From Yponomeuta sedellus (lineage: Eukaryota > Arthropoda > Insecta > Lepidoptera > Yponomeutidae), in assembly GCA_934045075.1 (NCBI GenBank), contig OW203750.1:10148729-10212728 (forward strand): a DNA stretch of 64,000 nucleotides. Direction: 5' to 3'. The first letter of the stretch is position 1. Each line of letters starts with the position of its first letter. This document shows, in pieces, positions 1 to 64,000 of the stretch. Both the position numbers and the translations under genes were made by a program. The notes below the pieces were generated by a model. That model searched no databases. It saw only the letters and a list, made by a program, of their open reading frames with translations, and was not told the origin of the DNA.

Positions 1-35
1 GCTTATGTGCTGCACAGGATTTGGCAAATAGTTTT

Positions 36-597
36 ATGCCGGCGGCGCCAGACAGAATTCAAGCAAGTGATCACATAAGTGTGCACATGTGTGGCACGGA
101 CAAATGTTACCTACTATTGTCACATAAAATGTCCGTGCTGGTAGTTAGCCAGTGTCGGCTAGGTCTACCTCACGATGGGCTGGTTGAGAGAGCGGAATGG
201 GAGGTGAAGTGAATGGACTTGGTGATGGTGGATGATGGCTCGCTTTAGCTGTTGGGCAGATGATGAGCGGTGATGGATGAGTTGATGCGTCCAGCGCACG
301 GAGAACACTCTTGCACTGTTCACTTATATTCTAATATTGTTCTTTGAGCTGATAAAGTTTCTTGGTCACCAAAATGTCTATCACTTCACGAGAATTCGAG
401 CACTTATCACGCGCGTATGTCACAGTGCGAATGTGTTTGCAGATGGCTGGATAAATTAGTAGCGAGCGAGCGGCACGAGCGACGGCACCGGAACGACCAG
501 AATAATGAACGATGAGTGACCACAGATTCATGATTACGTCGCGTCGATGTGCACACTTATGTGATCACTTGTTTGAACTTCTGCCTGGCGCCGGCAT
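36..597. mobile_element. MITE-like element with about 50-bp terminal inverted repeats
   Basis: Bases 36-88 and 547-597 are inverted copies of one another with a few mismatches and a 3-base gap; the shared core includes TGATCACATAAGTGTGCACA read from the left end. The roughly 460 bp between them show no convincing reading frame. This is the layout of a small non-autonomous DNA transposon, but I found no clear target-site duplication or known transposase terminus, so it could also be a simple inverted duplication. Confidence 0.45.
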
Positions 598-1375
598 TCA
601 TGGCATGGCATTCATTCAAACACTTGCTGGTGGCAGTAAATTTATCATTACATTTGTTACGTTTTAGTTCTGTAAAACGTAAACAATGTAAATATAAATT
701 TAACAATTTTAATTACATTTTATGATCGACTCTCTTCAATATGAACTATGTAGCCAAAAATTACAATTTTAGTATTTGAAGTCTAGATCATACTCAAAAA
801 CCTTGCAGAGTATATTAGTTTGATGAAAGTATAGTCGTACTACGCCGAAACTATTACCAAAACGTATTTACCCACATAAATACCCATTTCGGGTATTTGC
901 CAGGGGAATATACATTTCGGGTACATTCCCGCGACCCAAGCGGCAATGAGCCCTTTTCAGCACAAATTCATAAAACACTTCATAGATGGCGCTTATAGAC
1001 GTGCACGTATTTAGACTCTTCTTATAATAAATTCTTATCTTAAATAATACTGACACGAACAGGGACACGTTTGTCAGTATTTTGCTAAGCACAAATAAAT
1101 TTCGGCAGCCGTACTCCAGTCCTATGGCCACGCCGGTACAAGCGCGATCTATGAATTGACTTGAGAATATGTGTTGTAAATGGCTCATTCAATAAATGCA
1201 ATAAAAACGTCGCCTGACCTCAGGTGACTTTAGAACACTCTAAACACGTTTCCACGAATGGCTCGAAGTATTTATTTAAATACGGATACCCGCGGCAGTT
1301 GCGGCCAGATGGCGTGCTTAAGTAGGAGATCTACGACAGCAAAACAAAAAAAAATCCCCATAACATAACACAACA
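598..1375. other. AT-rich subtelomeric DNA with no recognisable gene
   Basis: The stretch is AT-rich, with short homopolymers and a small palindrome near 877-897 (AAATACCC and GGGTATTT arms). The longest open frame, about 106 codons on the minus strand at 868-1188, lacks any family signature I can recognise and has no codon character. I see nothing functional here. Confidence 0.5.
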
Positions 1376-1948
1376 TAATGACTGAGACCCAATAACAAGT
1401 TTTCACTTATAGAAATACTTTAGAAAAAACTTTCGCTCCTACAAAACAAAACAAATACTTAGGTACATACACACACACTTTATTTAATTTATGCTCTCGA
1501 TCAACGTATTTCAACATTTACATACAGGCACATACATTGCTTCTGGCCCCACACTAGGATACCTTGTGTCGTGGGAACCAGAAACAACGACATCAGTTAG
1601 TAACAGATCGTACCGAAAGCAAGATGGCGACTGAGCTATCTGTGCTACCAATTCTCGCACGCGTCAAGTTAATGTGAACGCACAATAGTATCCACACGGG
1701 GAACATATAGACTATTTTTTTTTTGTGGGAGTATAGACGTGAAGGGTTATGTACAAATGAAATTAATGCGAGCTATCTAGCAACATGCCATGCGACACTA
1801 GCCATGGATGAAGTAAAAAATAACCTTCACATAATAAATAATGTTCACATCGGACAAAAACAATAGATGGCGCTGCAAGTTTCCTATGTCGCGGTATGTT
1901 TGTGACTGCACCATAAGCATATATTTTTGATGAAACACTTCTTACGAC
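1376..1948 (+). repeat. subtelomeric duplicated block, copy 1
   Basis: Two sub-blocks recur downstream: 1376-1515 matches 3604-3733, and 1688-1948 matches 3989-4220 apart from a 26-bp indel near 1751. The sequence between the sub-blocks differs in the two copies. Copy 1 is interrupted at 1948 by a LINE fragment and resumes at 2730 with TTCGTCGAGG. Copy 2 continues uninterrupted into TTCGTCGAGGTTAGG, so the block appears to be old telomere-adjacent DNA. Confidence 0.75.
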
Positions 1949-2439
1949 CATCCATGATAGGCCGGCACAGTAGGATGTCAGCTAGGAACAAGCGAACGCT
2001 CTATAAGGTTTGCATTCGTCCCGTGATGACTTACGCGGCACCCGTCTTCGCTCACGCGTCCCCCTCAGCCCTGTACGGACTGCAGAGGGTACAGAACATT
2101 TTTATTCGTAGGGCACTGAACGCTCACTGGTGCGTCAGGAACGCAGACCTACATCGGGACATGGAAATCCCAACCATGCAGCAATTTATTAGGTCCCTCT
2201 CAGAGACGTTCTTCAGCACTGCTGAAGAACATCCCAACCCCCTGATCCGCGAAGCAGCGGCTTACTCTCCGCCCACGACGGACCCACGTTACCTGGTGCG
2301 CAGGCCCAGGAACGTACTCGTTGACCCGCCCGACAAATTGTCGTCTGACCTGAACCACCTCTTAGAGGCTCGGTCTCAGTCAGACGCGCCCCCCTCCTCT
2401 GCCAGTGTCCCCCCTAGGGGGGGCACTGCTCTTTCATAG
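1949..2439 (+). pseudogene. C-terminal end of a Jockey-type reverse transcriptase polyprotein (fragment)
   Basis: The frame that is open from 1927 to the stop at 2439 reads, inside the insert, like the post-RT region of lepidopteran Jockey-clade LINEs. It includes KRTLYKVCIRPVMTYAAPVF and, further on, a GLQRVQN-type stretch. Endonuclease and the catalytic RT blocks are missing, lost by 5' truncation on insertion. The frame starts in flanking DNA, so no native start exists and the fragment cannot act alone. Clade assignment comes from recalled motif similarity only. Confidence 0.7.
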
Positions 2440-2575
2440 CAGTTTTGTAATATAAACTCTTCTAAGCGGACGCTCCGCTAGGGAGCTCCGCTGTGCGCCC
2501 TCCTCGGCCTCGAGGGGGGTCGCTCCCGATGTGGGTTTAGGGGTCTCTAGGACCAAAACCAGTCCCAAGGTGGTG

Positions 2576-2610
2576 TTTAGTGGGTAGGCGCACTTCTTGT
2601 GAGTCCCACA
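2576..2610 (+). other. conserved 3'-UTR hairpin in the Jockey-type fragment
   Basis: TTTAGTGGGTAGG followed by GTGAGTCCCACA forms an outer GUGGG/CCCAC stem with an inner hairpin. The same arrangement, with changed bases but kept pairing, occurs in the 3' UTRs of the telomeric elements in this window. Confidence 0.6.
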
Positions 2611-2739
2611 TTGGCAGCACGGCCGGGTCCGTGCTGTTATGCATGAGCATTCACCACCTCCCTCCCCCGTGTCCTCCGGAGGGTGCCCTTTATAGGGTTA
2701 AAAAAAAAAAAAAAAAAACTTCTTACGACTTCGTCGAGG

Positions 2740-2820
2740 TTTTTTTTTCCGTAGGAGGTCTTGGTTTACATGTTATTGATGTCGTACAAACATGTAAACA
2801 TCCAAGACCTGTTTTTTTTT
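2740..2820. repeat. poly(T) junction and imperfect inverted repeat
   Basis: Right after TCGTCGAGG comes a run of nine T and CCGTAGGAGG. This matches the outermost 3' end of the truncated family-D element at 11821-11839 and may be a tiny remnant of such an insertion. Next is an inverted repeat with arms 2757-2773 and 2790-2809 (GGTCTTGG...CCAAGACC), then another T run. No gene is seen. Confidence 0.5.
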
Positions 2821-2825
2821 TTGTC

Positions 2826-2895
2826 CCAACCTTGGTTCGAACCTGGGGCCTCTTGCATGGTAGGCAGATGCCCTACCGCTATGCCATAGAGGTCG
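2826..2895 (-). repeat. tRNA-like segment, probably SINE-derived
   Basis: Read on the minus strand, 2871-2886 gives an A-box-like TGGCATAGCGGTAGGG and 2834-2843 gives a perfect B-box core GGTTCGAACC, with tRNA-like spacing of about 30 bases between them. The putative anticodon arm has a 4-5 bp stem with an oversized loop, and I could not make a clean acceptor stem, so a functional tRNA is unlikely. A tRNA-related SINE head or tRNA pseudogene fits best. Confidence 0.45.
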
Positions 2896-3141
2896 TCAAA
2901 AAGAAAAGTAAGCGTAAGTAACATCGAGTAGAATTTATAAAATCCTTGAAATAATTGAGAAGCTGTTTAGAGGAAAGAGTTGACTTATAGTTCTACTATA
3001 ATTATATTATTCATTTCACAGGTACTGAAACCTGTACCTTCTACAAGGTCATTACAATATAAATTGCAAATCAAACTCAAGTTAGCCAGAAAAGTTGGAA
3101 TCGCATTCATTGCATGCGGATATTTTATTTTATTATAATAG

Positions 3142-3325
3142 TACAGCGCTCGTGGCCTAGGCGAACCGAGTGATTGGAATCAATCACTTGGTTAAGCAAC
3201 AACAGGCGCGGTCAGGTACGGGATGGGTGAGCGTCCCGTGACTACCGCTAGTGGCATTTTTCCGAGCGCTTCCGTGCTTCGCAAGGCACGTTAAGCCGTT
3301 GGTGCCGGCTGTCATATAATGGCAG
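3142..3325 (+). mobile_element. 5S-rRNA-derived SINE
   Basis: The segment TTAAGCAACAACAGGCGCGG, then GGATGGGTGAGCGTCCC, follows the internal promoter half of eukaryotic 5S rRNA (TTAAGCAGCGTCGGGCGCGG then GGATGGGTGACC). It is followed by AAGGCACGTTAAGCCGTTGG, a tail I recognise from abundant lepidopteran SINEs. A SINE3-like element transcribed by RNA polymerase III is the likely origin. The divergence from 5S rRNA argues against a functional rRNA gene. Confidence 0.7.
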
Positions 3326-3379
3326 TCGTTTTTTTTTGTAATTTGATAATGATAAATAAATGTTTTTTCAATTTCAGTT

Positions 3380-3560
3380 CAAGCCATGTCAGAGGCCTTA
3401 TGGGCGGCTTGACAACTTCTGAAAGTAAGGCGCGCCACTGTCTTACAATCCTCCACAAACCCGGATTTGGCCCCCGTGGTGGAGTATGGCCTAACCTTCC
3501 CGCGATGCAGGAAGAGACCCGTGCCCCAGCAGTGGGGACATACAAGGGTTGATAACGATA
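3380..3560 (+). repeat. lepidopteran interspersed repeat tail
   Basis: The stretch includes CCCGGATTTGGCCCCCGTGG, GCAGGAAGAGACCCGTGCCC and AGTGGGGACATACAAGGGTT. These are phrases I recall from a very common dispersed 3' tail in moth and butterfly genomes. No frame in it is credible. It may be the 3' part of a composite with the SINE just upstream. Confidence 0.55.
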
Positions 3561-3603
3561 ATAGGAAAACTAACAGATATGAACAAAACACGCTGCGATT
3601 AAA

Positions 3604-4239
3604 ATAATGACTGAGAGCCAATGACAAGTTTTAACTTATAGAAATACTTTAGATAAAACTTTCGCTCCTACAAAACAAAACAAATACGTACATACACACT
3701 TTATTTATTTATGCTCTCGATCAACGTATTTCAAGGATTGATTACAAGGAACTTCATAAGTCCGAGCTAACTACGTACGCTACTTATAGTATCTCAAAAA
3801 AAAAACTCGCTGCTGTATTTCCACTACAAAGTTGATTGAACGACCGAGCGGCCCTCAAAAAAAAAGAAAAAAGAATTTTGACGGTGTAGCAAAAAAAACC
3901 CATTAAGAGGCTAAAAATTCAACCCATGCAAAGACTCAAGCCAACCTCTTTAAAAACTCTCTGTATTACGAATTTGAGGGTTATTAGTATCAACACGGGG
4001 AACATATAGACTATTTTTTTTTTTTTGCGGGAGTATAGACGTGAAGGGTTATCTAGCAACATGCCATGCGACACTAGCCATGGATGAAGTAAAAAATAAC
4101 CTTCACATAATAAATAATGTTCACATCGGTCAAAAACAATAGATGGCGCTGCAAGTTTCCTATGTCGCGGTATGTTTGTGACTGCACCATAAGCATATAT
4201 TTTTGATGAAACACGTCTTACGACTTCGTCGAGGTTAGG
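3604..4239 (+). repeat. subtelomeric duplicated block, copy 2, ending at the first TTAGG
   Basis: This is the second copy of the block at 1376-1948. It lacks the Jockey-type insertion and so shows the empty site. It ends with CGTCGAGGTTAGG at 4227-4239, after which the poly(T) of the family-D element begins. The boundary therefore marks where TTAGG repeats once started on this chromosome arm, with only one unit left on this side. Confidence 0.7.
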
Positions 4240-4408
4240 TTTTTTTTTTTTTTTTATAATTATTAGTCTTATCCTCTTGCGTAACAAGAGACTTTGTCAT
4301 TCTTTTCTTTATGTGCCCGTTTTTATCTTTATTGCCATTTATTTCTTTAAGAAAATTTTAAAATTAGTATATAAGGTTGGTAGTAGGGAGAAACAATTAA
4401 GTTTATGC

Positions 4409-7400
4409 TTATTTGTTTCTCTCCACTACCTTTTTGCATATGGATTCTGCATAATTAAGGAAGTGCCATCTGGTCTTTTTATTGGCTACCAGGTTGTGTG
4501 CTTCCTTCTCCTCAATTTTAACGCCAATTTTCTGTTCCAGGTCTTGCCTAGGGATGCAGAACACTGGGCACTCGAATAATATATGCCGCACCCCTTGCTC
4601 CACCGCAGGATCGCAGATACATGAAGGGCTCTCGCGACACTTGAAACGATTCAAGTATTGCGCGAACCCTCCATGGCCTGTAAAGATTTGCGTTATTACG
4701 CCCTGCGGTTGGATTTTCCGCACCAATCTGTATGCCTCTATCGCGTCTGGGAAGAACACCTTCGTGACGGAGGCCGTCTCCCCAGATCTATATCTCCGAT
4801 TCCATTCGCCAAGTGCACGATTTCTCAGATCCTGCCTGACGAATGAAATGGGACACAGGTCATAGTCAGGCTTCCTCCGGCTCGAAAGTGCTGCTTCTTT
4901 AGCCAGGTAGTCGGCGCGCTCGTTGCCATCGATGCCGGCGTGGGCTTTGATCCAGAACAAAGTTACATCTTTGCCCTGGGTCAAAGTCTCGCTGAGGTTG
5001 CGGCGCGCCTCCAGCGCGAGAGGATGCGGGGGCCCGGGTTTGTGACCGTCTGCAGGGCCGCCCTCGAGTCGCTGTAGATGCCGCAGCTCCCCTCGCCGCG
5101 CTTGAGGATTACGCTAGAAGCCCTGCATATGGCCAGGAGTTCAGCCTGGTAGACTGTGCAGTACGCTGGCAAGCTCAGTTTTCGGCACCCGATTTCGGCT
5201 CGGCTGTCCCACAGAGACAACGCGGCGCCGACTTTGCCCTGTAGCTTGCTACCGTCGGTGAAGATACGAAGCGCCTGCACGTTATGTTGGTCTACCAGGC
5301 CTTGGTCATCGAGATTCGTGACTCTCATGTCCATACGCAGAGCCGGATGTGGAAGCTCTGCAAACCCCACCACACGCTCAACCTCCCGATCCCCGAGCAC
5401 TAGCCGAGTTTGCCCCTTACGCGCTTCGTACAGGGCTGCCATTTCTTGGATGCGGAGATCTAGGGGCAGTAGCCCGGCCAGTAGCAGGGCCGAGTTTAGG
5501 GAGACAGTGCGGTACGATTTGCAGATCCTCTGAGCGAATCCTCTTTGCACGGCGTTTAAGAGCTTGCGGACACCGAGCTTCTCCGCGGCCGGTGCCCATG
5601 CTGCTGCAGCGTAGGTGATGACCGGCTCAACCGTCGCCGTGTATATGACGCGAACGACGTCCGGGTGCAAACCCCAACTTATCTTCGCCGCTCTCGTGAG
5701 TTGCTTTGCGATGTTTAGGGCCTTTCTACAGACGTTGCCGACGTGGGTGTTGAATGTCAGTTTGTCGTCTATAGTAAGGCCCAGGATCTTCATCTCGCGG
5801 GACATGCCAATTTCGACCCCCGCCATGCTCAGCAGAGGGGTGTCATGCTTCAGCTTATTTGTCAAGAGCATTGCACAGGTCTTTTGAGGCGCAAATCTGA
5901 GCTTGTTCTGGACACCCCACCCCTGAACAAAGCCGAGCGCGGCATTGGCACGTCGCTGCAACTCAAGCGCTGTGTCGTCGGCGAAGAAAAGTACGACGTC
6001 GTCCGCGAAAGCCTGGCAGTTAACGCCGCGCTGCTGCAAACCCGTTAGGAGGGGATCCAGGAGGATGTTCCAGAGGATCGGCCCACCTATTGACCCTTGG
6101 ACACATCCTTTCTGGGTCTCTCTGCGGTGTTCTGCCCCGGCGTACCTCAACGTGACACATCTGCCGTCTAGGTAACTATCCAGTAGCCGCCTAGTATTTG
6201 CCGGACACTTTTCCTCAGCCAGTCTGACCTTGATGGCCGGCCACCATGCACTGTCAAAGGCTCCCTCTATATCCAGCGAGACGAGCAACACCATCTTTTT
6301 TCGCTTTATTTCAGCTCTAACTTGGTTCACTAGGGTATAGAGGGAGTCTTCGGTGCTTCTCTGGGGCATAAAGCCGTACTGGCGAGTACTCAGCCTCGGC
6401 ACTAGGTGCCACTGGAGCCTCGTTACTACCATTTTCTCCAGGACCTTTCCAAGGACAGGCAGTAGACCGATTGGCCTGTATGATTTTGGACTCTTGTAGT
6501 CATCCTTGCCCGGCTTCCTCAGCACCACGACTGTGGCTTCTTTCCACTTCTTGGGGAAGTGGCCCAGGCTGAGGCACTTGTTGGCCAAGGCAAGGAACGA
6601 GTCTGGGTCCTGGGAAATGGCTTGACGGCAGATGTCAGCTGTGAAGCCGTCCGCACCCGGCGCCTTCTTCGGGTTGAAATTGGACACCGCGGTCATCAGC
6701 TCGAGCGTTGTAAACGGCGGGTCATGAATCTCAGCATGGACCCGGTCGTTTACCCGCCGGGCTAGATGCCGGGTGTCACTGTGGTGTCCGTTGTCCGTCG
6801 ACTCTGAGTCTTCCGGATAGAAAATTTGCGCCAGGTAGGATGCTGACTCAGCGGACGTCAAGGGTACGCCGTCTCTTTCCAGTGTTATGTCCTCGTGCCT
6901 AGCAGCAGTCCTCCCAATAACCCTGTAGATCCCCTCCCAAACTCCCTCCCTATCTTGCTTAGAGCAAAAGTCCTTCCAGCTTTGTATCTGGGCGCATTTG
7001 GCTTTTGTTTCGTAATCTTGCTTTGCAAGCAGGTAAGCAGCAACGACACCCTCCCTGCGAACCGGTGCAGCGCAGCGGATCCTTCTCTTCCTGGTGGCGA
7101 CTTCTTTTTTCAGTATCGCGAGCTCCTCGGACCACCACGGCAATGTAAATTTTGGTGCTTTCTTCTTTTTGGGAATGCTGATTTCGCATGATTTTTGAAT
7201 CGATTCTATATATAATTCTGTTTTTATTTCTAATTGTTCAATGTCATTAATTTCGTCTATTGCTTTTTTATTTATTTGGTAATCTATTTTTAATTGTTCC
7301 AATTTCTCACGAAATTGGCTCCAATTAGCTTTTTTGGTGTTGTAAATTCTAGTAGTTGTCTCAATTTTGGTTCCTGTAGATTTCTTTAACCTAATATTAA

Positions 7401-8094
7401 AAGTTATGCCGTTGTGATCCGAAGAGGTCATTCCTACTTCGACTTTCCAATCTGCCACCAAGCTGAGAAGGTCCGCCGAGCAAGCGGTGATGTCAACGTG
7501 GCTGCTAAAGATTTTCCCACCCCTGATGGTGTCAAAGGTGGGAGTGGTGCCGCTGTTGAGCACCTGCATGCCCATTTCTTCTAGCGTGCTGGACAATTCT
7601 TCACCCCTATGGTCTTCCATTGTACTCCCCCACCAAGGGCTTTTGGCGTTAAAGTCGCCTCCAATGACCAGTTTGTTAGGCCCTAGCTTCCGCTGAATTG
7701 CTCCGAGGTGCTCCAGATACTGCCCTATGGGCTGATCCGGCTCAAAATAAATCGAGACGACTGCGAGTTCCCAGGCGCGGGTACGGATCCTCACCACGAC
7801 GATGTTGTGTGTGGTGAGTTCTGGACACTGCATAACGTCCAGGTCATTGTCGAATACCGCAATCGCTGCCTTTACAGTTCCGCTTCCTTCTTCCGACGCC
7901 TGGAAAATTCGCGAGCCACGATATTGTCGCATTCTCTTTATTCCGCCCACATATGGCTCCTGTAGTAAAGCAAGAGCCGCTTTCTTTGCTGTGGCATCCC
8001 GGAACAACTCAGCGGTTGCCAGTTCCTTACGTTGGAGGTTGGCCTGAACGACTTTGTATGCAATAGTTTCTGCGGTGGCGCCCTTAGCAATACG
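4409..8094 (-). pseudogene. family D ORF2: endonuclease-RT-RNase H polyprotein with one frameshift
   Basis: Domains run right to left. The apurinic-type endonuclease has LLQEPY near 7965, GGDFNAKSPWWG near 7650 and SSDHNG near 7425. The RT has KKAPGADG near 6665 and the catalytic block AFADDVVLF with FADD at 5998-6009. RNase H has TDGS near 5250, the YQAEL glutamate near 5145 and SDSR near 5075. The frame then breaks in the GGGCCCCC run near 5024-5036 and continues in another frame (4409 to about 5030) with WIKAHAG, NERAD and a C-x-C...H...C end. The frame is open from 8094, 11 nt before the ORF1 stop, and I found no AUG before the endonuclease, so translation may depend on ORF1. RNase H places it with the I-superfamily. 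Confidence 0.8.
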
Positions 8095-9535
8095 CTATTT
8101 TTGCTCGAGCCAGTGCATCCCACCTACGGCGAACGGAGCAGTCTGTGCTGAAGGCATTGTGCCTTGTTTGCTCCATATTCGCCCTAACACAGTTGCAGCA
8201 CGTGGGGGATGCGCCGGCGAGCGCTTCCGGACAGTCTTTGCGCTGGTGAGGGCCACCGCAGTAACCACATAGCGCTTCATTTTCGGTGCAGAGGCGTTTG
8301 CTGTGTCCATAACCTAGGCACTGGGAGCATTGGACCAGGGGAGACTGGTCCTCTACTTTAATGCGCTGTATGTCTATGTACACAGCAGAAGCCTCCACCA
8401 AGCGACTCCAGAGCGTCGGCGATGCTCTCGCGACCACGTGGCACATTAGAGTGTTTCTCGCTGGTTTTCTAAATCTTATCTCCAGCCTGTCATCGCCCAC
8501 AGCCAGGCCGGAGAAGAGCGAGGTGTTTTGATTTCGTAGAGCTTTTACGATGTCCTCGTCTTTATTTATTTTCAAGACATCTCTGAAAATTACGAGAGGG
8601 TCCTGGTTCTGGACGTCTTGAACCTCAAGCCGATGCTCCTCTTTTTCTAGTCTATTCCGGACCCTGCTCCGCTCCTCCTCGCTTCTACAGCTGATGATAA
8701 TTTTGCTGTTTTTAACCTTCCTCACTCTATCTATGCAAATGCCTTCTTGGTTCGCGTTTATTGCCTGCCTGATTTTGCCAATCACTTCCTCTCCCGTATT
8801 TTGGGTGTCCTTGGAGGCGACCACTACCGAGTGAAGCGTCGTCTGCACCTGGCGAGGCGCAGCCCCAATTGGTTTGGCACCCGCCGCCACACTCGCGTAG
8901 GTGATCGCTTCCATGGCCTTGTACTGTTTTGAGAGAGCCCCTTTTAACTCCTCCATTTTTTCATTGCTGTCTCTCATAAGCTTCTCGTGGTCAGAGAGAG
9001 AGGTGAGCAGCCTTGAGAGCCCCTCGCTCTCTGCCCTGTTTTCAGCTTGTTGAGTTTGTGGCTCTTCAACCCAAGTATCCTTTTCCTTTTCTTTACCCTT
9101 TTCTTTTCCGTTTAATATCTCCTTTACCAGCTGGTATAGTTTATTTATTACCAGGGTGACATCTGCTTTTATGTCAGTTTTTAAATTGCGGGAGTTCTTT
9201 AAGGCAATTTTGCCTTTGGTCACCCAGTTTCTTGCCTCCTGTAATTTCCCAGCTGTTGGCGTGCTGGTTGCTGTAGGACTGTCCATCGTCTGCGACAAAG
9301 CCGTGGGAGCAGATGTTTTGCTCTTAGTCGTTTTCACAGGTTTGGGCTTCGTCGGGACGGTGGGTACAGCCTTGGAGAGGGCATCTTGGCTCGCTTCCCA
9401 TTCTCCAATACTCCTTCGCACATTGGTCTGTATCTCTTGGGTTGGGCATTCAGCAGACATCGTGTCAGGGGGAGTTGCCTGGGTAGGAGAGGGAGGAGTA
9501 GCGGCGTTTTTAACGGGGGTCCGAAAACCGAACAT
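8084..9535 (-). CDS. family D ORF1: gag-like RNA-binding protein
   Basis: A 483-residue protein starting at an ATG (9533-9535). The N-terminal half is low-complexity and rich in T, P and K, followed by charged, probably helical sequence around residues 110-220. The C-terminal third holds three zinc knuckles: CSQCLGYGHSKRLC, then CGYCGGPHQRKDC, then CCNC...H...C. This is the usual gag of R1/I-type LINEs, which coats the element RNA and forms the particle that carries it to the chromosome. The stop overlaps the start of the open ORF2 frame by 11 nt, in the +1 frame, consistent with coupled translation or frameshifting. The frame is intact although ORF2 is broken. Confidence 0.85.
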   Translation of the reverse strand: MFGFRTPVKNAATPPSPTQATPPDTMSAECPTQEIQTNVRRSIGEWEASQDALSKAVPTVPTKPKPVKTTKSKTSAPTALSQTMDSPTATSTPTAGKLQEARNWVTKGKIALKNSRNLKTDIKADVTLVINKLYQLVKEILNGKEKGKEKEKDTWVEEPQTQQAENRAESEGLSRLLTSLSDHEKLMRDSNEKMEELKGALSKQYKAMEAITYASVAAGAKPIGAAPRQVQTTLHSVVVASKDTQNTGEEVIGKIRQAINANQEGICIDRVRKVKNSKIIISCRSEEERSRVRNRLEKEEHRLEVQDVQNQDPLVIFRDVLKINKDEDIVKALRNQNTSLFSGLAVGDDRLEIRFRKPARNTLMCHVVARASPTLWSRLVEASAVYIDIQRIKVEDQSPLVQCSQCLGYGHSKRLCTENEALCGYCGGPHQRKDCPEALAGASPTCCNCVRANMEQTRHNAFSTDCSVRRRWDALARAKIAYC

Positions 9536-9609
9536 GTTGGCGATCAGAGGGATCTTTATCTTAACTTTTAGTTAGATTAGTATATACAAAATACTATGCT
9601 AAATAGGTG

Positions 9610-10909
9610 TCAATCGACGCGGGGAAGACCCACAAAGCGAAGAGTGGTAGTTCGGATGAGGTCCGACGGAAATTGACAAAGTTATAGCGAGAAAAGCTCG
9701 AAGAATGTGAAACTTGCGGGAAAATGCAAGTGTTTTATTTTATGTTTCTGAAACTACTGAATTTAATGTTGTTTTTATTTCAGATCCGAGGAGCTAATGA
9801 TGGGGCGCTTCTAGGAAGGTGCGACACGAGTGGGTAAGGCTAATAAGTGCGCGGTAAATTATGAAAAACCAGTTTAATCACCTCGAAAAAGTCTAGGACT
9901 TAGAAGAATCCGGGGAGGGTCGGTGGGGCTTGGGCGGGGAGGGTCGGTTTGTGGGTGGCGGGCAAAAAAATGGGACGATTGCCCGGTGCGAACCGTGGCA
10001 GTTAAAACGGGTTTGAGGGGGAATTTAAGGATTTATTTAAGAAAATGTGTGTTTTTAGTGGGAAAATCGTAGTTTTAACGGTTTTTTAAGAAAACTATAA
10101 GAGCTAAATTTATTCTTTTTGCAGATTCAAGAAGCCGGCGACGAGACGCGTCCAACGAGGTGCGGCAAGAGTAGGTGGGAGCAAAAACTAAAATGAGTTT
10201 ATACGTGATGTATGAAAATGTCGGTGCCCTTAGGTAGACTTTAGAGACTAGGTGGAAATCGATAAAACGGCGATAAAACGCAAGATATTCCACGTAGCGG
10301 GCTGGGAGAGGTCTCCAAAAAAATGGGACGATTGCCCGGTGCGAACCGTGGCAGTTAAAACGGGTTTGAGGGGGAATTTAAGGATTTATTTAAGAAAATG
10401 TGTGTTTTTAGTGGGAAAATCGTAGTTTTAACGGTTTTTTAAGAAAACTATAAGAGCTAAATTTATTCTTTTTGCAGATTCAAGAAGCCGGCGACGAGAC
10501 GCGTCCAACGAGGTGCGGCAAGAGTAGGTGGGAGCAAAAACTAAAATGAGTTTATACGTGATGTATGAAAATGTCGGTGCCCTTAGGTAGACTTTAGAGA
10601 CTAGGTGGAAATCGATAAAACGGCGATAAAACGCAAGATATTCCACGTAGCGGGCTGGGAGAGGTCTCCAAAAAAATGGGACGATTGCCCGGTGCGAACC
10701 GTGGCAGTTAAAACGGGTTTGAGGGGGAATTTAAGGATTTATTTAAGAAAATGTGTGTTTTTAGTGGGAAAATCGTAGTTTTAACGGTTTTTTAAGAAAA
10801 CTATAAGAGCTAAATTTATTCTTTTTGCAGATTCAAGAAGCCGGCGACGAGACGCGTCCAACGAGGTGCGGCAAGAGTAGGTGGGAGCAAAAACTAAAAT
10901 GAGTTTATA
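9610..10909 (-). repeat. 353-bp tandem monomers upstream of family D ORF1
   Basis: Two monomers (9964-10316, 10317-10669) look identical, a third is cut short at about 10909, and a diverged copy fills roughly 9610-9963. They lie directly 5' of the family-D gag, and the outermost unit is truncated exactly where flanking DNA starts. This resembles the promoter monomers at the 5' end of rodent L1, so I read them as the element's 5' UTR. An independent subtelomeric satellite is the alternative. Each unit carries a splice-acceptor-like TTTTTGCAGATT on the plus strand, probably by chance. Confidence 0.65.
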
Positions 10910-10919
10910 CGTCTCGAGG

Positions 10920-11750
10920 TTTTTTTTTTTTTTTTTGGTAACGCGGGGGAATGCATTTACGCACTTCACCACTCTGCTGTCAGGGGACAACAGAGCGGCT
11001 TCGTGTGGGACTCCCAGCCCGAGGGCTGGACTACCCACTAAACCCCCGCGGTGATCCTCCTCTCCTCTACCGGGTCGCGGGGTAGGCCAAAGGTTAAGTC
11101 ACCGCGACCCGGCAAGAGGTCGCCCCTCCACGTGAGGGGCTCGACTGGTGGGGGAGCCAGAGTGGCTCCCCAGCGGCGCCCCCTGCCCCATCGCTACGAC
11201 GGGGCAAGGAAACGCCGCGTCTCCTCGGGGGGGCCATAAAGGCCCCCATACGCTCCAATGCGCCGCCCCCCCACATCACATTGCTAAAACAATGGGACTA
11301 GAGGGGGCGGCGCATCGCTGCGAGGCCCGTCGCGTCGCTCACCAACGCTTCTCTGAGAACAGAGAAGGTGGAGAGCGAGCGCGCGGGCCCTCTCTGTGCC
11401 GGAAGGCACCCCCGGATCACGCAGGGGCGCCTTCCGGCCCGCCGTGTTAGAGGCGGAGAGTCCCCTGACCCCCCGCCCACGGCACTGATCCGACTGGTAC
11501 GAGGCGCCCGGAGGCGCCCCCCCCAGCCGGACCTCCTCCTCTTGGTCGCTTGGGTCCCACTCCACGGTGTGAAGCAGGGCCCAAGCGACTAAACGGTCGC
11601 GGTGCTGCCCACACAGCACCGCCACCTACTGACCGCTCAACTCGCAAGCGAGGAGCGGTCCCTCCGCGGTTGCTCTTTGTTTCACCGTGGTCCCGCAACC
11701 ACGGCTACTAAAGCCCCCTCGCCACGACAAGGCGGCAACCGTCGAGGGGG
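10920..11750 (-). mobile_element. nM1: short non-coding minus-strand element with exact 13-bp TSD
   Basis: Type copy of the nM family. Read on the minus strand it begins CCCCCTCGACGGTTGCCGCC, runs through GC-rich stem-loop sequence, and ends with a family-C-like 3' UTR (hairpin GTGGG...CCCAC, then GCATTCCCCCGCGTTACC) and a poly(A) tail (T at 10920-10936). It has no credible ORF. The direct repeat ATACGTCTCGAGG is at 10907-10919 and 11751-11763, so the insertion hit the junction between the family-D 5' end and the first TTAGG. Confidence 0.85.
11665..11750 (-). ncRNA. candidate HDV-like self-cleaving ribozyme at the 5' end of nM elements
   Basis: From 11750 leftward the minus strand can be drawn as a double pseudoknot. 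P1 is CCCCCUC with GAGGGGG; P2 is CGGUUGC with the distal GCAACCG (11667-11673). P3 lies between the first P2 strand and the returning P1 strand, with a 6-7 nt loop. P4 is CCGUGG...CCACGG. The joining segment before the second P2 strand contains CAAAG here, CCAAG in most long copies and CUAAG in nM14, fitting the C-N-A-A core around the catalytic cytosine of HDV-like ribozymes. P4 loops vary in length while the stem pairs are kept. Cleavage just before P1 would give the observed element 5' end. Drawn by hand, untested. Confidence 0.5.
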
Positions 11751-11760
11751 ATACGTCTCG

Positions 11761-11780
11761 AGGTTAGGTTAGGTTAGGTT

Positions 11781-11783
<3 letters not shown>
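11761..11783 (+). repeat. telomeric (TTAGG)n, about 4 units
   Basis: Pure repeat between the nM1 target-site duplication and the poly(T) of the next family-D element. TTAGG on the plus strand puts the chromosome tip to the right. Confidence 0.9.
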
Positions 11784-11829
<46 letters not shown>

Positions 11830-11882
11830 CCGTAGGAGGAGGGGAATACTCATGTATACCGCCGTGCCCGTACACGGCGGCA

Positions 11883-11926
11883 TGCCCGACTCTACTAGGA
11901 AGGTACCCAGTAGCCTACGGACTAAA
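11883..11926 (-). other. 3'-UTR hairpin of the truncated family D element
   Basis: On the minus strand, GTTTAGTCCGTAGGC and later GAGTCGGGCA pair as GUCCG with CGGGC. This keeps the outer stem found in the other families with different bases. The inner hairpin sequence is unrelated to theirs. Confidence 0.5.
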
Positions 11927-12358
11927 CCCCTCCCCCTTTTCTAAATTTTCCTCCGATGTGGCGGTCGGAGCTCTTTTTCACCAATTCTGCATAATTACAT
12001 ATTCCTCTTTTATTTACTCTTATAATAATACTATTATGCACTTAAACTTATAGCTAATGTCTTATCTATTATCTTAATTCTATTAACAATATCCGCACAA
12101 TTGTGCTTAATCCTCTGTAACTTTATACCCACGAGGCTTTCCTTTTTTTTTTTTTTTAAGATTATTTTTTTTTTTTTTACCAAATTTCTTTTTTTTTTTT
12201 TTTTATATATATATTTATCTTTTAGCCTGCAAATTTTGTTATATAATCATTATATAACCATAATTCTGCTGTACTTCTTGTTTTTGTATAATCTATTGTT
12301 AGTCTAATTACCTCCTGATATATTATCATAATATACAGTTATAATTATTTCCTTATCC

Positions 12359-13886
12359 TTAATTTGTTTTATTTCTTATAATACTTTTATTTACTATTGT
12401 GCGGCAGAATTCTAGAAATTTGCCTCTTGTTGTTTTGTCTAATACTAATTGTGCAAAATTTTTTACTTCTACCGAATATCCTATTTCTATTTCTAACTCT
12501 AATCTTTTGTAGGCATGCCTTGGGCATTCCGCTACCAAATGTGTAACTGTCTCTTCTGTTCCAGGGTCGCACTCGCATGATGGGCTGTCCGCGCATTTAA
12601 ATTTATACAGGAAGTGCCGGAAACCTCCGTGTCCCGTCAGCAGCTGGGTGAGTATGCTGTCAATTTTTATGTTTCGCATAACCTTGTATGCCTCCGTCAC
12701 ATTTGGGAGAAACTGCTTGGTCGTTGCCGCTGTTTCCCCATTTGTGTAACGCTTTTGCCAGTCCTCGAGCGTTCTTTGGCGAAGAACTCGTTTCACGTGC
12801 GAGATTGGACAAGAGTCATATTGGGACTTTGTTTTTGTGAAGAGAGCTGCTTGTTTTGCTAGCTCATCAGCTCTCTCGTTTCCTGCTGCGCCTCGGTGGG
12901 CTCGTATCCAGAAAAGTCTCACCATTCTGCCCTCTTTGGTGAGTCTCCCAAGCACCTCTCTTATTTTGAAGGCAAGCGGCTGATAGGTCTTAGGGTCCCT
13001 GATGGCTTCGAGCGCTGACCTGGAGTCACTCAGTATGCAAATCTCCCTTTCCTTGCTAGTGAATACCAACTGGACTGCCCTATAGAGAGCGTAGAGTTCT
13101 GCCTGGTAGACCGTGCAGTAGTTTTCAAGCTTCAGTTTTACAGCCTTGCACTCTACACCCTCCTTCCACATTGTCAATGCAGCACCAACCTTGCCCTCAA
13201 TTCTGCTTCCATCCGTGTATATTTGTGTCTTAATGTTTTTTGTTTTTAATGTTTCAGGATTGGTGTCTTCCAAGCATTCGAAGTCAACGGTTGGTGCTGT
13301 AGCTGGATGCGGCGTTTGAAGAAAGCTTATCCGGTTCTCCACTTGTCTACCAGGCAAGTGATCTATCTCTTTCCCTCTCTTTATTTCGTATAGGGCCGCT
13401 GCTTCCTTGATCCTTAAGTCCAGTGGAAGGATTCCTGCTATCACCATCGCCGCGTTCAGAGAGACCGTCCTGTATCCTTTTATGATCTTCTGACCAAATC
13501 CCCTCTGCAGCGTGTCGAACTGCTTCTTGGACATTAGTTTTTCAGCCGCAGGTGCCCATACGCTTGCTCCGTAGAGGACGATTGGTTCAATAACCGCCAC
13601 ATACATCGTCTTAACAATTTCCGGGTTTAGTCCCCATGTTGTTTTTGCCGCTCTGGCCAGTTGCCTATATATATTCATAGCTTTTTTGCAGACGTATGTT
13701 ATGTGACTGTTAAAGGTCAGCTTGCTATCCACGATCACTCCCAGTATTTTTATCTCCGGGACCACCCCTATCGTGGTTCCTCCCATGCGCAGGTCCGGGG
13801 CCTCGATTTTCAGCTTCTTTGTGATGACCATCGCATTCGTCTTGTGTGGCGCAAACTTCAACTTATTTTCGAGACCCCACTCGTGG
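12359..13886 (-). pseudogene. family D ORF2 fragment: RT thumb, RNase H and Cys-His end
   Basis: About 509 codons remain in one open frame, from WGLENKLKFAPHKTNAM near 13880 to the stop at 12359. RNase H looks intact: YTDGS near 13215, YQAEL near 13105, SDSRSALEAI near 13030, WIRAHRG near 12910 and NERADELAKQ near 12885. It is followed by a C-x-C...H...C cluster near 12570-12520. Endonuclease and the catalytic RT blocks are absent. The open frame runs on upstream into the antisense of nM2, but that extension is an artefact of the insertion. AT-rich codon use sets it apart from families A to C. Confidence 0.8.
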
Positions 13887-14971
13887 TTTTTTTTTTTTTT
13901 TTTGGTTACGCGGGGGAATGCATTTACGCACTTCACCGCTCTGCTGTCAGGGGACAACAGAGCGGCTTCGTGTGGGACTCCCAGCGACACGGAGCTGGCA
14001 TAACCTCCGTGACGACTGGACTACCCACTAAACCCCCGCGGTGATCCTCCTCTCCTCTACCGGGTCGCGGGGTAGGCCAAAGGTTAAATCACCGCGACCC
14101 GGCAAGAGGTCGCCCCTCCGCGTGAGGGGCTCGACTGGTGGGGGAGCCAGAGTGGCTCCCCAGCGGCGCCCCCTGCCCCATCGCAACGCCTCATACGATG
14201 GGGCAAGGAAACGCCGCGTCTCCTCGGGGGGGCCCTATAGGCCCCCATACGCTCCAACGCGCCGCCCTCCCCCGACCCATTGCTCATACAATAGGACAAG
14301 AGGAGGGCGGCGCATCGCTGCGAGGCCCGTCGCGTCGCTCACCAGCGCTTCTCTGATGAAGCAGAGAAGGTGGAGAGCGAGCGCGCGGGCCCTCTCTGTG
14401 CTGGAAGGCACCCCCGGATCACGCAGGGGCGCCTTCCGGCCCGCCGTGTTAGAGGCTGAGGGTCCCCTGACCCTCCACCCACGGCACTGGTCCGACTGGT
14501 ACGAGGCGCTCGGACGCCCCCCCCAGTCGGACCTCCTCCTCTTGGTCGCTTGGGTCCCACTCCACAATGTGAAGCAGGGCCCAAGCGACTAAACGGTCGC
14601 AGGGGATAGGGAGAGAGGCGCACCGCAATACCAGCACTCCTCTTCCCCTGCGACCCCACCGCGTCCGCCATCAACCGGTGGCGGCCCCGGTAAGGCCGCG
14701 GCAGGCAGGGAGAGCGGCGCACCGTAATACCGGCACTCCTCTCCCGCCGCGGCCTCCTCCTTACGGCTGCGATGCCGCCCATACGGCATCGCAGCCCGCC
14801 TCAGTGGCGGTGCTGCCCATACAGCACCGCCACCTACTGACCGCTCGACTCGCAAGCGAGGAGCGGTCCCTCCGCGGTTGCTCTTTGTTTCACCGTGGGT
14901 GTGCTCCAGCCCTTAGGCCCCCACGGCTACTTAGCCCCCTCGCCACGACAAGGCGGCAACCGTCGAGGGGG
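13887..14971 (-). mobile_element. nM2: long-form nM element with exact 13-bp TSD
   Basis: Inserted at the boundary between the truncated family-D element and TTAGG. The repeat ACCCCACTCGTGG flanks it at 13874-13886 and 14972-14984. It is the long form: it carries about 210 extra bases of repeated stem-loops compared with nM1. The inner arm of its 3' hairpin is replaced by a longer one (CACGGAG...CTCCGTG), while the outer GTGGG/CCCAC stem is unchanged. Confidence 0.85.
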
Positions 14972-14984
14972 ACCCCACTCGTGG

Positions 14985-15009
14985 TTAGGTTAGGTTAGGT
15001 TAGGTTAGG
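14985..15009 (+). repeat. telomeric (TTAGG)n, 5 units
   Basis: Pure TTAGG between the nM2 duplication and the nM3 poly(T). Confidence 0.9.
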
Positions 15010-16057
15010 TTTTTTTTTTTTTTTGGTAACGCGGGGGAATGCATTTACGCACTTCACCACTCTGCTGTCAGGGGACAACAGAGCGGCTTCGTGTGGGACT
15101 CCCAGCCCGAGGGCTGGACTACCCACTAAACCCCCGCGGTGATCCTCCTCTCCTCTACCGGGTCGCGGGGTAGGCCAAAGGTTAAGTCACCGCGACCCGG
15201 CAAGAGGTCGCCCCACTGGAGGGGCTTGACTGGTGGGGGAGCCAGAGTGGCTCCCCAGCGGCGCCCCCTGCCCCATCGCAACGATGGAGCAAGGGAACGC
15301 CGCGTCTCCTCAGGGGGGCCATATAGGCCCCCATACGCTCCAATGCGCCGCCCCCCCCCATCCCATTGCTAAAACAATGGGACTAGAGGGGGCGGCGCAT
15401 CGCTGCGAGGCCCGTCGCGTCGCTCACCAGCGCTTCTCTGAGAACAGAGAAGGTGGAGAGCGAGCGCGCGGGCCCTCTCTGTGCTGGAAGGCACCCCCGG
15501 ATCACGCAGGGGCGCCTTCCGGCCCGCCGTGTTAGAGGCGGAGAGTCCCCTGACCCCCCGCCCACGGCACTGGTCCGACTGGTACGAGGCGCCCGGAGGC
15601 GCCCCCCCCCAGCCGGACCTCCTCCTCTTGGTCGCTTGGGTCCCACTCCACGGTGTGAAGCAGGGCCCAAGCGACTAAACGGTCGCAGGGGACAGGGAGA
15701 GAGGCGCACCGCAATACCAGCACTCCTCTTCCCCTGCGACCCCACCGCGTCCGCCATCAACCGATGGCGGCCCCGGTAAGGCCGCGGCAGGCAGGGAGAG
15801 CGGCGCACCGTAATACCGGCACTCCTCTCCCGCCGCGGCCTCCTCCCTTCGGCTGCGATGCCGCCCATACGGCATCGCAGCCCGCCTCAGTGGCGGTGCT
15901 GCCCATACAGCACCGCCACCTACTGACCGCTCGACTCGCAAGCGAGGAGCGGTCCCTCCGCGGTTGCTCTTGGTTTCACCGTGGGTGTGTTCCCGCCCGT
16001 AGGCCCCCACGGCTACTTAGCCCCCTCGCCACGACAAGGCGGCAACCGTCGAGGGGG
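15010..16057 (-). mobile_element. nM3: long-form nM element
   Basis: Poly(T) from 15010 joins TTAGG; the 5' end is followed by AGGTTAGGTTAGG at 16058-16070, as a 13-bp duplication inside telomeric repeats would leave. The P4 arm of the ribozyme-like 5' region is the long version (CCGTGGG...CCCACGG). Confidence 0.85.
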
Positions 16058-16075
16058 AGGTTAGGTTAGGTTAGG
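16058..16075 (+). repeat. telomeric (TTAGG)n, 3 units
   Basis: AGG plus three TTAGG units between nM3 and nM4. Confidence 0.9.
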
Positions 16076-17125
16076 TTTTTTTTTTTTTTGGTAACGCGGG
16101 GGAATGCATTTACGCACTTCACCACTCTGCTGTCAGGGGACAACAGAGCGGCTTCGTGTGGGACTCCCAGCCCGAGGGCTGGACTACCCACTAAACCCCC
16201 GCGGTGATCCTCCTCTCCTCTACCGGGTCGCGGGGTAGGCCAAAGGTTAAATCACCGCGACCCGGCAAGAGGTCGCCCCTCCACGTGAGGGGCTCGACTG
16301 GTGGGGGAGCCAAAGTGGCTCCCCAGCGGCGCCCCCTGCCCCATCGCTACGACGGGGCAAGGAAACGCCGCGTCTCCTCGGGGGGGCCATATAGGCCCCC
16401 ATACGCTCCAATGCGCCGCCCCCCCCCATCCCATTGCTAAAACAATGGGACTAGAGGGGGCGGCGCATCGCTGCGAGGCCCGTCGCGTCGCTCACCAGCG
16501 CTTCTCTGATGAAGCAGAGAAGGTGGAGAGCGAGCGCGCGGGCCCTCTCTGTGCCGGAAGGCACCCCCGGATCACGCAGGGGCGCCTTCCGGCCCGCCGT
16601 GTTACAGGAGGAGAGTCCCCTGACCCTCCGCCCACGGCCCTGGTCCGACTGATACGAGGCGCACAAGGCGCCCCCCCCAGCCGAACCTCCTCCTCTTGGT
16701 CGCCCGGGTCCCGCTCCACAGTGTGAATCAGGGCCCAGGCGACTAGACGGTCGCAGGGGATAGGGAGAGAGGCGCACCGCTATACCAGCACTCCTCTTCC
16801 CCTGCGACCCCACCGCGTCCGCCATCAACCGGTGGCGGCCCCGGTAAGGCCGCGGCAGGCAGGGAGAGCGGCGCACCGTAATACCGGCACTCCTCTCCCG
16901 CCGCGGCCTCCTCCCTTCGGCTGCGATGCCGCCCATACGACATCGCAGCCCGCCTCAGTGGCGGTGCTGCCCATACAGCACCGCCACCTACTGACCGCTC
17001 GACTCGCAAGCGAGGAGCGGTCCCTCCGCGGTTGCTCTTGGTTTCACCGTGGGTGTGTTCCCGCCCGTAGGCCCCCACGGCTACTTAGCCCCCTCGCCAC
17101 GACAAGGCGGCAACCGTCGAGGGGG
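16076..17125 (-). mobile_element. nM4: long-form nM element
   Basis: Poly(T) from 16076. On the right, GGTTAGGTTAGG (one base short of the expected duplication) leads straight into the poly(T) of nM5 at 17138. Close in sequence to nM3. Confidence 0.85.
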
Positions 17126-17137
17126 GGTTAGGTTAGG

Positions 17138-17969
17138 TTTTTTTTTTTTTTTTTTTGGTAACGCGGGGGAATGCATTTACGCACTTCACCACTCTGCTGT
17201 CAGGGGACAACAGAGCGGCTTCGTGTGGGACTCCCAGCCCGAGGGCTGGACTACCCACTAAACCCCCGCGGTGATCCTCCTCTCCTCTACCGGGTCGCGG
17301 GGTAGGCCAAAGGTTAAGTCACCGCGACCCGGCAAGAGGTCGCCCCTCCACGTGAGGGGCTCGACTGGTGGGGGAGCCAAAGTGGCTCCCAGCGGCGCCC
17401 CCTGCCCCATCGCTACGACGGGGCAAGGAAACGCCGCGTCTCCTCGGGGGGGGCATAAAGGCCCCCATACGCTCCAATGCGCCGCCCCCCCACATCACAT
17501 TGCTAAAACAATGGGACTAGAGGGGGCGGCGCATCGCTGCGAGGCCCGTCGCGTCGCTCACCAGCGCTTCTCTGAGAACAGAGAAGGTGGAGAGCGAGCG
17601 CGCGGGCCCTCTCTCTGCCGGAAGGCACCCCCGGATCACGCAGGGGCGCCTTCCGGCCCGCCGTGTTAGAGGCGGAGAGTCCCCTGACCCCCCGCCCACG
17701 GCACTGATCCGACTGGTACGAGGCGCCCGGAGGCGCCCCCCCCAGCCGGACCTCCTCCTCTTGGTCGCTTGGGTCCCACTCCACGGTGTGAAGCAGGGCC
17801 CAAGCGACTAAACGGTCGCGGTGCTGCCCAAACAGCACCGCCACCTACTGACCGCTCAACTCGCAAGCGAGGAGCGGTCCCTCCGCGGTTGCTCTTTGTT
17901 TCACCGTGGTCCCGCAACCACGGCTACTAAAGCCCCCTCGCCACGACAAGGCGGCAACCGTCGAGGGGG
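17138..17969 (-). mobile_element. nM5: short-form nM element hit by nM6 at its 5' junction
   Basis: Short form like nM1. Its right flank, followed across nM6, reads GGGTTAGGTTAGG, which equals the 13 bases left of its poly(T). The element's 5' end is immediately followed by the nM6 insertion. Confidence 0.8.
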
Positions 17970-17972
17970 GGG

Positions 17973-18132
17973 TTTTTTTTTTTTTTTGGTAACGCGGGGG
18001 AATGCATTTACGCACTTCACCACTCTGCTGTCAGGGGACAACAGAGCGGCTTCGTGTGGGACTCCCAGCCCGAGGGCTGGACTACCCACTAAACCCCCGC
18101 GGTGATCCTCCTCTCCTCTACCGGGTCGCGGG
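17973..18132 (-). mobile_element. nM6: 160-bp 5'-truncated nM element with 13-bp TSD
   Basis: Only the poly(A) tail and about 140 bp of 3' UTR are present. The repeat GTCGAGGGGGGGG occurs at 17960-17972 and 18133-18145, so it landed on the nM5/TTAGG boundary. Unlike the other nM copies it lacks the ribozyme-like 5' end, which shows that ordinary 5' truncation also happens. Confidence 0.85.
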
Positions 18133-18155
18133 GTCGAGGGGGGGGTTAGGTTAGG

Positions 18156-18984
18156 TTTTTTTTTTTTTTTGGTAACGCGGGGGAATGCATTTACGCACTT
18201 CACCACTCTGCTGTCAGGGGACAACAGAGCGGCTTCGTGTGGGACTCCCAGCCCAAGGGCTGGACTACCCACTAAACCCCCGCGGTGATCCTCCTCTCCT
18301 CTACCGGGTCGCGGGGTAGGCCAAAGGTTAAGTCACCGCGACCCGGCAAGAGGTCGCCCCTCCACGTGAGGGGCTCGACTAGTGGGGGAGCCAAAGTGGC
18401 TCCCCAGCGGCGCCCCCTGCCCTATCGCTACGACGGGGCAAGGAAACGCCGCGTCTCCTCGGGGGGGCCATAAGGGCCCCCATACGCTCCAATGCGCCGC
18501 CCCCCCACATCACATTGCTAAAACAATGGGACTAGAGGGGGCGGCGAATCGCTGCGAGGCCCGTCGCGTCGCTCACCAGCGCTTCTCTGAGAACAGAGAA
18601 GGTGGAGAGCGAGCGCGCGGGCCCTCTCTGTGCCGGAAGGCACCCCCGGATCACGCAGGGGCGCCCTCCGGCCCGCCGTGTTAGAGGCGGAGAGTCCCCT
18701 GACCCCCCGCCCACGGCACTGATCCGACTGGTACGAGGCGCCCGGAGGCGCCCCCCCCAGCCGGACCTCCTCCTCTTGGTCGCTTGGGTCCCACTCCACG
18801 GTGTGAAGCAGGGCCCAAGCGACTAAACGGTCGCGGTGCTGCCCAAACAGCACCGCCACCTACTGACCGCTCAACTCGCAAGCGAGGAGCGGTCCCTCCG
18901 CGGTTGCTCTTTGTTTCACCGTGGTCCCGCAACCACGGCTACTAAAGCCCCCTCGCCACGACAAGGCGGCAACCGTCGAGGGGG
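18156..18984 (-). mobile_element. nM7: short-form nM element
   Basis: Poly(T) follows two TTAGG units (18146-18155). The right flank, followed across nM8, is AGGGTTAGGTTAGG, matching the left flank over 13 bases with one extra A. One base change sits in the conserved body (CGAATCGC instead of CGCATCGC near 18545). Confidence 0.8.
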
Positions 18985-18988
18985 AGGG

Positions 18989-20061
18989 TTTTTTTTTTTT
19001 TTTTGGTAACGCGGGGGAATGCATTTACGCACTTCACCACTCTGCTGTCAGGGGACAACAGAGCGGCTTCGTGTGGGACTCCCAGCGACACGGAGCTGGC
19101 ATAACCTCCGTGACGACTGGACTACCCACTAAACCCCCGCGGTGATCCTCCTCTCCTCTACCGGGTCGCGGGGTAGGCCAAAGGTTAAGTCACCGCGACC
19201 CGGCAAGAGGTCGCCCCTCCACGTGAGGGGCTCGACTGGTGGGGGAGCCAAAGTGGCTCCCCAGCGGCGCCCCCTGCCCCATCGCAACGCCTCATACGAT
19301 GGGGCAAGGAAACGCCGCGTCTCCTCGGGGGGGCCCTATAGGCCCCCATACGCTCCAACGCGCCGCCCTCCCCCGACCCATTGCCCATACAATAGGACAA
19401 GAGGAGGGCGGCGCATCGCTGCGAGGCCCGCGCGTCGCTCACCAGCGCTTCTCTGATGAAGCAGAGAAGGTGGAGAGCGAGCGCGCGGGCCCTCTCTGTG
19501 CCGGAAGGCACCCCCGGATCACGCAGGGGCGCCCTCCGGCCCGCCGTGTTAGAGGCTGAGGGTCCCCTGACCCTCCGCCCACGGCACTGGTCCGACTGGT
19601 ATGAGGCGCTCGAAGGCGCCCCCCCCAGCCAGACCTCCTCCTCTTGGTCGCCCGGGTCCCGCTCCACAGTGTGAAGCAGGGCCCAGGCGACTAGACGGTC
19701 GCAGGGGATAGGGAGAGAGGCGCACCGCTATACCAACACTCCTCCTCCCCTGCGACCCCACCGCGTCCGCCATCAGCCGGTGGCGGCCCCGGTAAGGCCG
19801 CGGCAGGTAGGGAGAGCGGCGCACCGTAATACCGGCACTCCTCTCCCGCCGCGGCCTCCTCCTTACGGCTGCGATGCCGCCCATACGGCATCGCAGCCCG
19901 CCTCAGTGGCGGTGCTGCCCATACAGCACCGCCACCTACTGACCGCTCGACTCGCAAGCGAGGAGCGGTCCCTCCGCGGTTGCTCTTGGTTTCACCGTGG
20001 CGGTCCTGAACCACGGCTACTTAGCCCCCTCGCCACGACAAGGCGGCAACCGTCGAGGGGG
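18989..20061 (-). mobile_element. nM8: long-form nM element with exact 13-bp TSD
   Basis: Inserted at the nM7/TTAGG boundary: TCGAGGGGGAGGG at 18976-18988 and 20062-20074. It has the alternative long inner arm in the 3' hairpin seen in nM2 and nM14, and a distinct P4 loop in the 5' region (CCGTGG...CCACGG with a 10-nt loop). Confidence 0.85.
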
Positions 20062-20074
20062 TCGAGGGGGAGGG

Positions 20075-20106
20075 TTAGGTTAGGTTAGGTTAGGTTAGGT
20101 TAGGTT
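20075..20106 (+). repeat. telomeric (TTAGG)n, 6 units
   Basis: Pure repeat between nM8 and the 5' end of the first full-length family-A element. Confidence 0.9.
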
Positions 20107-20554
20107 TCCGTGTGGAGTTTCTGGTCTCCCATCGGACGCGTCCCCAGGTGGCGGATAGGGGAACGCCCTCCAGATATGGGGGGTACCGGCTTCGGCCGGC
20201 GCGGACCAAAACCAGGTGGTGGGGGCGTCCAGTGGCAGCCTGCCACTGGAGGTCCGGCGTGGTCCAATTCGGACTCTGCACTTGGCGGCGGGCTCGGTAT
20301 GTGCGCTTGCGCAGTTACCGGGCAGGCTTCAGCCACCGTCGGCAAACCCGGAATCCCACATTGAGTGGCCCGGGGGCTTTCGGGCTGCGAGGAGAAAACC
20401 TCTATAAAAAATCCCCAATCCCAAGCTTAGACGCCCGGCGATGGGATGCATGGCTGGTGGGTGACCAGTCGTGAGGGCGTCCTTATCCGTCCGCCGTAGA
20501 GCGGGCGTGTTTTGACGGGTCTGCGCTCCACCCAAAGGAGCGCAAAAAAGCATT

Positions 20555-22816
20555 ATGTCAAATACGGACAATGGAACTGGTTCCCGGGTGGGTCCCCGAA
20601 AGGGGGAATCCCACCTCTCTGCTTCGGCGGAGAGCTGCCCCGTAGTATACGGGAGGGGCAACAAATGCTTTAAGGACGGGCAGACCGCCCGTCCTCACCC
20701 CTACGACCATGGCAAGAAAACCGGCAAACCGATGCGAGACGCCTCCGGGCGTTTCCTCTCCCAAACGGCCCTTCTCAGGGCCAACCCCGACCCCGATCCT
20801 GACGATGCCGAGGCGTCGGAGGATGGACGCGCACCATCTGCGGCCAGCCAGGTGGAACTGGACCTGTCGGACACCGACGGTAACGCCTCTGCGGCGGAAC
20901 TGCCGAACCGACGGGCCAACAAACGGGCCTTCCTGAGGCAGAGTTCGGCGGGCTCCTCCGACTCGGCCAAAAGTGGCCCCAGGAAGAAGGGGAAGACCAA
21001 GAAGTCGTCGACCCCTGCCGTGGCTAGCTCCAGCCACGATGTCGGCTTGCTGGAGGCTCAGCTGCATCTCGAGGCAGCCAACAGGGCGCAGCTCGAGTTG
21101 GAGCTCGAGGAGCAGGTCGCCGCCAGGGAGGAGCAGGCGCGCGTCCGCAGGGCTAAGACGGGCTACGGCTCGTCAAAAGTCCTGTACGCGGACTACTCCC
21201 TGGCGGAGCTAGAGGCGGTGGCCAAGGAGGACCAAGAGGAGATCGTAAGGGTCGCCTCGAAGTCCTCCAACCTGAAGGGTACCTTTCAGAAGGCCCTCAA
21301 ATGCCGGGCTGCCAGCATGCGCGATATCGTGTGCGAGATGGCGCAACGCACGACCAACGACGAAGTGGGGCAACTGCAGGCGAGGGTCGATCGCCTGCAG
21401 AAGGAGGTCAGCGAGCTTCACAAGAAGCTCGCTGAAGCTACGGCGCAGCCCGTTGGGGCCCCGCCGACAGCGCCGGCGGTCGACCTCTCCTCCTCCAAAC
21501 TTGAGGAAATTATCCTCAAGGTAGTAAGAGAGGAGAGGGCGTTCACCAGAGCCTGCATAGCGGGCATAGAGGACAGGCTCCTGCCTGAGAAGCGTGTCCG
21601 CCCGCCACTCGCAGCGGACAAGTCGGCGCCTGTCCCGGCCCCGGCCCCGATGGCTCCTCCCCCGATCCCGAAGCCCTCAAAGGGCAAGGGCAAGGGGAAG
21701 AAGTCGCCGGCGGCCCCACCCGCACCAGTGGCGGAACGGGAGGCTGAACCGGCGGCGGTTCCTAGCACGCGCCTACAGAGGGACGACGCCTTCCTCCCCT
21801 CCACCACCCCGTCCAACGAATCGTGGACTGGGATGGTCAGGAGGAAGAGGAGAGGCGCCAAGAACGCGGTGTCGGCCGTTGCCCCCCCTGCCAATACCCC
21901 TCCCGGCCCGTCGAAGGCGACGGGCAAGGGACAGGGGAAAGGTAGGGGGAAGAATTCGGCCCCCAAGCCAGCCGGGGGGAAACTTGTTCCTCCCAAAACT
22001 GCGGCCGTCGTAGTGACGCTCACTGCGGAGGCCGTGGAGAGGGGCGAGACGTACGAGTCCGTTCTGAAACGGGCTCGTACCAACGTCGACCCCGCTGCGC
22101 TGGGGATTGGACCGGTGACGTGCCGCCTGACCCAAACCGGGCCTCGACTGTTCGAGTTCCCGGGGGCCAAACGCATCGAGAACGCTGACCTCTTCGCGGC
22201 AAAGATGCAAGAGGTCATAGCGGATGTGGCCAAGGTGGTCAGGCCCACCAAGACCGCGACCTTGGAGGTGACCGGCCTCGACGACTCAGTCACCAATGAG
22301 GAGGTGGTGACTGCGGTCGCAACTGTGGGAGGCTGCGAGGCGGCGGCGGTGCGGGGCCGGGCCATCAGACCGGGCCGCGGCGGTCTGGGCACTATGCGTC
22401 TGGAGTGCCCAGTCGCAGCCGCGAAGGCTGTCCTGGCCAAAGGGCGGCTCCCCGTGGGCTTCGGAGTGGCCGCTGTGCGGGCGCTTGAAAGCATGCCTTT
22501 CCGCTGCTTCAAGTGCCTCGGAGTCGGTCACACCAGAGCTCTGTGCCAGTCCCGTGTGGACAGGTCGGAGCTCTGTCACCGCTGCGGGGAGGCGGGGCAC
22601 AAGGCGAACGCCTGCGGCGTGGCCTCGCCACGCTGCGCCGTCTGCTCCGCCAGCGGCCGCCCAGCCGACCACGTGATGGCGGGGAGGAGATGTAATCCTC
22701 CCCCAAAGAAGGGGCAGAAGCAGGTGCCAGCCCGGCCTGCTTCTACCGCCGTCGCCGTTGGGCCCACCGAGGTTCCGCCGCCGCCGGCCGATGAGGGAAG
22801 TGCGATGGACCAGTAA
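20555..22816 (+). CDS. family A copy 1 ORF1: gag-like protein with three zinc knuckles
   Basis: 753 residues from an ATG at 20555. The first 40 residues are encoded by a strongly folded RNA segment (hairpins at 20615-20634 and 20637-20659). Residues around 165-300 look like charged coiled coil. The middle is rich in A, P and K, including repeated GKGKGK. Three CCHC knuckles lie at about 651-664 (CFKCLGVGHTRALC), 674-687 (CHRCGEAGHKANAC) and 694-713. In SART-type elements this protein binds element RNA and directs it to telomeres. The stop TAA shares its last A with the ORF2 ATG (TAATG at 22814-22818), the stop-start arrangement described for SART1 and linked there to coupled translation. Confidence 0.9.
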   Translation: MSNTDNGTGSRVGPRKGESHLSASAESCPVVYGRGNKCFKDGQTARPHPYDHGKKTGKPMRDASGRFLSQTALLRANPDPDPDDAEASEDGRAPSAASQVELDLSDTDGNASAAELPNRRANKRAFLRQSSAGSSDSAKSGPRKKGKTKKSSTPAVASSSHDVGLLEAQLHLEAANRAQLELELEEQVAAREEQARVRRAKTGYGSSKVLYADYSLAELEAVAKEDQEEIVRVASKSSNLKGTFQKALKCRAASMRDIVCEMAQRTTNDEVGQLQARVDRLQKEVSELHKKLAEATAQPVGAPPTAPAVDLSSSKLEEIILKVVREERAFTRACIAGIEDRLLPEKRVRPPLAADKSAPVPAPAPMAPPPIPKPSKGKGKGKKSPAAPPAPVAEREAEPAAVPSTRLQRDDAFLPSTTPSNESWTGMVRRKRRGAKNAVSAVAPPANTPPGPSKATGKGQGKGRGKNSAPKPAGGKLVPPKTAAVVVTLTAEAVERGETYESVLKRARTNVDPAALGIGPVTCRLTQTGPRLFEFPGAKRIENADLFAAKMQEVIADVAKVVRPTKTATLEVTGLDDSVTNEEVVTAVATVGGCEAAAVRGRAIRPGRGGLGTMRLECPVAAAKAVLAKGRLPVGFGVAAVRALESMPFRCFKCLGVGHTRALCQSRVDRSELCHRCGEAGHKANACGVASPRCAVCSASGRPADHVMAGRRCNPPPKKGQKQVPARPASTAVAVGPTEVPPPPADEGSAMDQ

Positions 22817-25800
22817 TGGGTAGGGTCCATCGCATTTTACAGGCGAACACCAACCACTGCCGAGTGGCCCAGGACCTACTGGTCCAGGTCATGGCCGAGT
22901 GGTTGGTGGACGTGGCGGTGGTCGCCGAGCCGTACTCCGTCCCTGGCCGCTGGCTAGGAGATAGGGACGGCTCGGTGGCGCTCGTGGCGCGGTCTTCCAC
23001 GGACTCCCCTCCCCTCTCGCTCTTAGAGAGGGGACCGGGATACGTGGCCGCCGCGTGGGGAGAGATAGCCTTTGTGGGCGTATATCTCTCCCCGAACCGC
23101 CCACTGTCGGACTTCGAGGATTTTCTCGGAGTCCTCGCCGCAGTGGTCGGCAGGGTGGGTTCGCGTCAGGTCTCCGTCCTGGGAGACCTGAACGCCAAAT
23201 CGGTGGCGTGGGGCAACCCGGCCACGGACGCGCGCGGGCGGGAGCTGGAGCTCTGGGCGGCCTCCTCCGGTCTCTCCCTCTTGAACAGGGGGAGCGTCCA
23301 CACGTGCGTGCGACGGTGGGGCGGGTCAGTCGTGGATGTCACCTTTGCATCCCCCGCACTAGCTGCGCGTGTGGACAACTGGCGGGTGGACATGGTGGAG
23401 ACTTTCTCGGACCACCGCTACGTGCGGTTCGAGATCTCCACCCAGAGCCCCCAGGGAGGGGCCCCGCCGGGCCAATCCCCATTCCCTCGGTGGGCTCTCG
23501 TCCACCTGGACAGGGAGGCAGCCGGGGAGGCGGCCTTCGTCCAGGACTGGCTTTCGCCGGCGCTAAATGTCCTGGACGTGGACGCCGCCGCGGCCGGGCT
23601 GAGGGGTTCGTTGACCGAGGTATGCAACTCAAGCATGCCTCGGTCACGTCGTCGGCCCCCCCGACGCGCCGTCCACTGGTGGTCGGAGGAGTTGGCGGGT
23701 CTCCGGGCCGACTGCGTAGCGGCCCGTCGGGAGTACGCCAGGAGTCGGCGGCGGCGAGTGCGCGACCAGGCCAACGAGGACCGCCTTTACGACCTATACG
23801 TGGGCGCAAAGGGGGTCCTCAGGTCTGCAATACTCGCCGCCCAGGACTCGTCACGAGACGAGCTCCTGGAGGGTCTCGACAACGACCCTTTCGGGAGGCC
23901 GTATAAGGCGGCGCGGAACAAACTGCGCCCCTTTGGCCCCCCACTGTCGGAGACCCTCGAGCCGGCATTGCTGGACGGGGTGGTCCGGTCCCTGTTTCCG
24001 GACAGGGCCAACTTCACCCCGCCAGTGATGGATCCTCCCCGGGCCGAAGCTCAGCAGGAGGAGGAGGAGGTCCCTCCTCTCACGGAGGCCGAATTTTGTG
24101 AGGTGGCGCTCCGCCTCCGCGCGAAGAAGACGGCCCCCGGGCCGGATGGCGTCCCCGCTAGGGTGGTGGCAATAGCTGCCACCCGGATGGTGGACAGATT
24201 TCGGGACCTCTTTGACGCGTGTCTTGCGTCGGGGAGGTTCCCGAAACCTTGGAAGGAGGGGCAGCTGTGCCTCCTTCGTAAGGAAGGGCGCCCGGCGGAC
24301 TCCCCCTCGGCATACCGGCCCATCGTCTTGCTCGATGAGGTCGGTAAGATGTTCGAGGGGATCATCGCCGGCCGCCTGAACGAGCACCTGCGCGTGGTCG
24401 GGCCGGACCTCTCGGACGCTCAGTACGGTTTCCGGACTGAGCGTTCGACAGTGGACGCCCTGGCCCTACTAAAGGGCCAGGTGAAGGAGGCCATGGGCGC
24501 CGGGGATGGAGTGTTGGCTGTGTCTTTCGACATAGCCAACGCTTTCAACTCCATCCCCCATCCCACCGTCCTCGAGGCGCTCCGTTTCCACGGAGTGCCT
24601 CGATATTTGCGGGGCCTTCTGGCGAACTACTTGGAGGACCGAGTGGTCCTCCTCGTGGACAAGGCTGGCCGGCTCCGGCGATATAGCGTCGAATCCGGTG
24701 TTCCGCAGGGGTCGGTCTTAGGACCTCTTCTCTGGAACATCGGGTTCGACTGGTTGTTGCGGGGAACCCTCCTCCGGGGCACGAGCGTCATCTGCTATGC
24801 AGATGACACTCTCCTCACCGCCCGGGGAGGGAACTTTAGGGAGGCGGCCAGTTTGGCCTCGGCGGGCGGATCCTTAACAGCAGGGAGGATCCGCCGCCTA
24901 GGGCTGAGGGTGGCGCTGCACAAGACCGAGGCCGTGTTCTTTCACGGTCCCAAGCAGCGCCTCCCGCCTGACGCCCACATCTTCGTGGAAGGCGTCAGGG
25001 TTGAGGTGAAGGCCCAGATGAAATATCTGGGCCTGACTCTGGACAGCAGGTGGCGCTTCGGTCCGCACTTCAGCGGACTGTCGTCGCGCCTGCTGAAGGC
25101 GGCGAGGGCCCTCTCATGGCTCATGCCGAATTTGGGAGGGCCGAGTGGGCGATGCCGGCGGCTGTACGCCGGCATTCTGAGGAGCATGGCCCTGTACGGG
25201 GCGCCCATCTGGGCAGACTCCCTCCAGAGGAGGGAAAATGCCACAGCGCTCCGGGCGCCTCAAAGGGCCATCGCCCAGAGGGTGGCGCGAAGCTACCGCT
25301 CGGTAGGCTTCGCGGCAGCCTGCGCTCTGGCGGGCACCCCGCCTTGGGAGCTAGAGGCGTGGGTGCTCGCCAGAGTGCACGAATGGACGGTGGCGCGAAG
25401 AGCGCGCGGGGAGCGCCCCGCTCCTGAGGAACGGGCGGCTGTCAGGCGGGAGGCGATGGAAGCCGTCATCCACCACTGGAGGGCGGCCCTCGCCACCGCA
25501 ACGTTCGGCCGCCGAACCCTGGACGCGCTCGGGCCGGTCCTTCAGGACTGGCTCGAGCGGTCGCACGGTTTCCTCTCTTTCCGGCTGGTGCAGGTGCTGT
25601 CCGGGCACGGATGCTTCGGTTCGTACCTGCACCGGATCGGGAGAGAGGAAAGTCCGGGGTGCCAGGACTGCGGCGCGGCGTATGACACGGCGCAGCACAT
25701 CCTTGAGGTGTGCCCGTCGCTGTCCGAGCGGCGCCGCAGTCTAATCGCCGTGGTTGGGCCGGACCTCTCGCTGCCCGGCTTGGTAAATGCCATGCTGGGT

Positions 25801-25944
25801 AGCGAGGAGGCGTGGACGGCGGTCGCCTCCTTCTGTGAGGACGTGATGTCGCAGAGGGAGGAGGCGGAGCGTGCGCGGGAGAACGATCCTCTCGCGCCGC
25901 TGCTCCGCCGTCGAAAGAGGGGCGGGAGAGGGCGGACACGTTAG
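22816..25944 (+). CDS. family A copy 1 ORF2: endonuclease-reverse transcriptase
   Basis: 1042 residues. The N-terminal endonuclease (about 1-215) opens with LQANTNHC and shows AEPY, GDLNAKS (residues 123-129) and SDHR (198-201). It would nick the CCTAA strand of telomeric DNA, given the insertion polarity. RT follows (about 425-760): APGPDG near 440, AYRPIVLLDE near 499, SFDIANAFN, GVPQGSVLGP and the catalytic YADD at 661-664. The C-terminal domain ends in CQDC...H...C at 949-966, as usual in R1-clade proteins, and a basic tail. No RNase H. The product would carry out target-primed reverse transcription at TTAGG. Confidence 0.92.
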   Translation: MGRVHRILQANTNHCRVAQDLLVQVMAEWLVDVAVVAEPYSVPGRWLGDRDGSVALVARSSTDSPPLSLLERGPGYVAAAWGEIAFVGVYLSPNRPLSDFEDFLGVLAAVVGRVGSRQVSVLGDLNAKSVAWGNPATDARGRELELWAASSGLSLLNRGSVHTCVRRWGGSVVDVTFASPALAARVDNWRVDMVETFSDHRYVRFEISTQSPQGGAPPGQSPFPRWALVHLDREAAGEAAFVQDWLSPALNVLDVDAAAAGLRGSLTEVCNSSMPRSRRRPPRRAVHWWSEELAGLRADCVAARREYARSRRRRVRDQANEDRLYDLYVGAKGVLRSAILAAQDSSRDELLEGLDNDPFGRPYKAARNKLRPFGPPLSETLEPALLDGVVRSLFPDRANFTPPVMDPPRAEAQQEEEEVPPLTEAEFCEVALRLRAKKTAPGPDGVPARVVAIAATRMVDRFRDLFDACLASGRFPKPWKEGQLCLLRKEGRPADSPSAYRPIVLLDEVGKMFEGIIAGRLNEHLRVVGPDLSDAQYGFRTERSTVDALALLKGQVKEAMGAGDGVLAVSFDIANAFNSIPHPTVLEALRFHGVPRYLRGLLANYLEDRVVLLVDKAGRLRRYSVESGVPQGSVLGPLLWNIGFDWLLRGTLLRGTSVICYADDTLLTARGGNFREAASLASAGGSLTAGRIRRLGLRVALHKTEAVFFHGPKQRLPPDAHIFVEGVRVEVKAQMKYLGLTLDSRWRFGPHFSGLSSRLLKAARALSWLMPNLGGPSGRCRRLYAGILRSMALYGAPIWADSLQRRENATALRAPQRAIAQRVARSYRSVGFAAACALAGTPPWELEAWVLARVHEWTVARRARGERPAPEERAAVRREAMEAVIHHWRAALATATFGRRTLDALGPVLQDWLERSHGFLSFRLVQVLSGHGCFGSYLHRIGREESPGCQDCGAAYDTAQHILEVCPSLSERRRSLIAVVGPDLSLPGLVNAMLGSEEAWTAVASFCEDVMSQREEAERARENDPLAPLLRRRKRGGRGRTR

Positions 25945-26208
25945 CGTCCCCCTTCCTCTCGCTCCATGGTGATGAGCAGCGGGCGACAGGTGCGGGGGCG
26001 CCCTCGCCCGCATTGCACCGCTCATCACCGAGCCGTACGAGGATGACCGAGCACCCACGGTTGTCCTCGGGCCCCTCCCCGTAAAGGGCGGGGCGCGTCG
26101 GGCCCGCCGTGCCTAGGCGGGCAATCGCCGGCGGGGGACTGGAAGTAAAGGCTGTGCCGGTTTCCCAGACCCCCGCCACTAAAGGCGACGAGGGGTGCCG
26201 CTGGGTTG

Positions 26209-26251
26209 TTTAGTGGGTATACCGGGAACCGCTTTCCCGGGGAGTCCCACA
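26209..26251 (+). other. 3'-UTR hairpin of family A copy 1
   Basis: TTTAGTGGGTATACC and GGGGAGTCCCACA enclose the inner hairpin CCGGGAA/TTCCCGG. The outer stem is GUGGG/CCCAC. The position just before the tail suggests recognition by the element's own RT. Confidence 0.6.
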
Positions 26252-26305
26252 TACTCTCTCCCGTCCCCCGACGGGGGGGAGATGCGTAACGCATTTTTCC
26301 CAGCG

Positions 26306-26359
<54 letters not shown>

Positions 26360-26366
26360 TTAGGTT

Positions 26367-27453
26367 GGGGTGGGGTGCGATGCCAGATAACCTTCACGTG
26401 TACCCCTCCGCTTTCCGTTCCATCTGATTCTATGAACCAGGTGGAGGGGCAAGTGGTGGGGTCGGTGCACCCTGAGCGTTAGTCAGTAAGTTGTTAACGG
26501 AACTTACTGGCTAACGGCGAATAATCTGGCGGGAGGGGTCGCGTGGGCCCTGTTTCACTTTGTGGAGCGGGACCCAGGCGACCAACCGATTGAAGGACCG
26601 ACTGGGGGGGGGCGCCGCTGCGCGAAAGCGCGCGCGCCTCGTACCAGTCGGACCAGAGTGGCCGTGGGCGGAGGGTCGGGGGACCCTCTGCCTCCATCAC
26701 GGCGGGAGGGGTCGCGTGGGCCCTGTTTCACTTTGTGGAGCGGGACCCAGGCGACCAACCGAATGAAGGACCGACTGGGGGGGGCGCTGCTGCGCGGAAG
26801 CGCGCGCGCCTCGTACCAGTCGGACCAGAGTGGCCGCCGGGACGCGGAGGGTCGGGGGACCCTCTGCCTCCATCACGGCGGGCCGGAAGGCGCCCTTGCG
26901 TGTTCCGAGGGTGCCTTCTGGCACGGAGGGGGCCCGCGCGGTCGCTCACCGCCTTCTCTGCTTTCAGAGAAGTGCTGGTGGGCGACGTGACGGGCCTCGC
27001 GTGTGGGGCGTGTGGGGGCCAACAGTTGACATTGGCCCCCATGCTCCCCAACGAGGAGGTGCGCCGCCCTCCTCTAATCCCATTGGACCACACAACAATG
27101 GGATGGAGGGGGCGGCGCGTTGGGGCGTGTGGTGGCCAAGGGGTTCGCACTTGGCCACTATGCGCTCCAACGAAGAGATGCGGCGTTCCCTCGCCCCGTC
27201 GTTCGGTCCGATGCGATGGGGCAGGGGCGCCGCCGAAGGAGTGCCCGAAAGGGCGCCCGCAGACGGGGTCGCGGAAGTGTGCGTAAGCGTCCCCGTGGCC
27301 CCGTCCTTTGCGGTGCGGAGGAACACCCCAGGAGTTTTAGTCGGTATACCGCCCTTTTCAGGGCGGGGAGTCCGACATAACCACTGTGCTCCCCCGAGCC
27401 GGTGGTACCCGTAATTGGGGTTTCTCCTGGGTGAAAAAAAAAAAAAAAAAAAA
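26367..27453 (+). mobile_element. nP1: short non-coding plus-strand element with internal duplication
   Basis: Type copy of the nP family, joined to GGTTAGG at both sides. It begins GGGGTGGGGTGCGATGCC; other copies have one fewer GGGGT. The first 110 bases fold into a long hairpin (GGGTGC...GCACCC). The segment GGAGGGGTCGCGTGGGCCC and what follows occurs twice in tandem (about 26529-26700 and 26701-26875). The last 140 bases match the family-B 3' UTR, ending GGGTTTCTCCTGGGTG plus poly(A) 27434-27453. It encodes nothing credible. Confidence 0.8.
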
Positions 27454-27462
27454 GGTTAGGTT

Positions 27463-28374
27463 GGGGTGCGATGCCAGATTACCTTCCCGTGTGCCCTTCC
27501 GCTTCCGTTCCTACTGATTCATCTTGAACCAGTAGGAAGGGTAAGTGGCAAGGGCCGGTGCACCCTGGGCGCTGGTCAGTAACTTCTCTTTATGGGATCT
27601 TGCTGGCCAGCGGCGAAAATTCTGGCGGGAGGGGTCGCGTGGGCCCTGTTTCACTTTGTGGAGCGGGACCCAGGCGACCAACCGAATGAAGGACCGACTG
27701 GGGGGGGCGCCGCTGCGCGGAAGCGCGCGCGCCTCGTACCAGTCGGACCAGAGTGGCCGCCGGGACGCGGAGGGTCGGGGGACTCTCCGCGTCCATCACG
27801 GCGGGCCGGAAGGCGCCCTTGCGTGTTCCGAGGGTGCCTTCTGGCACGGAGGGGGCCCGCGCGGTCGCTCACCGCCTTCTCTGCTTTCAGAGAAGTGCTG
27901 GTGGGCGACGTGACGGGCCTCACGTGTGGGGCGTGTGGGGGCCAACAGTTGACATTGGCCCCCATGCGCCCCAACGAGGAGGTGCGCCGCCCTCCTCTAA
28001 TCCCATTGGACCACACAACAATGGGATGGAGGGGGCGGCGCGTTGGGGCGTGTGGTGGCCAAGGGGTTCGCACTTGGCCACTATGCGCTCCAACGAAGAG
28101 ATGCGGCGTTCCCTCGCCCCGTCGTTCGGTCCGATGCGATGGGGCAGGGGCGCCGCCGAAGGAGTGCCCGAAAGGGCGCCCGCAGACGGGGTCGCGGAAG
28201 TGTGCGTAAGCGTCCCCGTGGCCCCGTCCTTTGCGGTGCGGAGGAACACCCCAGGAGTTTTAGTCGGTATACCGCCCTTTTCAGGGCGGGGAGTCCGACA
28301 TAACCACTGTGCTCCCCCGAGCCGGTGGTACCCGTAATTGGGGTTTCTCCTGGGTGAAAAAAAAAAAAAAAAAA
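27463..28374 (+). mobile_element. nP2: short non-coding plus-strand element, single-unit form
   Basis: Starts GGGGTGCGATGCCAGATTAC and lacks the tandem duplication of nP1. Its 3' half (CCAACAGTTGACATTGG region) matches nP1, nP4 and nP5, whereas its 5' half matches nP3 and nP6, so it looks mosaic. Poly(A) at 28357-28374 is followed by four TTAGG units. Confidence 0.8.
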
Positions 28375-28396
28375 GGTTAGGTTAGGTTAGGTTAGG
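28375..28396 (+). repeat. telomeric (TTAGG)n, 4 units
   Basis: Pure repeat that faces a poly(A) on its left and a poly(T) on its right: the meeting point of a plus- and a minus-strand insertion. Confidence 0.9.
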
Positions 28397-29590
28397 TTTT
28401 TTTTTTTTTTTGGTTACGCGGGGGAATGCATTTACGCACTTCGGCGCCCTGTTGCCGGGGGACAACAAGGCGCCTTTGTGTGGGACTCCCAGCCCGGAGG
28501 CTGGACTACCCACTAAACCCCCGCGGTGTTCCTCCTCTACTACTCTACCGGGTCACGGGATATGCCAGAGGTTAAGTCACCGTGACCCGGCGAGAGGGCG
28601 TCCCATAGGACTCTCCTTGTGAGGGGGGGCCGCACGGACCCCCCCTGCGCTATGAAAGCGTCGACTTGCCCGCACGCCCGCCCCCCGGGGCTCCTCTGTA
28701 TTCAGAGGAGGCCGTGGGCGGGCGCGCGGGCACCCTATGTTTTGCCGGAAGGCACCCCGGAACACGCGAAGGCGCCTTCCGGCTCGCCGTGATGGTGGGC
28801 GGGGGGTCCCCCGACCCTCCGCCCACGGCCGCTCTAGTCGGGGGCGCGCGCATATCCCGCGCGGCGCCGCCCCCTATTTGGACGGCGGGGCGGGAGCGTG
28901 AGCCCTGCCCGCTCCCGTTCCCGCAGCTCCTCTCGTTTGGCCGCCATCACCTCGCTAGCAAACGTGGCGACGGCGGCCCAACTCTCTTGGCTGCCGGCCA
29001 TTTGCGGGATAATGGCCGGCAGCGACAGGTCGGCCCCCACAACGGCCATGAGGGAGGTCCGCTGCGCGCTCCAGGCGGAGCACACAGCTAGCGTGTGCTC
29101 CGCCGTATCCTCCTCGTTGGACGCGCAGTACCGGCACTCGGGGCCCGACTCTATCCCTACCACCTCCCACAGGTACTTGGCAAAGCAGCCGTGACCTGTG
29201 AGGAGTTGGGTCAGGTGATAGGTCGACGCCCCGTGCGCCCGCTCCACCCATGGCCGCAGGACCGGCCGGACCGCCTCCACGAGTCTCCGACTCGCGGAGG
29301 GGTCCTCCAACCTCAGGGCCCACCTTCGGAAGAGATCGTCGCGAGCCTCCTGCCTCCAACGTACGATCTCTGCCGGGGTGGGCCACCCTCCACTGTTCCG
29401 CATCAGGGCACTCCGCTCGTATACCTCCCTGAGGACTCCCGCCTCGAGGTCCCAGGGGAGACTCGCCGCTAACAAACACGCCGCCTCGTAGGAGACGGTG
29501 TGGTACGCTCTTGCAGCCCTCTGCGCTATCACCCGTTGCGGGCGTCGCAACAGGGCGATGTTGTTGGCGCAGAGGGCCTCCGACCAGATG
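28397..29590 (-). mobile_element. family C copy 1: 5'-truncated minus-strand element
   Basis: Poly(T) from 28397, 3' UTR to 28833, then the last third of ORF2. The truncated end is followed by AGGTTAGGTTAGG (29591-29603), the 13-bp telomeric duplication. Sequence is almost the same as the full-length copy at 31672-38077. Confidence 0.85.
28834..29588 (-). pseudogene. family C copy 1 ORF2 fragment (C-terminal)
   Basis: About 250 codons remain, from IWSEAL-like sequence at the junction to the stop at 28834. They include LLRRPQRVIAQRAARAYHTV and the cysteine cluster CRYC...H...C near 29130. Endonuclease and RT active sites are missing, so this copy cannot move by itself, though its 3' UTR could still be a template. 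Confidence 0.85.
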
Positions 29591-29603
29591 AGGTTAGGTT
29601 AGG

Positions 29604-30765
29604 TTTTTTTTTTTTTTTTGGTTACGCGGGGGAATGCATTTACGCACTTCGGCGCCCTGTTGCCGGGGGACAACAAGGCGCCTTTGTGTGGGACTCCCAG
29701 CCCGGAGGCTGGACTACCCACTAAACCCCCGCGGTGTTCCTCCTCTACTCTACCGGGTCACGGGATAGGCCAGAGGTTAAGTCACCGTGACCCGGCGAGA
29801 GGGCGTCCCATAGGACTCTCCTTGTGAGGGGGGGGCGCACGGACCTCCCCTGCGCTATGAAAGCGTCGACTTGCCCGCACGCCCGCCCCCCGGGGCTCCT
29901 CTGTATTCAGAGGAGGCCGTGGGCGGGCGCGCGGGCACCCTATGTTTTGCCGGAAGGCACCCCGGAACACGCGAAGGCGCCCTCCGGCTCGCCGTGATGG
30001 TGGGCGGGGGGTCCCCCGACCCTCCGCCCATGGCCGCTCTAGTCGGGGGCGCGCGCATATCCCGCGCGGCGCCGCCCCCTATTTGGACGGCGGGGCGGGA
30101 GCGTGAGCCCTGCCCGCTCCCGTTCCCGCAGCTCCTCTCGTTTGGCCGCCATCACCTCGCCAGCGAACGTGGCGACGGCGGCCCAACTCTCTTGGCTGCC
30201 GGCCATTTGCGGGATAATGGCCGGCAGCGACAGGTCGGCCCCCACAACGGCCATGAGGGAGGTCCGCTGCGCGCTCCAGGCGGAGCACACAGCTAGCGTG
30301 TGCTCCGCCGTATCCTCCTCGTTGGACGCGCAGTACCGGCACTCGGGGCCCGACTCTATCCCTACCACCTCCCACAGGTACTTGGCAAAGCAGCCGTGAC
30401 CTGTGAGGAGTTGGGTCAGGTGATAGGTCGACGCCCCGTGCGCCCGCTCCACCCATGGCCGCAGGACCGGCCGGACCGCCTCCACGAGTCGCCGACTCGC
30501 GGAGGGATCCTCCAATCTCAGGGCCCACCTGCGGAAGAGATCGTCGCGAGCCTCCTGCCTCCAACGTACGATCTCTGCCGGGGTGGGCCACCCTCCACTG
30601 TTCCGCATCAGGGCACTCCGCCGGTATACCTCCCTGAGGACTCCCGCCTCGAGGTCCCAGGGGAGACTCGCCGCTAACAAACACGCCGCCTCGTATGAGA
30701 CGGTGTGGTACGCTCTTGCAGCCCTCTGCGGGCGACGCAATAGGGCGATGTTGTTGGCGCAGAGG
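29604..30765 (-). mobile_element. family C copy 2: 5'-truncated minus-strand element
   Basis: Near-duplicate of family C copy 1, truncated within about 20 bp of the same place and followed by AGGTTAGG before the nM9 poly(T). A 15-bp deletion removes VIAQR from the ORF2 remnant, so the copy is distinct from its neighbour. Confidence 0.85.
30039..30763 (-). pseudogene. family C copy 2 ORF2 fragment (C-terminal)
   Basis: Open from the truncation point (LCANNIALLRRPQ, then RAARAYHTV after the 5-residue deletion) to the stop at 30039, with the same CRYC...H...C cluster. The longer frame that runs into poly(T) on the right is an artefact. It cannot encode an active enzyme. Confidence 0.85.
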
Positions 30766-30770
30766 AGGTT

Positions 30771-30773
<3 letters not shown>

Positions 30774-30822
<49 letters not shown>

Positions 30823-31643
30823 CTTTTTTTGTAACGCGGGGGAATGCATTTACGCACTTCACCACTCTGCTGTCAGGGGACAACAGAGCGGCTTCGTGTG
30901 GGACTCCCAGCCCGAGGGCTGGACTACCCACTAAACCCCCGCGGTGATCCTCCTCTCCTCTACCGGGTCGCGGGGTAGGCCAAAGGTTAAGTCACCGCGA
31001 CCCGGCAAGAGGTCGCCCCTCCACGTGAGGGGCTCGACTAGTGGGGGAGCCAAAGTGGCTCCCCAGCGGCGCCCCCTGCCCCATCGCTACGACGGGGCAA
31101 GGAAACGCCGCGTCTCCTCGGGGGGGCCATAAAGGCCCCCATACGCTCCAATGCGCCGCCCCCCCACATCACATTGCTAAAACAATGGGACTAGAGGGGG
31201 CGGCGCATCGCTGCGAGGCCCGTCGCGTCGCTCACCAGCGCTTCTCTGAGAACAGAGAAGGTGGAGAGCGAGCGCGCGGGCCCTCTCTGTGCCGGAAGGC
31301 ACCCCCGGATCACGCAGGGGCGCCTTCCGGCCCGCCGTGTTAGAGGCGGAGAGTCCCCTGACCCCCCGCCCACGGCACTGATCCGACTGGTACGAGGCGC
31401 CCGGAGGCGCCCCCCCCAGCCGGACCTCCTCCTCTTGGTCGCTTGGGTCCCACTCCACGGTGTGAAGCAGGGCCCAAGCGACTAAACGGTCGCGGTGCTG
31501 CCCATACAGCACCGCCACCTACTGACCGCTCAACTCGCAAGCGAGGAGCGGTCCCTCCGCGGTTGCTCTTTGTTTCACCGTGGTCCCGCAACCACGGCTA
31601 CTAAAGCCCCCTCGCCACGACAAGGCGGCAACCGTCGAGGGGG
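30774..31643 (-). mobile_element. nM9: short-form nM element with unusually long tail
   Basis: The tail is about 50 bases (T at 30774-30830, interrupted by one C), and the first base of the usual GGTAACG is missing. The right side carries filler AGGGGGG before AGGAGGTTAGG, which matches 12 of the 13 bases to the left of the insert (AGAGGAGGTTAGG). Confidence 0.8.
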
Positions 31644-31754
31644 AGGGGGGAGGAGGTTAGGTTAGGTTAGGTTTTTTTTTTTTTTTTGGTAACGCGGGGG
31701 AATGCATTTACGCACTTCGGCGCCCTGCTGTCGGGGGACAACAGGGCGCCTTTG

Positions 31755-31793
31755 TGTGGGACTCCCAGCCCGGAGGCTGGACTACCCACTAAA
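31755..31793 (-). other. 3'-UTR hairpin of family C copy 3
   Basis: On the minus strand, TTTAGTGGGTAGT...GGGAGTCCCACA encloses the inner hairpin CCAGCC/GGGCTGG. nM elements carry nearly the same sequence, which supports their dependence on family C. Confidence 0.6.
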
Positions 31794-32016
31794 CCCCCGC
31801 GGTGTTCCTCCTCTACTCTACCGGGTCACGGGATATGCCAGAGGTTAAGTCACCGTGACCCGGCGAGAGGGCGTCCCATAGGACTCTCCTTGTGAGGGGG
31901 GGCCGCACGGACCCCCCCTGCGCTATGAAAGCGTCGACTTGCCCGCACGCCCGCCCCCCGGGGCTCCTCTGTATTCAGAGGAGGCCGTGGGCGGGCGCGC
32001 GGGCACCCTATGTTTT

Positions 32017-32055
32017 GCCGGAAGGCACCCCGGAACACGCGAAGGCGCCTTCCGG
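32017..32055 (-). other. second 3'-UTR hairpin shared by B, C, nM and nP
   Basis: On the minus strand GCCGGAAGGCGCC pairs with GGTGCCTTCCGGC around a GCGTGTTCC-containing loop. The counterpart in family B is at 52558-52595 with compensating changes (GCTGGAAGGC / GCCTTCAGC). Family A lacks an obvious version. Confidence 0.55.
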
Positions 32056-32106
32056 CTCGCCGTGATGGTGGGCGGGGGGTCCCCCGACCCTCCGCCCACG
32101 GCCGCT

Positions 32107-35100
32107 CTAGTCGGGGGCGCGCGCATATCCCGCGCGGCGCCGCCCCCTATTTGGACGACGGGGCGGGAGCGTGAGCCCTGCCCGCTCCCGTTCCCGCAGC
32201 TCCTCTCGTTTGGCCGCCATCACCTCGCTAGCGAACGTGGCGACGGCGGCCCAACTCTCTTGGCTGCCGGCCATTTGCGGGATAATGGCCGGCAGCGACA
32301 GGTCGGCCCCCACAACGGCCATGAGGGAGGTCCGCTGCGCGCTCCAGGCGGAGCACACAGCTAGCGTGTGCTCCGCCGTATCCTCCTCGTTGGACGCGCA
32401 GTACCGGCACTCGGGGCCCGACTCTATCCCTACCACCTCCCACAGGTACTTGGCAAAGCAGCCGTGACCTGTGAGGAGTTGGGTCAGGTGATAGGTCGGC
32501 GCCCCGTGCGCCCGCTCCACCCATGGCCGCAGGACCGGCCGGACCGCCTCCACGAGTCTCCGACTCGCGGAGGGGTCCTCCAACCTGAGGGCCCACCTGC
32601 GGAAGAGATCGTCGCGAGCCTCCTGCCTCCAACGTACGATCTCTGCCGGGGTGGGCCACCCTCCACTGTTCCGCATCAGGGCACCCTGCCTGTACACCTG
32701 CTCGAGGACTCCCGCCTCGAGGTCCCAGGGGAGACTCGCCGCTAATAAACACGCCGCCTCGTAGGAGACGGTGTGATACGCTCTTGCAGCCCTCTGCGCT
32801 ATTACCCGTTGCGGGCGGCGCAACAAAGCTATGTTGCTAGCGCAGAGGGCCTCCGCCCATATGGGCGCTCCATACAGTGCTTTGGAGCGCACCACACCGT
32901 CGTAGAGGCGGCGACAAGCGCTCCCCGGACCACCGCTGTTAGGCAGCAACCTCGCGAGCCTCCCGGCATACGACACCAGCTTTGGCGTCAGCTGCCGGAA
33001 GTGCTCGCGGAAACTCCACCGACTGTCGAGGACCAGTCCCAGGTACTTCATGGTACCCCCGACAGCGATGGAGGCGCCACCAACGGTGATCTCGGAACCT
33101 CGAGGCGGCCTCATCCGAGGCCCATAAAAGAAGATGGCCTCGGACTTCTCGAGGGCGACCGTGAGCCCTAGTGCCCTGATGCGGCGCACGACCTGCGCTA
33201 CTCCCGCCGTAGCCAGGACCTTGGCGTCCCGGAAAGTGGGTCCTCGCGCGGTGACCAGGGTGTCGTCGGCGTAACAGAGTACGCCGACTCCCCTAAGAGT
33301 GGTACCGCGCAGGACCCAGTCGTACCCGATGTTCCACAGGAGTGGCCCGAGGACCGACCCCTGCGGAACACCGCAGGACATCTCCCTGCGGACCACTTCC
33401 GACCGGGACGAGTAACACACGGCCCGGTCTACGAAGTAGTCCGCAAGGACCCGCCTGAGGTACCACGGGACATCGTGGTACCTCAGGGCCTCCGCTATGG
33501 ACTGCCAGGGGAGGGTGTTGAAAGCGTTGGAGATGTCCAACGAGACGGCCAACAACACCTCCCCCCGGCTCGTCACCTCCACGACGCTGTCTCTGAGACG
33601 GGAGATGGCGTCCAACGTCGATCTCCCGCGACGGAAGCCGAATTGGTCGCCGCTCAGATTGGGCCCCGCCCCCTCCAGGTGCCGGACGAGACGCGCAGCG
33701 AGCACTCGCTCGAAAAGCTTGCACGTCTCGTCCAACAAAACGATGGGGCGGTAGGCCGATGGCGACTCAATCGGCCGCCCGTGCTTCCGAAGCAGCACGA
33801 GCTTTCCCTCCTTCCACCGTCGCGGGATCCTTCCCGACGCCAGAGACTCCGTCATCAGAGACAGCGTCGCCTCCTCGAAAACCGGCATGACGGCGGCGAT
33901 GACCCGCCCTGGGACGCCGTCCGGACCCGGGGCGCGGCTCTTAAGTTTCATCTTAAGAACCGCTACCCCTAACTCGGCTTCGGACACGGGCGGGACATCA
34001 TAGTCCTCCACCGGCGCCGGCAAAGCCGCCATCTGCGGCGGGACCCACTCCTCCGCCTGTGCGGGGAAGAGGGTGCGGACCACCAAGTCGGCGAAGGCCG
34101 GCTCGAGCGACCGGGTGAGTGGGGGCGCCCAAGGCTTCAGCTTTTCGCATACCACCTTATACGGACGCCCCCACGGGTCCAGGTCGAGGGTCTCCAGCCA
34201 CTCGACCCAGGCCGTCTCCTTGGCGGCCCTGATCCCCGCACAGAGCGCGGCTCGGGCCGCTCGGTAAGCGACGAGACGCTCCTCTTCCTGGGCGAGGTCT
34301 CTGCCCCGACGCCTGCGGTAGCGGGTGTACGTCCGCTGAGCTGCGTGGCAAGCGGCGCGCAACCCCGCCAGGTGCGGTTGCCACCAGTACACCCGCCTCC
34401 GCGGCAGAGCAGGACCTCTCCGCCGCATCGCGGCATCGCAGACGCGAGTCAGCGCCCCCGCGAGGCGGTCCGCCCCCGCGTCTACGTCCAGCACCTCGTC
34501 GCTTGACCCAGCGACCCATCGCTCCACGATAGCCGCCTCCCTGGCCGCATCCCGGTCCAGGGTGGCGAGCCGCCACCGCGGGCCCTCCCCCGCCAGGGGA
34601 CGGCTCAGGTCCGCCGGAGCACCGGTGGGGGCCGCAGCGATGCCGAACCACACATAGCGGTGGTCCGACAAGGTCTCGACCCCCTCGGCGACTCTCCAGC
34701 CATGCGCGCGGTTTGCCAGAGCGGGACTAGCGAACGTCAGATCCACTATGGATCCGCCCTGGGACCGCACGCATGTCTGCACCGCCCCCCGGTTGAGCAG
34801 CACAAGCCCAGTGGACACCGCCCACTCCTCCAACACCTCCCCCCGCGGGTCAGTTGCCGGGTTCCCCCACGCCATGGATTTGGCGTTGAAATCCCCGGCA
34901 ACGACGGCGGGGGTGGGGTGCACGTCAGCCAACATTGCCCCGACTTCCACGAGCCATTGCTCGAAGTCGGCGAGGCTTCTGTTGGGTGAAAAGTACACCC
35001 CACACACTGCAATGTCTCCCAGTACGACGAGCACACAACCGTGTCCTCTCAGCACTCTGCTGTGAGACAGAGCGCCGCACTGGGAGACAATTGCCACCGA

Positions 35101-35259
35101 ACCGTCGCGATCGCCGACCCAGTCGTCCCGGGTGCGAACGCAGTACGGCTCAGCGACAACGGCCACGGTCGCCTGCCACTGCGCAGCGGTCTGGAGCAAA
35201 AGATCCTGAGCCGCCGCACAGTGGTTGACGTTGGCCTGCAGTATGCTGGTGTTGGCCAT
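32107..35259 (-). CDS. family C copy 3 ORF2: endonuclease-reverse transcriptase
   Basis: 1050 residues from an ATG at 35257-35259 that directly follows the ORF1 stop TAG, in the same frame. Endonuclease: LQANVNHC, VAEPY, GDFNAKSMAWG, LSDHRY. RT: APGPDGVPG, YRPIVLLDE, SLDISNAFNTLPW, GVPQGSVLGP and YADD at 663-666. The C-terminal cluster is CRYC...H...C followed by a basic tail. No RNase H. From its polarity the enzyme should make the priming nick on the TTAGG strand, the reverse of families A and B. The frame is intact, so it could still drive insertion of nM elements and truncated copies even though this copy's gag is broken. Confidence 0.9.
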   Translation of the reverse strand: MANTSILQANVNHCAAAQDLLLQTAAQWQATVAVVAEPYCVRTRDDWVGDRDGSVAIVSQCGALSHSRVLRGHGCVLVVLGDIAVCGVYFSPNRSLADFEQWLVEVGAMLADVHPTPAVVAGDFNAKSMAWGNPATDPRGEVLEEWAVSTGLVLLNRGAVQTCVRSQGGSIVDLTFASPALANRAHGWRVAEGVETLSDHRYVWFGIAAAPTGAPADLSRPLAGEGPRWRLATLDRDAAREAAIVERWVAGSSDEVLDVDAGADRLAGALTRVCDAAMRRRGPALPRRRVYWWQPHLAGLRAACHAAQRTYTRYRRRRGRDLAQEEERLVAYRAARAALCAGIRAAKETAWVEWLETLDLDPWGRPYKVVCEKLKPWAPPLTRSLEPAFADLVVRTLFPAQAEEWVPPQMAALPAPVEDYDVPPVSEAELGVAVLKMKLKSRAPGPDGVPGRVIAAVMPVFEEATLSLMTESLASGRIPRRWKEGKLVLLRKHGRPIESPSAYRPIVLLDETCKLFERVLAARLVRHLEGAGPNLSGDQFGFRRGRSTLDAISRLRDSVVEVTSRGEVLLAVSLDISNAFNTLPWQSIAEALRYHDVPWYLRRVLADYFVDRAVCYSSRSEVVRREMSCGVPQGSVLGPLLWNIGYDWVLRGTTLRGVGVLCYADDTLVTARGPTFRDAKVLATAGVAQVVRRIRALGLTVALEKSEAIFFYGPRMRPPRGSEITVGGASIAVGGTMKYLGLVLDSRWSFREHFRQLTPKLVSYAGRLARLLPNSGGPGSACRRLYDGVVRSKALYGAPIWAEALCASNIALLRRPQRVIAQRAARAYHTVSYEAACLLAASLPWDLEAGVLEQVYRQGALMRNSGGWPTPAEIVRWRQEARDDLFRRWALRLEDPSASRRLVEAVRPVLRPWVERAHGAPTYHLTQLLTGHGCFAKYLWEVVGIESGPECRYCASNEEDTAEHTLAVCSAWSAQRTSLMAVVGADLSLPAIIPQMAGSQESWAAVATFASEVMAAKREELRERERAGLTLPPRRPNRGRRRAGYARAPD

Positions 35260-37631
35260 CTACACTTGGGCGGTGTCCATCTCCTCCGGTGGCACTCGGG
35301 TTACTACAGGTGGCTGGCTATTGCCGCCACCTGTTTTGCCACCACGGCTTCGGCCGCCCCTTTTGGGGGCTCCCGCCGAGCACCCCTTGGCGCCCAAGCG
35401 GTGGGCAGCTGCTACTCCCTTCGCTGCACACGCCGGGCAGTGGGCCTCAGCCGCGCACCCCGCGGACTTGTGGCCGGGCTGGCCGCAGCGGAAGCACAGT
35501 CCGCTGCGATCCGCGGTGCACGCGCACTTTGCTCCGACGTGGCCCGGCTCGAGGCAGCGGAAGCAACGCTGCGGCCTGGGCGCGAGGAGGGTGGCTCGGA
35601 CTTGAGTCCACCCCACGGTTAGGCGACGGCCATCCGTCACCCTCCGTGCAGCCGCGATGGGGCACTTGACCCACACGGCTCCCTCGCGCCCAGGCGGCCG
35701 AACAACCGCGCCCACCTTAACGTTGGTGGCGGCGCAGTCTCCGACCTCCGCCACCATCGCCGCCACCCTCTCCGGCGTAGTGGCGTCACTCAGGCCGGTG
35801 ATGCGCATCTCCACGCACCTTTCCGGCCTGGCGACGCGGACTCCATCTCCAAGGGCCTCCCTCAACCGCTCGGCGAGGGCGTCCGCCTTTTGGCTCTTCT
35901 CGGCCCCGGCCACCTCGAGGATTTTGCCCCCCGTGGCCGCCGTCCGGAACCGCAGGCCGTCGATACCGAGGCCCTTTAGGTCAATCGACCTTTCGGCCTC
36001 GGTCAAGATGACCGCGTAGGTCATGCCCCTCTCCACGGCCTCACTCTGCAGAGTGAGGACCACTGCGGCGCTGCGGGGTGCGCGGAGCCTCTTTTTCCTC
36101 TTCTTGGAGGCCGGAGAAGGGGCCTTCGTCACCTTTGTTGGCGCCGGCGTCCTCTTTGGGCGCCCAGCCACCTTATTCCACGCCTCCATCGTGCGTGGGG
36201 GCTGCGGAGGAGAGGAGGTTGGGGGGCACTCACGCCGAGCGGCCCGCGCCTCCACCGCTGCAGCGCTTCTCCTCTTCCGTCTCACTCGCACCCCAGCACT
36301 CTCTCGGAACCGGAGGCGGGTGCCTCAGTGCGGCGAGCGCCGCTCGAAGCAGCAGCGGGGCGGGTAGGAGGCCCTCTCGGACGGGGGACCGGCGGAACGG
36401 CCGCATCAGGGCGGACGGGGGGGCCGGTTTGACTCGCGGAGGGGCCAGCAGGGCGGAGCGCGGCACCGCGGGCGTCAGCTGCCAGCGGCGGACGTAGTCG
36501 CGGCTCCGGCAGCAGCCGGTTCGCAATTCCGTCCAGGCGAGCGTCGACCATGAAGAGGATTTCATCCCTCGTCATGGCGGGAGCGGCGCTCGCCTGGATT
36601 TTCTTCATCCCCTCCATCTCCGCGCGGAGGGCCCTCAGCTCGCCCTGGAGTCGGACGACCTCGTCCGACTCGGTGCGGGCTTTGAGCTCCCGCGCGCTCT
36701 CCAAAATGGAGTTGGCGGCGGTCCTAAGACTTTGCACGCACTGGCCCTTTAGTCTCGACGACTTCTGGGCCACCGCGTGTATCGTCCGGACCGCCTCTTC
36801 TATGGAGCTGGTCAGCTGCTCAGCCCGGAGGTCGTGAGCAGCCAGCGACGTCAACGGCAGTACAGCTGGTGGCGGTGAGGGGGGCGGTGAGTCCCGCATG
36901 AAGCAGGCTCTCCTCGCCTCCTGCCGTTGTCGCTCCTTCGCCAGCTCCTCCTCCGCCTGGAGCTCCAGCTCCCGCTCTTTGGCCTCCTGGAGCTCGGCCT
37001 TGGCCTTGGCGAGCCCGACATATTGCCCCGTAGTCGGGGGGCGTCCGCGACCACGTTTGCTGGCACCCGCAGCAGTCGGACTCTCACTCCGGCTGGGCAT
37101 GCCGTCGCTCTCAGCGTCCGACTCGGCGAGGCGTTTGCGCCAGAGTCTGCTGGGCGAGGGGGTGGGGGAGCGCGAGCTTACCTCCATGAGGGTGCACGCG
37201 CTGCCACTGTCAGACTCCGACAGCTGCAGCACACTCCCCAGGTCGCAGCGCGGCAACCGCACCGACACCTCTCGGAGGACAACCGGGGATGGACTCCCGG
37301 GTCTCAACTTAAGAGCACCGCCCGACTTTGCCTGAAGGGCAGAGCCGGCCCCACCGTCCGGAGCCGCCCTGACAAGGGCAGCCCCAGACCCGCCCGGATC
37401 CGCCCTGAAAAGGGCAGCATCTGGGCCGTCCGGAGCCGCCCCGACAAGGGCAACCCCAGACCCGTCCGAAGCCGCCCTGACAAGGGCAGCATCGGACTCG
37501 TCTCCTCGTTCCTCAAAGCACTTGGTGCCCCTCCCGTATACTACGGGGCAGCTCTCCGCAGAAGCGGAGAGGTGGGATTCCCCCTTTCGGGGACCCACCC
37601 GGGAAGCAGTTTCGTTACCTTCGTTTAACAT
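35260..37631 (-). pseudogene. family C copy 3 ORF1: gag-like protein with one frameshift
   Basis: The N-terminal part (37631-36282, 449 codons) starts MLNEGNETASRVGPRKGESH, nearly the same start as family A, and has coiled-coil-like sequence. The frame breaks at a GGGG run near 36286-36295 and continues as a 343-codon part ending at 35260. That part carries CFRCLEPGHVGAKC, CFRCGQPGHKSAGC and a third C...C...H...C. Together the parts give about 790 residues, the size of the family-B gag. The likely cause is loss of one base. The N-terminal region also has about four degenerate 12-residue repeats (AALVRAAPDGSG type, 37362-37500). Confidence 0.85.
37362..37500 (-). repeat. 36-bp tandem repeats inside family C ORF1
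   Basis: Roughly four copies of a 36-bp unit containing CCGCCCTGACAAGGGCAGC on the plus strand keep the reading frame. Families A and B lack them at the matching place. Confidence 0.65.
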
Positions 37632-38077
37632 AATGCTTTGCGCTCCTTAGGGTGGAGCGCAAACCCGTCAAGACACGCCCGCTCTACGGCGGACGGATAA
37701 GGACGCCCTCACGACTGGTCACCCACCAGCCATGCATCCCATCGCCGGGCGTCTAAGCTTGGGATTGGGGATTTTTATAGAGGTTTTCTCCTCGCAGCCC
37801 GAAGGCCCCCGGTCCCACTCAATGTGAGATTACGGGTTTTGCCGACGGTGGCAGAAGCCTGCCCGGTAACTGCGCAAGCGCAACCACCGAGCCCGCCGAC
37901 AGGTGCGGAGCCCAAGTTGGACTCCGCCGGACGTCCAGCAGCAGATTGCCACTGGACGTCCCCCCCGCCTGGTTTTGGTCCGCGCCGGCCGAAGCCGGTA
38001 CCCCCCATATCTGGAGGGCGTTCCCCTATCCGCCACCTGGGGACGCGTCCGATGGGAGACCAGAAACTCCACACGGA

Positions 38078-38095
38078 AGGTTAGGTTAGGTTAGG
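38078..38095 (+). repeat. telomeric (TTAGG)n, 3 units
   Basis: AGG plus three TTAGG units between the 5' end of family C copy 3 and the poly(T) of nM10. Confidence 0.9.
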
Positions 38096-39149
38096 TTTTT
38101 TTTTTTTTTTTTTGGTAACGCGGGGGAATGCATTAACGCACTTCACCACTCTGCTGTCAGGGGACAACAGAGCGGCTTCGTGTGGGACTCCCAGCCCGAG
38201 GGCTGGACTACCCACTAAACCCCCGCGGTGATCCTCCTCTCCTCTACCGGGTCGCGGGGTAGGCCAAAGGTTAAATCACCGCGACCCGGCAAGAGGTCGC
38301 CCCTCCACGTGAGGGGCTCGACTGGTGGGGGAGCCAGAGTGGCTCCCCAGCGGCGCCCCCTGCCCCATCGCTACGACGGGGCAAGGAAACGCCGCGTCTC
38401 CTCGGGGGGGCCATATAGGCCCCCATTCGCTCCAATGCGCCGCCCCCCCCCATCCCATTGCTAAAACAATGGGACTAGAGGGGGCGGCGCATCGCTGCGA
38501 GGCCCGTCGCGTCGCTCACCAGCGCTTCTCTGAGAACAGAGAAGGTGGAGAGCGAGCGCGCGGGCCCTCTCTGTGACGGAAGGCACCCCCGGATCACGCA
38601 GGGGCGCCTTCCGGCCCGCCGTGTTGGAGGCGGAGAGTCCCCTGACCCCCCGCCCACGGCACTGATCCGACTGGTACGAGGCGCCCGGAGGCGCCCCCCC
38701 CCAGTCGGACCTCCTCCTCTCGGTCGCTTGGGTCCCACTCCACGGTGTGAAGCAGGGCCCAAGCGACTAAACGGTCGCAGGGGATGGGGAGAGAGGCGCA
38801 CCGCAATACCAGCACTCCTCCTCCCCTGCGACCCCACCGCGTCCGCCATCAGCCGGTGGCGGCCCCGGTAAGGCCGCGGCAGGCAGGGAGAGCGGCGCAC
38901 CGTAATACCGGCACTCCTCTCCCGCCGCGGCCTCCTCCGTACGGCTGCGATTCCGCCCATACGGCATCGCAGCCCGCCTCAGTGGCGGTGCTGCCCATAC
39001 AGCACCGCCACCTACTGACCGCTCGACTCGCAAGCGAGGAGCGGTCCCTCCGCGGTTGCTCTTGGTTTCACCGTGGGTGTGTTCCCGCCCGTAGGCCCCC
39101 ACGGCTACTTAGCCCCCTCGCCACGACAAGGCGGCAACCGTCGAGGGGG
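38096..39149 (-). mobile_element. nM10: long-form nM element
   Basis: Inserted in TTAGG just right of full-length family C. The 5' end is followed by AGGTTAGG and then at once by nM11. A point change gives GCATTAACGC instead of GCATTTACGC in its 3' end. Confidence 0.85.
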
Positions 39150-39157
39150 AGGTTAGG

Positions 39158-39991
39158 TTTTTTTTTTTTTTTTTTTTGGTAACGCGGGGGAATGCATTTA
39201 CGCACTTCACCACTCTGCTGTCAGGGGACAACAGAGCGGCTTCGTGTGGGACTCCCAGCCCGAGGGCTGGACTACCCACTAAACCCCCGCGGTGATCCTC
39301 CTCTCCTCTACCGGGTCGCGGGGTAGGCCAAAGGTTAAATCACCGCGACCCGGCAAGAGGTCGCCCCTCCACGTGAGGGGCTCGACTAGTGGGGGAGCCA
39401 AAGTGGCTCCCCAGCGGCGCCCCCTGCCCCATCACTACGACGGGGCAAGGAAACGCCGCGTCTCCTCGGGGGGGCCATAAAGGCCCCCATACGCTCCAAT
39501 GCGCCGCCCCCCCACATCACACTGCTAAAACAATGGGACTAGAGGGGGCGGCGCATCGCTGCGAGGCCCGTCGCGTCGCTCACCAGCGCTTCTCTGAGAA
39601 CAGAGAAGGCGGAGAGCGAGCGCGCGGGTCCTCTCTGTGCCGGAAGGCACCCCCGGATCACGCAGGGGCGCCTTCCGGCCCGCCGTGTTAGAGGCGGAGA
39701 GTCCCCTGACCCCCCGCCCACGGCACTGATCCGACTGGTACGAGGCGCCCGGAGGCGCCCCCCCCAGCCGGACCTCCTCCTCTTGGTCGCTTGGGTCCCA
39801 CTCCACGGTGTGAAGCAGGGCCCAAGCGACTAAACGGTCGCGGTGCTGCCCATACAGCACCGCCACCTACTGACCGCTCAACTCGCAAGCGAGGAGCGGT
39901 CCCTCCGCGGTTGCTCTTTGTTTCACCGTGGTCCCGCAACCACGGCTACTAAAGCCCCCTCGCCACGACAAGGCGGCAACCGTCGAGGGGG
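39158..39991 (-). mobile_element. nM11: short-form nM element nested at the nM10 junction
   Basis: Left flank AGGGGGAGGTTAGG (39144-39157) and right flank AGGGGGAAGTTAGG (39992-40005) differ by one base. They are read as the target-site duplication, so nM11 landed on the first TTAGG next to nM10. Confidence 0.85.
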
Positions 39992-40015
39992 AGGGGGAAG
40001 TTAGGTTAGGTTAGG

Positions 40016-41059
40016 TTTTTTTTTTTTTTTTTTTGGTAACGCGGGGGAATGCATTTACGCACTTCACCACTCTGCTGTCAGGGGACAACAGAGCGGCTTC
40101 GTGTGGGACTCCCAGCCCGAGGGCTGGACTACCCACTAAACCCCCGCGGTGATCCTCCTCTCCTCTACCGGGTCGCGGGGTAGGCCAAAGGTTAAATCAC
40201 CGCGACCCGGCAAGAGGTCGCCCCTCCACGTGAGGGGCTCGACTGGTGGGGGAGCCAGAGTGGCTCCCCAGCGGCGCCCCCTGCCCCATCGCTACGACGG
40301 GGCAAGGAAACGCCGCGTCTCCTCAGGGGGGCCATATAGGCCCCCATACGCTCCAACGCGCCGCCCTCCCCCGACCCATTGCCCATACAATAGGACAAGA
40401 GGAGGGCGGCGCATCGCTGCGAGGCCCGTCGCGTCGCTCACCAGCGCTTCTCTGATGAAGCAGAGAAGGTGGAGAGCGAGCGCGCGGGCCCTCTCTGTGC
40501 CGGAAGGCACCCCCGGATCACGCAGGGGCGCCTTCCGGCCCGCCGTGTTAGAGGCGGAGAGTCCCCTGACCCTCCGCCCACGGCCCTGGTCCGACTGGTA
40601 CGAGGCGCACAAGGCGCCCCCCCCAGCCGGACCTCCTCCTCTTGGTCGCCCGGGTCCCGCTCCACAGTGTGAAACAGGGCCCAGGCGACTAAACGGTCGC
40701 AGGGGATAGGGAGAGAGGCGCACCGCAATACCAGCACTCCTCTTCCCCTGCGACCCCACCGCGTCCGCCATCAACCGGTGGCGGCCCCGGTAAGGCCGCG
40801 GCAGGCAGGGAGAGCGGCGCACCGTAATACCGGCACTCCTCTCCCGCCGCGGCCTCCTCCCTTCGGCTGCGATGCCGCCCATACGACATCGCAGCCCGCC
40901 TCAGTGGCGGTGCTGCCCATACAGCACCGCCACCTACTGACCGCTCAACTCGCGAGCGAGGAGCGGTCCCTCCTGGGTTGCTCTTGGTTTCACCGTGGCG
41001 GTCCTGAACCACGGCTACTTAGCCCCCTCGCCACGACAAGGCGGCAACCGTCGAGGGGG
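40016..41059 (-). mobile_element. nM12: long-form nM element
   Basis: Preceded by two further TTAGG units. In its 5' region the P2-like 3' strand reads GCAACCC, which weakens one pair of the proposed fold; the rest is kept. Confidence 0.85.
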
Positions 41060-41067
41060 AGGTTAGG

Positions 41068-42117
41068 TTTTTTTTTTTTTTTTTGGTAACGCGGGGGAAT
41101 GCATTTACGCACTTCACCACTCTGCTGTCAGGGGACAACAGAGCGGCTTCGTGTGGGACTCCCAGCCCAAGGGCTGGACTACCCACTAAACCCCCGCGGT
41201 GATCCTCCTCTCCTCTACCGGGTCGCGGGGTAGGCCAAAGGTTAAATCACCGCGACCCGGCAAGAGGTCGCCCCACTGGAGGGGCTCGACTGGTGGGGGA
41301 GCCAGAGTGGCTCCCCAGCGGCGCCCCTTGCCCCATCGCAACGACGGAGCAAGGGAACGCCGCGTCTCCTCAGGGGGGCCATATAGGCCCCCATACGCTC
41401 CAATGCGCCGCCCCCCCCCATCCCATTGCTAAAACAATGGGACTAGAGGGGGCGGCGCATCGCTGCGAGGCCCGTCGCGTCGCTCACCAGCGCTTCTCTG
41501 AGAACAGAGAAGGTGGAGAGCGAGCGCGCGGGCCCTCTCTGTGCTGGAAGGCACCCCCGGATCACGCAGGGGCGCCTTCCGGCCCGCCGTGTTAGAGGCG
41601 GAGAGTCCCCTGACCCCCCGCCCACGGCACTGATCCGACTGGTACGAGGCGCCCGGAGGCGCCCCCCCCCAGCCGGACCTCCTCCTCTTGGTCGCTTGGG
41701 TCCCACTCCACGGTGTGAAGCAGGGCCCAAGCGACTAAACGGTCGCAGGGGACAGGGAGAGAGGCGCACCGCAATACCAGCACTCCTCCTCCCCTGCGAC
41801 CCCACCGCGTCCGCCATCAACCGGTGGCGGCCCCGGTAAGGCCGCGGCAGGCAGGGAGAGCGGCGCACCGTAATACCGGCACTCCTCTCCCGCCGCGGCC
41901 TCCTCCCTTCGGCTGCGATGCCGCCCATACGGCATCGCAGCCCGCCTCAGTGGCGGTGCTGCCCATACAGCACCGCCACCTACTGACCGCTCGACTCGCA
42001 AGCGAGGAGCGGTCCCTCCGCGGTTGCTCTTGGTTTCACCGTGGGTGTGTTCCCGCCCGTAGGCCCCCACGGCTACTTAGCCCCCTCGCCACGACAAGGC
42101 GGCAACCGTCGAGGGGG
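41068..42117 (-). mobile_element. nM13: long-form nM element nested at the nM12 junction
   Basis: The 13-mer GGGGGAGGTTAGG flanks it at 41055-41067 and 42118-42130, showing insertion at the nM12/TTAGG boundary. Confidence 0.85.
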
Positions 42118-42122
42118 GGGGG

Positions 42123-42162
42123 AGGTTAGGTTAGGTTAGGTTAGGTTAGGTTAGGTTAGGTT
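42123..42162 (+). repeat. telomeric (TTAGG)n, about 8 units
   Basis: Second-longest pure telomeric run in the window, between nM13 and nP3. Confidence 0.9.
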
Positions 42163-43047
42163 GGGGTGCGATGCCAGATTACCTTCCCGTGTGCCCTTCC
42201 GCTTCCGTTCCTACTGATTCATCTTGAACCAGTAGGAAGGGTAAGTGGCAAGGGCCGGTGCACCCTGGGCGCTGGTCAGTAACTTCTCTTTATGGGATCT
42301 TGCTGGCCAGCGGCGAAAAATCTGGCGGGAGGGGTCGCGTGGGCCCTGTTTCACTTTGTGGAGCGGGACCCAGGCGACCAACCGAATGAAGGACCGACTG
42401 GGGGGGGCGCCGCTGCGCGGAAGCGCGCGCGCCTCGTACCAGTCGGACCAGAGTGGCCGCCGGGACGCGGAGGGTCGGGGGACTCTCCGCGTCCATCACG
42501 GCGGGCCGGAAGGCGCCCTTGCGTGTTCCGAGGGTGCCTTCTGGCACGGAGGGGGCCCGCGCGGTCGCTCACCGCCTTCTCTGCTTTCAGAGAAGTGCTG
42601 GTGGGCGACGTGACGGGCCTCACGTGTGGGGCGTGTGGGGACCGGGACGCTTGGGCCCCCACGCGCCTCAACGAGGAGGTGCGCCGCCCTCCCCGTCTCA
42701 TCGACCGGCTTGCGATGGGATGGAGGGGGCGGCGCGTTGGGGCGTATGGGGGCCAAGATCATACGCACTTGGCCCCTATGCGCTCCAACGAAGAGATGCG
42801 GCGTTTTCTAGCCCCGTCGTCGAGCACCGACGGGGCAGAAGCGCCGCCGAAGGAGTGCCCGAAAGGGCGCCCGCAGACGGGGTCGCGGAAGTGTGCGCAA
42901 GCGTTCCCGTGGCCCCGTCCTTTGCGGTGCGAAGGAACACCCCAGGAGTTTTAGTCGGTATACCGCCCTTTTCAGGGCGGGGAGTCCGACATAACCACTG
43001 TGCTCCCCCGAGCCGGTGGTACCCGTAATTGGGGTTTCTCCTGGGTG

Positions 43048-43076
<29 letters not shown>
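42163..43076 (+). mobile_element. nP3: short non-coding plus-strand element, single-unit form
   Basis: Same 5' start as nP2. The middle differs (GACCGGGACGCTTGGGCC, CGACCGGCTTGCGATGG) and pairs it with nP6. Poly(A) at 43048-43076. Confidence 0.8.
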
Positions 43077-43078
<2 letters not shown>

Positions 43079-43096
43079 TTAGGTTAGGTTAGGTTG
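43077..43096 (+). repeat. telomeric (TTAGG)n, 4 units
   Basis: Pure repeat between the nP3 tail and the truncated family-A element. Confidence 0.9.
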
Positions 43097-43107
43097 GGCC
43101 AAAATTC

Positions 43108-44970
43108 ACGGAGGCCGAATTTTGTGAGGTGGCGCTCCGCCTCCGCGCGAAGAAGACGGCCCCCGGGCCGGATGGCGTCCCCGCTAGGGTGGTGGCAATA
43201 GCTGCCACCCGGATGGTGGACAGATTTCGGGACCTCTTTGACGCGTGTCTTGCGTCGGGGAGGTTCCCGAAACCTTGGAAGGAGGGGCAGCTGTGCCTCC
43301 TTCGTAAGGAAGGGCGCCCGGCGGACTCCCCCTCGGCATACCGGCCCATCGTCTTGCTCGATGAGGTCGGTAAGATGTTCGAGGGGATCATCGCCGGCCG
43401 CCTGAACGAGCACCTGCGCGTGGTCGGGCCGGACCTCTCGGACGCTCAGTACGGTTTCCGGACTGAGCGTTCGACAGTGGACGCCCTGGCCCTACTAAAG
43501 GGCCAGGTGAAGGAGGCCATGGGCGCCGGGGATGGAGTGTTGGCTGTGTCTTTCGACATAGCCAACGCTTTCAACTCCATCCCCCATCCCACCGTCCTCG
43601 AGGCGCTCCGTTTCCACGGAGTGCCTCGATATTTGCGGGGCCTTCTGGCGAACTACTTGGAGGACCGAGTGGTCCTCCTCGTGGACAAGGCTGGCCGGCT
43701 CCGGCGATATAGCGTCGAATCCGGTGTTCCGCAGGGGTCGGTCTTAGGACCTCTTCTCTGGAACATCGGGTTCGACTGGTTGTTGCGGGAAACCCTCCTC
43801 CGGGGCACGAGCGTCATCTGCTATGCAGATGACACTCTCCTCACCGCCCGGGGAGGGAACTTTAGGGAGGCGGCCAGTTTGGCCTCGGCGGGCGGATCCT
43901 TAACAGCAGGGAGGATCCGCCGCCTAGGGCTGAGGGTGGCGCTGCACAAGACCGAGGCCGTGTTCTTTCACGGTCCCAAGCAGCGCCTCCCGCCTGACGC
44001 CCACATCTTCGTGGAAGGCGTCAGGGTTGAGGTGAAGGCCCAGATGAAATATCTGGGCCTGACTCTGGACAGCAGGTGGCGCTTCGGTCCGCACTTCAGC
44101 GGACTGTCGTCGCGCCTGCTGAAGGCGGCGAGGGCCCTCTCATGGCTCATGCCGAATTTGGGAGGGCCGAGTGGGCGATGCCGGCGGCTGTACGCCGGCA
44201 TTCTGAGGAGCATGGCCCTGTACGGGGCGCCCATCTGGGCAGACTCCCTCCAGAGGAGGGAAAATGCCACAGCGCTCCGGGCGCCTCAAAGGGCCATCGC
44301 CCAGAGGGTGGCGCGAAGCTACCGCTCGGTAGGCTTCGCGGCAGCCTGCGCTCTGGCGGGCACCCCGCCTTGGGAGCTAGAGGCGTGGGTGCTCGCCAGA
44401 GTGCACGAATGGACGGTGGCGCGAAGAGCGCGCGGGGAGCGCCCCGCTCCTGAGGAACGGGCGGCTGTCAGGCGGGAGGCGATGGAAGCCGTCATCCACC
44501 ACTGGAGGGCGGCCCTCGCCACCGCAACGTTCGGCCGCCGAACCCTGGACGCGCTCGGGCCGGTCCTTCAGGACTGGCTCGAGCGGTCGCACGGTTTCCT
44601 CTCTTTCCGGCTGGTGCAGGTGCTGTCCGGGCACGGATGCTTCGGTTCGTACCTGCACCGGATCGGGAGAGAGGAAAGTCCGGGGTGCCAGGACTGCGGC
44701 GCGGCGTATGACACGGCGCAGCACATCCTTGAGGTGTGCCCGTCGCTGTCCGAGCGGCGCCGCAGTCTAATCGCCGTGGTTGGGCCGGACCTCTCGCTGC
44801 CCGGCTTGGTAAATGCCATGCTGGGTAGCGAGGAGGCGTGGACGGCGGTCGCCTCCTTCTGTGAGGACGTGATGTCGCAGAGGGAGGAGGCGGAGCGTGC
44901 GCGGGAGAACGATCCTCTCGCGCCGCTGCTCCGCCGTCGAAAGAGGGGCGGGAGAGGGCGGACACGTTAG
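43108..44970 (+). pseudogene. family A copy 2 ORF2 fragment: RT and C-terminal domain
   Basis: About 620 codons corresponding to residues 424-1042 of copy 1, all in frame. The RT core with YADD, and the CQDC...H...C cluster, are present; the endonuclease is missing. I noticed one replacement relative to copy 1 (LLRGTLL to LLRETLL). Without an endonuclease and a native start it is presumably inert. Confidence 0.88.
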
Positions 44971-45234
44971 CGTCCCCCTTCCTCTCGCTCCATGGTGATG
45001 AGCAGCGGGCGACAGGTGCGGGGGCGCCCTCGCCCGCATTGCACCGCTCATCACCGAGCCGTACGAGGATGACCGAGCACCCACGGTTGTCCTCGGGCCC
45101 CTCCCCGTAAAGGGCGGGGCGCGTCGGGCCCGCCGTGCCTAGGCGGGCAATCGCCGGCGGGGGACTGGAAGTAAAGGCTGTGCCGGTTTCCCAGACCCCC
45201 GCCACTAAAGGCGACGAGGGGTGCCGCTGGGTTG

Positions 45235-45277
45235 TTTAGTGGGTATACCGGGAACCGCTTTCCCGGGGAGTCCCACA
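45235..45277 (+). other. 3'-UTR hairpin of family A copy 2
   Basis: Same sequence and pairing as in copy 1 (26209-26251), intact. Confidence 0.6.
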
Positions 45278-45360
45278 TACTCTCTCCCGTCCCCCGACGG
45301 GGGGGAGATGCGTAACGCATTTTTCCCAGCGAAAAAAAAAAAAAAAAAAAAGGTTAGGTT

Positions 45361-46423
45361 GGGGTGCGATGCCAGATAACCTTCACGTGTACCCCTCCGC
45401 TTTCCGTTCCATCTGATTCTATGAACCAGGTGGAGGGGCAAGTGGTGGGGTCGGTGCACCCTGAGCGTTAGTCAGTAAGTTGTTAACGGAACTTACTGGC
45501 TAACGGCGAATAATCTGGCGGGAGGGGTCGCGTGGGCCCTGTTTCACTTTGTGGAGCGGGACCCAGGCGACCAACCGATTGAAGGACCGACTGGGGGGGG
45601 CGCCGCTGCGCGAAAGCGCGCGCGCCTCGTACCAGTCGGACCAGAGTGGCCGTGGGCGGAGGGTCGGGGGACCCTCTGCCTCCATCACGGCGGGAGGGGT
45701 CGCGTGGGCCCTGTTTCACTTTGTGGAGCGGGACCCAGGCGACCAACCGAATGAAGGACCGACTGGGGGGGGCGCCGCTGCGCGAAAGCGCGCGCGCGCA
45801 TCGTACCAGTCGGACCAGAGTGGCCGCCGGGACGCGGAGGGTCGGGGGACCCTCTGCCTCCATCATGGCGGGCCGGAAGGCGCCCTTGCGTGTTCCGAGG
45901 GTGCCTTCTGGCACGGAGGGGGCCCGCGCGGTCGCTCACCGCCTTCTCTGCTTTCAGAGAAGTGCTGGTGGGCGACGTGACGGGCCTCGAGTGTGGGGCG
46001 TGTGGGGGCCAACAGTTGACATTGGCCCCCATGCGCCCCAACGAGGAGGTGCGCCGCCCTCCTCTAATCCCATTGGACCACACAACAATGGGATGGAGGG
46101 GGCGGCGCGTTGGGGCGTGTGGTGGCCAAGGGGTTCGCACTTGGCCACTATGCGCTCCAACGAAGAGATGCGGCGTTCCCTCGCCCCGTCGTTCGGTCCG
46201 ATGCGATGGGGCAGGGGCGCCGCCGAAGGAGTGCCCGAAAGGGCGCCCGCAGACGGGGTCGCGGAAGTGTGCGTAAGCGTCCCCGTGGCCCCGTCCTTTG
46301 CGGTGCGGAGGAACACCCCAGGAGTTTTAGTCGGTATACCGCCCTTTTCAGGGCGGGGAGTCCGACATAACCACTGTGCTCCCCCGAGCCGGTGGTACCC
46401 GTAATTGGGGTTTCTCCTGGGTG

Positions 46424-46452
<29 letters not shown>
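45361..46452 (+). mobile_element. nP4: short plus-strand element with internal duplication
   Basis: Has the tandem duplication of nP1. It shares with nP5 the variants GCGCGCGCATCGTACC, CATCATGGCGGGCC and GGCCTCGAGTG that nP1 lacks, so nP4 and nP5 are sister copies. Directly follows a family-A tail, as do nP1 and nP5. Confidence 0.8.
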
Positions 46453-46454
<2 letters not shown>

Positions 46455-46481
46455 TTAGGTTAGGTTAGGTTAGGTTAGGTT
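46453..46481 (+). repeat. telomeric (TTAGG)n, 5-6 units
   Basis: Pure repeat between the nP4 tail and the family-B 5' end. Confidence 0.9.
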
Positions 46482-46967
46482 GGGGTTCCGTGTGGAGTTT
46501 CTGGTCTCCCATCGGACGCGTCCCCAGGTGGCGGATAGGGGAACGCCCTCCAGATATGGGGGGTACCGGCTTCGGCCGGCGCGGACCAAAACCAGATGGT
46601 GGGGACATCCAGTGGCAGCCTGCTGCTGGAGGTCCGGCGGGGTCCAATTCGGACTCTGCACTTGGCGGCGGGCTCGGTATGTGCGCTTGCGCAGTTACCG
46701 GGCAGGCTTCGGCCACCGTCGGCAAACCCGGAATCCTACACTGAGTGGGACCGGGGGCTTTCGGGCTGCGAGGAGACAACCTCTATAAAAAACCTCAATC
46801 CTCGGCGTTGAGGCACGTGGCGTCGAGGTGCTCGCAAGAGCGGCTGGGGAGTGCATCAGCCACTAGCGGCCAAACCTGCAGGCGTAGTGCTGGCCCTGGG
46901 TTCTAGCCCCAAAAGGAGCACCCGCGTCGTGTTGGGAAAGCGGCGTGTGTAACCTCCCACCAAAAAC

Positions 46968-49343
46968 ATGAAGTCGACAGGAAAAAAGTTATTACCCCAG
47001 GAGGGTACCTGCTCAGCAGGAGAATCCCTCCCCGGCGCCACCTCGGCGCCGGGCTGCCCCTCGTATTCTGGGGGGGGCAACCTCGACTTTTACTCCTTGA
47101 GGCCGGGCGCCTCAAGTGAGTCTCTTACTGCCACGGGTAGTTTTGCCGCTTCTTGCGCCACAAGTGGCGTTGGAAGCGGCAAGGTCGTGACAGACAATGC
47201 GGACTTACGTCCGCGAAGCCCCATCGTATCGGGGGTGGAGGGCGTTTACCGCTCCACCCGGTCCCGATCGATGGCAGACCTGGCGCGCCTTACGGACACC
47301 GATCTGCGAGCGGAGGGGAGCCGAGCTGGCTCCTGTAAGGGCTCGACGTCGAGCGTGGAGGCGATGGACTCCGCTAGCGTCTCCGCGCTCGACGGTCGGG
47401 TATGGAGAAAAAGGAGGCCCGAGAGCGTGGCTCTCGGCTCCGACTCGGGGTCCGGGGGGGAGGAGCACCCTCCCAAAACTGCGGCCAAGGAGCCGCGGCT
47501 GTCCCAGGGACGGTCCTCCGCGACGTTGCGCTTCGTTGGTGTGGCAAAGACGAGGAGCGACTTCGTGAAGGGCCAGAGGGAAGCGGCGGAGGAAAGAGCC
47601 GAGCAAAAGCTTGAGCAGCTGGACGCAGAGCTCCGGAAGGTCCGCGAGCGAAACTTCGGAGCTGAGCGGGTCTCCGAGTCGGGGGCGTCTCAGCCTGTCC
47701 ACGCCGACAAGACCGCTTCTGACCTGATGCTTCAGGTCAGAAGCAGCGTGGACATGGTGGAATCAGTGTCCAAAGGTTCGAAGAACCTAAAGGGCACATT
47801 CCAGAGGCGCCTCAACGACGCTGCGGCATCGATCCGGGAGGCGGCGGAGGCTTTTTATAGCCGCACCGCCTCCGAGGAAACGAAGGTGCTGCAGGCGAGT
47901 AACGCCCGCCTCCAGAAGGAGGTAGAGGAGCTCCGAAAGGAGCTCACCGAGCTGCGGGCGGAGCTCCGGAGGCCCCGGGAGACAGTGGGCCCGACCCCTA
48001 CCAACAACCCGGAAGCGGGTGCGAGGTCTCCCTCGAGAGAGGAGGCTCTTGGGCGCAGCCTGGTGTCGCAATTTGGGGCGATGCTAAATGCTCGCCTCGC
48101 CTCGATTGAGGACCGGCTCCCCCCGGAGCCCCGTTTGCGGCCGCCCCTCGCCGCGGACAGGAGAGCGGGCCGGACCTCGACCGAGGTTGCGACGCCGGTA
48201 CGGGCCCCGCCCCCCCCTCCTAAACGCCCCGCTGCCTCTGGTGGAGGGCAGGGAAATGCCCAAAAGGCCGGGCCTTATCAGCGTGGGCCACCCGTGGCCC
48301 CTAGGCCTGCCGCAGGGGGCACGCCGAGGCCGGCGCCGGGGGCGGCCCATAGGGAGCCGCGCCCACTGCCGCCGCCACCACAATCCATGGAGGAGCCATG
48401 GAACGTGGTGGCCCGGCGCGGCCGAAGAAGAAAGAAGGGCGCCACGGTGCCGCTGCCGGTGCCGGCTCCTGCGCCGAAAGCTGCGCCCGCGGTGACCAGG
48501 CTGCGCCCCCCTCGCTCGTCAGCCGTCGTGCTGACTTTGCAGCCGAGTGCTGGGGAGCGGGGGGTGACGTATGCCTCGGTGCTGGCCGAGGCCAAAGCGC
48601 GGGTGGATCTCGCGGCTCTGGGGATCGAGGGCCTCAGATTCCGCACTGGGGCCACTGGTGCCCGCATCTTGGAGGTGCCGGGTACCACCAGTGCGGACAA
48701 GGCGGACTCCCTGGCCGCAAAACTTCAAGAGGTCCTCCGGGAGGAGGACGTTCGGGTCTCCAGGCCGACGAAGTGCGCGGAGATGCGCATCGTCGGTCTG
48801 GACGACTCGACGTCCAAGGCGGAGGCGGTCGCGGCGGTGGCAAAAGCCGGAGGCTGCACCCCGGATGCAATAAGGTCCGGGGAAATCAGTCGGGGTCCAT
48901 CCGGGATGGGCTCCTTGTGGCTGAGCTGCCCCGTCGCGGCCGCCAAGAAGGTGCTGGGTGGGGGTCGCCTCCTCGTGGGTTGGACCTCGGTGCAGGTGAA
49001 ACTGCTCGAGGCCCGACCCATGAGGTGCTTCCGGTGCCTGGAGCACGGGCACGTGGGAGCCAAATGCCCTGGCACAGACCGCAGCGGGTTATGTTTCCGC
49101 TGCGGGAATCCGGGGCACAAAGCGGCCCAATGCACCGCCACCGAGCCGCACTGCATCCTGTGCGCTGCGGCCGGTGGTACGCCGGCGGACCACCCCTTGG
49201 GGAGCAAGGCGTGTCCATCCTCGCTCCCCAAGAAGCGGGGTCGTAAAAGGGGGGGGCGGAAGCGCGGCGATGGCCTGGGGGTCCCCTCGCAGCCTTCTCA
49301 GCGGCCAGCGCCGCAACAGGGGGATCCCATGGACGCCGCGTAG
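46968..49343 (+). CDS. family B ORF1: gag-like protein with zinc knuckles
   Basis: 791 residues from an ATG. Residues about 200-330 are highly charged and probably coiled coil; a basic, proline-rich middle follows. The C-terminal part has CFRCLEHGHVGAKC, CFRCGNPGHKAAQC and CILC...H...C. Codons 20-38 fall in the same pair of RNA hairpins as in families A and C (47031-47053, 47056-47078), though the encoded residues differ. The frame ends TAG TAG, and ORF2 begins with the next codon in the same frame. That differs from the TAATG of family A. Confidence 0.9.
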   Translation: MKSTGKKLLPQEGTCSAGESLPGATSAPGCPSYSGGGNLDFYSLRPGASSESLTATGSFAASCATSGVGSGKVVTDNADLRPRSPIVSGVEGVYRSTRSRSMADLARLTDTDLRAEGSRAGSCKGSTSSVEAMDSASVSALDGRVWRKRRPESVALGSDSGSGGEEHPPKTAAKEPRLSQGRSSATLRFVGVAKTRSDFVKGQREAAEERAEQKLEQLDAELRKVRERNFGAERVSESGASQPVHADKTASDLMLQVRSSVDMVESVSKGSKNLKGTFQRRLNDAAASIREAAEAFYSRTASEETKVLQASNARLQKEVEELRKELTELRAELRRPRETVGPTPTNNPEAGARSPSREEALGRSLVSQFGAMLNARLASIEDRLPPEPRLRPPLAADRRAGRTSTEVATPVRAPPPPPKRPAASGGGQGNAQKAGPYQRGPPVAPRPAAGGTPRPAPGAAHREPRPLPPPPQSMEEPWNVVARRGRRRKKGATVPLPVPAPAPKAAPAVTRLRPPRSSAVVLTLQPSAGERGVTYASVLAEAKARVDLAALGIEGLRFRTGATGARILEVPGTTSADKADSLAAKLQEVLREEDVRVSRPTKCAEMRIVGLDDSTSKAEAVAAVAKAGGCTPDAIRSGEISRGPSGMGSLWLSCPVAAAKKVLGGGRLLVGWTSVQVKLLEARPMRCFRCLEHGHVGAKCPGTDRSGLCFRCGNPGHKAAQCTATEPHCILCAAAGGTPADHPLGSKACPSSLPKKRGRKRGGRKRGDGLGVPSQPSQRPAPQQGDPMDAA

Positions 49344-49346
49344 TAG

Positions 49347-52300
49347 ATGGCTGCTCCATATCTGCAGGCGAATATCAACCACTGTGCCAGGGCTCAGGAC
49401 CTGTTGGTCCAGAGCATGGCAGAGTGGTTGATTCAAGTAGCCGTGGTCTCTGAGCCCTACCTGGTTCCCACCCGGGACTACTGGGTGTCGGACCGGGAGG
49501 ACTTGGTGGCCATCGTCGCCCGTCCGGCGGTGGGCTCCCGTCCCTTCGACGTCATTGCGAAGGGCAAGGGATGCGTGTTGGCCGTTACGGGCGGCGTTGC
49601 AGTTATTGGGGTGTACTTTCCGCCCAGTAGGAGCCTCGCTGACTTCGAGCAAATGCTCGTGGAAGTCGGGGCTCTGATGGGACAAGCACACCCCAACCCC
49701 GTGCTAGTTGCGGGGGATTTCAACGCCAAGTCAACGGCGTGGGGATCCCCAGCAACAGATGCACGGGGGGAGGAGCTGGAAGATTGGGCGGTGTCCATGG
49801 GGTTGGTCCTCCTCAACAGGGGATCGGTGGATACTTGCGTGCGGCAACAGGGCGGGTCAATCGTGGACATCACGTTCGCGAGCCCCGCCCTCGCCCACCG
49901 AGTGACGGGCTGGTGCGTCAGGGAGGATGTGGAGACATTATCAGACCACCGGTACATACGGTTTGATGTCTCCGCACTGCCTGACGCTCCGGCTGCGGAT
50001 CGCCGATCCCCGGTTGGTGGGGGTCCGCGCTGGCAGCTGAGGCGGCTGGACCCTGAGGTGGCCAGGGAGGCGGCCCTGGTGGAGGCCTGGGTGGCTGGGC
50101 CTGATCCCGGGTCAAATGTGGACGGCGGAGCGGAGCGGCTCGTCGGTGCCCTCGGCCGCATCTGCGATGCAGCTATGCCGAGGGCAAAGCCGGCGGCTTC
50201 GCCGAGTCGCCGGGTGTATTGGTGGCGTGACGAGATTGGCAATCTGCGTCGAGAGTGTGTGGCGGCACGCCGCCAATACACCCGGTGCAGAAGAAGGAGA
50301 GCTCGGGATCAGGCCGAGCAGGACACCCTGTATGCCACATACAGGGCGGCCTGCAAGAAGCTACAGGCCGCCATCGCCCAGGCGAAGGCGGCGGCTTGGG
50401 AAGAGTGGCTCGAGACTCTGAACGCGGATCCGTGGGGGCGCCCCTACAAGGTGGTCAGGCGGAAACTTCGCCCCTGGGCTCCCCCACTGACCAGGAGTCT
50501 CGAGCCAGACTTCGTCGCGAGGGTCACTTCGACGCTGTTTCCGCGGAGGGCGGAGTTTAACCCTCCGCAAATGGCACCCTTGCCTCCCTCTGCGGAAACA
50601 GAGCCGGAGGAAGTGCCGCCGGTCTCAGCGGCAGAGCTCGGGGCGGCGATTCTGAAGCTTCGGTCGAAGAACACCGCCCCGGGCCCAGATGGTGTGCCGG
50701 GACGCGCCGTGGTGCTGGCGATGACGCAGCTGGGAGACCTGGCGGTGTCCTTGTTTTCCGCGTGCCTCGTCGAGGGTCGATTCCCGCGACCCTGGAAGAC
50801 GGGTAGGCTCGTCCTTCTGCGGAAGGACGGCCGTCCGGCCGAATCGCCGTCGGGCTATCGGCCCATCGTGCTGCTCGACGAGGCGGGCAAGCTCTTTGAG
50901 CGAGTGCTCGCTGCACGTCTCGTCGAGCATATGACATCGGTGGGCCCCGATTTGAACGACGCGCAGTTCGGCTTCCGTCGCGGGCGATCGACAATCGACG
51001 CAGTCGCGCGGGTGCGAGTTATCGCCGAGGGAACGGTCTCACGGGGTGGGGTGGTGTTGGCGGTTTCGCTTGACATAGCGAACGCCTTCAACACCTTGCC
51101 CTGGGAGACCGTGAAGGAGGCCCTAAGATACCACGGCGTGCCCCGGTACTTGAGGAGGGTGATGGCGGACTACTTCGTCGACCGGACCATAGTATATCCG
51201 GCCCGGGACGAGTGGTCCGCCTTCGCGATGTCGTGCGGTGTTCCGCAGGGGTCGGTCCTCGGACCGCTCCTGTGGAACATCGGCTACGACTGGGTGCTGC
51301 GTGGGGCCAATTTGCGGGGGGTCGGCGTGACATGTTACGCCGACGATACCCTCGTGACGGCCCAGGGCAGCACCCACAGGGAGGCGGCTCTCCTCGGCAC
51401 GGCGGGTGTCGCCCATGCCGTGCGGAGGATTCGCAGCCTCGGCCTGGAGGTGGCGCTCAATAAGTCCGAGGCTGTGGTCTTTCACGGCCCTCGGAACGCG
51501 CCACCTCCAGGAATGAGCATTGTGGTGGGTGGGACCTCCATCGCCGTCGCACCGCACATGCGCTACTTGGGCATCGTGCTCGACGGTCGATGGAGGTTCA
51601 CGGAGCACTTCCGGCGCTTGGCCACCAGGCTGGTGGCCACGGCCGGAGCGCTCTCGGGGCTGCTCCCTAATATCGGGGGGCCTGGAGGGAGCTGTCGCCG
51701 CCTGTACGATGGTGTGGTGCGCTCTATGGCGCTCTACGGGGCGCCAATATGGGTGGACGCCCTAGGGTCCGTGAACCGGACCCTCCTGCGGCGCCCGCAG
51801 CGGGTCATGGCGACCCGGCTGGCCCGAGCGTACCGCACCACCTCGTATGAGGCGGCGACGGTGCTGGCTGGTAGCCCTCCGTGGGACCTCGAAGCCGAGG
51901 TACTCGCGGAGGTCTACTGGCGCAGCGCGGAGGTTCGCGCCAACGGCGGGATGCCTCTTCCGGAGCAGATCGTGCGGTGGAGAGAGGGAGCCCGCGACGG
52001 TCTGTTCCGGGAGTGGGGGGAGAGGTTGGCGCGACCTACCGCTGGCCTCGAGGTGGTGGCCGCCGTTCGGCCCGTCCTTCGGGACTGGGCCGACCGCAGG
52101 CACGGCGCCCTGACCTACCGTCTGGCGCAGGTCCTCACCGGGCATGGATGCTTTGGTGTGTACCTGTGCCGGATAGCGGGTCGGGAGCCGTCGACGGCGT
52201 GCCACCACTGCGACGCGGCGGAGGACACGGCGCAGCACACGCGCGCCGTGTGCCCCGCATGGGCGGAGCCGCGTGCCCAGCTGGCCGCGGCTATTGGGGC

Positions 52301-52502
52301 GGACCTCTCGCTGCCGGCGATCGTCAGTGCGATGGTCGGCAGCGAGGAGGCCTGGGGGGCGGTCCTCGCGTTCTGCGAGGCCGTCATGGCGAGGAAGGAG
52401 GCGGCGGAGAGGGCGCGAGAGGATGATCCTCTTGCGCTCCCTCTCCGCCGTCGGAGAACCGGGCGCAGACGGCGGGCGTATGCCGACCGTCTGCCGCCAT
52501 AA
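49347..52502 (+). CDS. family B ORF2: endonuclease-reverse transcriptase
   Basis: 1051 residues. Endonuclease: LQANINHC, VSEPY, GDFNAKSTAWG, LSDHRY. RT: APGPDGVPG, YRPIVLLDE, SLDIANAFNTLPW, GVPQGSVLGP, YADD at 664-667. C-terminal cluster CHHC...H...C near 955-972. No RNase H. NTLPW, YFVDR and NIGYDWVLRG are shared with family C, where family A has NSIPH, YLEDR and NIGFDWLLRG. The enzyme should prime on the CCTAA strand from its insertion polarity, and it is the best candidate driver for nP elements. Confidence 0.9.
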   Translation: MAAPYLQANINHCARAQDLLVQSMAEWLIQVAVVSEPYLVPTRDYWVSDREDLVAIVARPAVGSRPFDVIAKGKGCVLAVTGGVAVIGVYFPPSRSLADFEQMLVEVGALMGQAHPNPVLVAGDFNAKSTAWGSPATDARGEELEDWAVSMGLVLLNRGSVDTCVRQQGGSIVDITFASPALAHRVTGWCVREDVETLSDHRYIRFDVSALPDAPAADRRSPVGGGPRWQLRRLDPEVAREAALVEAWVAGPDPGSNVDGGAERLVGALGRICDAAMPRAKPAASPSRRVYWWRDEIGNLRRECVAARRQYTRCRRRRARDQAEQDTLYATYRAACKKLQAAIAQAKAAAWEEWLETLNADPWGRPYKVVRRKLRPWAPPLTRSLEPDFVARVTSTLFPRRAEFNPPQMAPLPPSAETEPEEVPPVSAAELGAAILKLRSKNTAPGPDGVPGRAVVLAMTQLGDLAVSLFSACLVEGRFPRPWKTGRLVLLRKDGRPAESPSGYRPIVLLDEAGKLFERVLAARLVEHMTSVGPDLNDAQFGFRRGRSTIDAVARVRVIAEGTVSRGGVVLAVSLDIANAFNTLPWETVKEALRYHGVPRYLRRVMADYFVDRTIVYPARDEWSAFAMSCGVPQGSVLGPLLWNIGYDWVLRGANLRGVGVTCYADDTLVTAQGSTHREAALLGTAGVAHAVRRIRSLGLEVALNKSEAVVFHGPRNAPPPGMSIVVGGTSIAVAPHMRYLGIVLDGRWRFTEHFRRLATRLVATAGALSGLLPNIGGPGGSCRRLYDGVVRSMALYGAPIWVDALGSVNRTLLRRPQRVMATRLARAYRTTSYEAATVLAGSPPWDLEAEVLAEVYWRSAEVRANGGMPLPEQIVRWREGARDGLFREWGERLARPTAGLEVVAAVRPVLRDWADRRHGALTYRLAQVLTGHGCFGVYLCRIAGREPSTACHHCDAAEDTAQHTRAVCPAWAEPRAQLAAAIGADLSLPAIVSAMVGSEEAWGAVLAFCEAVMARKEAAERAREDDPLALPLRRRRTGRRRRAYADRLPP

Positions 52503-52557
52503 CGGGGGCCTTCGGGCGGTGGGTCGGGGGGCCCGCCGCTCGACAAAGAGGTCCCGT

Positions 52558-52595
52558 GCTGGAAGGCGCTCTGCGTGTTCCGGAGTGCCTTCAGC
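52558..52595 (+). other. second 3'-UTR hairpin of family B
   Basis: GCTGGAAGGCGCT and AGTGCCTTCAGC pair around a GCGTGTTCC-containing loop. Compared with family C the closing pairs have changed on both sides. Confidence 0.55.
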
Positions 52596-52724
52596 GGAGT
52601 AGGGGGGACAAAGGCTACCACCCGGAGGAGTGCCCGCAAGGGCGCCCGCTGACGGGGTCGCGGAAGTGTGCGCAAGCGTTCCCGTGGCCCCGTCCTTTGC
52701 GGTGCGGAGGAACACCCCAGGAGT

Positions 52725-52766
52725 TTTAGTCGGTATACCGCCCTTTTCAGGGCGGGGAGTCCGACA
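52725..52766 (+). other. main 3'-UTR hairpin of family B
   Basis: TTTAGTCGGTATACC and GGGGAGTCCGACA, inner hairpin CCGCCC/GGGCGG. The outer stem is GUCGG/CCGAC where A and C have GUGGG/CCCAC, a two-sided change. All nP elements carry this version. Confidence 0.65.
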
Positions 52767-52822
52767 TAACCACTGTGCTCCCCCGAGCCGGTGGTACCCG
52801 TAATTGGGGTTTCTCCTGGGTG

Positions 52823-52881
<59 letters not shown>

Positions 52882-52891
52882 TTAGGTTAGG

Positions 52892-53715
52892 TTTTTTTTT
52901 TTTTTTGGTTACGCGGGGGAATGCATTTACGCACTTCACCGCTCTGCTGTCAGGGGACAACAGAGCGGCTTCGTGTGGGACTCCCAGCGACACGGAGCTG
53001 GCATAACCTCCGTGACGACTGGACTACCCACTAAACCCCCGCGGTGATCCTCCTCTCCTCTACCGGGTCGCGGGCTAGGCCATAGGCTAAATCACCGCGA
53101 CCCGGCAAGAGGTCGCCCCGTGAGGGGCTCGACTGGTGGGGGAGCCAGAGTGACTCCCCAGCGGCGCCCCCTGCCCCATCGCAACGCCTCATACGATGGG
53201 GCAAGGAAACGCCGCGTCTCCTCAGGGGGGCCCTATAGGCCCCCATACGCTCCAACGCGCCGCCCCCCCCCGACCCATTGCCCATACAATAGGACAGGAG
53301 GAGGGCAGCGCATCGCTGCGAGGCCCGTCGCGTCGCTCACCAGCGCTTCTCTGATGAAGCAGAGAAGGTGGAGAGCGAGCGCGCGGGCCCTCTCTGTGCT
53401 GGAAGGCACCCCCGGATCACGCAGGGGCGCCTTCCAGCCCGCCGTGTTAGAGGCGGAGGGTCCCCTGACCCTCCGCCCACGGCCCTCTGATCCGACTGGT
53501 ACGAGGCGCACGAGGCGCCCCCCCCAGCCGGACCTCCTACTCTTGGTCGCCTGGGTCCCGCTCCACGGTGTGAAGCAGGGCCCAAGCGACGCCACCTCCG
53601 ACCGCTCCAAGGAGCGGTCCCTCCGTGGTTGCTCTTAGTTTCACCGTGGGTGGCCGTCTAACACCCACGGCTACTTAGCCCCCTCGCCACGACAAGGCGG
53701 CAACCGTCGAGGGGG
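52892..53715 (-). mobile_element. nM14: diverged nM element
   Basis: 824 bp, with an internal deletion that removes the mid-body repeats of the long form. It has a variant core (CUAAG) in the ribozyme-like region and a longer P4 stem (CCGTGGGTG...CACCCACGG). The inner arm of its 3' hairpin is the long type of nM2 and nM8. Sits right behind the family-B tail. Confidence 0.85.
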
Positions 53716-53723
53716 AGGTTAGG

Positions 53724-54772
53724 TTTTTTTTTTTTTTTTTGGTAACGCGGGGGAATGCATTTACGCACTTCACCACTCTGCTGTCAGGGGACAACAGAGC
53801 GGCTTCGTGTGGGACTCCCAGCCCGAGGGCTGGACTACCCACTAAACCCCCGCGGTGATCCTCCTCTCCTCTACCGGGTCGCGGGGTAGGCCAAAGGTTA
53901 AGTCACCGCGACCCGGCAAGAGGTCGCCCCACTGGAGGGGCTCGACTGGTGGGGGAGCCAGAGTGGCTCCCCAGCGGCGCCCCCTGCCCCATCGCAACGA
54001 CGGAGCAAGGGAACGCCGCGTCTCCTCAGGGGGGCCATATAGGCCCCCATACGCTCCAATGCGCCGCCCCCCCACATCACATTGCTAAAACAATGGGACT
54101 AGAGGGGGCGGCGCATCGCTGCGAGGCCCGTCGCGTCGCTCACCAGCGCTTCTCTGAGAACAGAGAAGGTGGAGAGCGAGCGCGCGGGCCCTCTCTGTGC
54201 CGGAAGGCACCCCCGGATCACGCAGGGGCGCCTTCCGGCCCGCCGTGTTAGAGGAGGAGAGTCCCCTGACCCCCCGCCCACGGCACTGATCCGACTGGTA
54301 CGAGGCGCCCGGAGGCGCCCCCCCCAGCCGGACCTCCTCATCTTGGTCGCTTGGGTCCCACTCCACGGTGTGAAGCAGGGCCCAAGCGACTAAACGGTCG
54401 CAGGGGACAGGGAGAGAGGCGCACCGCAATACCAGCACTCCTCTTCCCCTGCGACCCCACCGCGTCCGCCATCAACCGGTGGCGGCCCCGGTAAGGCCGC
54501 GGCAGGCAGGGAGAGCGGCGCACCGTAATACCGGCACTCCTCTCCCGCCGCGGCCTCCTCCTTACGGCTGCGATGCCGCCCATACGACATCGCAGCCCGC
54601 CTCAGTGGCGGTGCTGCCCATACAGCACCGCCACCTACTGACCGCTCGACTCGCAAGCGAGGAGCGGTCCCTCCGCGGTTGCTCTTGGTTTCACCGTGGG
54701 TGTGTTCCCGCCCGTAGGCCCCCACGGCTACTTAGCCCCCTCGCCACGACAAGGCGGCAACCGTCGAGGGGG
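53724..54772 (-). mobile_element. nM15: long-form nM element nested at the nM14 junction
   Basis: AGGGGGAGGTTAGG occurs at 53710-53723 and 54773-54786, so the insertion hit the first TTAGG after nM14 and duplicated 13-14 bp. Confidence 0.85.
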
Positions 54773-54791
54773 AGGGGGAGGTTAGGTTAGG

Positions 54792-55617
54792 TTTTTTTTT
54801 TTTGGTAACGCGGGGGAATGCATTTACGCACTTCACCACTCTGCTGTCAGGGGACAACAGAGCGGCTTCGTGTGGGACTCCCAGCCCGAGGGCTGGACTA
54901 CCCACTAAACCCCCGCGGTGATCCTCCTCTCCTCTACCGGGTCGCGGGGTAGGCCAAAGGTTAAGTCACCGCGACCCGGCAAGAGGTCGCCCCTCCACGT
55001 GAGGGGCTCGACTGGTGGGGGAGCCAAAGTGGCTCCCCAGCGGCGCCCCCTGCCCCATCGCTACGACGGGGCAAGGAAACGCCGCGTCTCCTCGGGGGGG
55101 CCATAAAGGCCCCCATACGCTCCAATGCGCCGCCCCCCCACATCACATTGCTAAAACAATGGGACTAGAGGGGGCGGCGCATCGCTGCGAGGCCCGTCGC
55201 GTCGCTCACCAACGCTTCTCTGAGAACAGAGAAGGTGGAGAGCGAGCGCGCGGGCCCTCTCTGTGCCGGAAGGCACCCCCGGATCACGCAGGGGCGCCTT
55301 CCGGCCCGCCGTGTTAGAGGCGGAGAGTCCCCTGACCCCCCGCCCACGGCACTGATCCGACTGGTACGAGGCGCCCGGAGGCGCCCCCCCCAGCCAGACC
55401 TCCTCCTCTTGGTCGCTTGGGTCCCACTCCACGGTGTGAAGCAGGGCCCAAGCGACTAAACGGTCGCGGTGCTGCCCATGCAGCACCGCCACCTACTGAC
55501 CGCTCAACTCGCAAGCGAGGAGCGGTCCCTCCGCGGTTGCTCTTTGTTTCACCGTGGTCCCGCAACCACGGCTACTAAAGCCCCCTCGCCACGACAAGGC
55601 GGCAACCGTCGAGGGGG
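54792..55617 (-). mobile_element. nM16: short-form nM element
   Basis: Follows one TTAGG unit after the nM15 duplication. The right side continues AGGTTAGGTTAGG into the longest telomeric run. Close to nM1. Confidence 0.85.
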
Positions 55618-55662
55618 AGGTTAGGTTAGGTTAGGTTAGGTTAGGTTAGGTTAGGTTAGGTT
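55618..55662 (+). repeat. telomeric (TTAGG)n, 9 units
   Basis: The longest pure telomeric run in the window, only 45 bp. Confidence 0.9.
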
Positions 55663-56115
55663 GGGGTTCCGTGTGGAGTTTCTGGTCTCCCATCGGACGC
55701 GTCCCCAGGTGGCGGATAGGGGAACGCCCTCCAGATATGGGGGGTACCGGCTTCGGCCGGCGCGGACCAAAACCAGGTGGTGGGGGCGTCCAGTGGCAGC
55801 CTGCCACTGGAGGTCCGGCGTGGTCCAATTCGGACTCTGCACTTGGCGGCGGGCTCGGTATGTGCGCTTGCGCAGTTACCGGGCAGGCTTCAGCCACCGT
55901 CGGCAAACCCGGAATCCCACATTGAGTGGCCCGGGGGCTTTCGGGCTGCGAGGAGAAAACCTCTATAAAAAATCCCCAATCCCAAGCTTAGACGCCCGGC
56001 GATGGGATGCATGGCTGGTGGGTGACCAGTCGTGAGGGCGTCCTTATCCGTCCGCCGTAGAGCGGGCGTGTTTTGACGGGTCTGCGCTCCACCCAAAGGA
56101 GCGCAAAAAAGCATT

Positions 56116-58377
56116 ATGTCAAATACGGACAATGGAACTGGTTCCCGGGTGGGTCCCCGAAAGGGGGAATCCCACCTCTCTGCTTCGGCGGAGAGCTGCC
56201 CCGTAGTATACGGGAGGGGCAACAAATGCTTTAAGGACGGGCAGACCGCCCGTCCTCACCCCTACGACCATGGCAAGAAAACCGGCAAACCGATGCGAGA
56301 CGCCTCCGGGCGTTTCCTCTCCCAAACGGCCCTTCTCAGGGCCAACCCCGACCCCGATCCTGACGATGCCGAGGCGTCGGAGGATGGACGCGCACCATCT
56401 GCGGCCAGCCAGGTGGAACTGGACCTGTCGGACACCGACGGTAACGCCTCTGCGGCGGAACTGCCGAACCGACGGGCCAACAAACGGGCCTTCCTGAGGC
56501 AGAGTTCGGCGGGCTCCTCCGACTCGGCCAAAAGTGGCCCCAGGAAGAAGGGGAAGACCAAGAAGTCGTCGACCCCTGCCGTGGCTAGCTCCAGCCACGA
56601 TGTCGGCTTGCTGGAGGCTCAGCTGCATCTCGAGGCAGCCAACAGGGCGCAGCTCGAGTTGGAGCTCGAGGAGCAGGTCGCCGCCAGGGAGGAGCAGGCG
56701 CGCGTCCGCAGGGCTAAGACGGGCTACGGCTCGTCAAAAGTCCTGTACGCGGACTACTCCCTGGCGGAGCTAGAGGCGGTGGCCAAGGAGGACCAAGAGG
56801 AGATCGTAAGGGTCGCCTCGAAATCCTCCAACCAGAAGGGTACCTTTCAGAAGGCCCTCAAATGCCGGGCTGCCAGCATGCGCGATATCGTGTGCGAGAT
56901 GGCGCAACGCACGACCAACGACGAAGTGGGGCAACTGCAGGCGAGGGTCGATCGCCTGCAGAAGGAGGTCAGCGAGCTTCACAAGAAGCTCGCTGAAGCT
57001 ACGGCGCAGCCCGTTGGGGCCCCGCCGACAGCGCCGGCGGTCGACCTCTCCTCCTCCAAACTTGAGGAAATTATCCTCAAGGTAGTAAGAGAGGAGAGGG
57101 CGTTCACCAGAGCCTGCATAGCGGGCATAGAGGACAGGCTCCTGCCTGAGAAGCGTGTCCGCCCGCCACTCGCAGCGGACAAGTCGGCGCCTGTCCCGGC
57201 CCCGGCCCCGATGGCTCCTCCCCCGATCCCGAAGCCCTCAAAGGGCAAGGGCAAGGGGAAGAAGTCGCCGGCGGCCCCACCCGCACCAGTGGCGGAACGG
57301 GAGGCTGAACCGGCGGCGGTTCCTAGCACGCGCCTACAGAGGGACGACGCCTTCCTCCCCTCCACCACCCCGTCCAACGAATCGTGGACTGGGGTGGTCA
57401 GGAGGAAGAGGAGAGGCGCCAAGAACGCGGTGTCGGCCGTTGCCCCCCCTGCCAATACCCCTCCCGGCCCGTCGAAGGCGACGGGCAAGGGACAGGGGAA
57501 AGGTAGGGGGAAGAATTCGGCCCCCAAGCCAGCCGGGGGGAAACTTGTTCCTCCCAAAACTGCGGCCGTCGTAGTGACGCTCACTGCGGAGGCCGTGGAG
57601 AGGGGCGAGACGTACGAGTCCGTTCTGAAACGGGCTCGTACCAACGTCGACCCCGCTGCGCTGGGGATTGGACCGGTGACGTGCCGCCTGACCCAAACCG
57701 GGGCTCGACTGTTCGAGTTCCCGGGGGCCAAACGCATCGAGAACGCTGACCTCTTCGCGGCAAAGATGCAAGAGGTCATAGCGGATGTGGCCAAGGTGGT
57801 CAGGCCCACCAAGACCGCGACCTTGGAGGTGACCGGCCTCGACGACTCAGTCACCAATGAGGAGGTGGTGACTGCGGTCGCAACTGTGGGAGGCTGCGAG
57901 GCGGCGGCGGTGCGGGGCCGGGCCATCAGACCGGGCCGCGGCGGTCTGGGCACTATGCGTCTGGAGTGCCCAGTCGCAGCCGCGAAGGCTGTCCTGGCCA
58001 AAGGGCGGCTCCCCGTGGGCTTCGGAGTGGCCGCTGTGCGGGCGCTTGAAAGCATGCCTTTCCGCTGCTTCAAGTGCCTCGGAGTCGGTCACACCAGAGC
58101 TCTGTGCCAGTCCCGTGTGGACAGGTCGGAGCTCTGTCACCGCTGCGGGGAGGCGGGGCACAAGGCGAACGCCTGCGGCGTGGCCTCGCCACGCTGCGCC
58201 GTCTGCTCCGCCAGCGGCCGCCCAGCCGACCACGTGATGGCGGGGAGGAGATGTAATCCTCCCCCAAAGAAGGGGCAGAAGCAGGTGCCAGCCCGGCCTG
58301 CTTCTACCGCCGTCGCCGTTGGGCCCACCGAGGTTCCGCCGCCGCCGGCCGATGAGGGAAGTGCGATGGACCAGTAA
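56116..58377 (+). CDS. family A copy 3 ORF1: gag-like protein
   Basis: 753 residues. I noted three differences from copy 1: SSNLKG to SSNQKG, WTGMVRR to WTGVVRR and TGPRLFE to TGARLFE. Coiled-coil region and all three CCHC knuckles are unchanged. The stop again shares its last base with the ORF2 ATG (TAATG at 58375-58379). Confidence 0.9.
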   Translation: MSNTDNGTGSRVGPRKGESHLSASAESCPVVYGRGNKCFKDGQTARPHPYDHGKKTGKPMRDASGRFLSQTALLRANPDPDPDDAEASEDGRAPSAASQVELDLSDTDGNASAAELPNRRANKRAFLRQSSAGSSDSAKSGPRKKGKTKKSSTPAVASSSHDVGLLEAQLHLEAANRAQLELELEEQVAAREEQARVRRAKTGYGSSKVLYADYSLAELEAVAKEDQEEIVRVASKSSNQKGTFQKALKCRAASMRDIVCEMAQRTTNDEVGQLQARVDRLQKEVSELHKKLAEATAQPVGAPPTAPAVDLSSSKLEEIILKVVREERAFTRACIAGIEDRLLPEKRVRPPLAADKSAPVPAPAPMAPPPIPKPSKGKGKGKKSPAAPPAPVAEREAEPAAVPSTRLQRDDAFLPSTTPSNESWTGVVRRKRRGAKNAVSAVAPPANTPPGPSKATGKGQGKGRGKNSAPKPAGGKLVPPKTAAVVVTLTAEAVERGETYESVLKRARTNVDPAALGIGPVTCRLTQTGARLFEFPGAKRIENADLFAAKMQEVIADVAKVVRPTKTATLEVTGLDDSVTNEEVVTAVATVGGCEAAAVRGRAIRPGRGGLGTMRLECPVAAAKAVLAKGRLPVGFGVAAVRALESMPFRCFKCLGVGHTRALCQSRVDRSELCHRCGEAGHKANACGVASPRCAVCSASGRPADHVMAGRRCNPPPKKGQKQVPARPASTAVAVGPTEVPPPPADEGSAMDQ

Positions 58378-61300
58378 TGGGTAGGGTCCATCGCATTTTA
58401 CAGGCGAACACCAACCACTGCCGAGTGGCCCAGGACCTACTGGTCCAGGTCATGGCCGAGTGGTTGGTGGACGTGGCGGTGGTCGCCGAGCCGTACTCCG
58501 TCCCTGGCCGCTGGCTAGGAGATAGGGACGGCTCGGTGGCGCTCGTGGCGCGGTCTTCCACGGACTCCCCTCCCCTCTCGCTCTTAGAGAGGGGACCGGG
58601 ATACGTGGCCGCCGCGTGGGGAGAGATAGCCTTTGTGGGCGTATATCTCTCCCCGAACCGCCCACTGTCGGACTTCGAGGATTTTCTCGGAGTCCTCGCC
58701 GCAGTGGTCGGCAGGGTGGGTTCGCGTCAGGTCTCCGTCCTGGGAGACCTGAACGCCAAATCGGTGGCGTGGGGCAACCCGGCCACGGACGCGCGCGGGC
58801 GGGAGCTGGAGCTCTGGGCGGCCTCCTCCGGTCTCTCCCTCTTGAACAGGGGGAGCGTCCACACGTGCGTGCGACGGTGGGGCGGGTCAGTCGTGGATGT
58901 CACCTTTGCATCCCCCGCACTAGCTGCGCGTGTGGACAACTGGCGGGTGGACATGGTGGAGACTTTCTCGGACCACCGCTACGTGCGGTTCGAGATCTCC
59001 ACCCAGAGCCCCCAGGGAGGGGCCCCGCCGGGCCAATCCCCATTCCCTCGGTGGGCTCTCGTCCACCTGGACAGGGAGGCAGCCGGGGAGGCGGCCTTCG
59101 TCCAGGACTGGCTTTCGCCGGCGCTAAATGTCCTGGACGTGGACGCCGCCGCGGCCGGGCTGAGGGGTTCGTTGACCGAGGTATGCAACTCAAGCATGCC
59201 TCGGTCACGTCGTCGGCCCCCCCGACGCGCCGTCCACTGGTGGTCGGAGGAGTTGGCGGGTCTCCGGGCCGACTGCGTAGCGGCCCGTCGGGAGTACGCC
59301 AGGAGTCGGCGGCGGCGAGTGCGCGACCAGGCCAACGAGGACCGCCTTTACGACCTATACGTGGGCGCAAAGGGGGTCCTCAGGTCTGCAATACTCGCCG
59401 CCCAGGACTCGTCACGAGACGAGCTCCTGGAGGGTCTCGACAACGACCCTTTCGGGAGGCCGTATAAGGCGGCGCGGAACAAACTGCGCCCCTTTGGCCC
59501 CCCACTGTCGGAGACCCTCGAGCCGGCATTGCTGGACGGGGTGGTCCGGTCCCTGTTTCCGGACAGGGCCAACTTCACCCCGCCAGTGATGGATCCTCCC
59601 CGGGCCGAAGCTCAGCAGGAGGAGGAGGAGGTCCCTCCTCTCACGGAGGCCGAATTTTGTGAGGTGGCGCTCCGCCTCCGCGCGAAGAAGACGGCCCCCG
59701 GGCCGGATGGCGTCCCCGCTAGGGTGGTGGCAATAGCTGCCACCCGGATGGTGGACAGATTTCGGGACCTCTTTGACGCGTGTCTTGCGTCGGGGAGGTT
59801 CCCGAAACCTTGGAAGGAGGGGCAGCTGTGCCTCCTTCGTAAGGAAGGGCGCCCGGCGGACTCCCCCTCGGCATGCCGGCCCATCGTCTTGCTCGATGAG
59901 GTCGGTAAGATGTTCGAGGGGATCATCGCCGGCCGCCTGAACGAGCACCTGCGCGTGGTCGGGCCGGACCTCTCGGACGCTCAGTACGGTTTCCGGACTG
60001 AGCGTTCGACAGTGGACGCCCTGGCCCTACTAAAGGGCCAGGTGAAGGAGGCCATGGGCGCCGGGGATGGAGTGTTGGCTGTGTCTTTCGACATAGCCAA
60101 CGCTTTCAACTCCATCCCCCATCCCACCGTCCTCGAGGCGCTCCGTTTCCACGGAGTGCCTCGATATTTGCGGGGCCTTCTGGCGAACTACTTGGAGGAC
60201 CGAGTGGTCCTCCTCGTGGACAAGGCTGGCCGGCTCCGGCGATATAGCGTCGAATCCGGTGTTCCGCAGGGGTCGGTCTTAGGACCTCTTCTCTGGAACA
60301 TCGGGTTCGACTGGTTGTTGCGGGGAACCCTCCTCCGGGGCACGAGCGTCATCTGCTATGCAGATGACACTCTCCTCACCGCCCGGGGAGGGAACTTTAG
60401 GGAGGCGGCCAGTTTGGCCTCGGCGGGCGGATCCTTAACAGCAGGGAGGATCCGCCGCCTAGGGCTGAGGGTGGCGCTGCACAAGACCGAGGCCGTGTTC
60501 TTTCACGGTCCCAAGCAGCGCCTCCCGCCTGACGCCCACATCTTCGTGGAAGGCGTCAGGGTTGAGGTGAAGGCCCAGATGAAATATCTGGGCCTGACTC
60601 TGGACAGCAGGTGGCGCTTCGGTCCGCACTTCAGCGGACTGTCGTCGCGCCTGCTGAAGGCGGCGAGGGCCCTCTCATGGCTCATGCCGAATTTGGGAGG
60701 GCCGAGTGGGCGATGCCGGCGGCTGTACGCCGGCATTCTGAGGAGCATGGCCCTGTACGGGGCGCCCATCTGGGCAGACTCCCTCCAGAGGAGGGAAAAT
60801 GCCACAGCGCTCCGGGCGCCTCAAAGGGCCATCGCCCAGAGGGTGGCGCGAAGCTACCGCTCGGTAGGCTTCGCGGCAGCCTGCGCTCTGGCGGGCACCC
60901 CGCCTTGGGAGCTAGAGGCGTGGGTGCTCGCCAGAGTGCACGAATGGACGGTGGCGCGAAGAGCGCGCGGGGAGCGCCCCGCTCCTGAGGAACGGGCGGC
61001 TGTCAGGCGGGAGGCGATGGAAGCCGTCATCCACCACTGGAGGGCGGCCCTCGCCACCGCAACGTTCGGCCGCCGAACCCTGGACGCGCTCGGGCCGGTC
61101 CTTCAGGACTGGCTCGAGCGGTCGCACGGTTTCCTCTCTTTCCGGCTGGTGCAGGTGCTGTCCGGGCACGGATGCTTCGGTTCGTACCTGCACCGGATCG
61201 GGAGAGAGGAAAGTCCGGGGTGCCAGGACTGCGGCGCGGCGTATGACACGGCGCAGCACATCCTTGAGGTGTGCCCGTCGCTGTCCGAGCGGCGCCGCAG

Positions 61301-61505
61301 TCTAATCGCCGTGGTTGGGCCGGACCTCTCGCTGCCCGGCTTGGTAAATGCCATGCTGGGTAGCGAGGAGGCGTGGACGGCGGTCGCCTCCTTCTGTGAG
61401 GACGTGATGTCGCAGAGGGAGGAGGCGGAGCGTGCGCGGGAGAACGATCCTCTCGCGCCGCTGCTCCGCCGTCGAAAGAGGGGCGGGAGAGGGCGGACAC
61501 GTTAG
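58377..61505 (+). CDS. family A copy 3 ORF2: endonuclease-reverse transcriptase with a Y500C change
   Basis: 1042 residues, the same as copy 1 except that the conserved RT motif AYRPIVLL reads ACRPIVLL (codon 59874-59876). All other copies here, in three families, have Y at this place, so the change may weaken polymerase activity. Endonuclease motifs, YADD and the terminal CQDC...H...C are intact. Confidence 0.9.
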   Translation: MGRVHRILQANTNHCRVAQDLLVQVMAEWLVDVAVVAEPYSVPGRWLGDRDGSVALVARSSTDSPPLSLLERGPGYVAAAWGEIAFVGVYLSPNRPLSDFEDFLGVLAAVVGRVGSRQVSVLGDLNAKSVAWGNPATDARGRELELWAASSGLSLLNRGSVHTCVRRWGGSVVDVTFASPALAARVDNWRVDMVETFSDHRYVRFEISTQSPQGGAPPGQSPFPRWALVHLDREAAGEAAFVQDWLSPALNVLDVDAAAAGLRGSLTEVCNSSMPRSRRRPPRRAVHWWSEELAGLRADCVAARREYARSRRRRVRDQANEDRLYDLYVGAKGVLRSAILAAQDSSRDELLEGLDNDPFGRPYKAARNKLRPFGPPLSETLEPALLDGVVRSLFPDRANFTPPVMDPPRAEAQQEEEEVPPLTEAEFCEVALRLRAKKTAPGPDGVPARVVAIAATRMVDRFRDLFDACLASGRFPKPWKEGQLCLLRKEGRPADSPSACRPIVLLDEVGKMFEGIIAGRLNEHLRVVGPDLSDAQYGFRTERSTVDALALLKGQVKEAMGAGDGVLAVSFDIANAFNSIPHPTVLEALRFHGVPRYLRGLLANYLEDRVVLLVDKAGRLRRYSVESGVPQGSVLGPLLWNIGFDWLLRGTLLRGTSVICYADDTLLTARGGNFREAASLASAGGSLTAGRIRRLGLRVALHKTEAVFFHGPKQRLPPDAHIFVEGVRVEVKAQMKYLGLTLDSRWRFGPHFSGLSSRLLKAARALSWLMPNLGGPSGRCRRLYAGILRSMALYGAPIWADSLQRRENATALRAPQRAIAQRVARSYRSVGFAAACALAGTPPWELEAWVLARVHEWTVARRARGERPAPEERAAVRREAMEAVIHHWRAALATATFGRRTLDALGPVLQDWLERSHGFLSFRLVQVLSGHGCFGSYLHRIGREESPGCQDCGAAYDTAQHILEVCPSLSERRRSLIAVVGPDLSLPGLVNAMLGSEEAWTAVASFCEDVMSQREEAERARENDPLAPLLRRRKRGGRGRTR

Positions 61506-61769
61506 CGTCCCCCTTCCTCTCGCTCCATGGTGATGAGCAGCGGGCGACAGGTGCGGGGGCGCCCTCGCCCGCATTGCACCGCTCATCACCGAGCCGTACG
61601 AGGATGACCGAGCACCCACGGTTGTCCTCGGGCCCCTCCCCGTAAAGGGCGGGGCGCGTCGGGCCCGCCGTGCCTAGGCGGGCAATCGCCGGCGGGGGAC
61701 TGGAAGTAAAGGCTGTGCCGGTTTCCCAGACCCCCGCCACTAAAGGCGACGAGGGGTGCCGCTGGGTTG

Positions 61770-61812
61770 TTTAGTGGGTATACCGGGAACCGCTTTCCCG
61801 GGGAGTCCCACA
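61770..61812 (+). other. 3'-UTR hairpin of family A copy 3
   Basis: Identical to copies 1 and 2. Confidence 0.6.
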
Positions 61813-61866
61813 TACTCTCTCCCGTCCCCCGACGGGGGGGAGATGCGTAACGCATTTTTCCCAGCG

Positions 61867-61926
<60 letters not shown>

Positions 61927-61938
61927 TTAGGTTAGGTT

Positions 61939-63020
61939 GGGGTGCGATGCCAGATAACCTTCACGTGTACCCCTCCGCTTTCCGTTCCATCTGATTCTAT
62001 GAACCAGGTGGAGGGGCAAGTGGTGGGGTCGGTGCACCCTGAGCGTTAGTCAGTAAGTTGTTAACGGAACTTACTGGCTAACGGCGAATAATCTGGCGGG
62101 AGGGGTCGCGTGGGCCCTGTTTCACTTTGTGGAGCGGGACCCAGGCGACCAACCGATTGAAGGACCGACTGGGGGGGGCGCCGCTGCGCGAAAGCGCGCG
62201 CGCCTCGTACCAGTCGGACCAGAGTGGCCGTGGGCGGAGGGTCGGGGGACCCTCTGCCTCCATCACGGCGGGAGGGGTCGCGTGGGCCCTGTTTCACTTT
62301 GTGGAGCGGGACCCAGGCGACCAACCGAATGAAGGACCGACTGGGGGGGGCGCCGCTGCGCGAAAGCGCGCGCGCGCATCGTACCAGTCGGACCAGAGTG
62401 GCCGCCGGGACGCGGAGGGTCGGGGGACCCTCTGCCTCCATCATGGCGGGCCGGAAGGCGCCCTTGCGTGTTCCGAGGGTGCCTTCTGGCACGGAGGGGG
62501 CCCGCGCGGTCGCTCACCGCCTTCTCTGCTTTCAGAGAAGTGCTGGTGGGCGACGTGACGGGCCTCGAGTGTGGGGCGTGTGGGGGCCAACAGTTGACAT
62601 TGGCCCCCATGCGCCCCAACGAGGAGGTGCGCCGCCCTCCTCTAATCCCATTGGACCACACAACAATGGGATGGAGGGGGCGGCGCGTTGGGGCGTGTGG
62701 TGGCCAAGGGGTTCGCACTTGGCCACTATGCGCTCCAACGAAGAGATGCGGCGTTCCCTCGCCCCGTCGTTCGGTCCGATGCGATGGGGCAGGGGCGCCG
62801 CCGAAGGAGTGCCCGAAAGGGCGCCCGCAGACGGGGTCGCGGAAGTGTGCGTAAGCGTCCCCGTGGCCCCGTCCTTTGCGGTGCGGAGGAACACCCCAGG
62901 AGTTTTAGTCGGTATACCGCCCTTTTCAGGGCGGGGAGTCCGACATAACCACTGTGCTCCCCCGAGCCGGTGGTACCCGTAATTGGGGTTTCTCCTGGGT
63001 GAAAAAAAAAAAAAAAAAAA
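61939..63020 (+). mobile_element. nP5: short plus-strand element with internal duplication
   Basis: Sister copy of nP4, sharing its private variants, and placed right behind a family-A tail. Poly(A) 63002-63020. Confidence 0.8.
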
Positions 63021-63029
63021 GGTTAGGTT

Positions 63030-63913
63030 GGGGTGCGATGCCAGATTACCTTCCCGTGTGCCCTTCCGCTTCCGTTCCTACTGATTCATTTTTGAACCAG
63101 TAGGAAGGGTAAGTGGCAAGGGCCGGTGCACCCTGGGCGCTGGTCAGTAACTTCTCTTTATGAGATCTTGCTGGCCAGCGGCGAAAAATCTGGCGGGAGG
63201 GGTCGCGTGGGCCCTGTTTCACTTTGTGGAGCGGGACCCAGGCGACCAACCGAATGAAGGACCGACTGGGGGGGGCGCCGCTGCGCGGAAGCGCGCGCGC
63301 CTCGTACCAGTCGGACCAGAGTGGCCGCCGGGACGCGGAGGGTCGGGGGACTCTCCGCGTCCATCACGGCGGGCCGGAAGGCGCCCTTGCGTGTTCCGAG
63401 GGTGCCTTCTGGCACGGAGGGGGCCCGCGCGGTCGCTCACCGCCTTCTCTGCTTTCAGAGAAGTGCTGGTGGGCGACGTGACGGGCCTCACGTGTGGGGC
63501 GTGTGGGGACCGGGCCTTGGGCCCCCACGCGCCTCAACGAGGAGGTGCGCCGCCCTCCCCGTCTCATCGACCGGGTTGCGATGGGATGGAGGGGGCGGCG
63601 CGTTGGGGCGTATGGGGGCCAAGATCATACGCACTTGGCCCCTATGCGCTCCAACGAAGAGATGCGGCGTTTTCTAGCCCCGTCGTCGAGCACCGACGGG
63701 GCAGAAGCGCCGCCGAAGGAGTGCCCGAAAGGGCGCCCGCAGACGGGGTCGCGGAAGTGTGCGCAAGCGTTCCCGTGGCCCCGTCCTTTGCGGTGCGGAG
63801 GAACACCCCAGGAGTTTTAGTCGGTATACCGCCCTTATCAGGGCGGGGAGTCCGACATAACCACTGTGCTCCCCCGAGCCGGTGGTACCCGTAATTGGGG
63901 TTTCTCCTGGGTG

Positions 63914-63974
<61 letters not shown>
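63030..63974 (+). mobile_element. nP6: short plus-strand element, single-unit form, 61-base tail
   Basis: Most like nP3. Small changes include a five-T run in the first hairpin loop (TTCATTTTTGAACC) and TTATCA in place of TTTTCA in the loop of the 3' hairpin, which leaves the stem intact. Poly(A) 63914-63974 is the longest pure tail in the window. Confidence 0.8.
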
Positions 63975-63976
<2 letters not shown>

Positions 63977-63983
63977 TTAGGTT

Positions 63984-64000
63984 GGGGTGGGGTGCGATGC
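63984..64000 (+). mobile_element. nP7: 5' end of another nP element, cut by the window edge
   Basis: GGGGTGGGGTGCGATGC after GGTTAGGTT equals the start of nP1, including its extra GGGGT, so another copy begins here. Confidence 0.75.

Follow-up and report, generated by a model that had tools for sequence, protein, structure and literature searches.

How do related, apparently non-coding elements come to be inserted in both directions within a single telomeric repeat array? The question is posed by a 64,000-nt stretch of the Yponomeuta sedellus assembly GCA_934045075.1 (contig OW203750.1, positions 10,148,729–10,212,728, forward strand), referred to here as the window. It contains 16 minus-strand copies of one element, nM, and six plus-strand copies of another, nP, in agreement with a preliminary description of the locus, and full copies of the two are 829–1101 nt long. 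Telomere repeat runs of at least three units read TTAGG on the plus strand in 12 of 12 cases and CCTAA in none, so that the two insertion directions occur without inversion of the array. We consider it likely that nM, nP and a third family, nQ, are SIDE-like hybrids with internal deletions, built of three modules and carried as passengers by SART-clade LINEs, and that the 3′ tail decides the direction of insertion through the enzyme of a partner LINE. With truncated copies included, LINEs A, B and C number seven in the window, fewer than nM and nP, which suggests that telomere-specific LINEs may support a guild of passengers outnumbering them.

The left part of the window is occupied by minus-strand nM copies: nM1 (10920–11763; non-autonomous, with the C tail), nM2 (13887–14984), nM3 (15010–16060), nM4 (16076–17127), the short form nM5 (17138–17972), nM6 (17973–18145), nM7 (18156–18988) and nM8 (18989–20074). 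Fifteen of the 16 nM copies reach the usual 5′ end, the exception being nM6, which is 5′-truncated and consists of the tail only. There follow, on the plus strand, LINE A (20105–26357; SART-like, ORF1 of 753 aa and ORF2 of 1042 aa), nP1 (26358–27453; non-autonomous, part of the core duplicated, B tail) and nP2 (27454–28374) and, on the minus strand, two 5′-truncated copies of C (28397–29593 and 29604–30773), nM9 (30774–31656), LINE C (31672–38080), nM10 (38096–39157), nM11 (39158–40000), nM12 (40016–41067) and nM13 (41068–42125). Plus-strand elements then resume with nP3 (42161–43076), a 5′-truncated A (43094–45351), nP4 (45352–46452) and LINE B (46480–52879; SART-like, ORF1 of 791 aa and ORF2 of 1051 aa). 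Beyond LINE B lie the minus-strand copies nM14 (52892–53723; a subtype with a longer tail hairpin), nM15 (53724–54781) and nM16 (54792–55620), and the plus-strand elements LINE A, second copy (55661–61924), nP5 (61937–63020) and nP6 (63021–63974). The second LINE A copy is included in a segmental duplication of about 8.5 kb within the window (8486 columns, 98.8% identity).

The bodies of nM and nP had been proposed to be homologous, and they are: a collinear core of about 270–290 bp is 82–87% identical between the two (82.5–87.3% among the rows of the core tree), the motifs quoted for the proposal lie in an alignment of the core, and self-comparison of the window returned inverted nM–nP matches of about 270–290 bp at 79–82% identity. 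In the type copies the core occupies 16473–16743 of nM4 and 42334–42621 of nP3. The significance of such likeness was assessed by comparing Smith–Waterman scores with those of 500 dinucleotide shuffles. The nM core scored 297 against nP3, where the shuffle maximum was 37, a difference so large that GC-rich low complexity is ruled out as its source; the 186 nt following the core scored 83 (shuffle maximum 31). The other origin set against a common lineage in the preliminary description, internal deletion of autonomous families, holds in part, since the 3′ portion of the core shares homology with the 3′ UTR of LINE C (31976–32103, minus strand) and, more weakly, with that of LINE B.

This homology would be expected if nM and nP were separate internal deletions of two related LINEs that had retained an ancestral 3′ UTR core, with no exchange of tails. 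We judge such an origin unlikely, because the nM and nP cores are closer to one another than to the C rows (67.6–72.0% identity for nM, 70.2–71.2% for nP), because a hairpin in the upstream part common to both is absent from the C rows in the alignment, and because the nP core scores 164 against C but only 55 against B, the owner of its tail; the hybrid nQ, described below, weakens it as well. In a core tree of 47 rows (43 from nM, nP and nQ, four from C 3′ UTRs), the three passenger families stood together apart from the C rows with support of 96.8/91, and the node uniting nM with nQ was unsupported (0/16). The upstream half of the core exceeded the shuffle maximum in none of 24 comparisons with LINE 5′ UTRs. 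An origin of the core as an ORF remnant was rejected: when eight pieces of LINE protein were compared with nM and nP by tblastn, no hit was better than E = 0.06.

Outside the core the two elements part company. Their 5′ heads (16968–17127 in nM4, 42161–42325 in nP3) are unrelated, with a Smith–Waterman score of 17 against a shuffle mean of 18, and tails C and B are only distantly alike (39; shuffle maximum 32). The 3′ ends had been assigned to the C type in nM and to the B type in nP, and the alignments bear this out. The nM4 tail (16090–16279, followed by poly(A) at 16076–16089) and the nM5 tail match that of the minus-strand LINE C (31688–31877) at 89% over 190 nt and the tail of the nM14 subtype at 79% over 213 nt, while the tails of nP3 (42847–43047, reached through a middle portion at 42622–42846 and followed by poly(A) at 43048–43076) and nP1 match that of the plus-strand LINE B (52622–52822) at 98% over 201 nt. 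The nP head, in turn, derives from the 5′ end of a further LINE, F (nP3, 93% over 190 nt; nP1, 79% over 203 nt), whereas the sole match of the nM head among six LINEs compared was a 20-nt stretch at chance level. By eye, LINE F also carries a 17-nt look-alike of the core in the collinear place, directly 3′ of the shared head.

The third family, nQ, has two copies on two contigs and combines the nP head, an nM-like core and a further tail, Q. Its head is 99% identical to that of nP and 90% to LINE F over 192 nt, its core is on average 86% identical to nM and 80% to nP, and scores computed window by window along the element likewise mark it as a hybrid. A LINE owning tail Q was not found in the sample, 304 kb of the assembly from the vicinity of seven contig ends. 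A census of cores of at least 200 nt and at least 75% identity (or 70–75% if nM-like), from which shorter fragments and LINE 3′ UTRs were left out, yielded 76: 59 with nM head, nM core and tail C, 13 with nP head, nP core and tail B, two with nP head, nM-like core and tail Q, and two incomplete nM. The two swapped tails of the preliminary description are thus an incomplete account; judged from sequence, heads have been exchanged as well as tails, and there are at least three tails. These are natural swap experiments, in which related cores with different tails are inserted in opposite directions.

The link between tail and direction, as first described, was strict in the same 304-kb sample. 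The sense strand was the C-rich strand for 69 of 69 ends with tail C and the G-rich strand for all ends with tail B (14/14), tail A (6/6) and tail Q (3/3); the left contig end C10 showed the mirror image (four C, two A). Among 58 C-tail junctions, 46 continued with CCTAAC, nine with other CC starts, two with a broken A tract and one with non-telomeric sequence, and LINE C was not joined as poly(A)-(A)GGTTAGG, the junction of the SART family. Could this link be a founder effect, with one start per family multiplied by DNA duplication and no rule of enzyme and tail needed? Much of the copy number is indeed segmental duplication, as in the 98.8% identical repeat above, and the tail counts are inflated by it; counted by distinct downstream 60 nt they fall to 49 for C, nine for B, five for A and three for Q. 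The 49 C-tail contexts are nevertheless spread over four contig ends and have poly(A) tracts of variable length, which, together with the mirrored left end, speaks for many separate insertions, and we regard a founder effect as quite improbable.

Direction follows the tail and not the core, for the core of nQ is nM-like and yet its direction is opposite to that of nM. Nor does the head set it, since LINEs A, B and C have 5′ UTRs that are 91–96% alike over about 320–580 nt although C inserts the opposite way. How the tail might act can be pictured from SART1, whose proteins mobilise a reporter in trans when the SART1 3′ UTR is present (PMC7265360); by analogy, each tail would be recognised by one enzyme. 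In the reading that we favour, that of three-module passengers, the head module, which nP and nQ have from the LINE F 5′ end, would provide the promoter and the start. The structured RNA core common to the three families would derive in part from a B/C-type 3′ UTR, and the tail would come from LINE C for nM, from LINE B for nP and from a LINE outside the sample for nQ. The partner ORF2 protein would bind the tail and nick the TTAGG array on the strand that its endonuclease prefers, the G-rich strand for C and the C-rich strand for B, with reverse transcription starting from the poly(A), and the tail would hence decide direction. Modules may have been exchanged through template jumps of the reverse transcriptase or through recombination in the arrays.

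The two putative partners are related. LINE C (ORF2 of 1050 aa, ORF1 split over two frames) belongs to the SART clade and has TRAS polarity, and its ORF2 is 63% identical to that of B. A tree of 13 ORF2 rows fell into two main groups (100/100), with C among the plus-strand elements; the tree contained no named SART sequence, and the SART grouping is by elements of SART polarity. Against the TRAS1 endonuclease (1wdu), LINE E scored 286.3 bits, B 55.4 and C 44.5, so that C, despite its polarity, does not belong to TRAS by the sequence of its endonuclease. A scan of viral contigs with the B ORF2 gave no match. We tentatively propose, as a possibility that deserves attention, that the tails act as an address code by which one non-coding RNA body, conserved for its structure, is sent to either telomere strand through the sister enzymes B and C, nicking opposite strands. 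If so, the direction of insertion would be coded in the tail and able to evolve, and the residues that choose the strand could be sought by comparing B with C, a natural matched pair; in any case, related ORF2 proteins of opposite direction lend themselves to the mapping of strand choice. The system also bears on how insect chromosome ends that mix repeats with retroelements are built.

Common bodies with exchanged heads or tails are familiar from CORE-SINEs. The Helicoverpa SINEs HaSE1, HaSE2 and HaSE3 likewise share a body and exchange heads or tails, as here, but have tRNA or 5S heads, and their abstract makes no mention of telomere targeting (PMC3272025). In Drosophila rDNA, R2/R1 hybrid SIDEs carry 5′ and 3′ ends from two different target-specific LINEs; like nM, nP and nQ they are non-autonomous hybrids whose insertion site follows the 3′ end, with a ribosomal DNA target and a 5′ ribozyme (PMC3414825), whereas the elements described here are set in telomere repeats in two directions and have a common internal core, at least three tails and no ribozyme match. 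MoTeR2 of Magnaporthe is a telomere element without reverse transcriptase whose two ends are also those of an autonomous partner; it differs in having a single partner and in arrays of constant head-to-tail order, in which the 5′ end faces the chromosome end (PMC7367193). A lepidopteran SIDE, Persaeus, has a LINE partner, CR1 Zenon, as here, but a single partner family, and its abstract reports no target specificity (PMC6740152). SART1 and TRAS1 of Bombyx mori are telomere-repeat LINEs of opposite direction, autonomous unlike nM, nP and nQ (PMC7265360). SARTr, of the SART lineage in B. mori, seems to insert in reverse, as C does; the likeness is one of description alone, and the passages concerned mention no non-autonomous passenger (PMC10088271). 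The ingredients of the present layout thus have precedents in R2/R1 hybrid SIDEs, chimeric moth SINEs, MoTeR2 and SARTr, all overlooked in the earlier statement that its author knew of no described system with this layout (PMC3414825, PMC3272025, PMC7367193, PMC10088271).

The elements had also been called SINE-like and devoid of coding capacity. If they were genuine Pol III SINEs addressed to telomeres, they would be short and probably non-coding and would share a 3′ tail with a LINE, all of which fits, and a single B-box-like match with one mismatch lies near the 5′ end of nP and nQ. We find this very improbable: nM and nP have no tRNA, 5S or 7SL match, nM4 and nM5 contain no B box within two mismatches, full copies are long (see above), and the nP head is a LINE head, so that with heads and tails both exchanged a hybrid SIDE fits better than a Pol III SINE. 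On coding capacity the evidence is divided. In the sense direction the longest frame from an ATG has 196 aa in nM and 244 aa in nP, which speaks for coding, as no more than 1–11 of 300 shuffles gave frames of such length in the five elements examined; differences between nP copies, on the other hand, show no third-codon-position bias, the frame is disrupted by indels from one nP type to another, and one nP4 frame gave no match in a Pfam search. The elements are likely, though not proven, to be non-coding. A possible terminal pairing had suggested a self-cleaving 5′ ribozyme; Rfam ribozyme models gave no match at the 5′ ends of B, nP3 and nM13, where a sequence model may miss diverged ones, and we do not claim a ribozyme.

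The pairing of the core RNA is conserved. In a structure of 94 pairs, 96.6% of cells were paired (shuffle mean 95.3) and nine pairs had double changes (shuffle mean 3.9), values that none of 500 shuffles matched in either case; further pair types were not above shuffles (459/500). Such strong pairing with compensatory changes would suit a functional host RNA, e.g. a telomere transcript, that LINE ends had captured on several occasions, but an Rfam scan of the window at gathering scores gave no match of note to the core, part of which is contained in LINE 3′ UTRs, and we give host capture hardly any credence. Tails B and C fold alike, and their sequence offers no obvious way for an enzyme to discriminate between them. 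A common hairpin is present in tails A, B, C and Q, whose inner stems differ, and core and hairpin together make these elements structured RNAs with testable pairing.

Retroelements with short plus-strand TTAGG runs between them make up most of the window from about 10.9 kb on. TTAGG repeats in the company of TRAS- and SART-like LINEs suggest an insect, probably a moth. Within this array, the SART-like LINEs A and B lie on the plus strand and C on the minus strand, accompanied by 16 copies of nM (minus) and six of nP (plus), both short, probably non-coding telomere retroelements composed of a head, a core and a tail; one nM (17973–18145, minus) consists of the tail only. The preliminary description held that nM and nP have one homologous core with separate 3′ tails, and this was borne out. 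In a self-comparison of the window the two, each in its own sense, match over ~270–290 bp, and the nM4 core scored 297 (Smith-Waterman) against nP3, compared with a maximum of 37 among 500 dinucleotide shuffles. The 186 nt after the core also match (83; shuffle maximum 31), tails B and C show only a distant likeness (39; shuffle maximum 32), and no match was found between the nM and nP heads (17 vs. a shuffle mean of 18). Likewise, nM does carry the 3′ end of LINE C (190 nt at 89% identity on nM4 and nM5; 79% over 213 nt in the nM14 subtype) and nP that of LINE B (201 nt at 98% in nP3).

We placed 47 core rows from two contig ends in a tree: 36 distinct nM and 5 distinct nP, drawn from 49 and 13 matches, respectively, two nQ, which are repeats of one element of a third family, and four C 3′ UTRs. 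The C 3′ UTRs separated from nM, nP and nQ with support of 96.8/91 and nP formed a single group (84.6/94), with no support for the node uniting nM and nQ (0/16). Core identity was 82.5–87.3% between nM and nP, 67.6–72.0% between nM and C, and 70.2–71.2% between nP and C. By Smith-Waterman comparison with shuffles, the C 3′ UTR is homologous to the 3′ part of the core (nM 122, nP 164; shuffle maxima 32 and 31), the B 3′ UTR weakly so (46 and 55; maxima 33 and 34), and the A 3′ UTR showed no homology to it.

The heads are exchanged as well. Over its first 190 nt, nP3 resembles the 5′ end of LINE F (plus strand, contig C1) at 93% identity, and the nP1 head does so at 79% over 203 nt; the nM head had no match among the six LINEs compared. 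In 60-nt windows nP3 is F-like to ~160, nM-like to ~690 and then B-like. nQ, found on C1 and again on C31 in the plus direction, combines an nP head (99%), an nM-like core repeated two or three times in tandem, and a tail, Q, different from those of A, B and C; a further tail Q fragment (96.7%) lies on C1. This composition indicates that core and tail are separable and that direction goes with the tail. An F-type LINE head (92.6%) also occurs at L004:1495–1844 (C1, ~22.78 Mb), at a place where a few TTAGG units interrupt a TTATG repeat; lying far from the end of the contig, it is an interstitial insertion.

Direction was counted over 304 kb near seven contig ends in a single genome (657.5 Mb in 57 contigs), with most data from two of these ends, taking as a 3′ end an exact end motif followed by at least 6 A. 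The sense of tail C lay on the C-rich strand in 69/69 cases (65 at right ends, four mirrored on the left end of C10), and that of tails B (14/14), A (6/6, two on C10) and Q (3/3) on the G-rich strand. None of the counted ends occurred in C3, C4 or C5, which make up three of the seven stretches. Distinct downstream 60-nt contexts numbered 49 for C, 9 for B, 5 for A and 3 for Q, fewer than the ends for C, B and A because segments have been duplicated, such as the ~8.5 kb carrying A, nP1 and nP2 (19906–28374 and 55463–63931, 98.8%). Among 76 cores of at least 200 nt with at least 75% identity, or 70–75% if nM-like, counted after setting aside shorter pieces and the 3′ UTRs of LINEs, 59 joined nM head, nM core and tail C, 13 joined nP head, nP core and tail B, two joined nP head, nM-like core and tail Q, and two were incomplete nM. 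A count over 224 kb gave 58 C, 14 B, 4 A and 2 Q ends; the C ends adjoined CCTAAC in 46 cases, other CC starts in nine, a broken A tract in two and other sequence in one.

The 13-row ORF2 tree divides SART-like from E-type LINEs (100/100). The latter, TRAS-type (4984–8094, minus, and loci L009–L024; open frames up to 1289 codons), contribute five ORF2s, all minus-strand. C falls into the SART-like group, whose other members (A, B, F, H and J) are all plus-strand; branching inside this group is mostly unresolved. The ORF2s of B and C are 63% identical, and 64.5% identical across the endonuclease, which exceeds the identity of B (55%) or C (52%) to A, and the TRAS1 endonuclease 1wdu scored 286.3 bits with E, 55.4 with B and 44.5 with C. 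Tree and scores together identify C as a SART-side element with TRAS polarity. Despite ORF2 differences of 37–48% and the opposite insertion of C, the three have almost one 5′ UTR, with the first 320–580 nt common at 91–96% identity (A, 20105–20685; B, 46480–46801; C, 37500–38078), which indicates that LINEs exchange ends too. The C copy in the window has its ORF1 broken into two frames (35260–37631, minus), while a further C copy on the contig (72888–75302 of the joined stretch) contains an 805-codon open frame.

Modules, their exchange and the link between tail and direction are demonstrated. According to PMC7265360, a reporter with the SART1 3′ UTR is mobilised in trans by SART1 proteins, SART poly(A) is joined to AGG, and SART and TRAS insert in opposite directions. 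On these grounds we infer that the protein of the partner LINE would recognise the tail, then nick the strand of its preference, with priming from the poly(A). Modules may have been exchanged by template jump or DNA recombination, the routes under discussion for SIDEs (internally deleted LINE passengers) in PMC3414825, where the R2/R1 hybrid SIDEs also suggest that a foreign 3′ end can direct a non-autonomous element to the site of another LINE. These ingredients are already known; their combination, one core with swapped heads and tails in two directions within one repeat, appears new. A mostly open-access literature search showed no insect telomere-specific SINE or non-autonomous SART or TRAS partner among the titles and opening lines of abstracts listed, which is weak evidence of absence.

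The core may also be constrained as RNA. Over 12 core rows (alignment A2), 96.6% of cells of a 94-pair consensus were paired vs. a shuffle mean of 95.3, and nine pairs had changed on both sides vs. 3.9, neither value being reached in 500 shuffles, with the bias that the structure was built from the rows used to test it. Further pair types showed no excess over shuffles (459/500), and slid versions of the structure paired at only 43–49%. Tails A, B, C and Q have a common hairpin with outer stem GTGGG/CCCAC (GTCGG/CCGAC in B) and differing inner stems; the search pattern, written from these tails themselves, had two extra matches with no known tail after them.

Antisense within LINE B ORF2, positions 51227–51293 (minus) match the Rfam miRNA family mir-3389 at 87.4 bits; judged from this placement, the family may be SART-derived instead of a miRNA gene. 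An AT-rich element of 359 nt with poly(A)46 adjoins TTAGG at 11784–12142 (minus), with no second copy among the matches listed; its positions 11832–12000 match the Rfam R2 3′ RNA element RF00524 at 45.7 bits (gathering 38).
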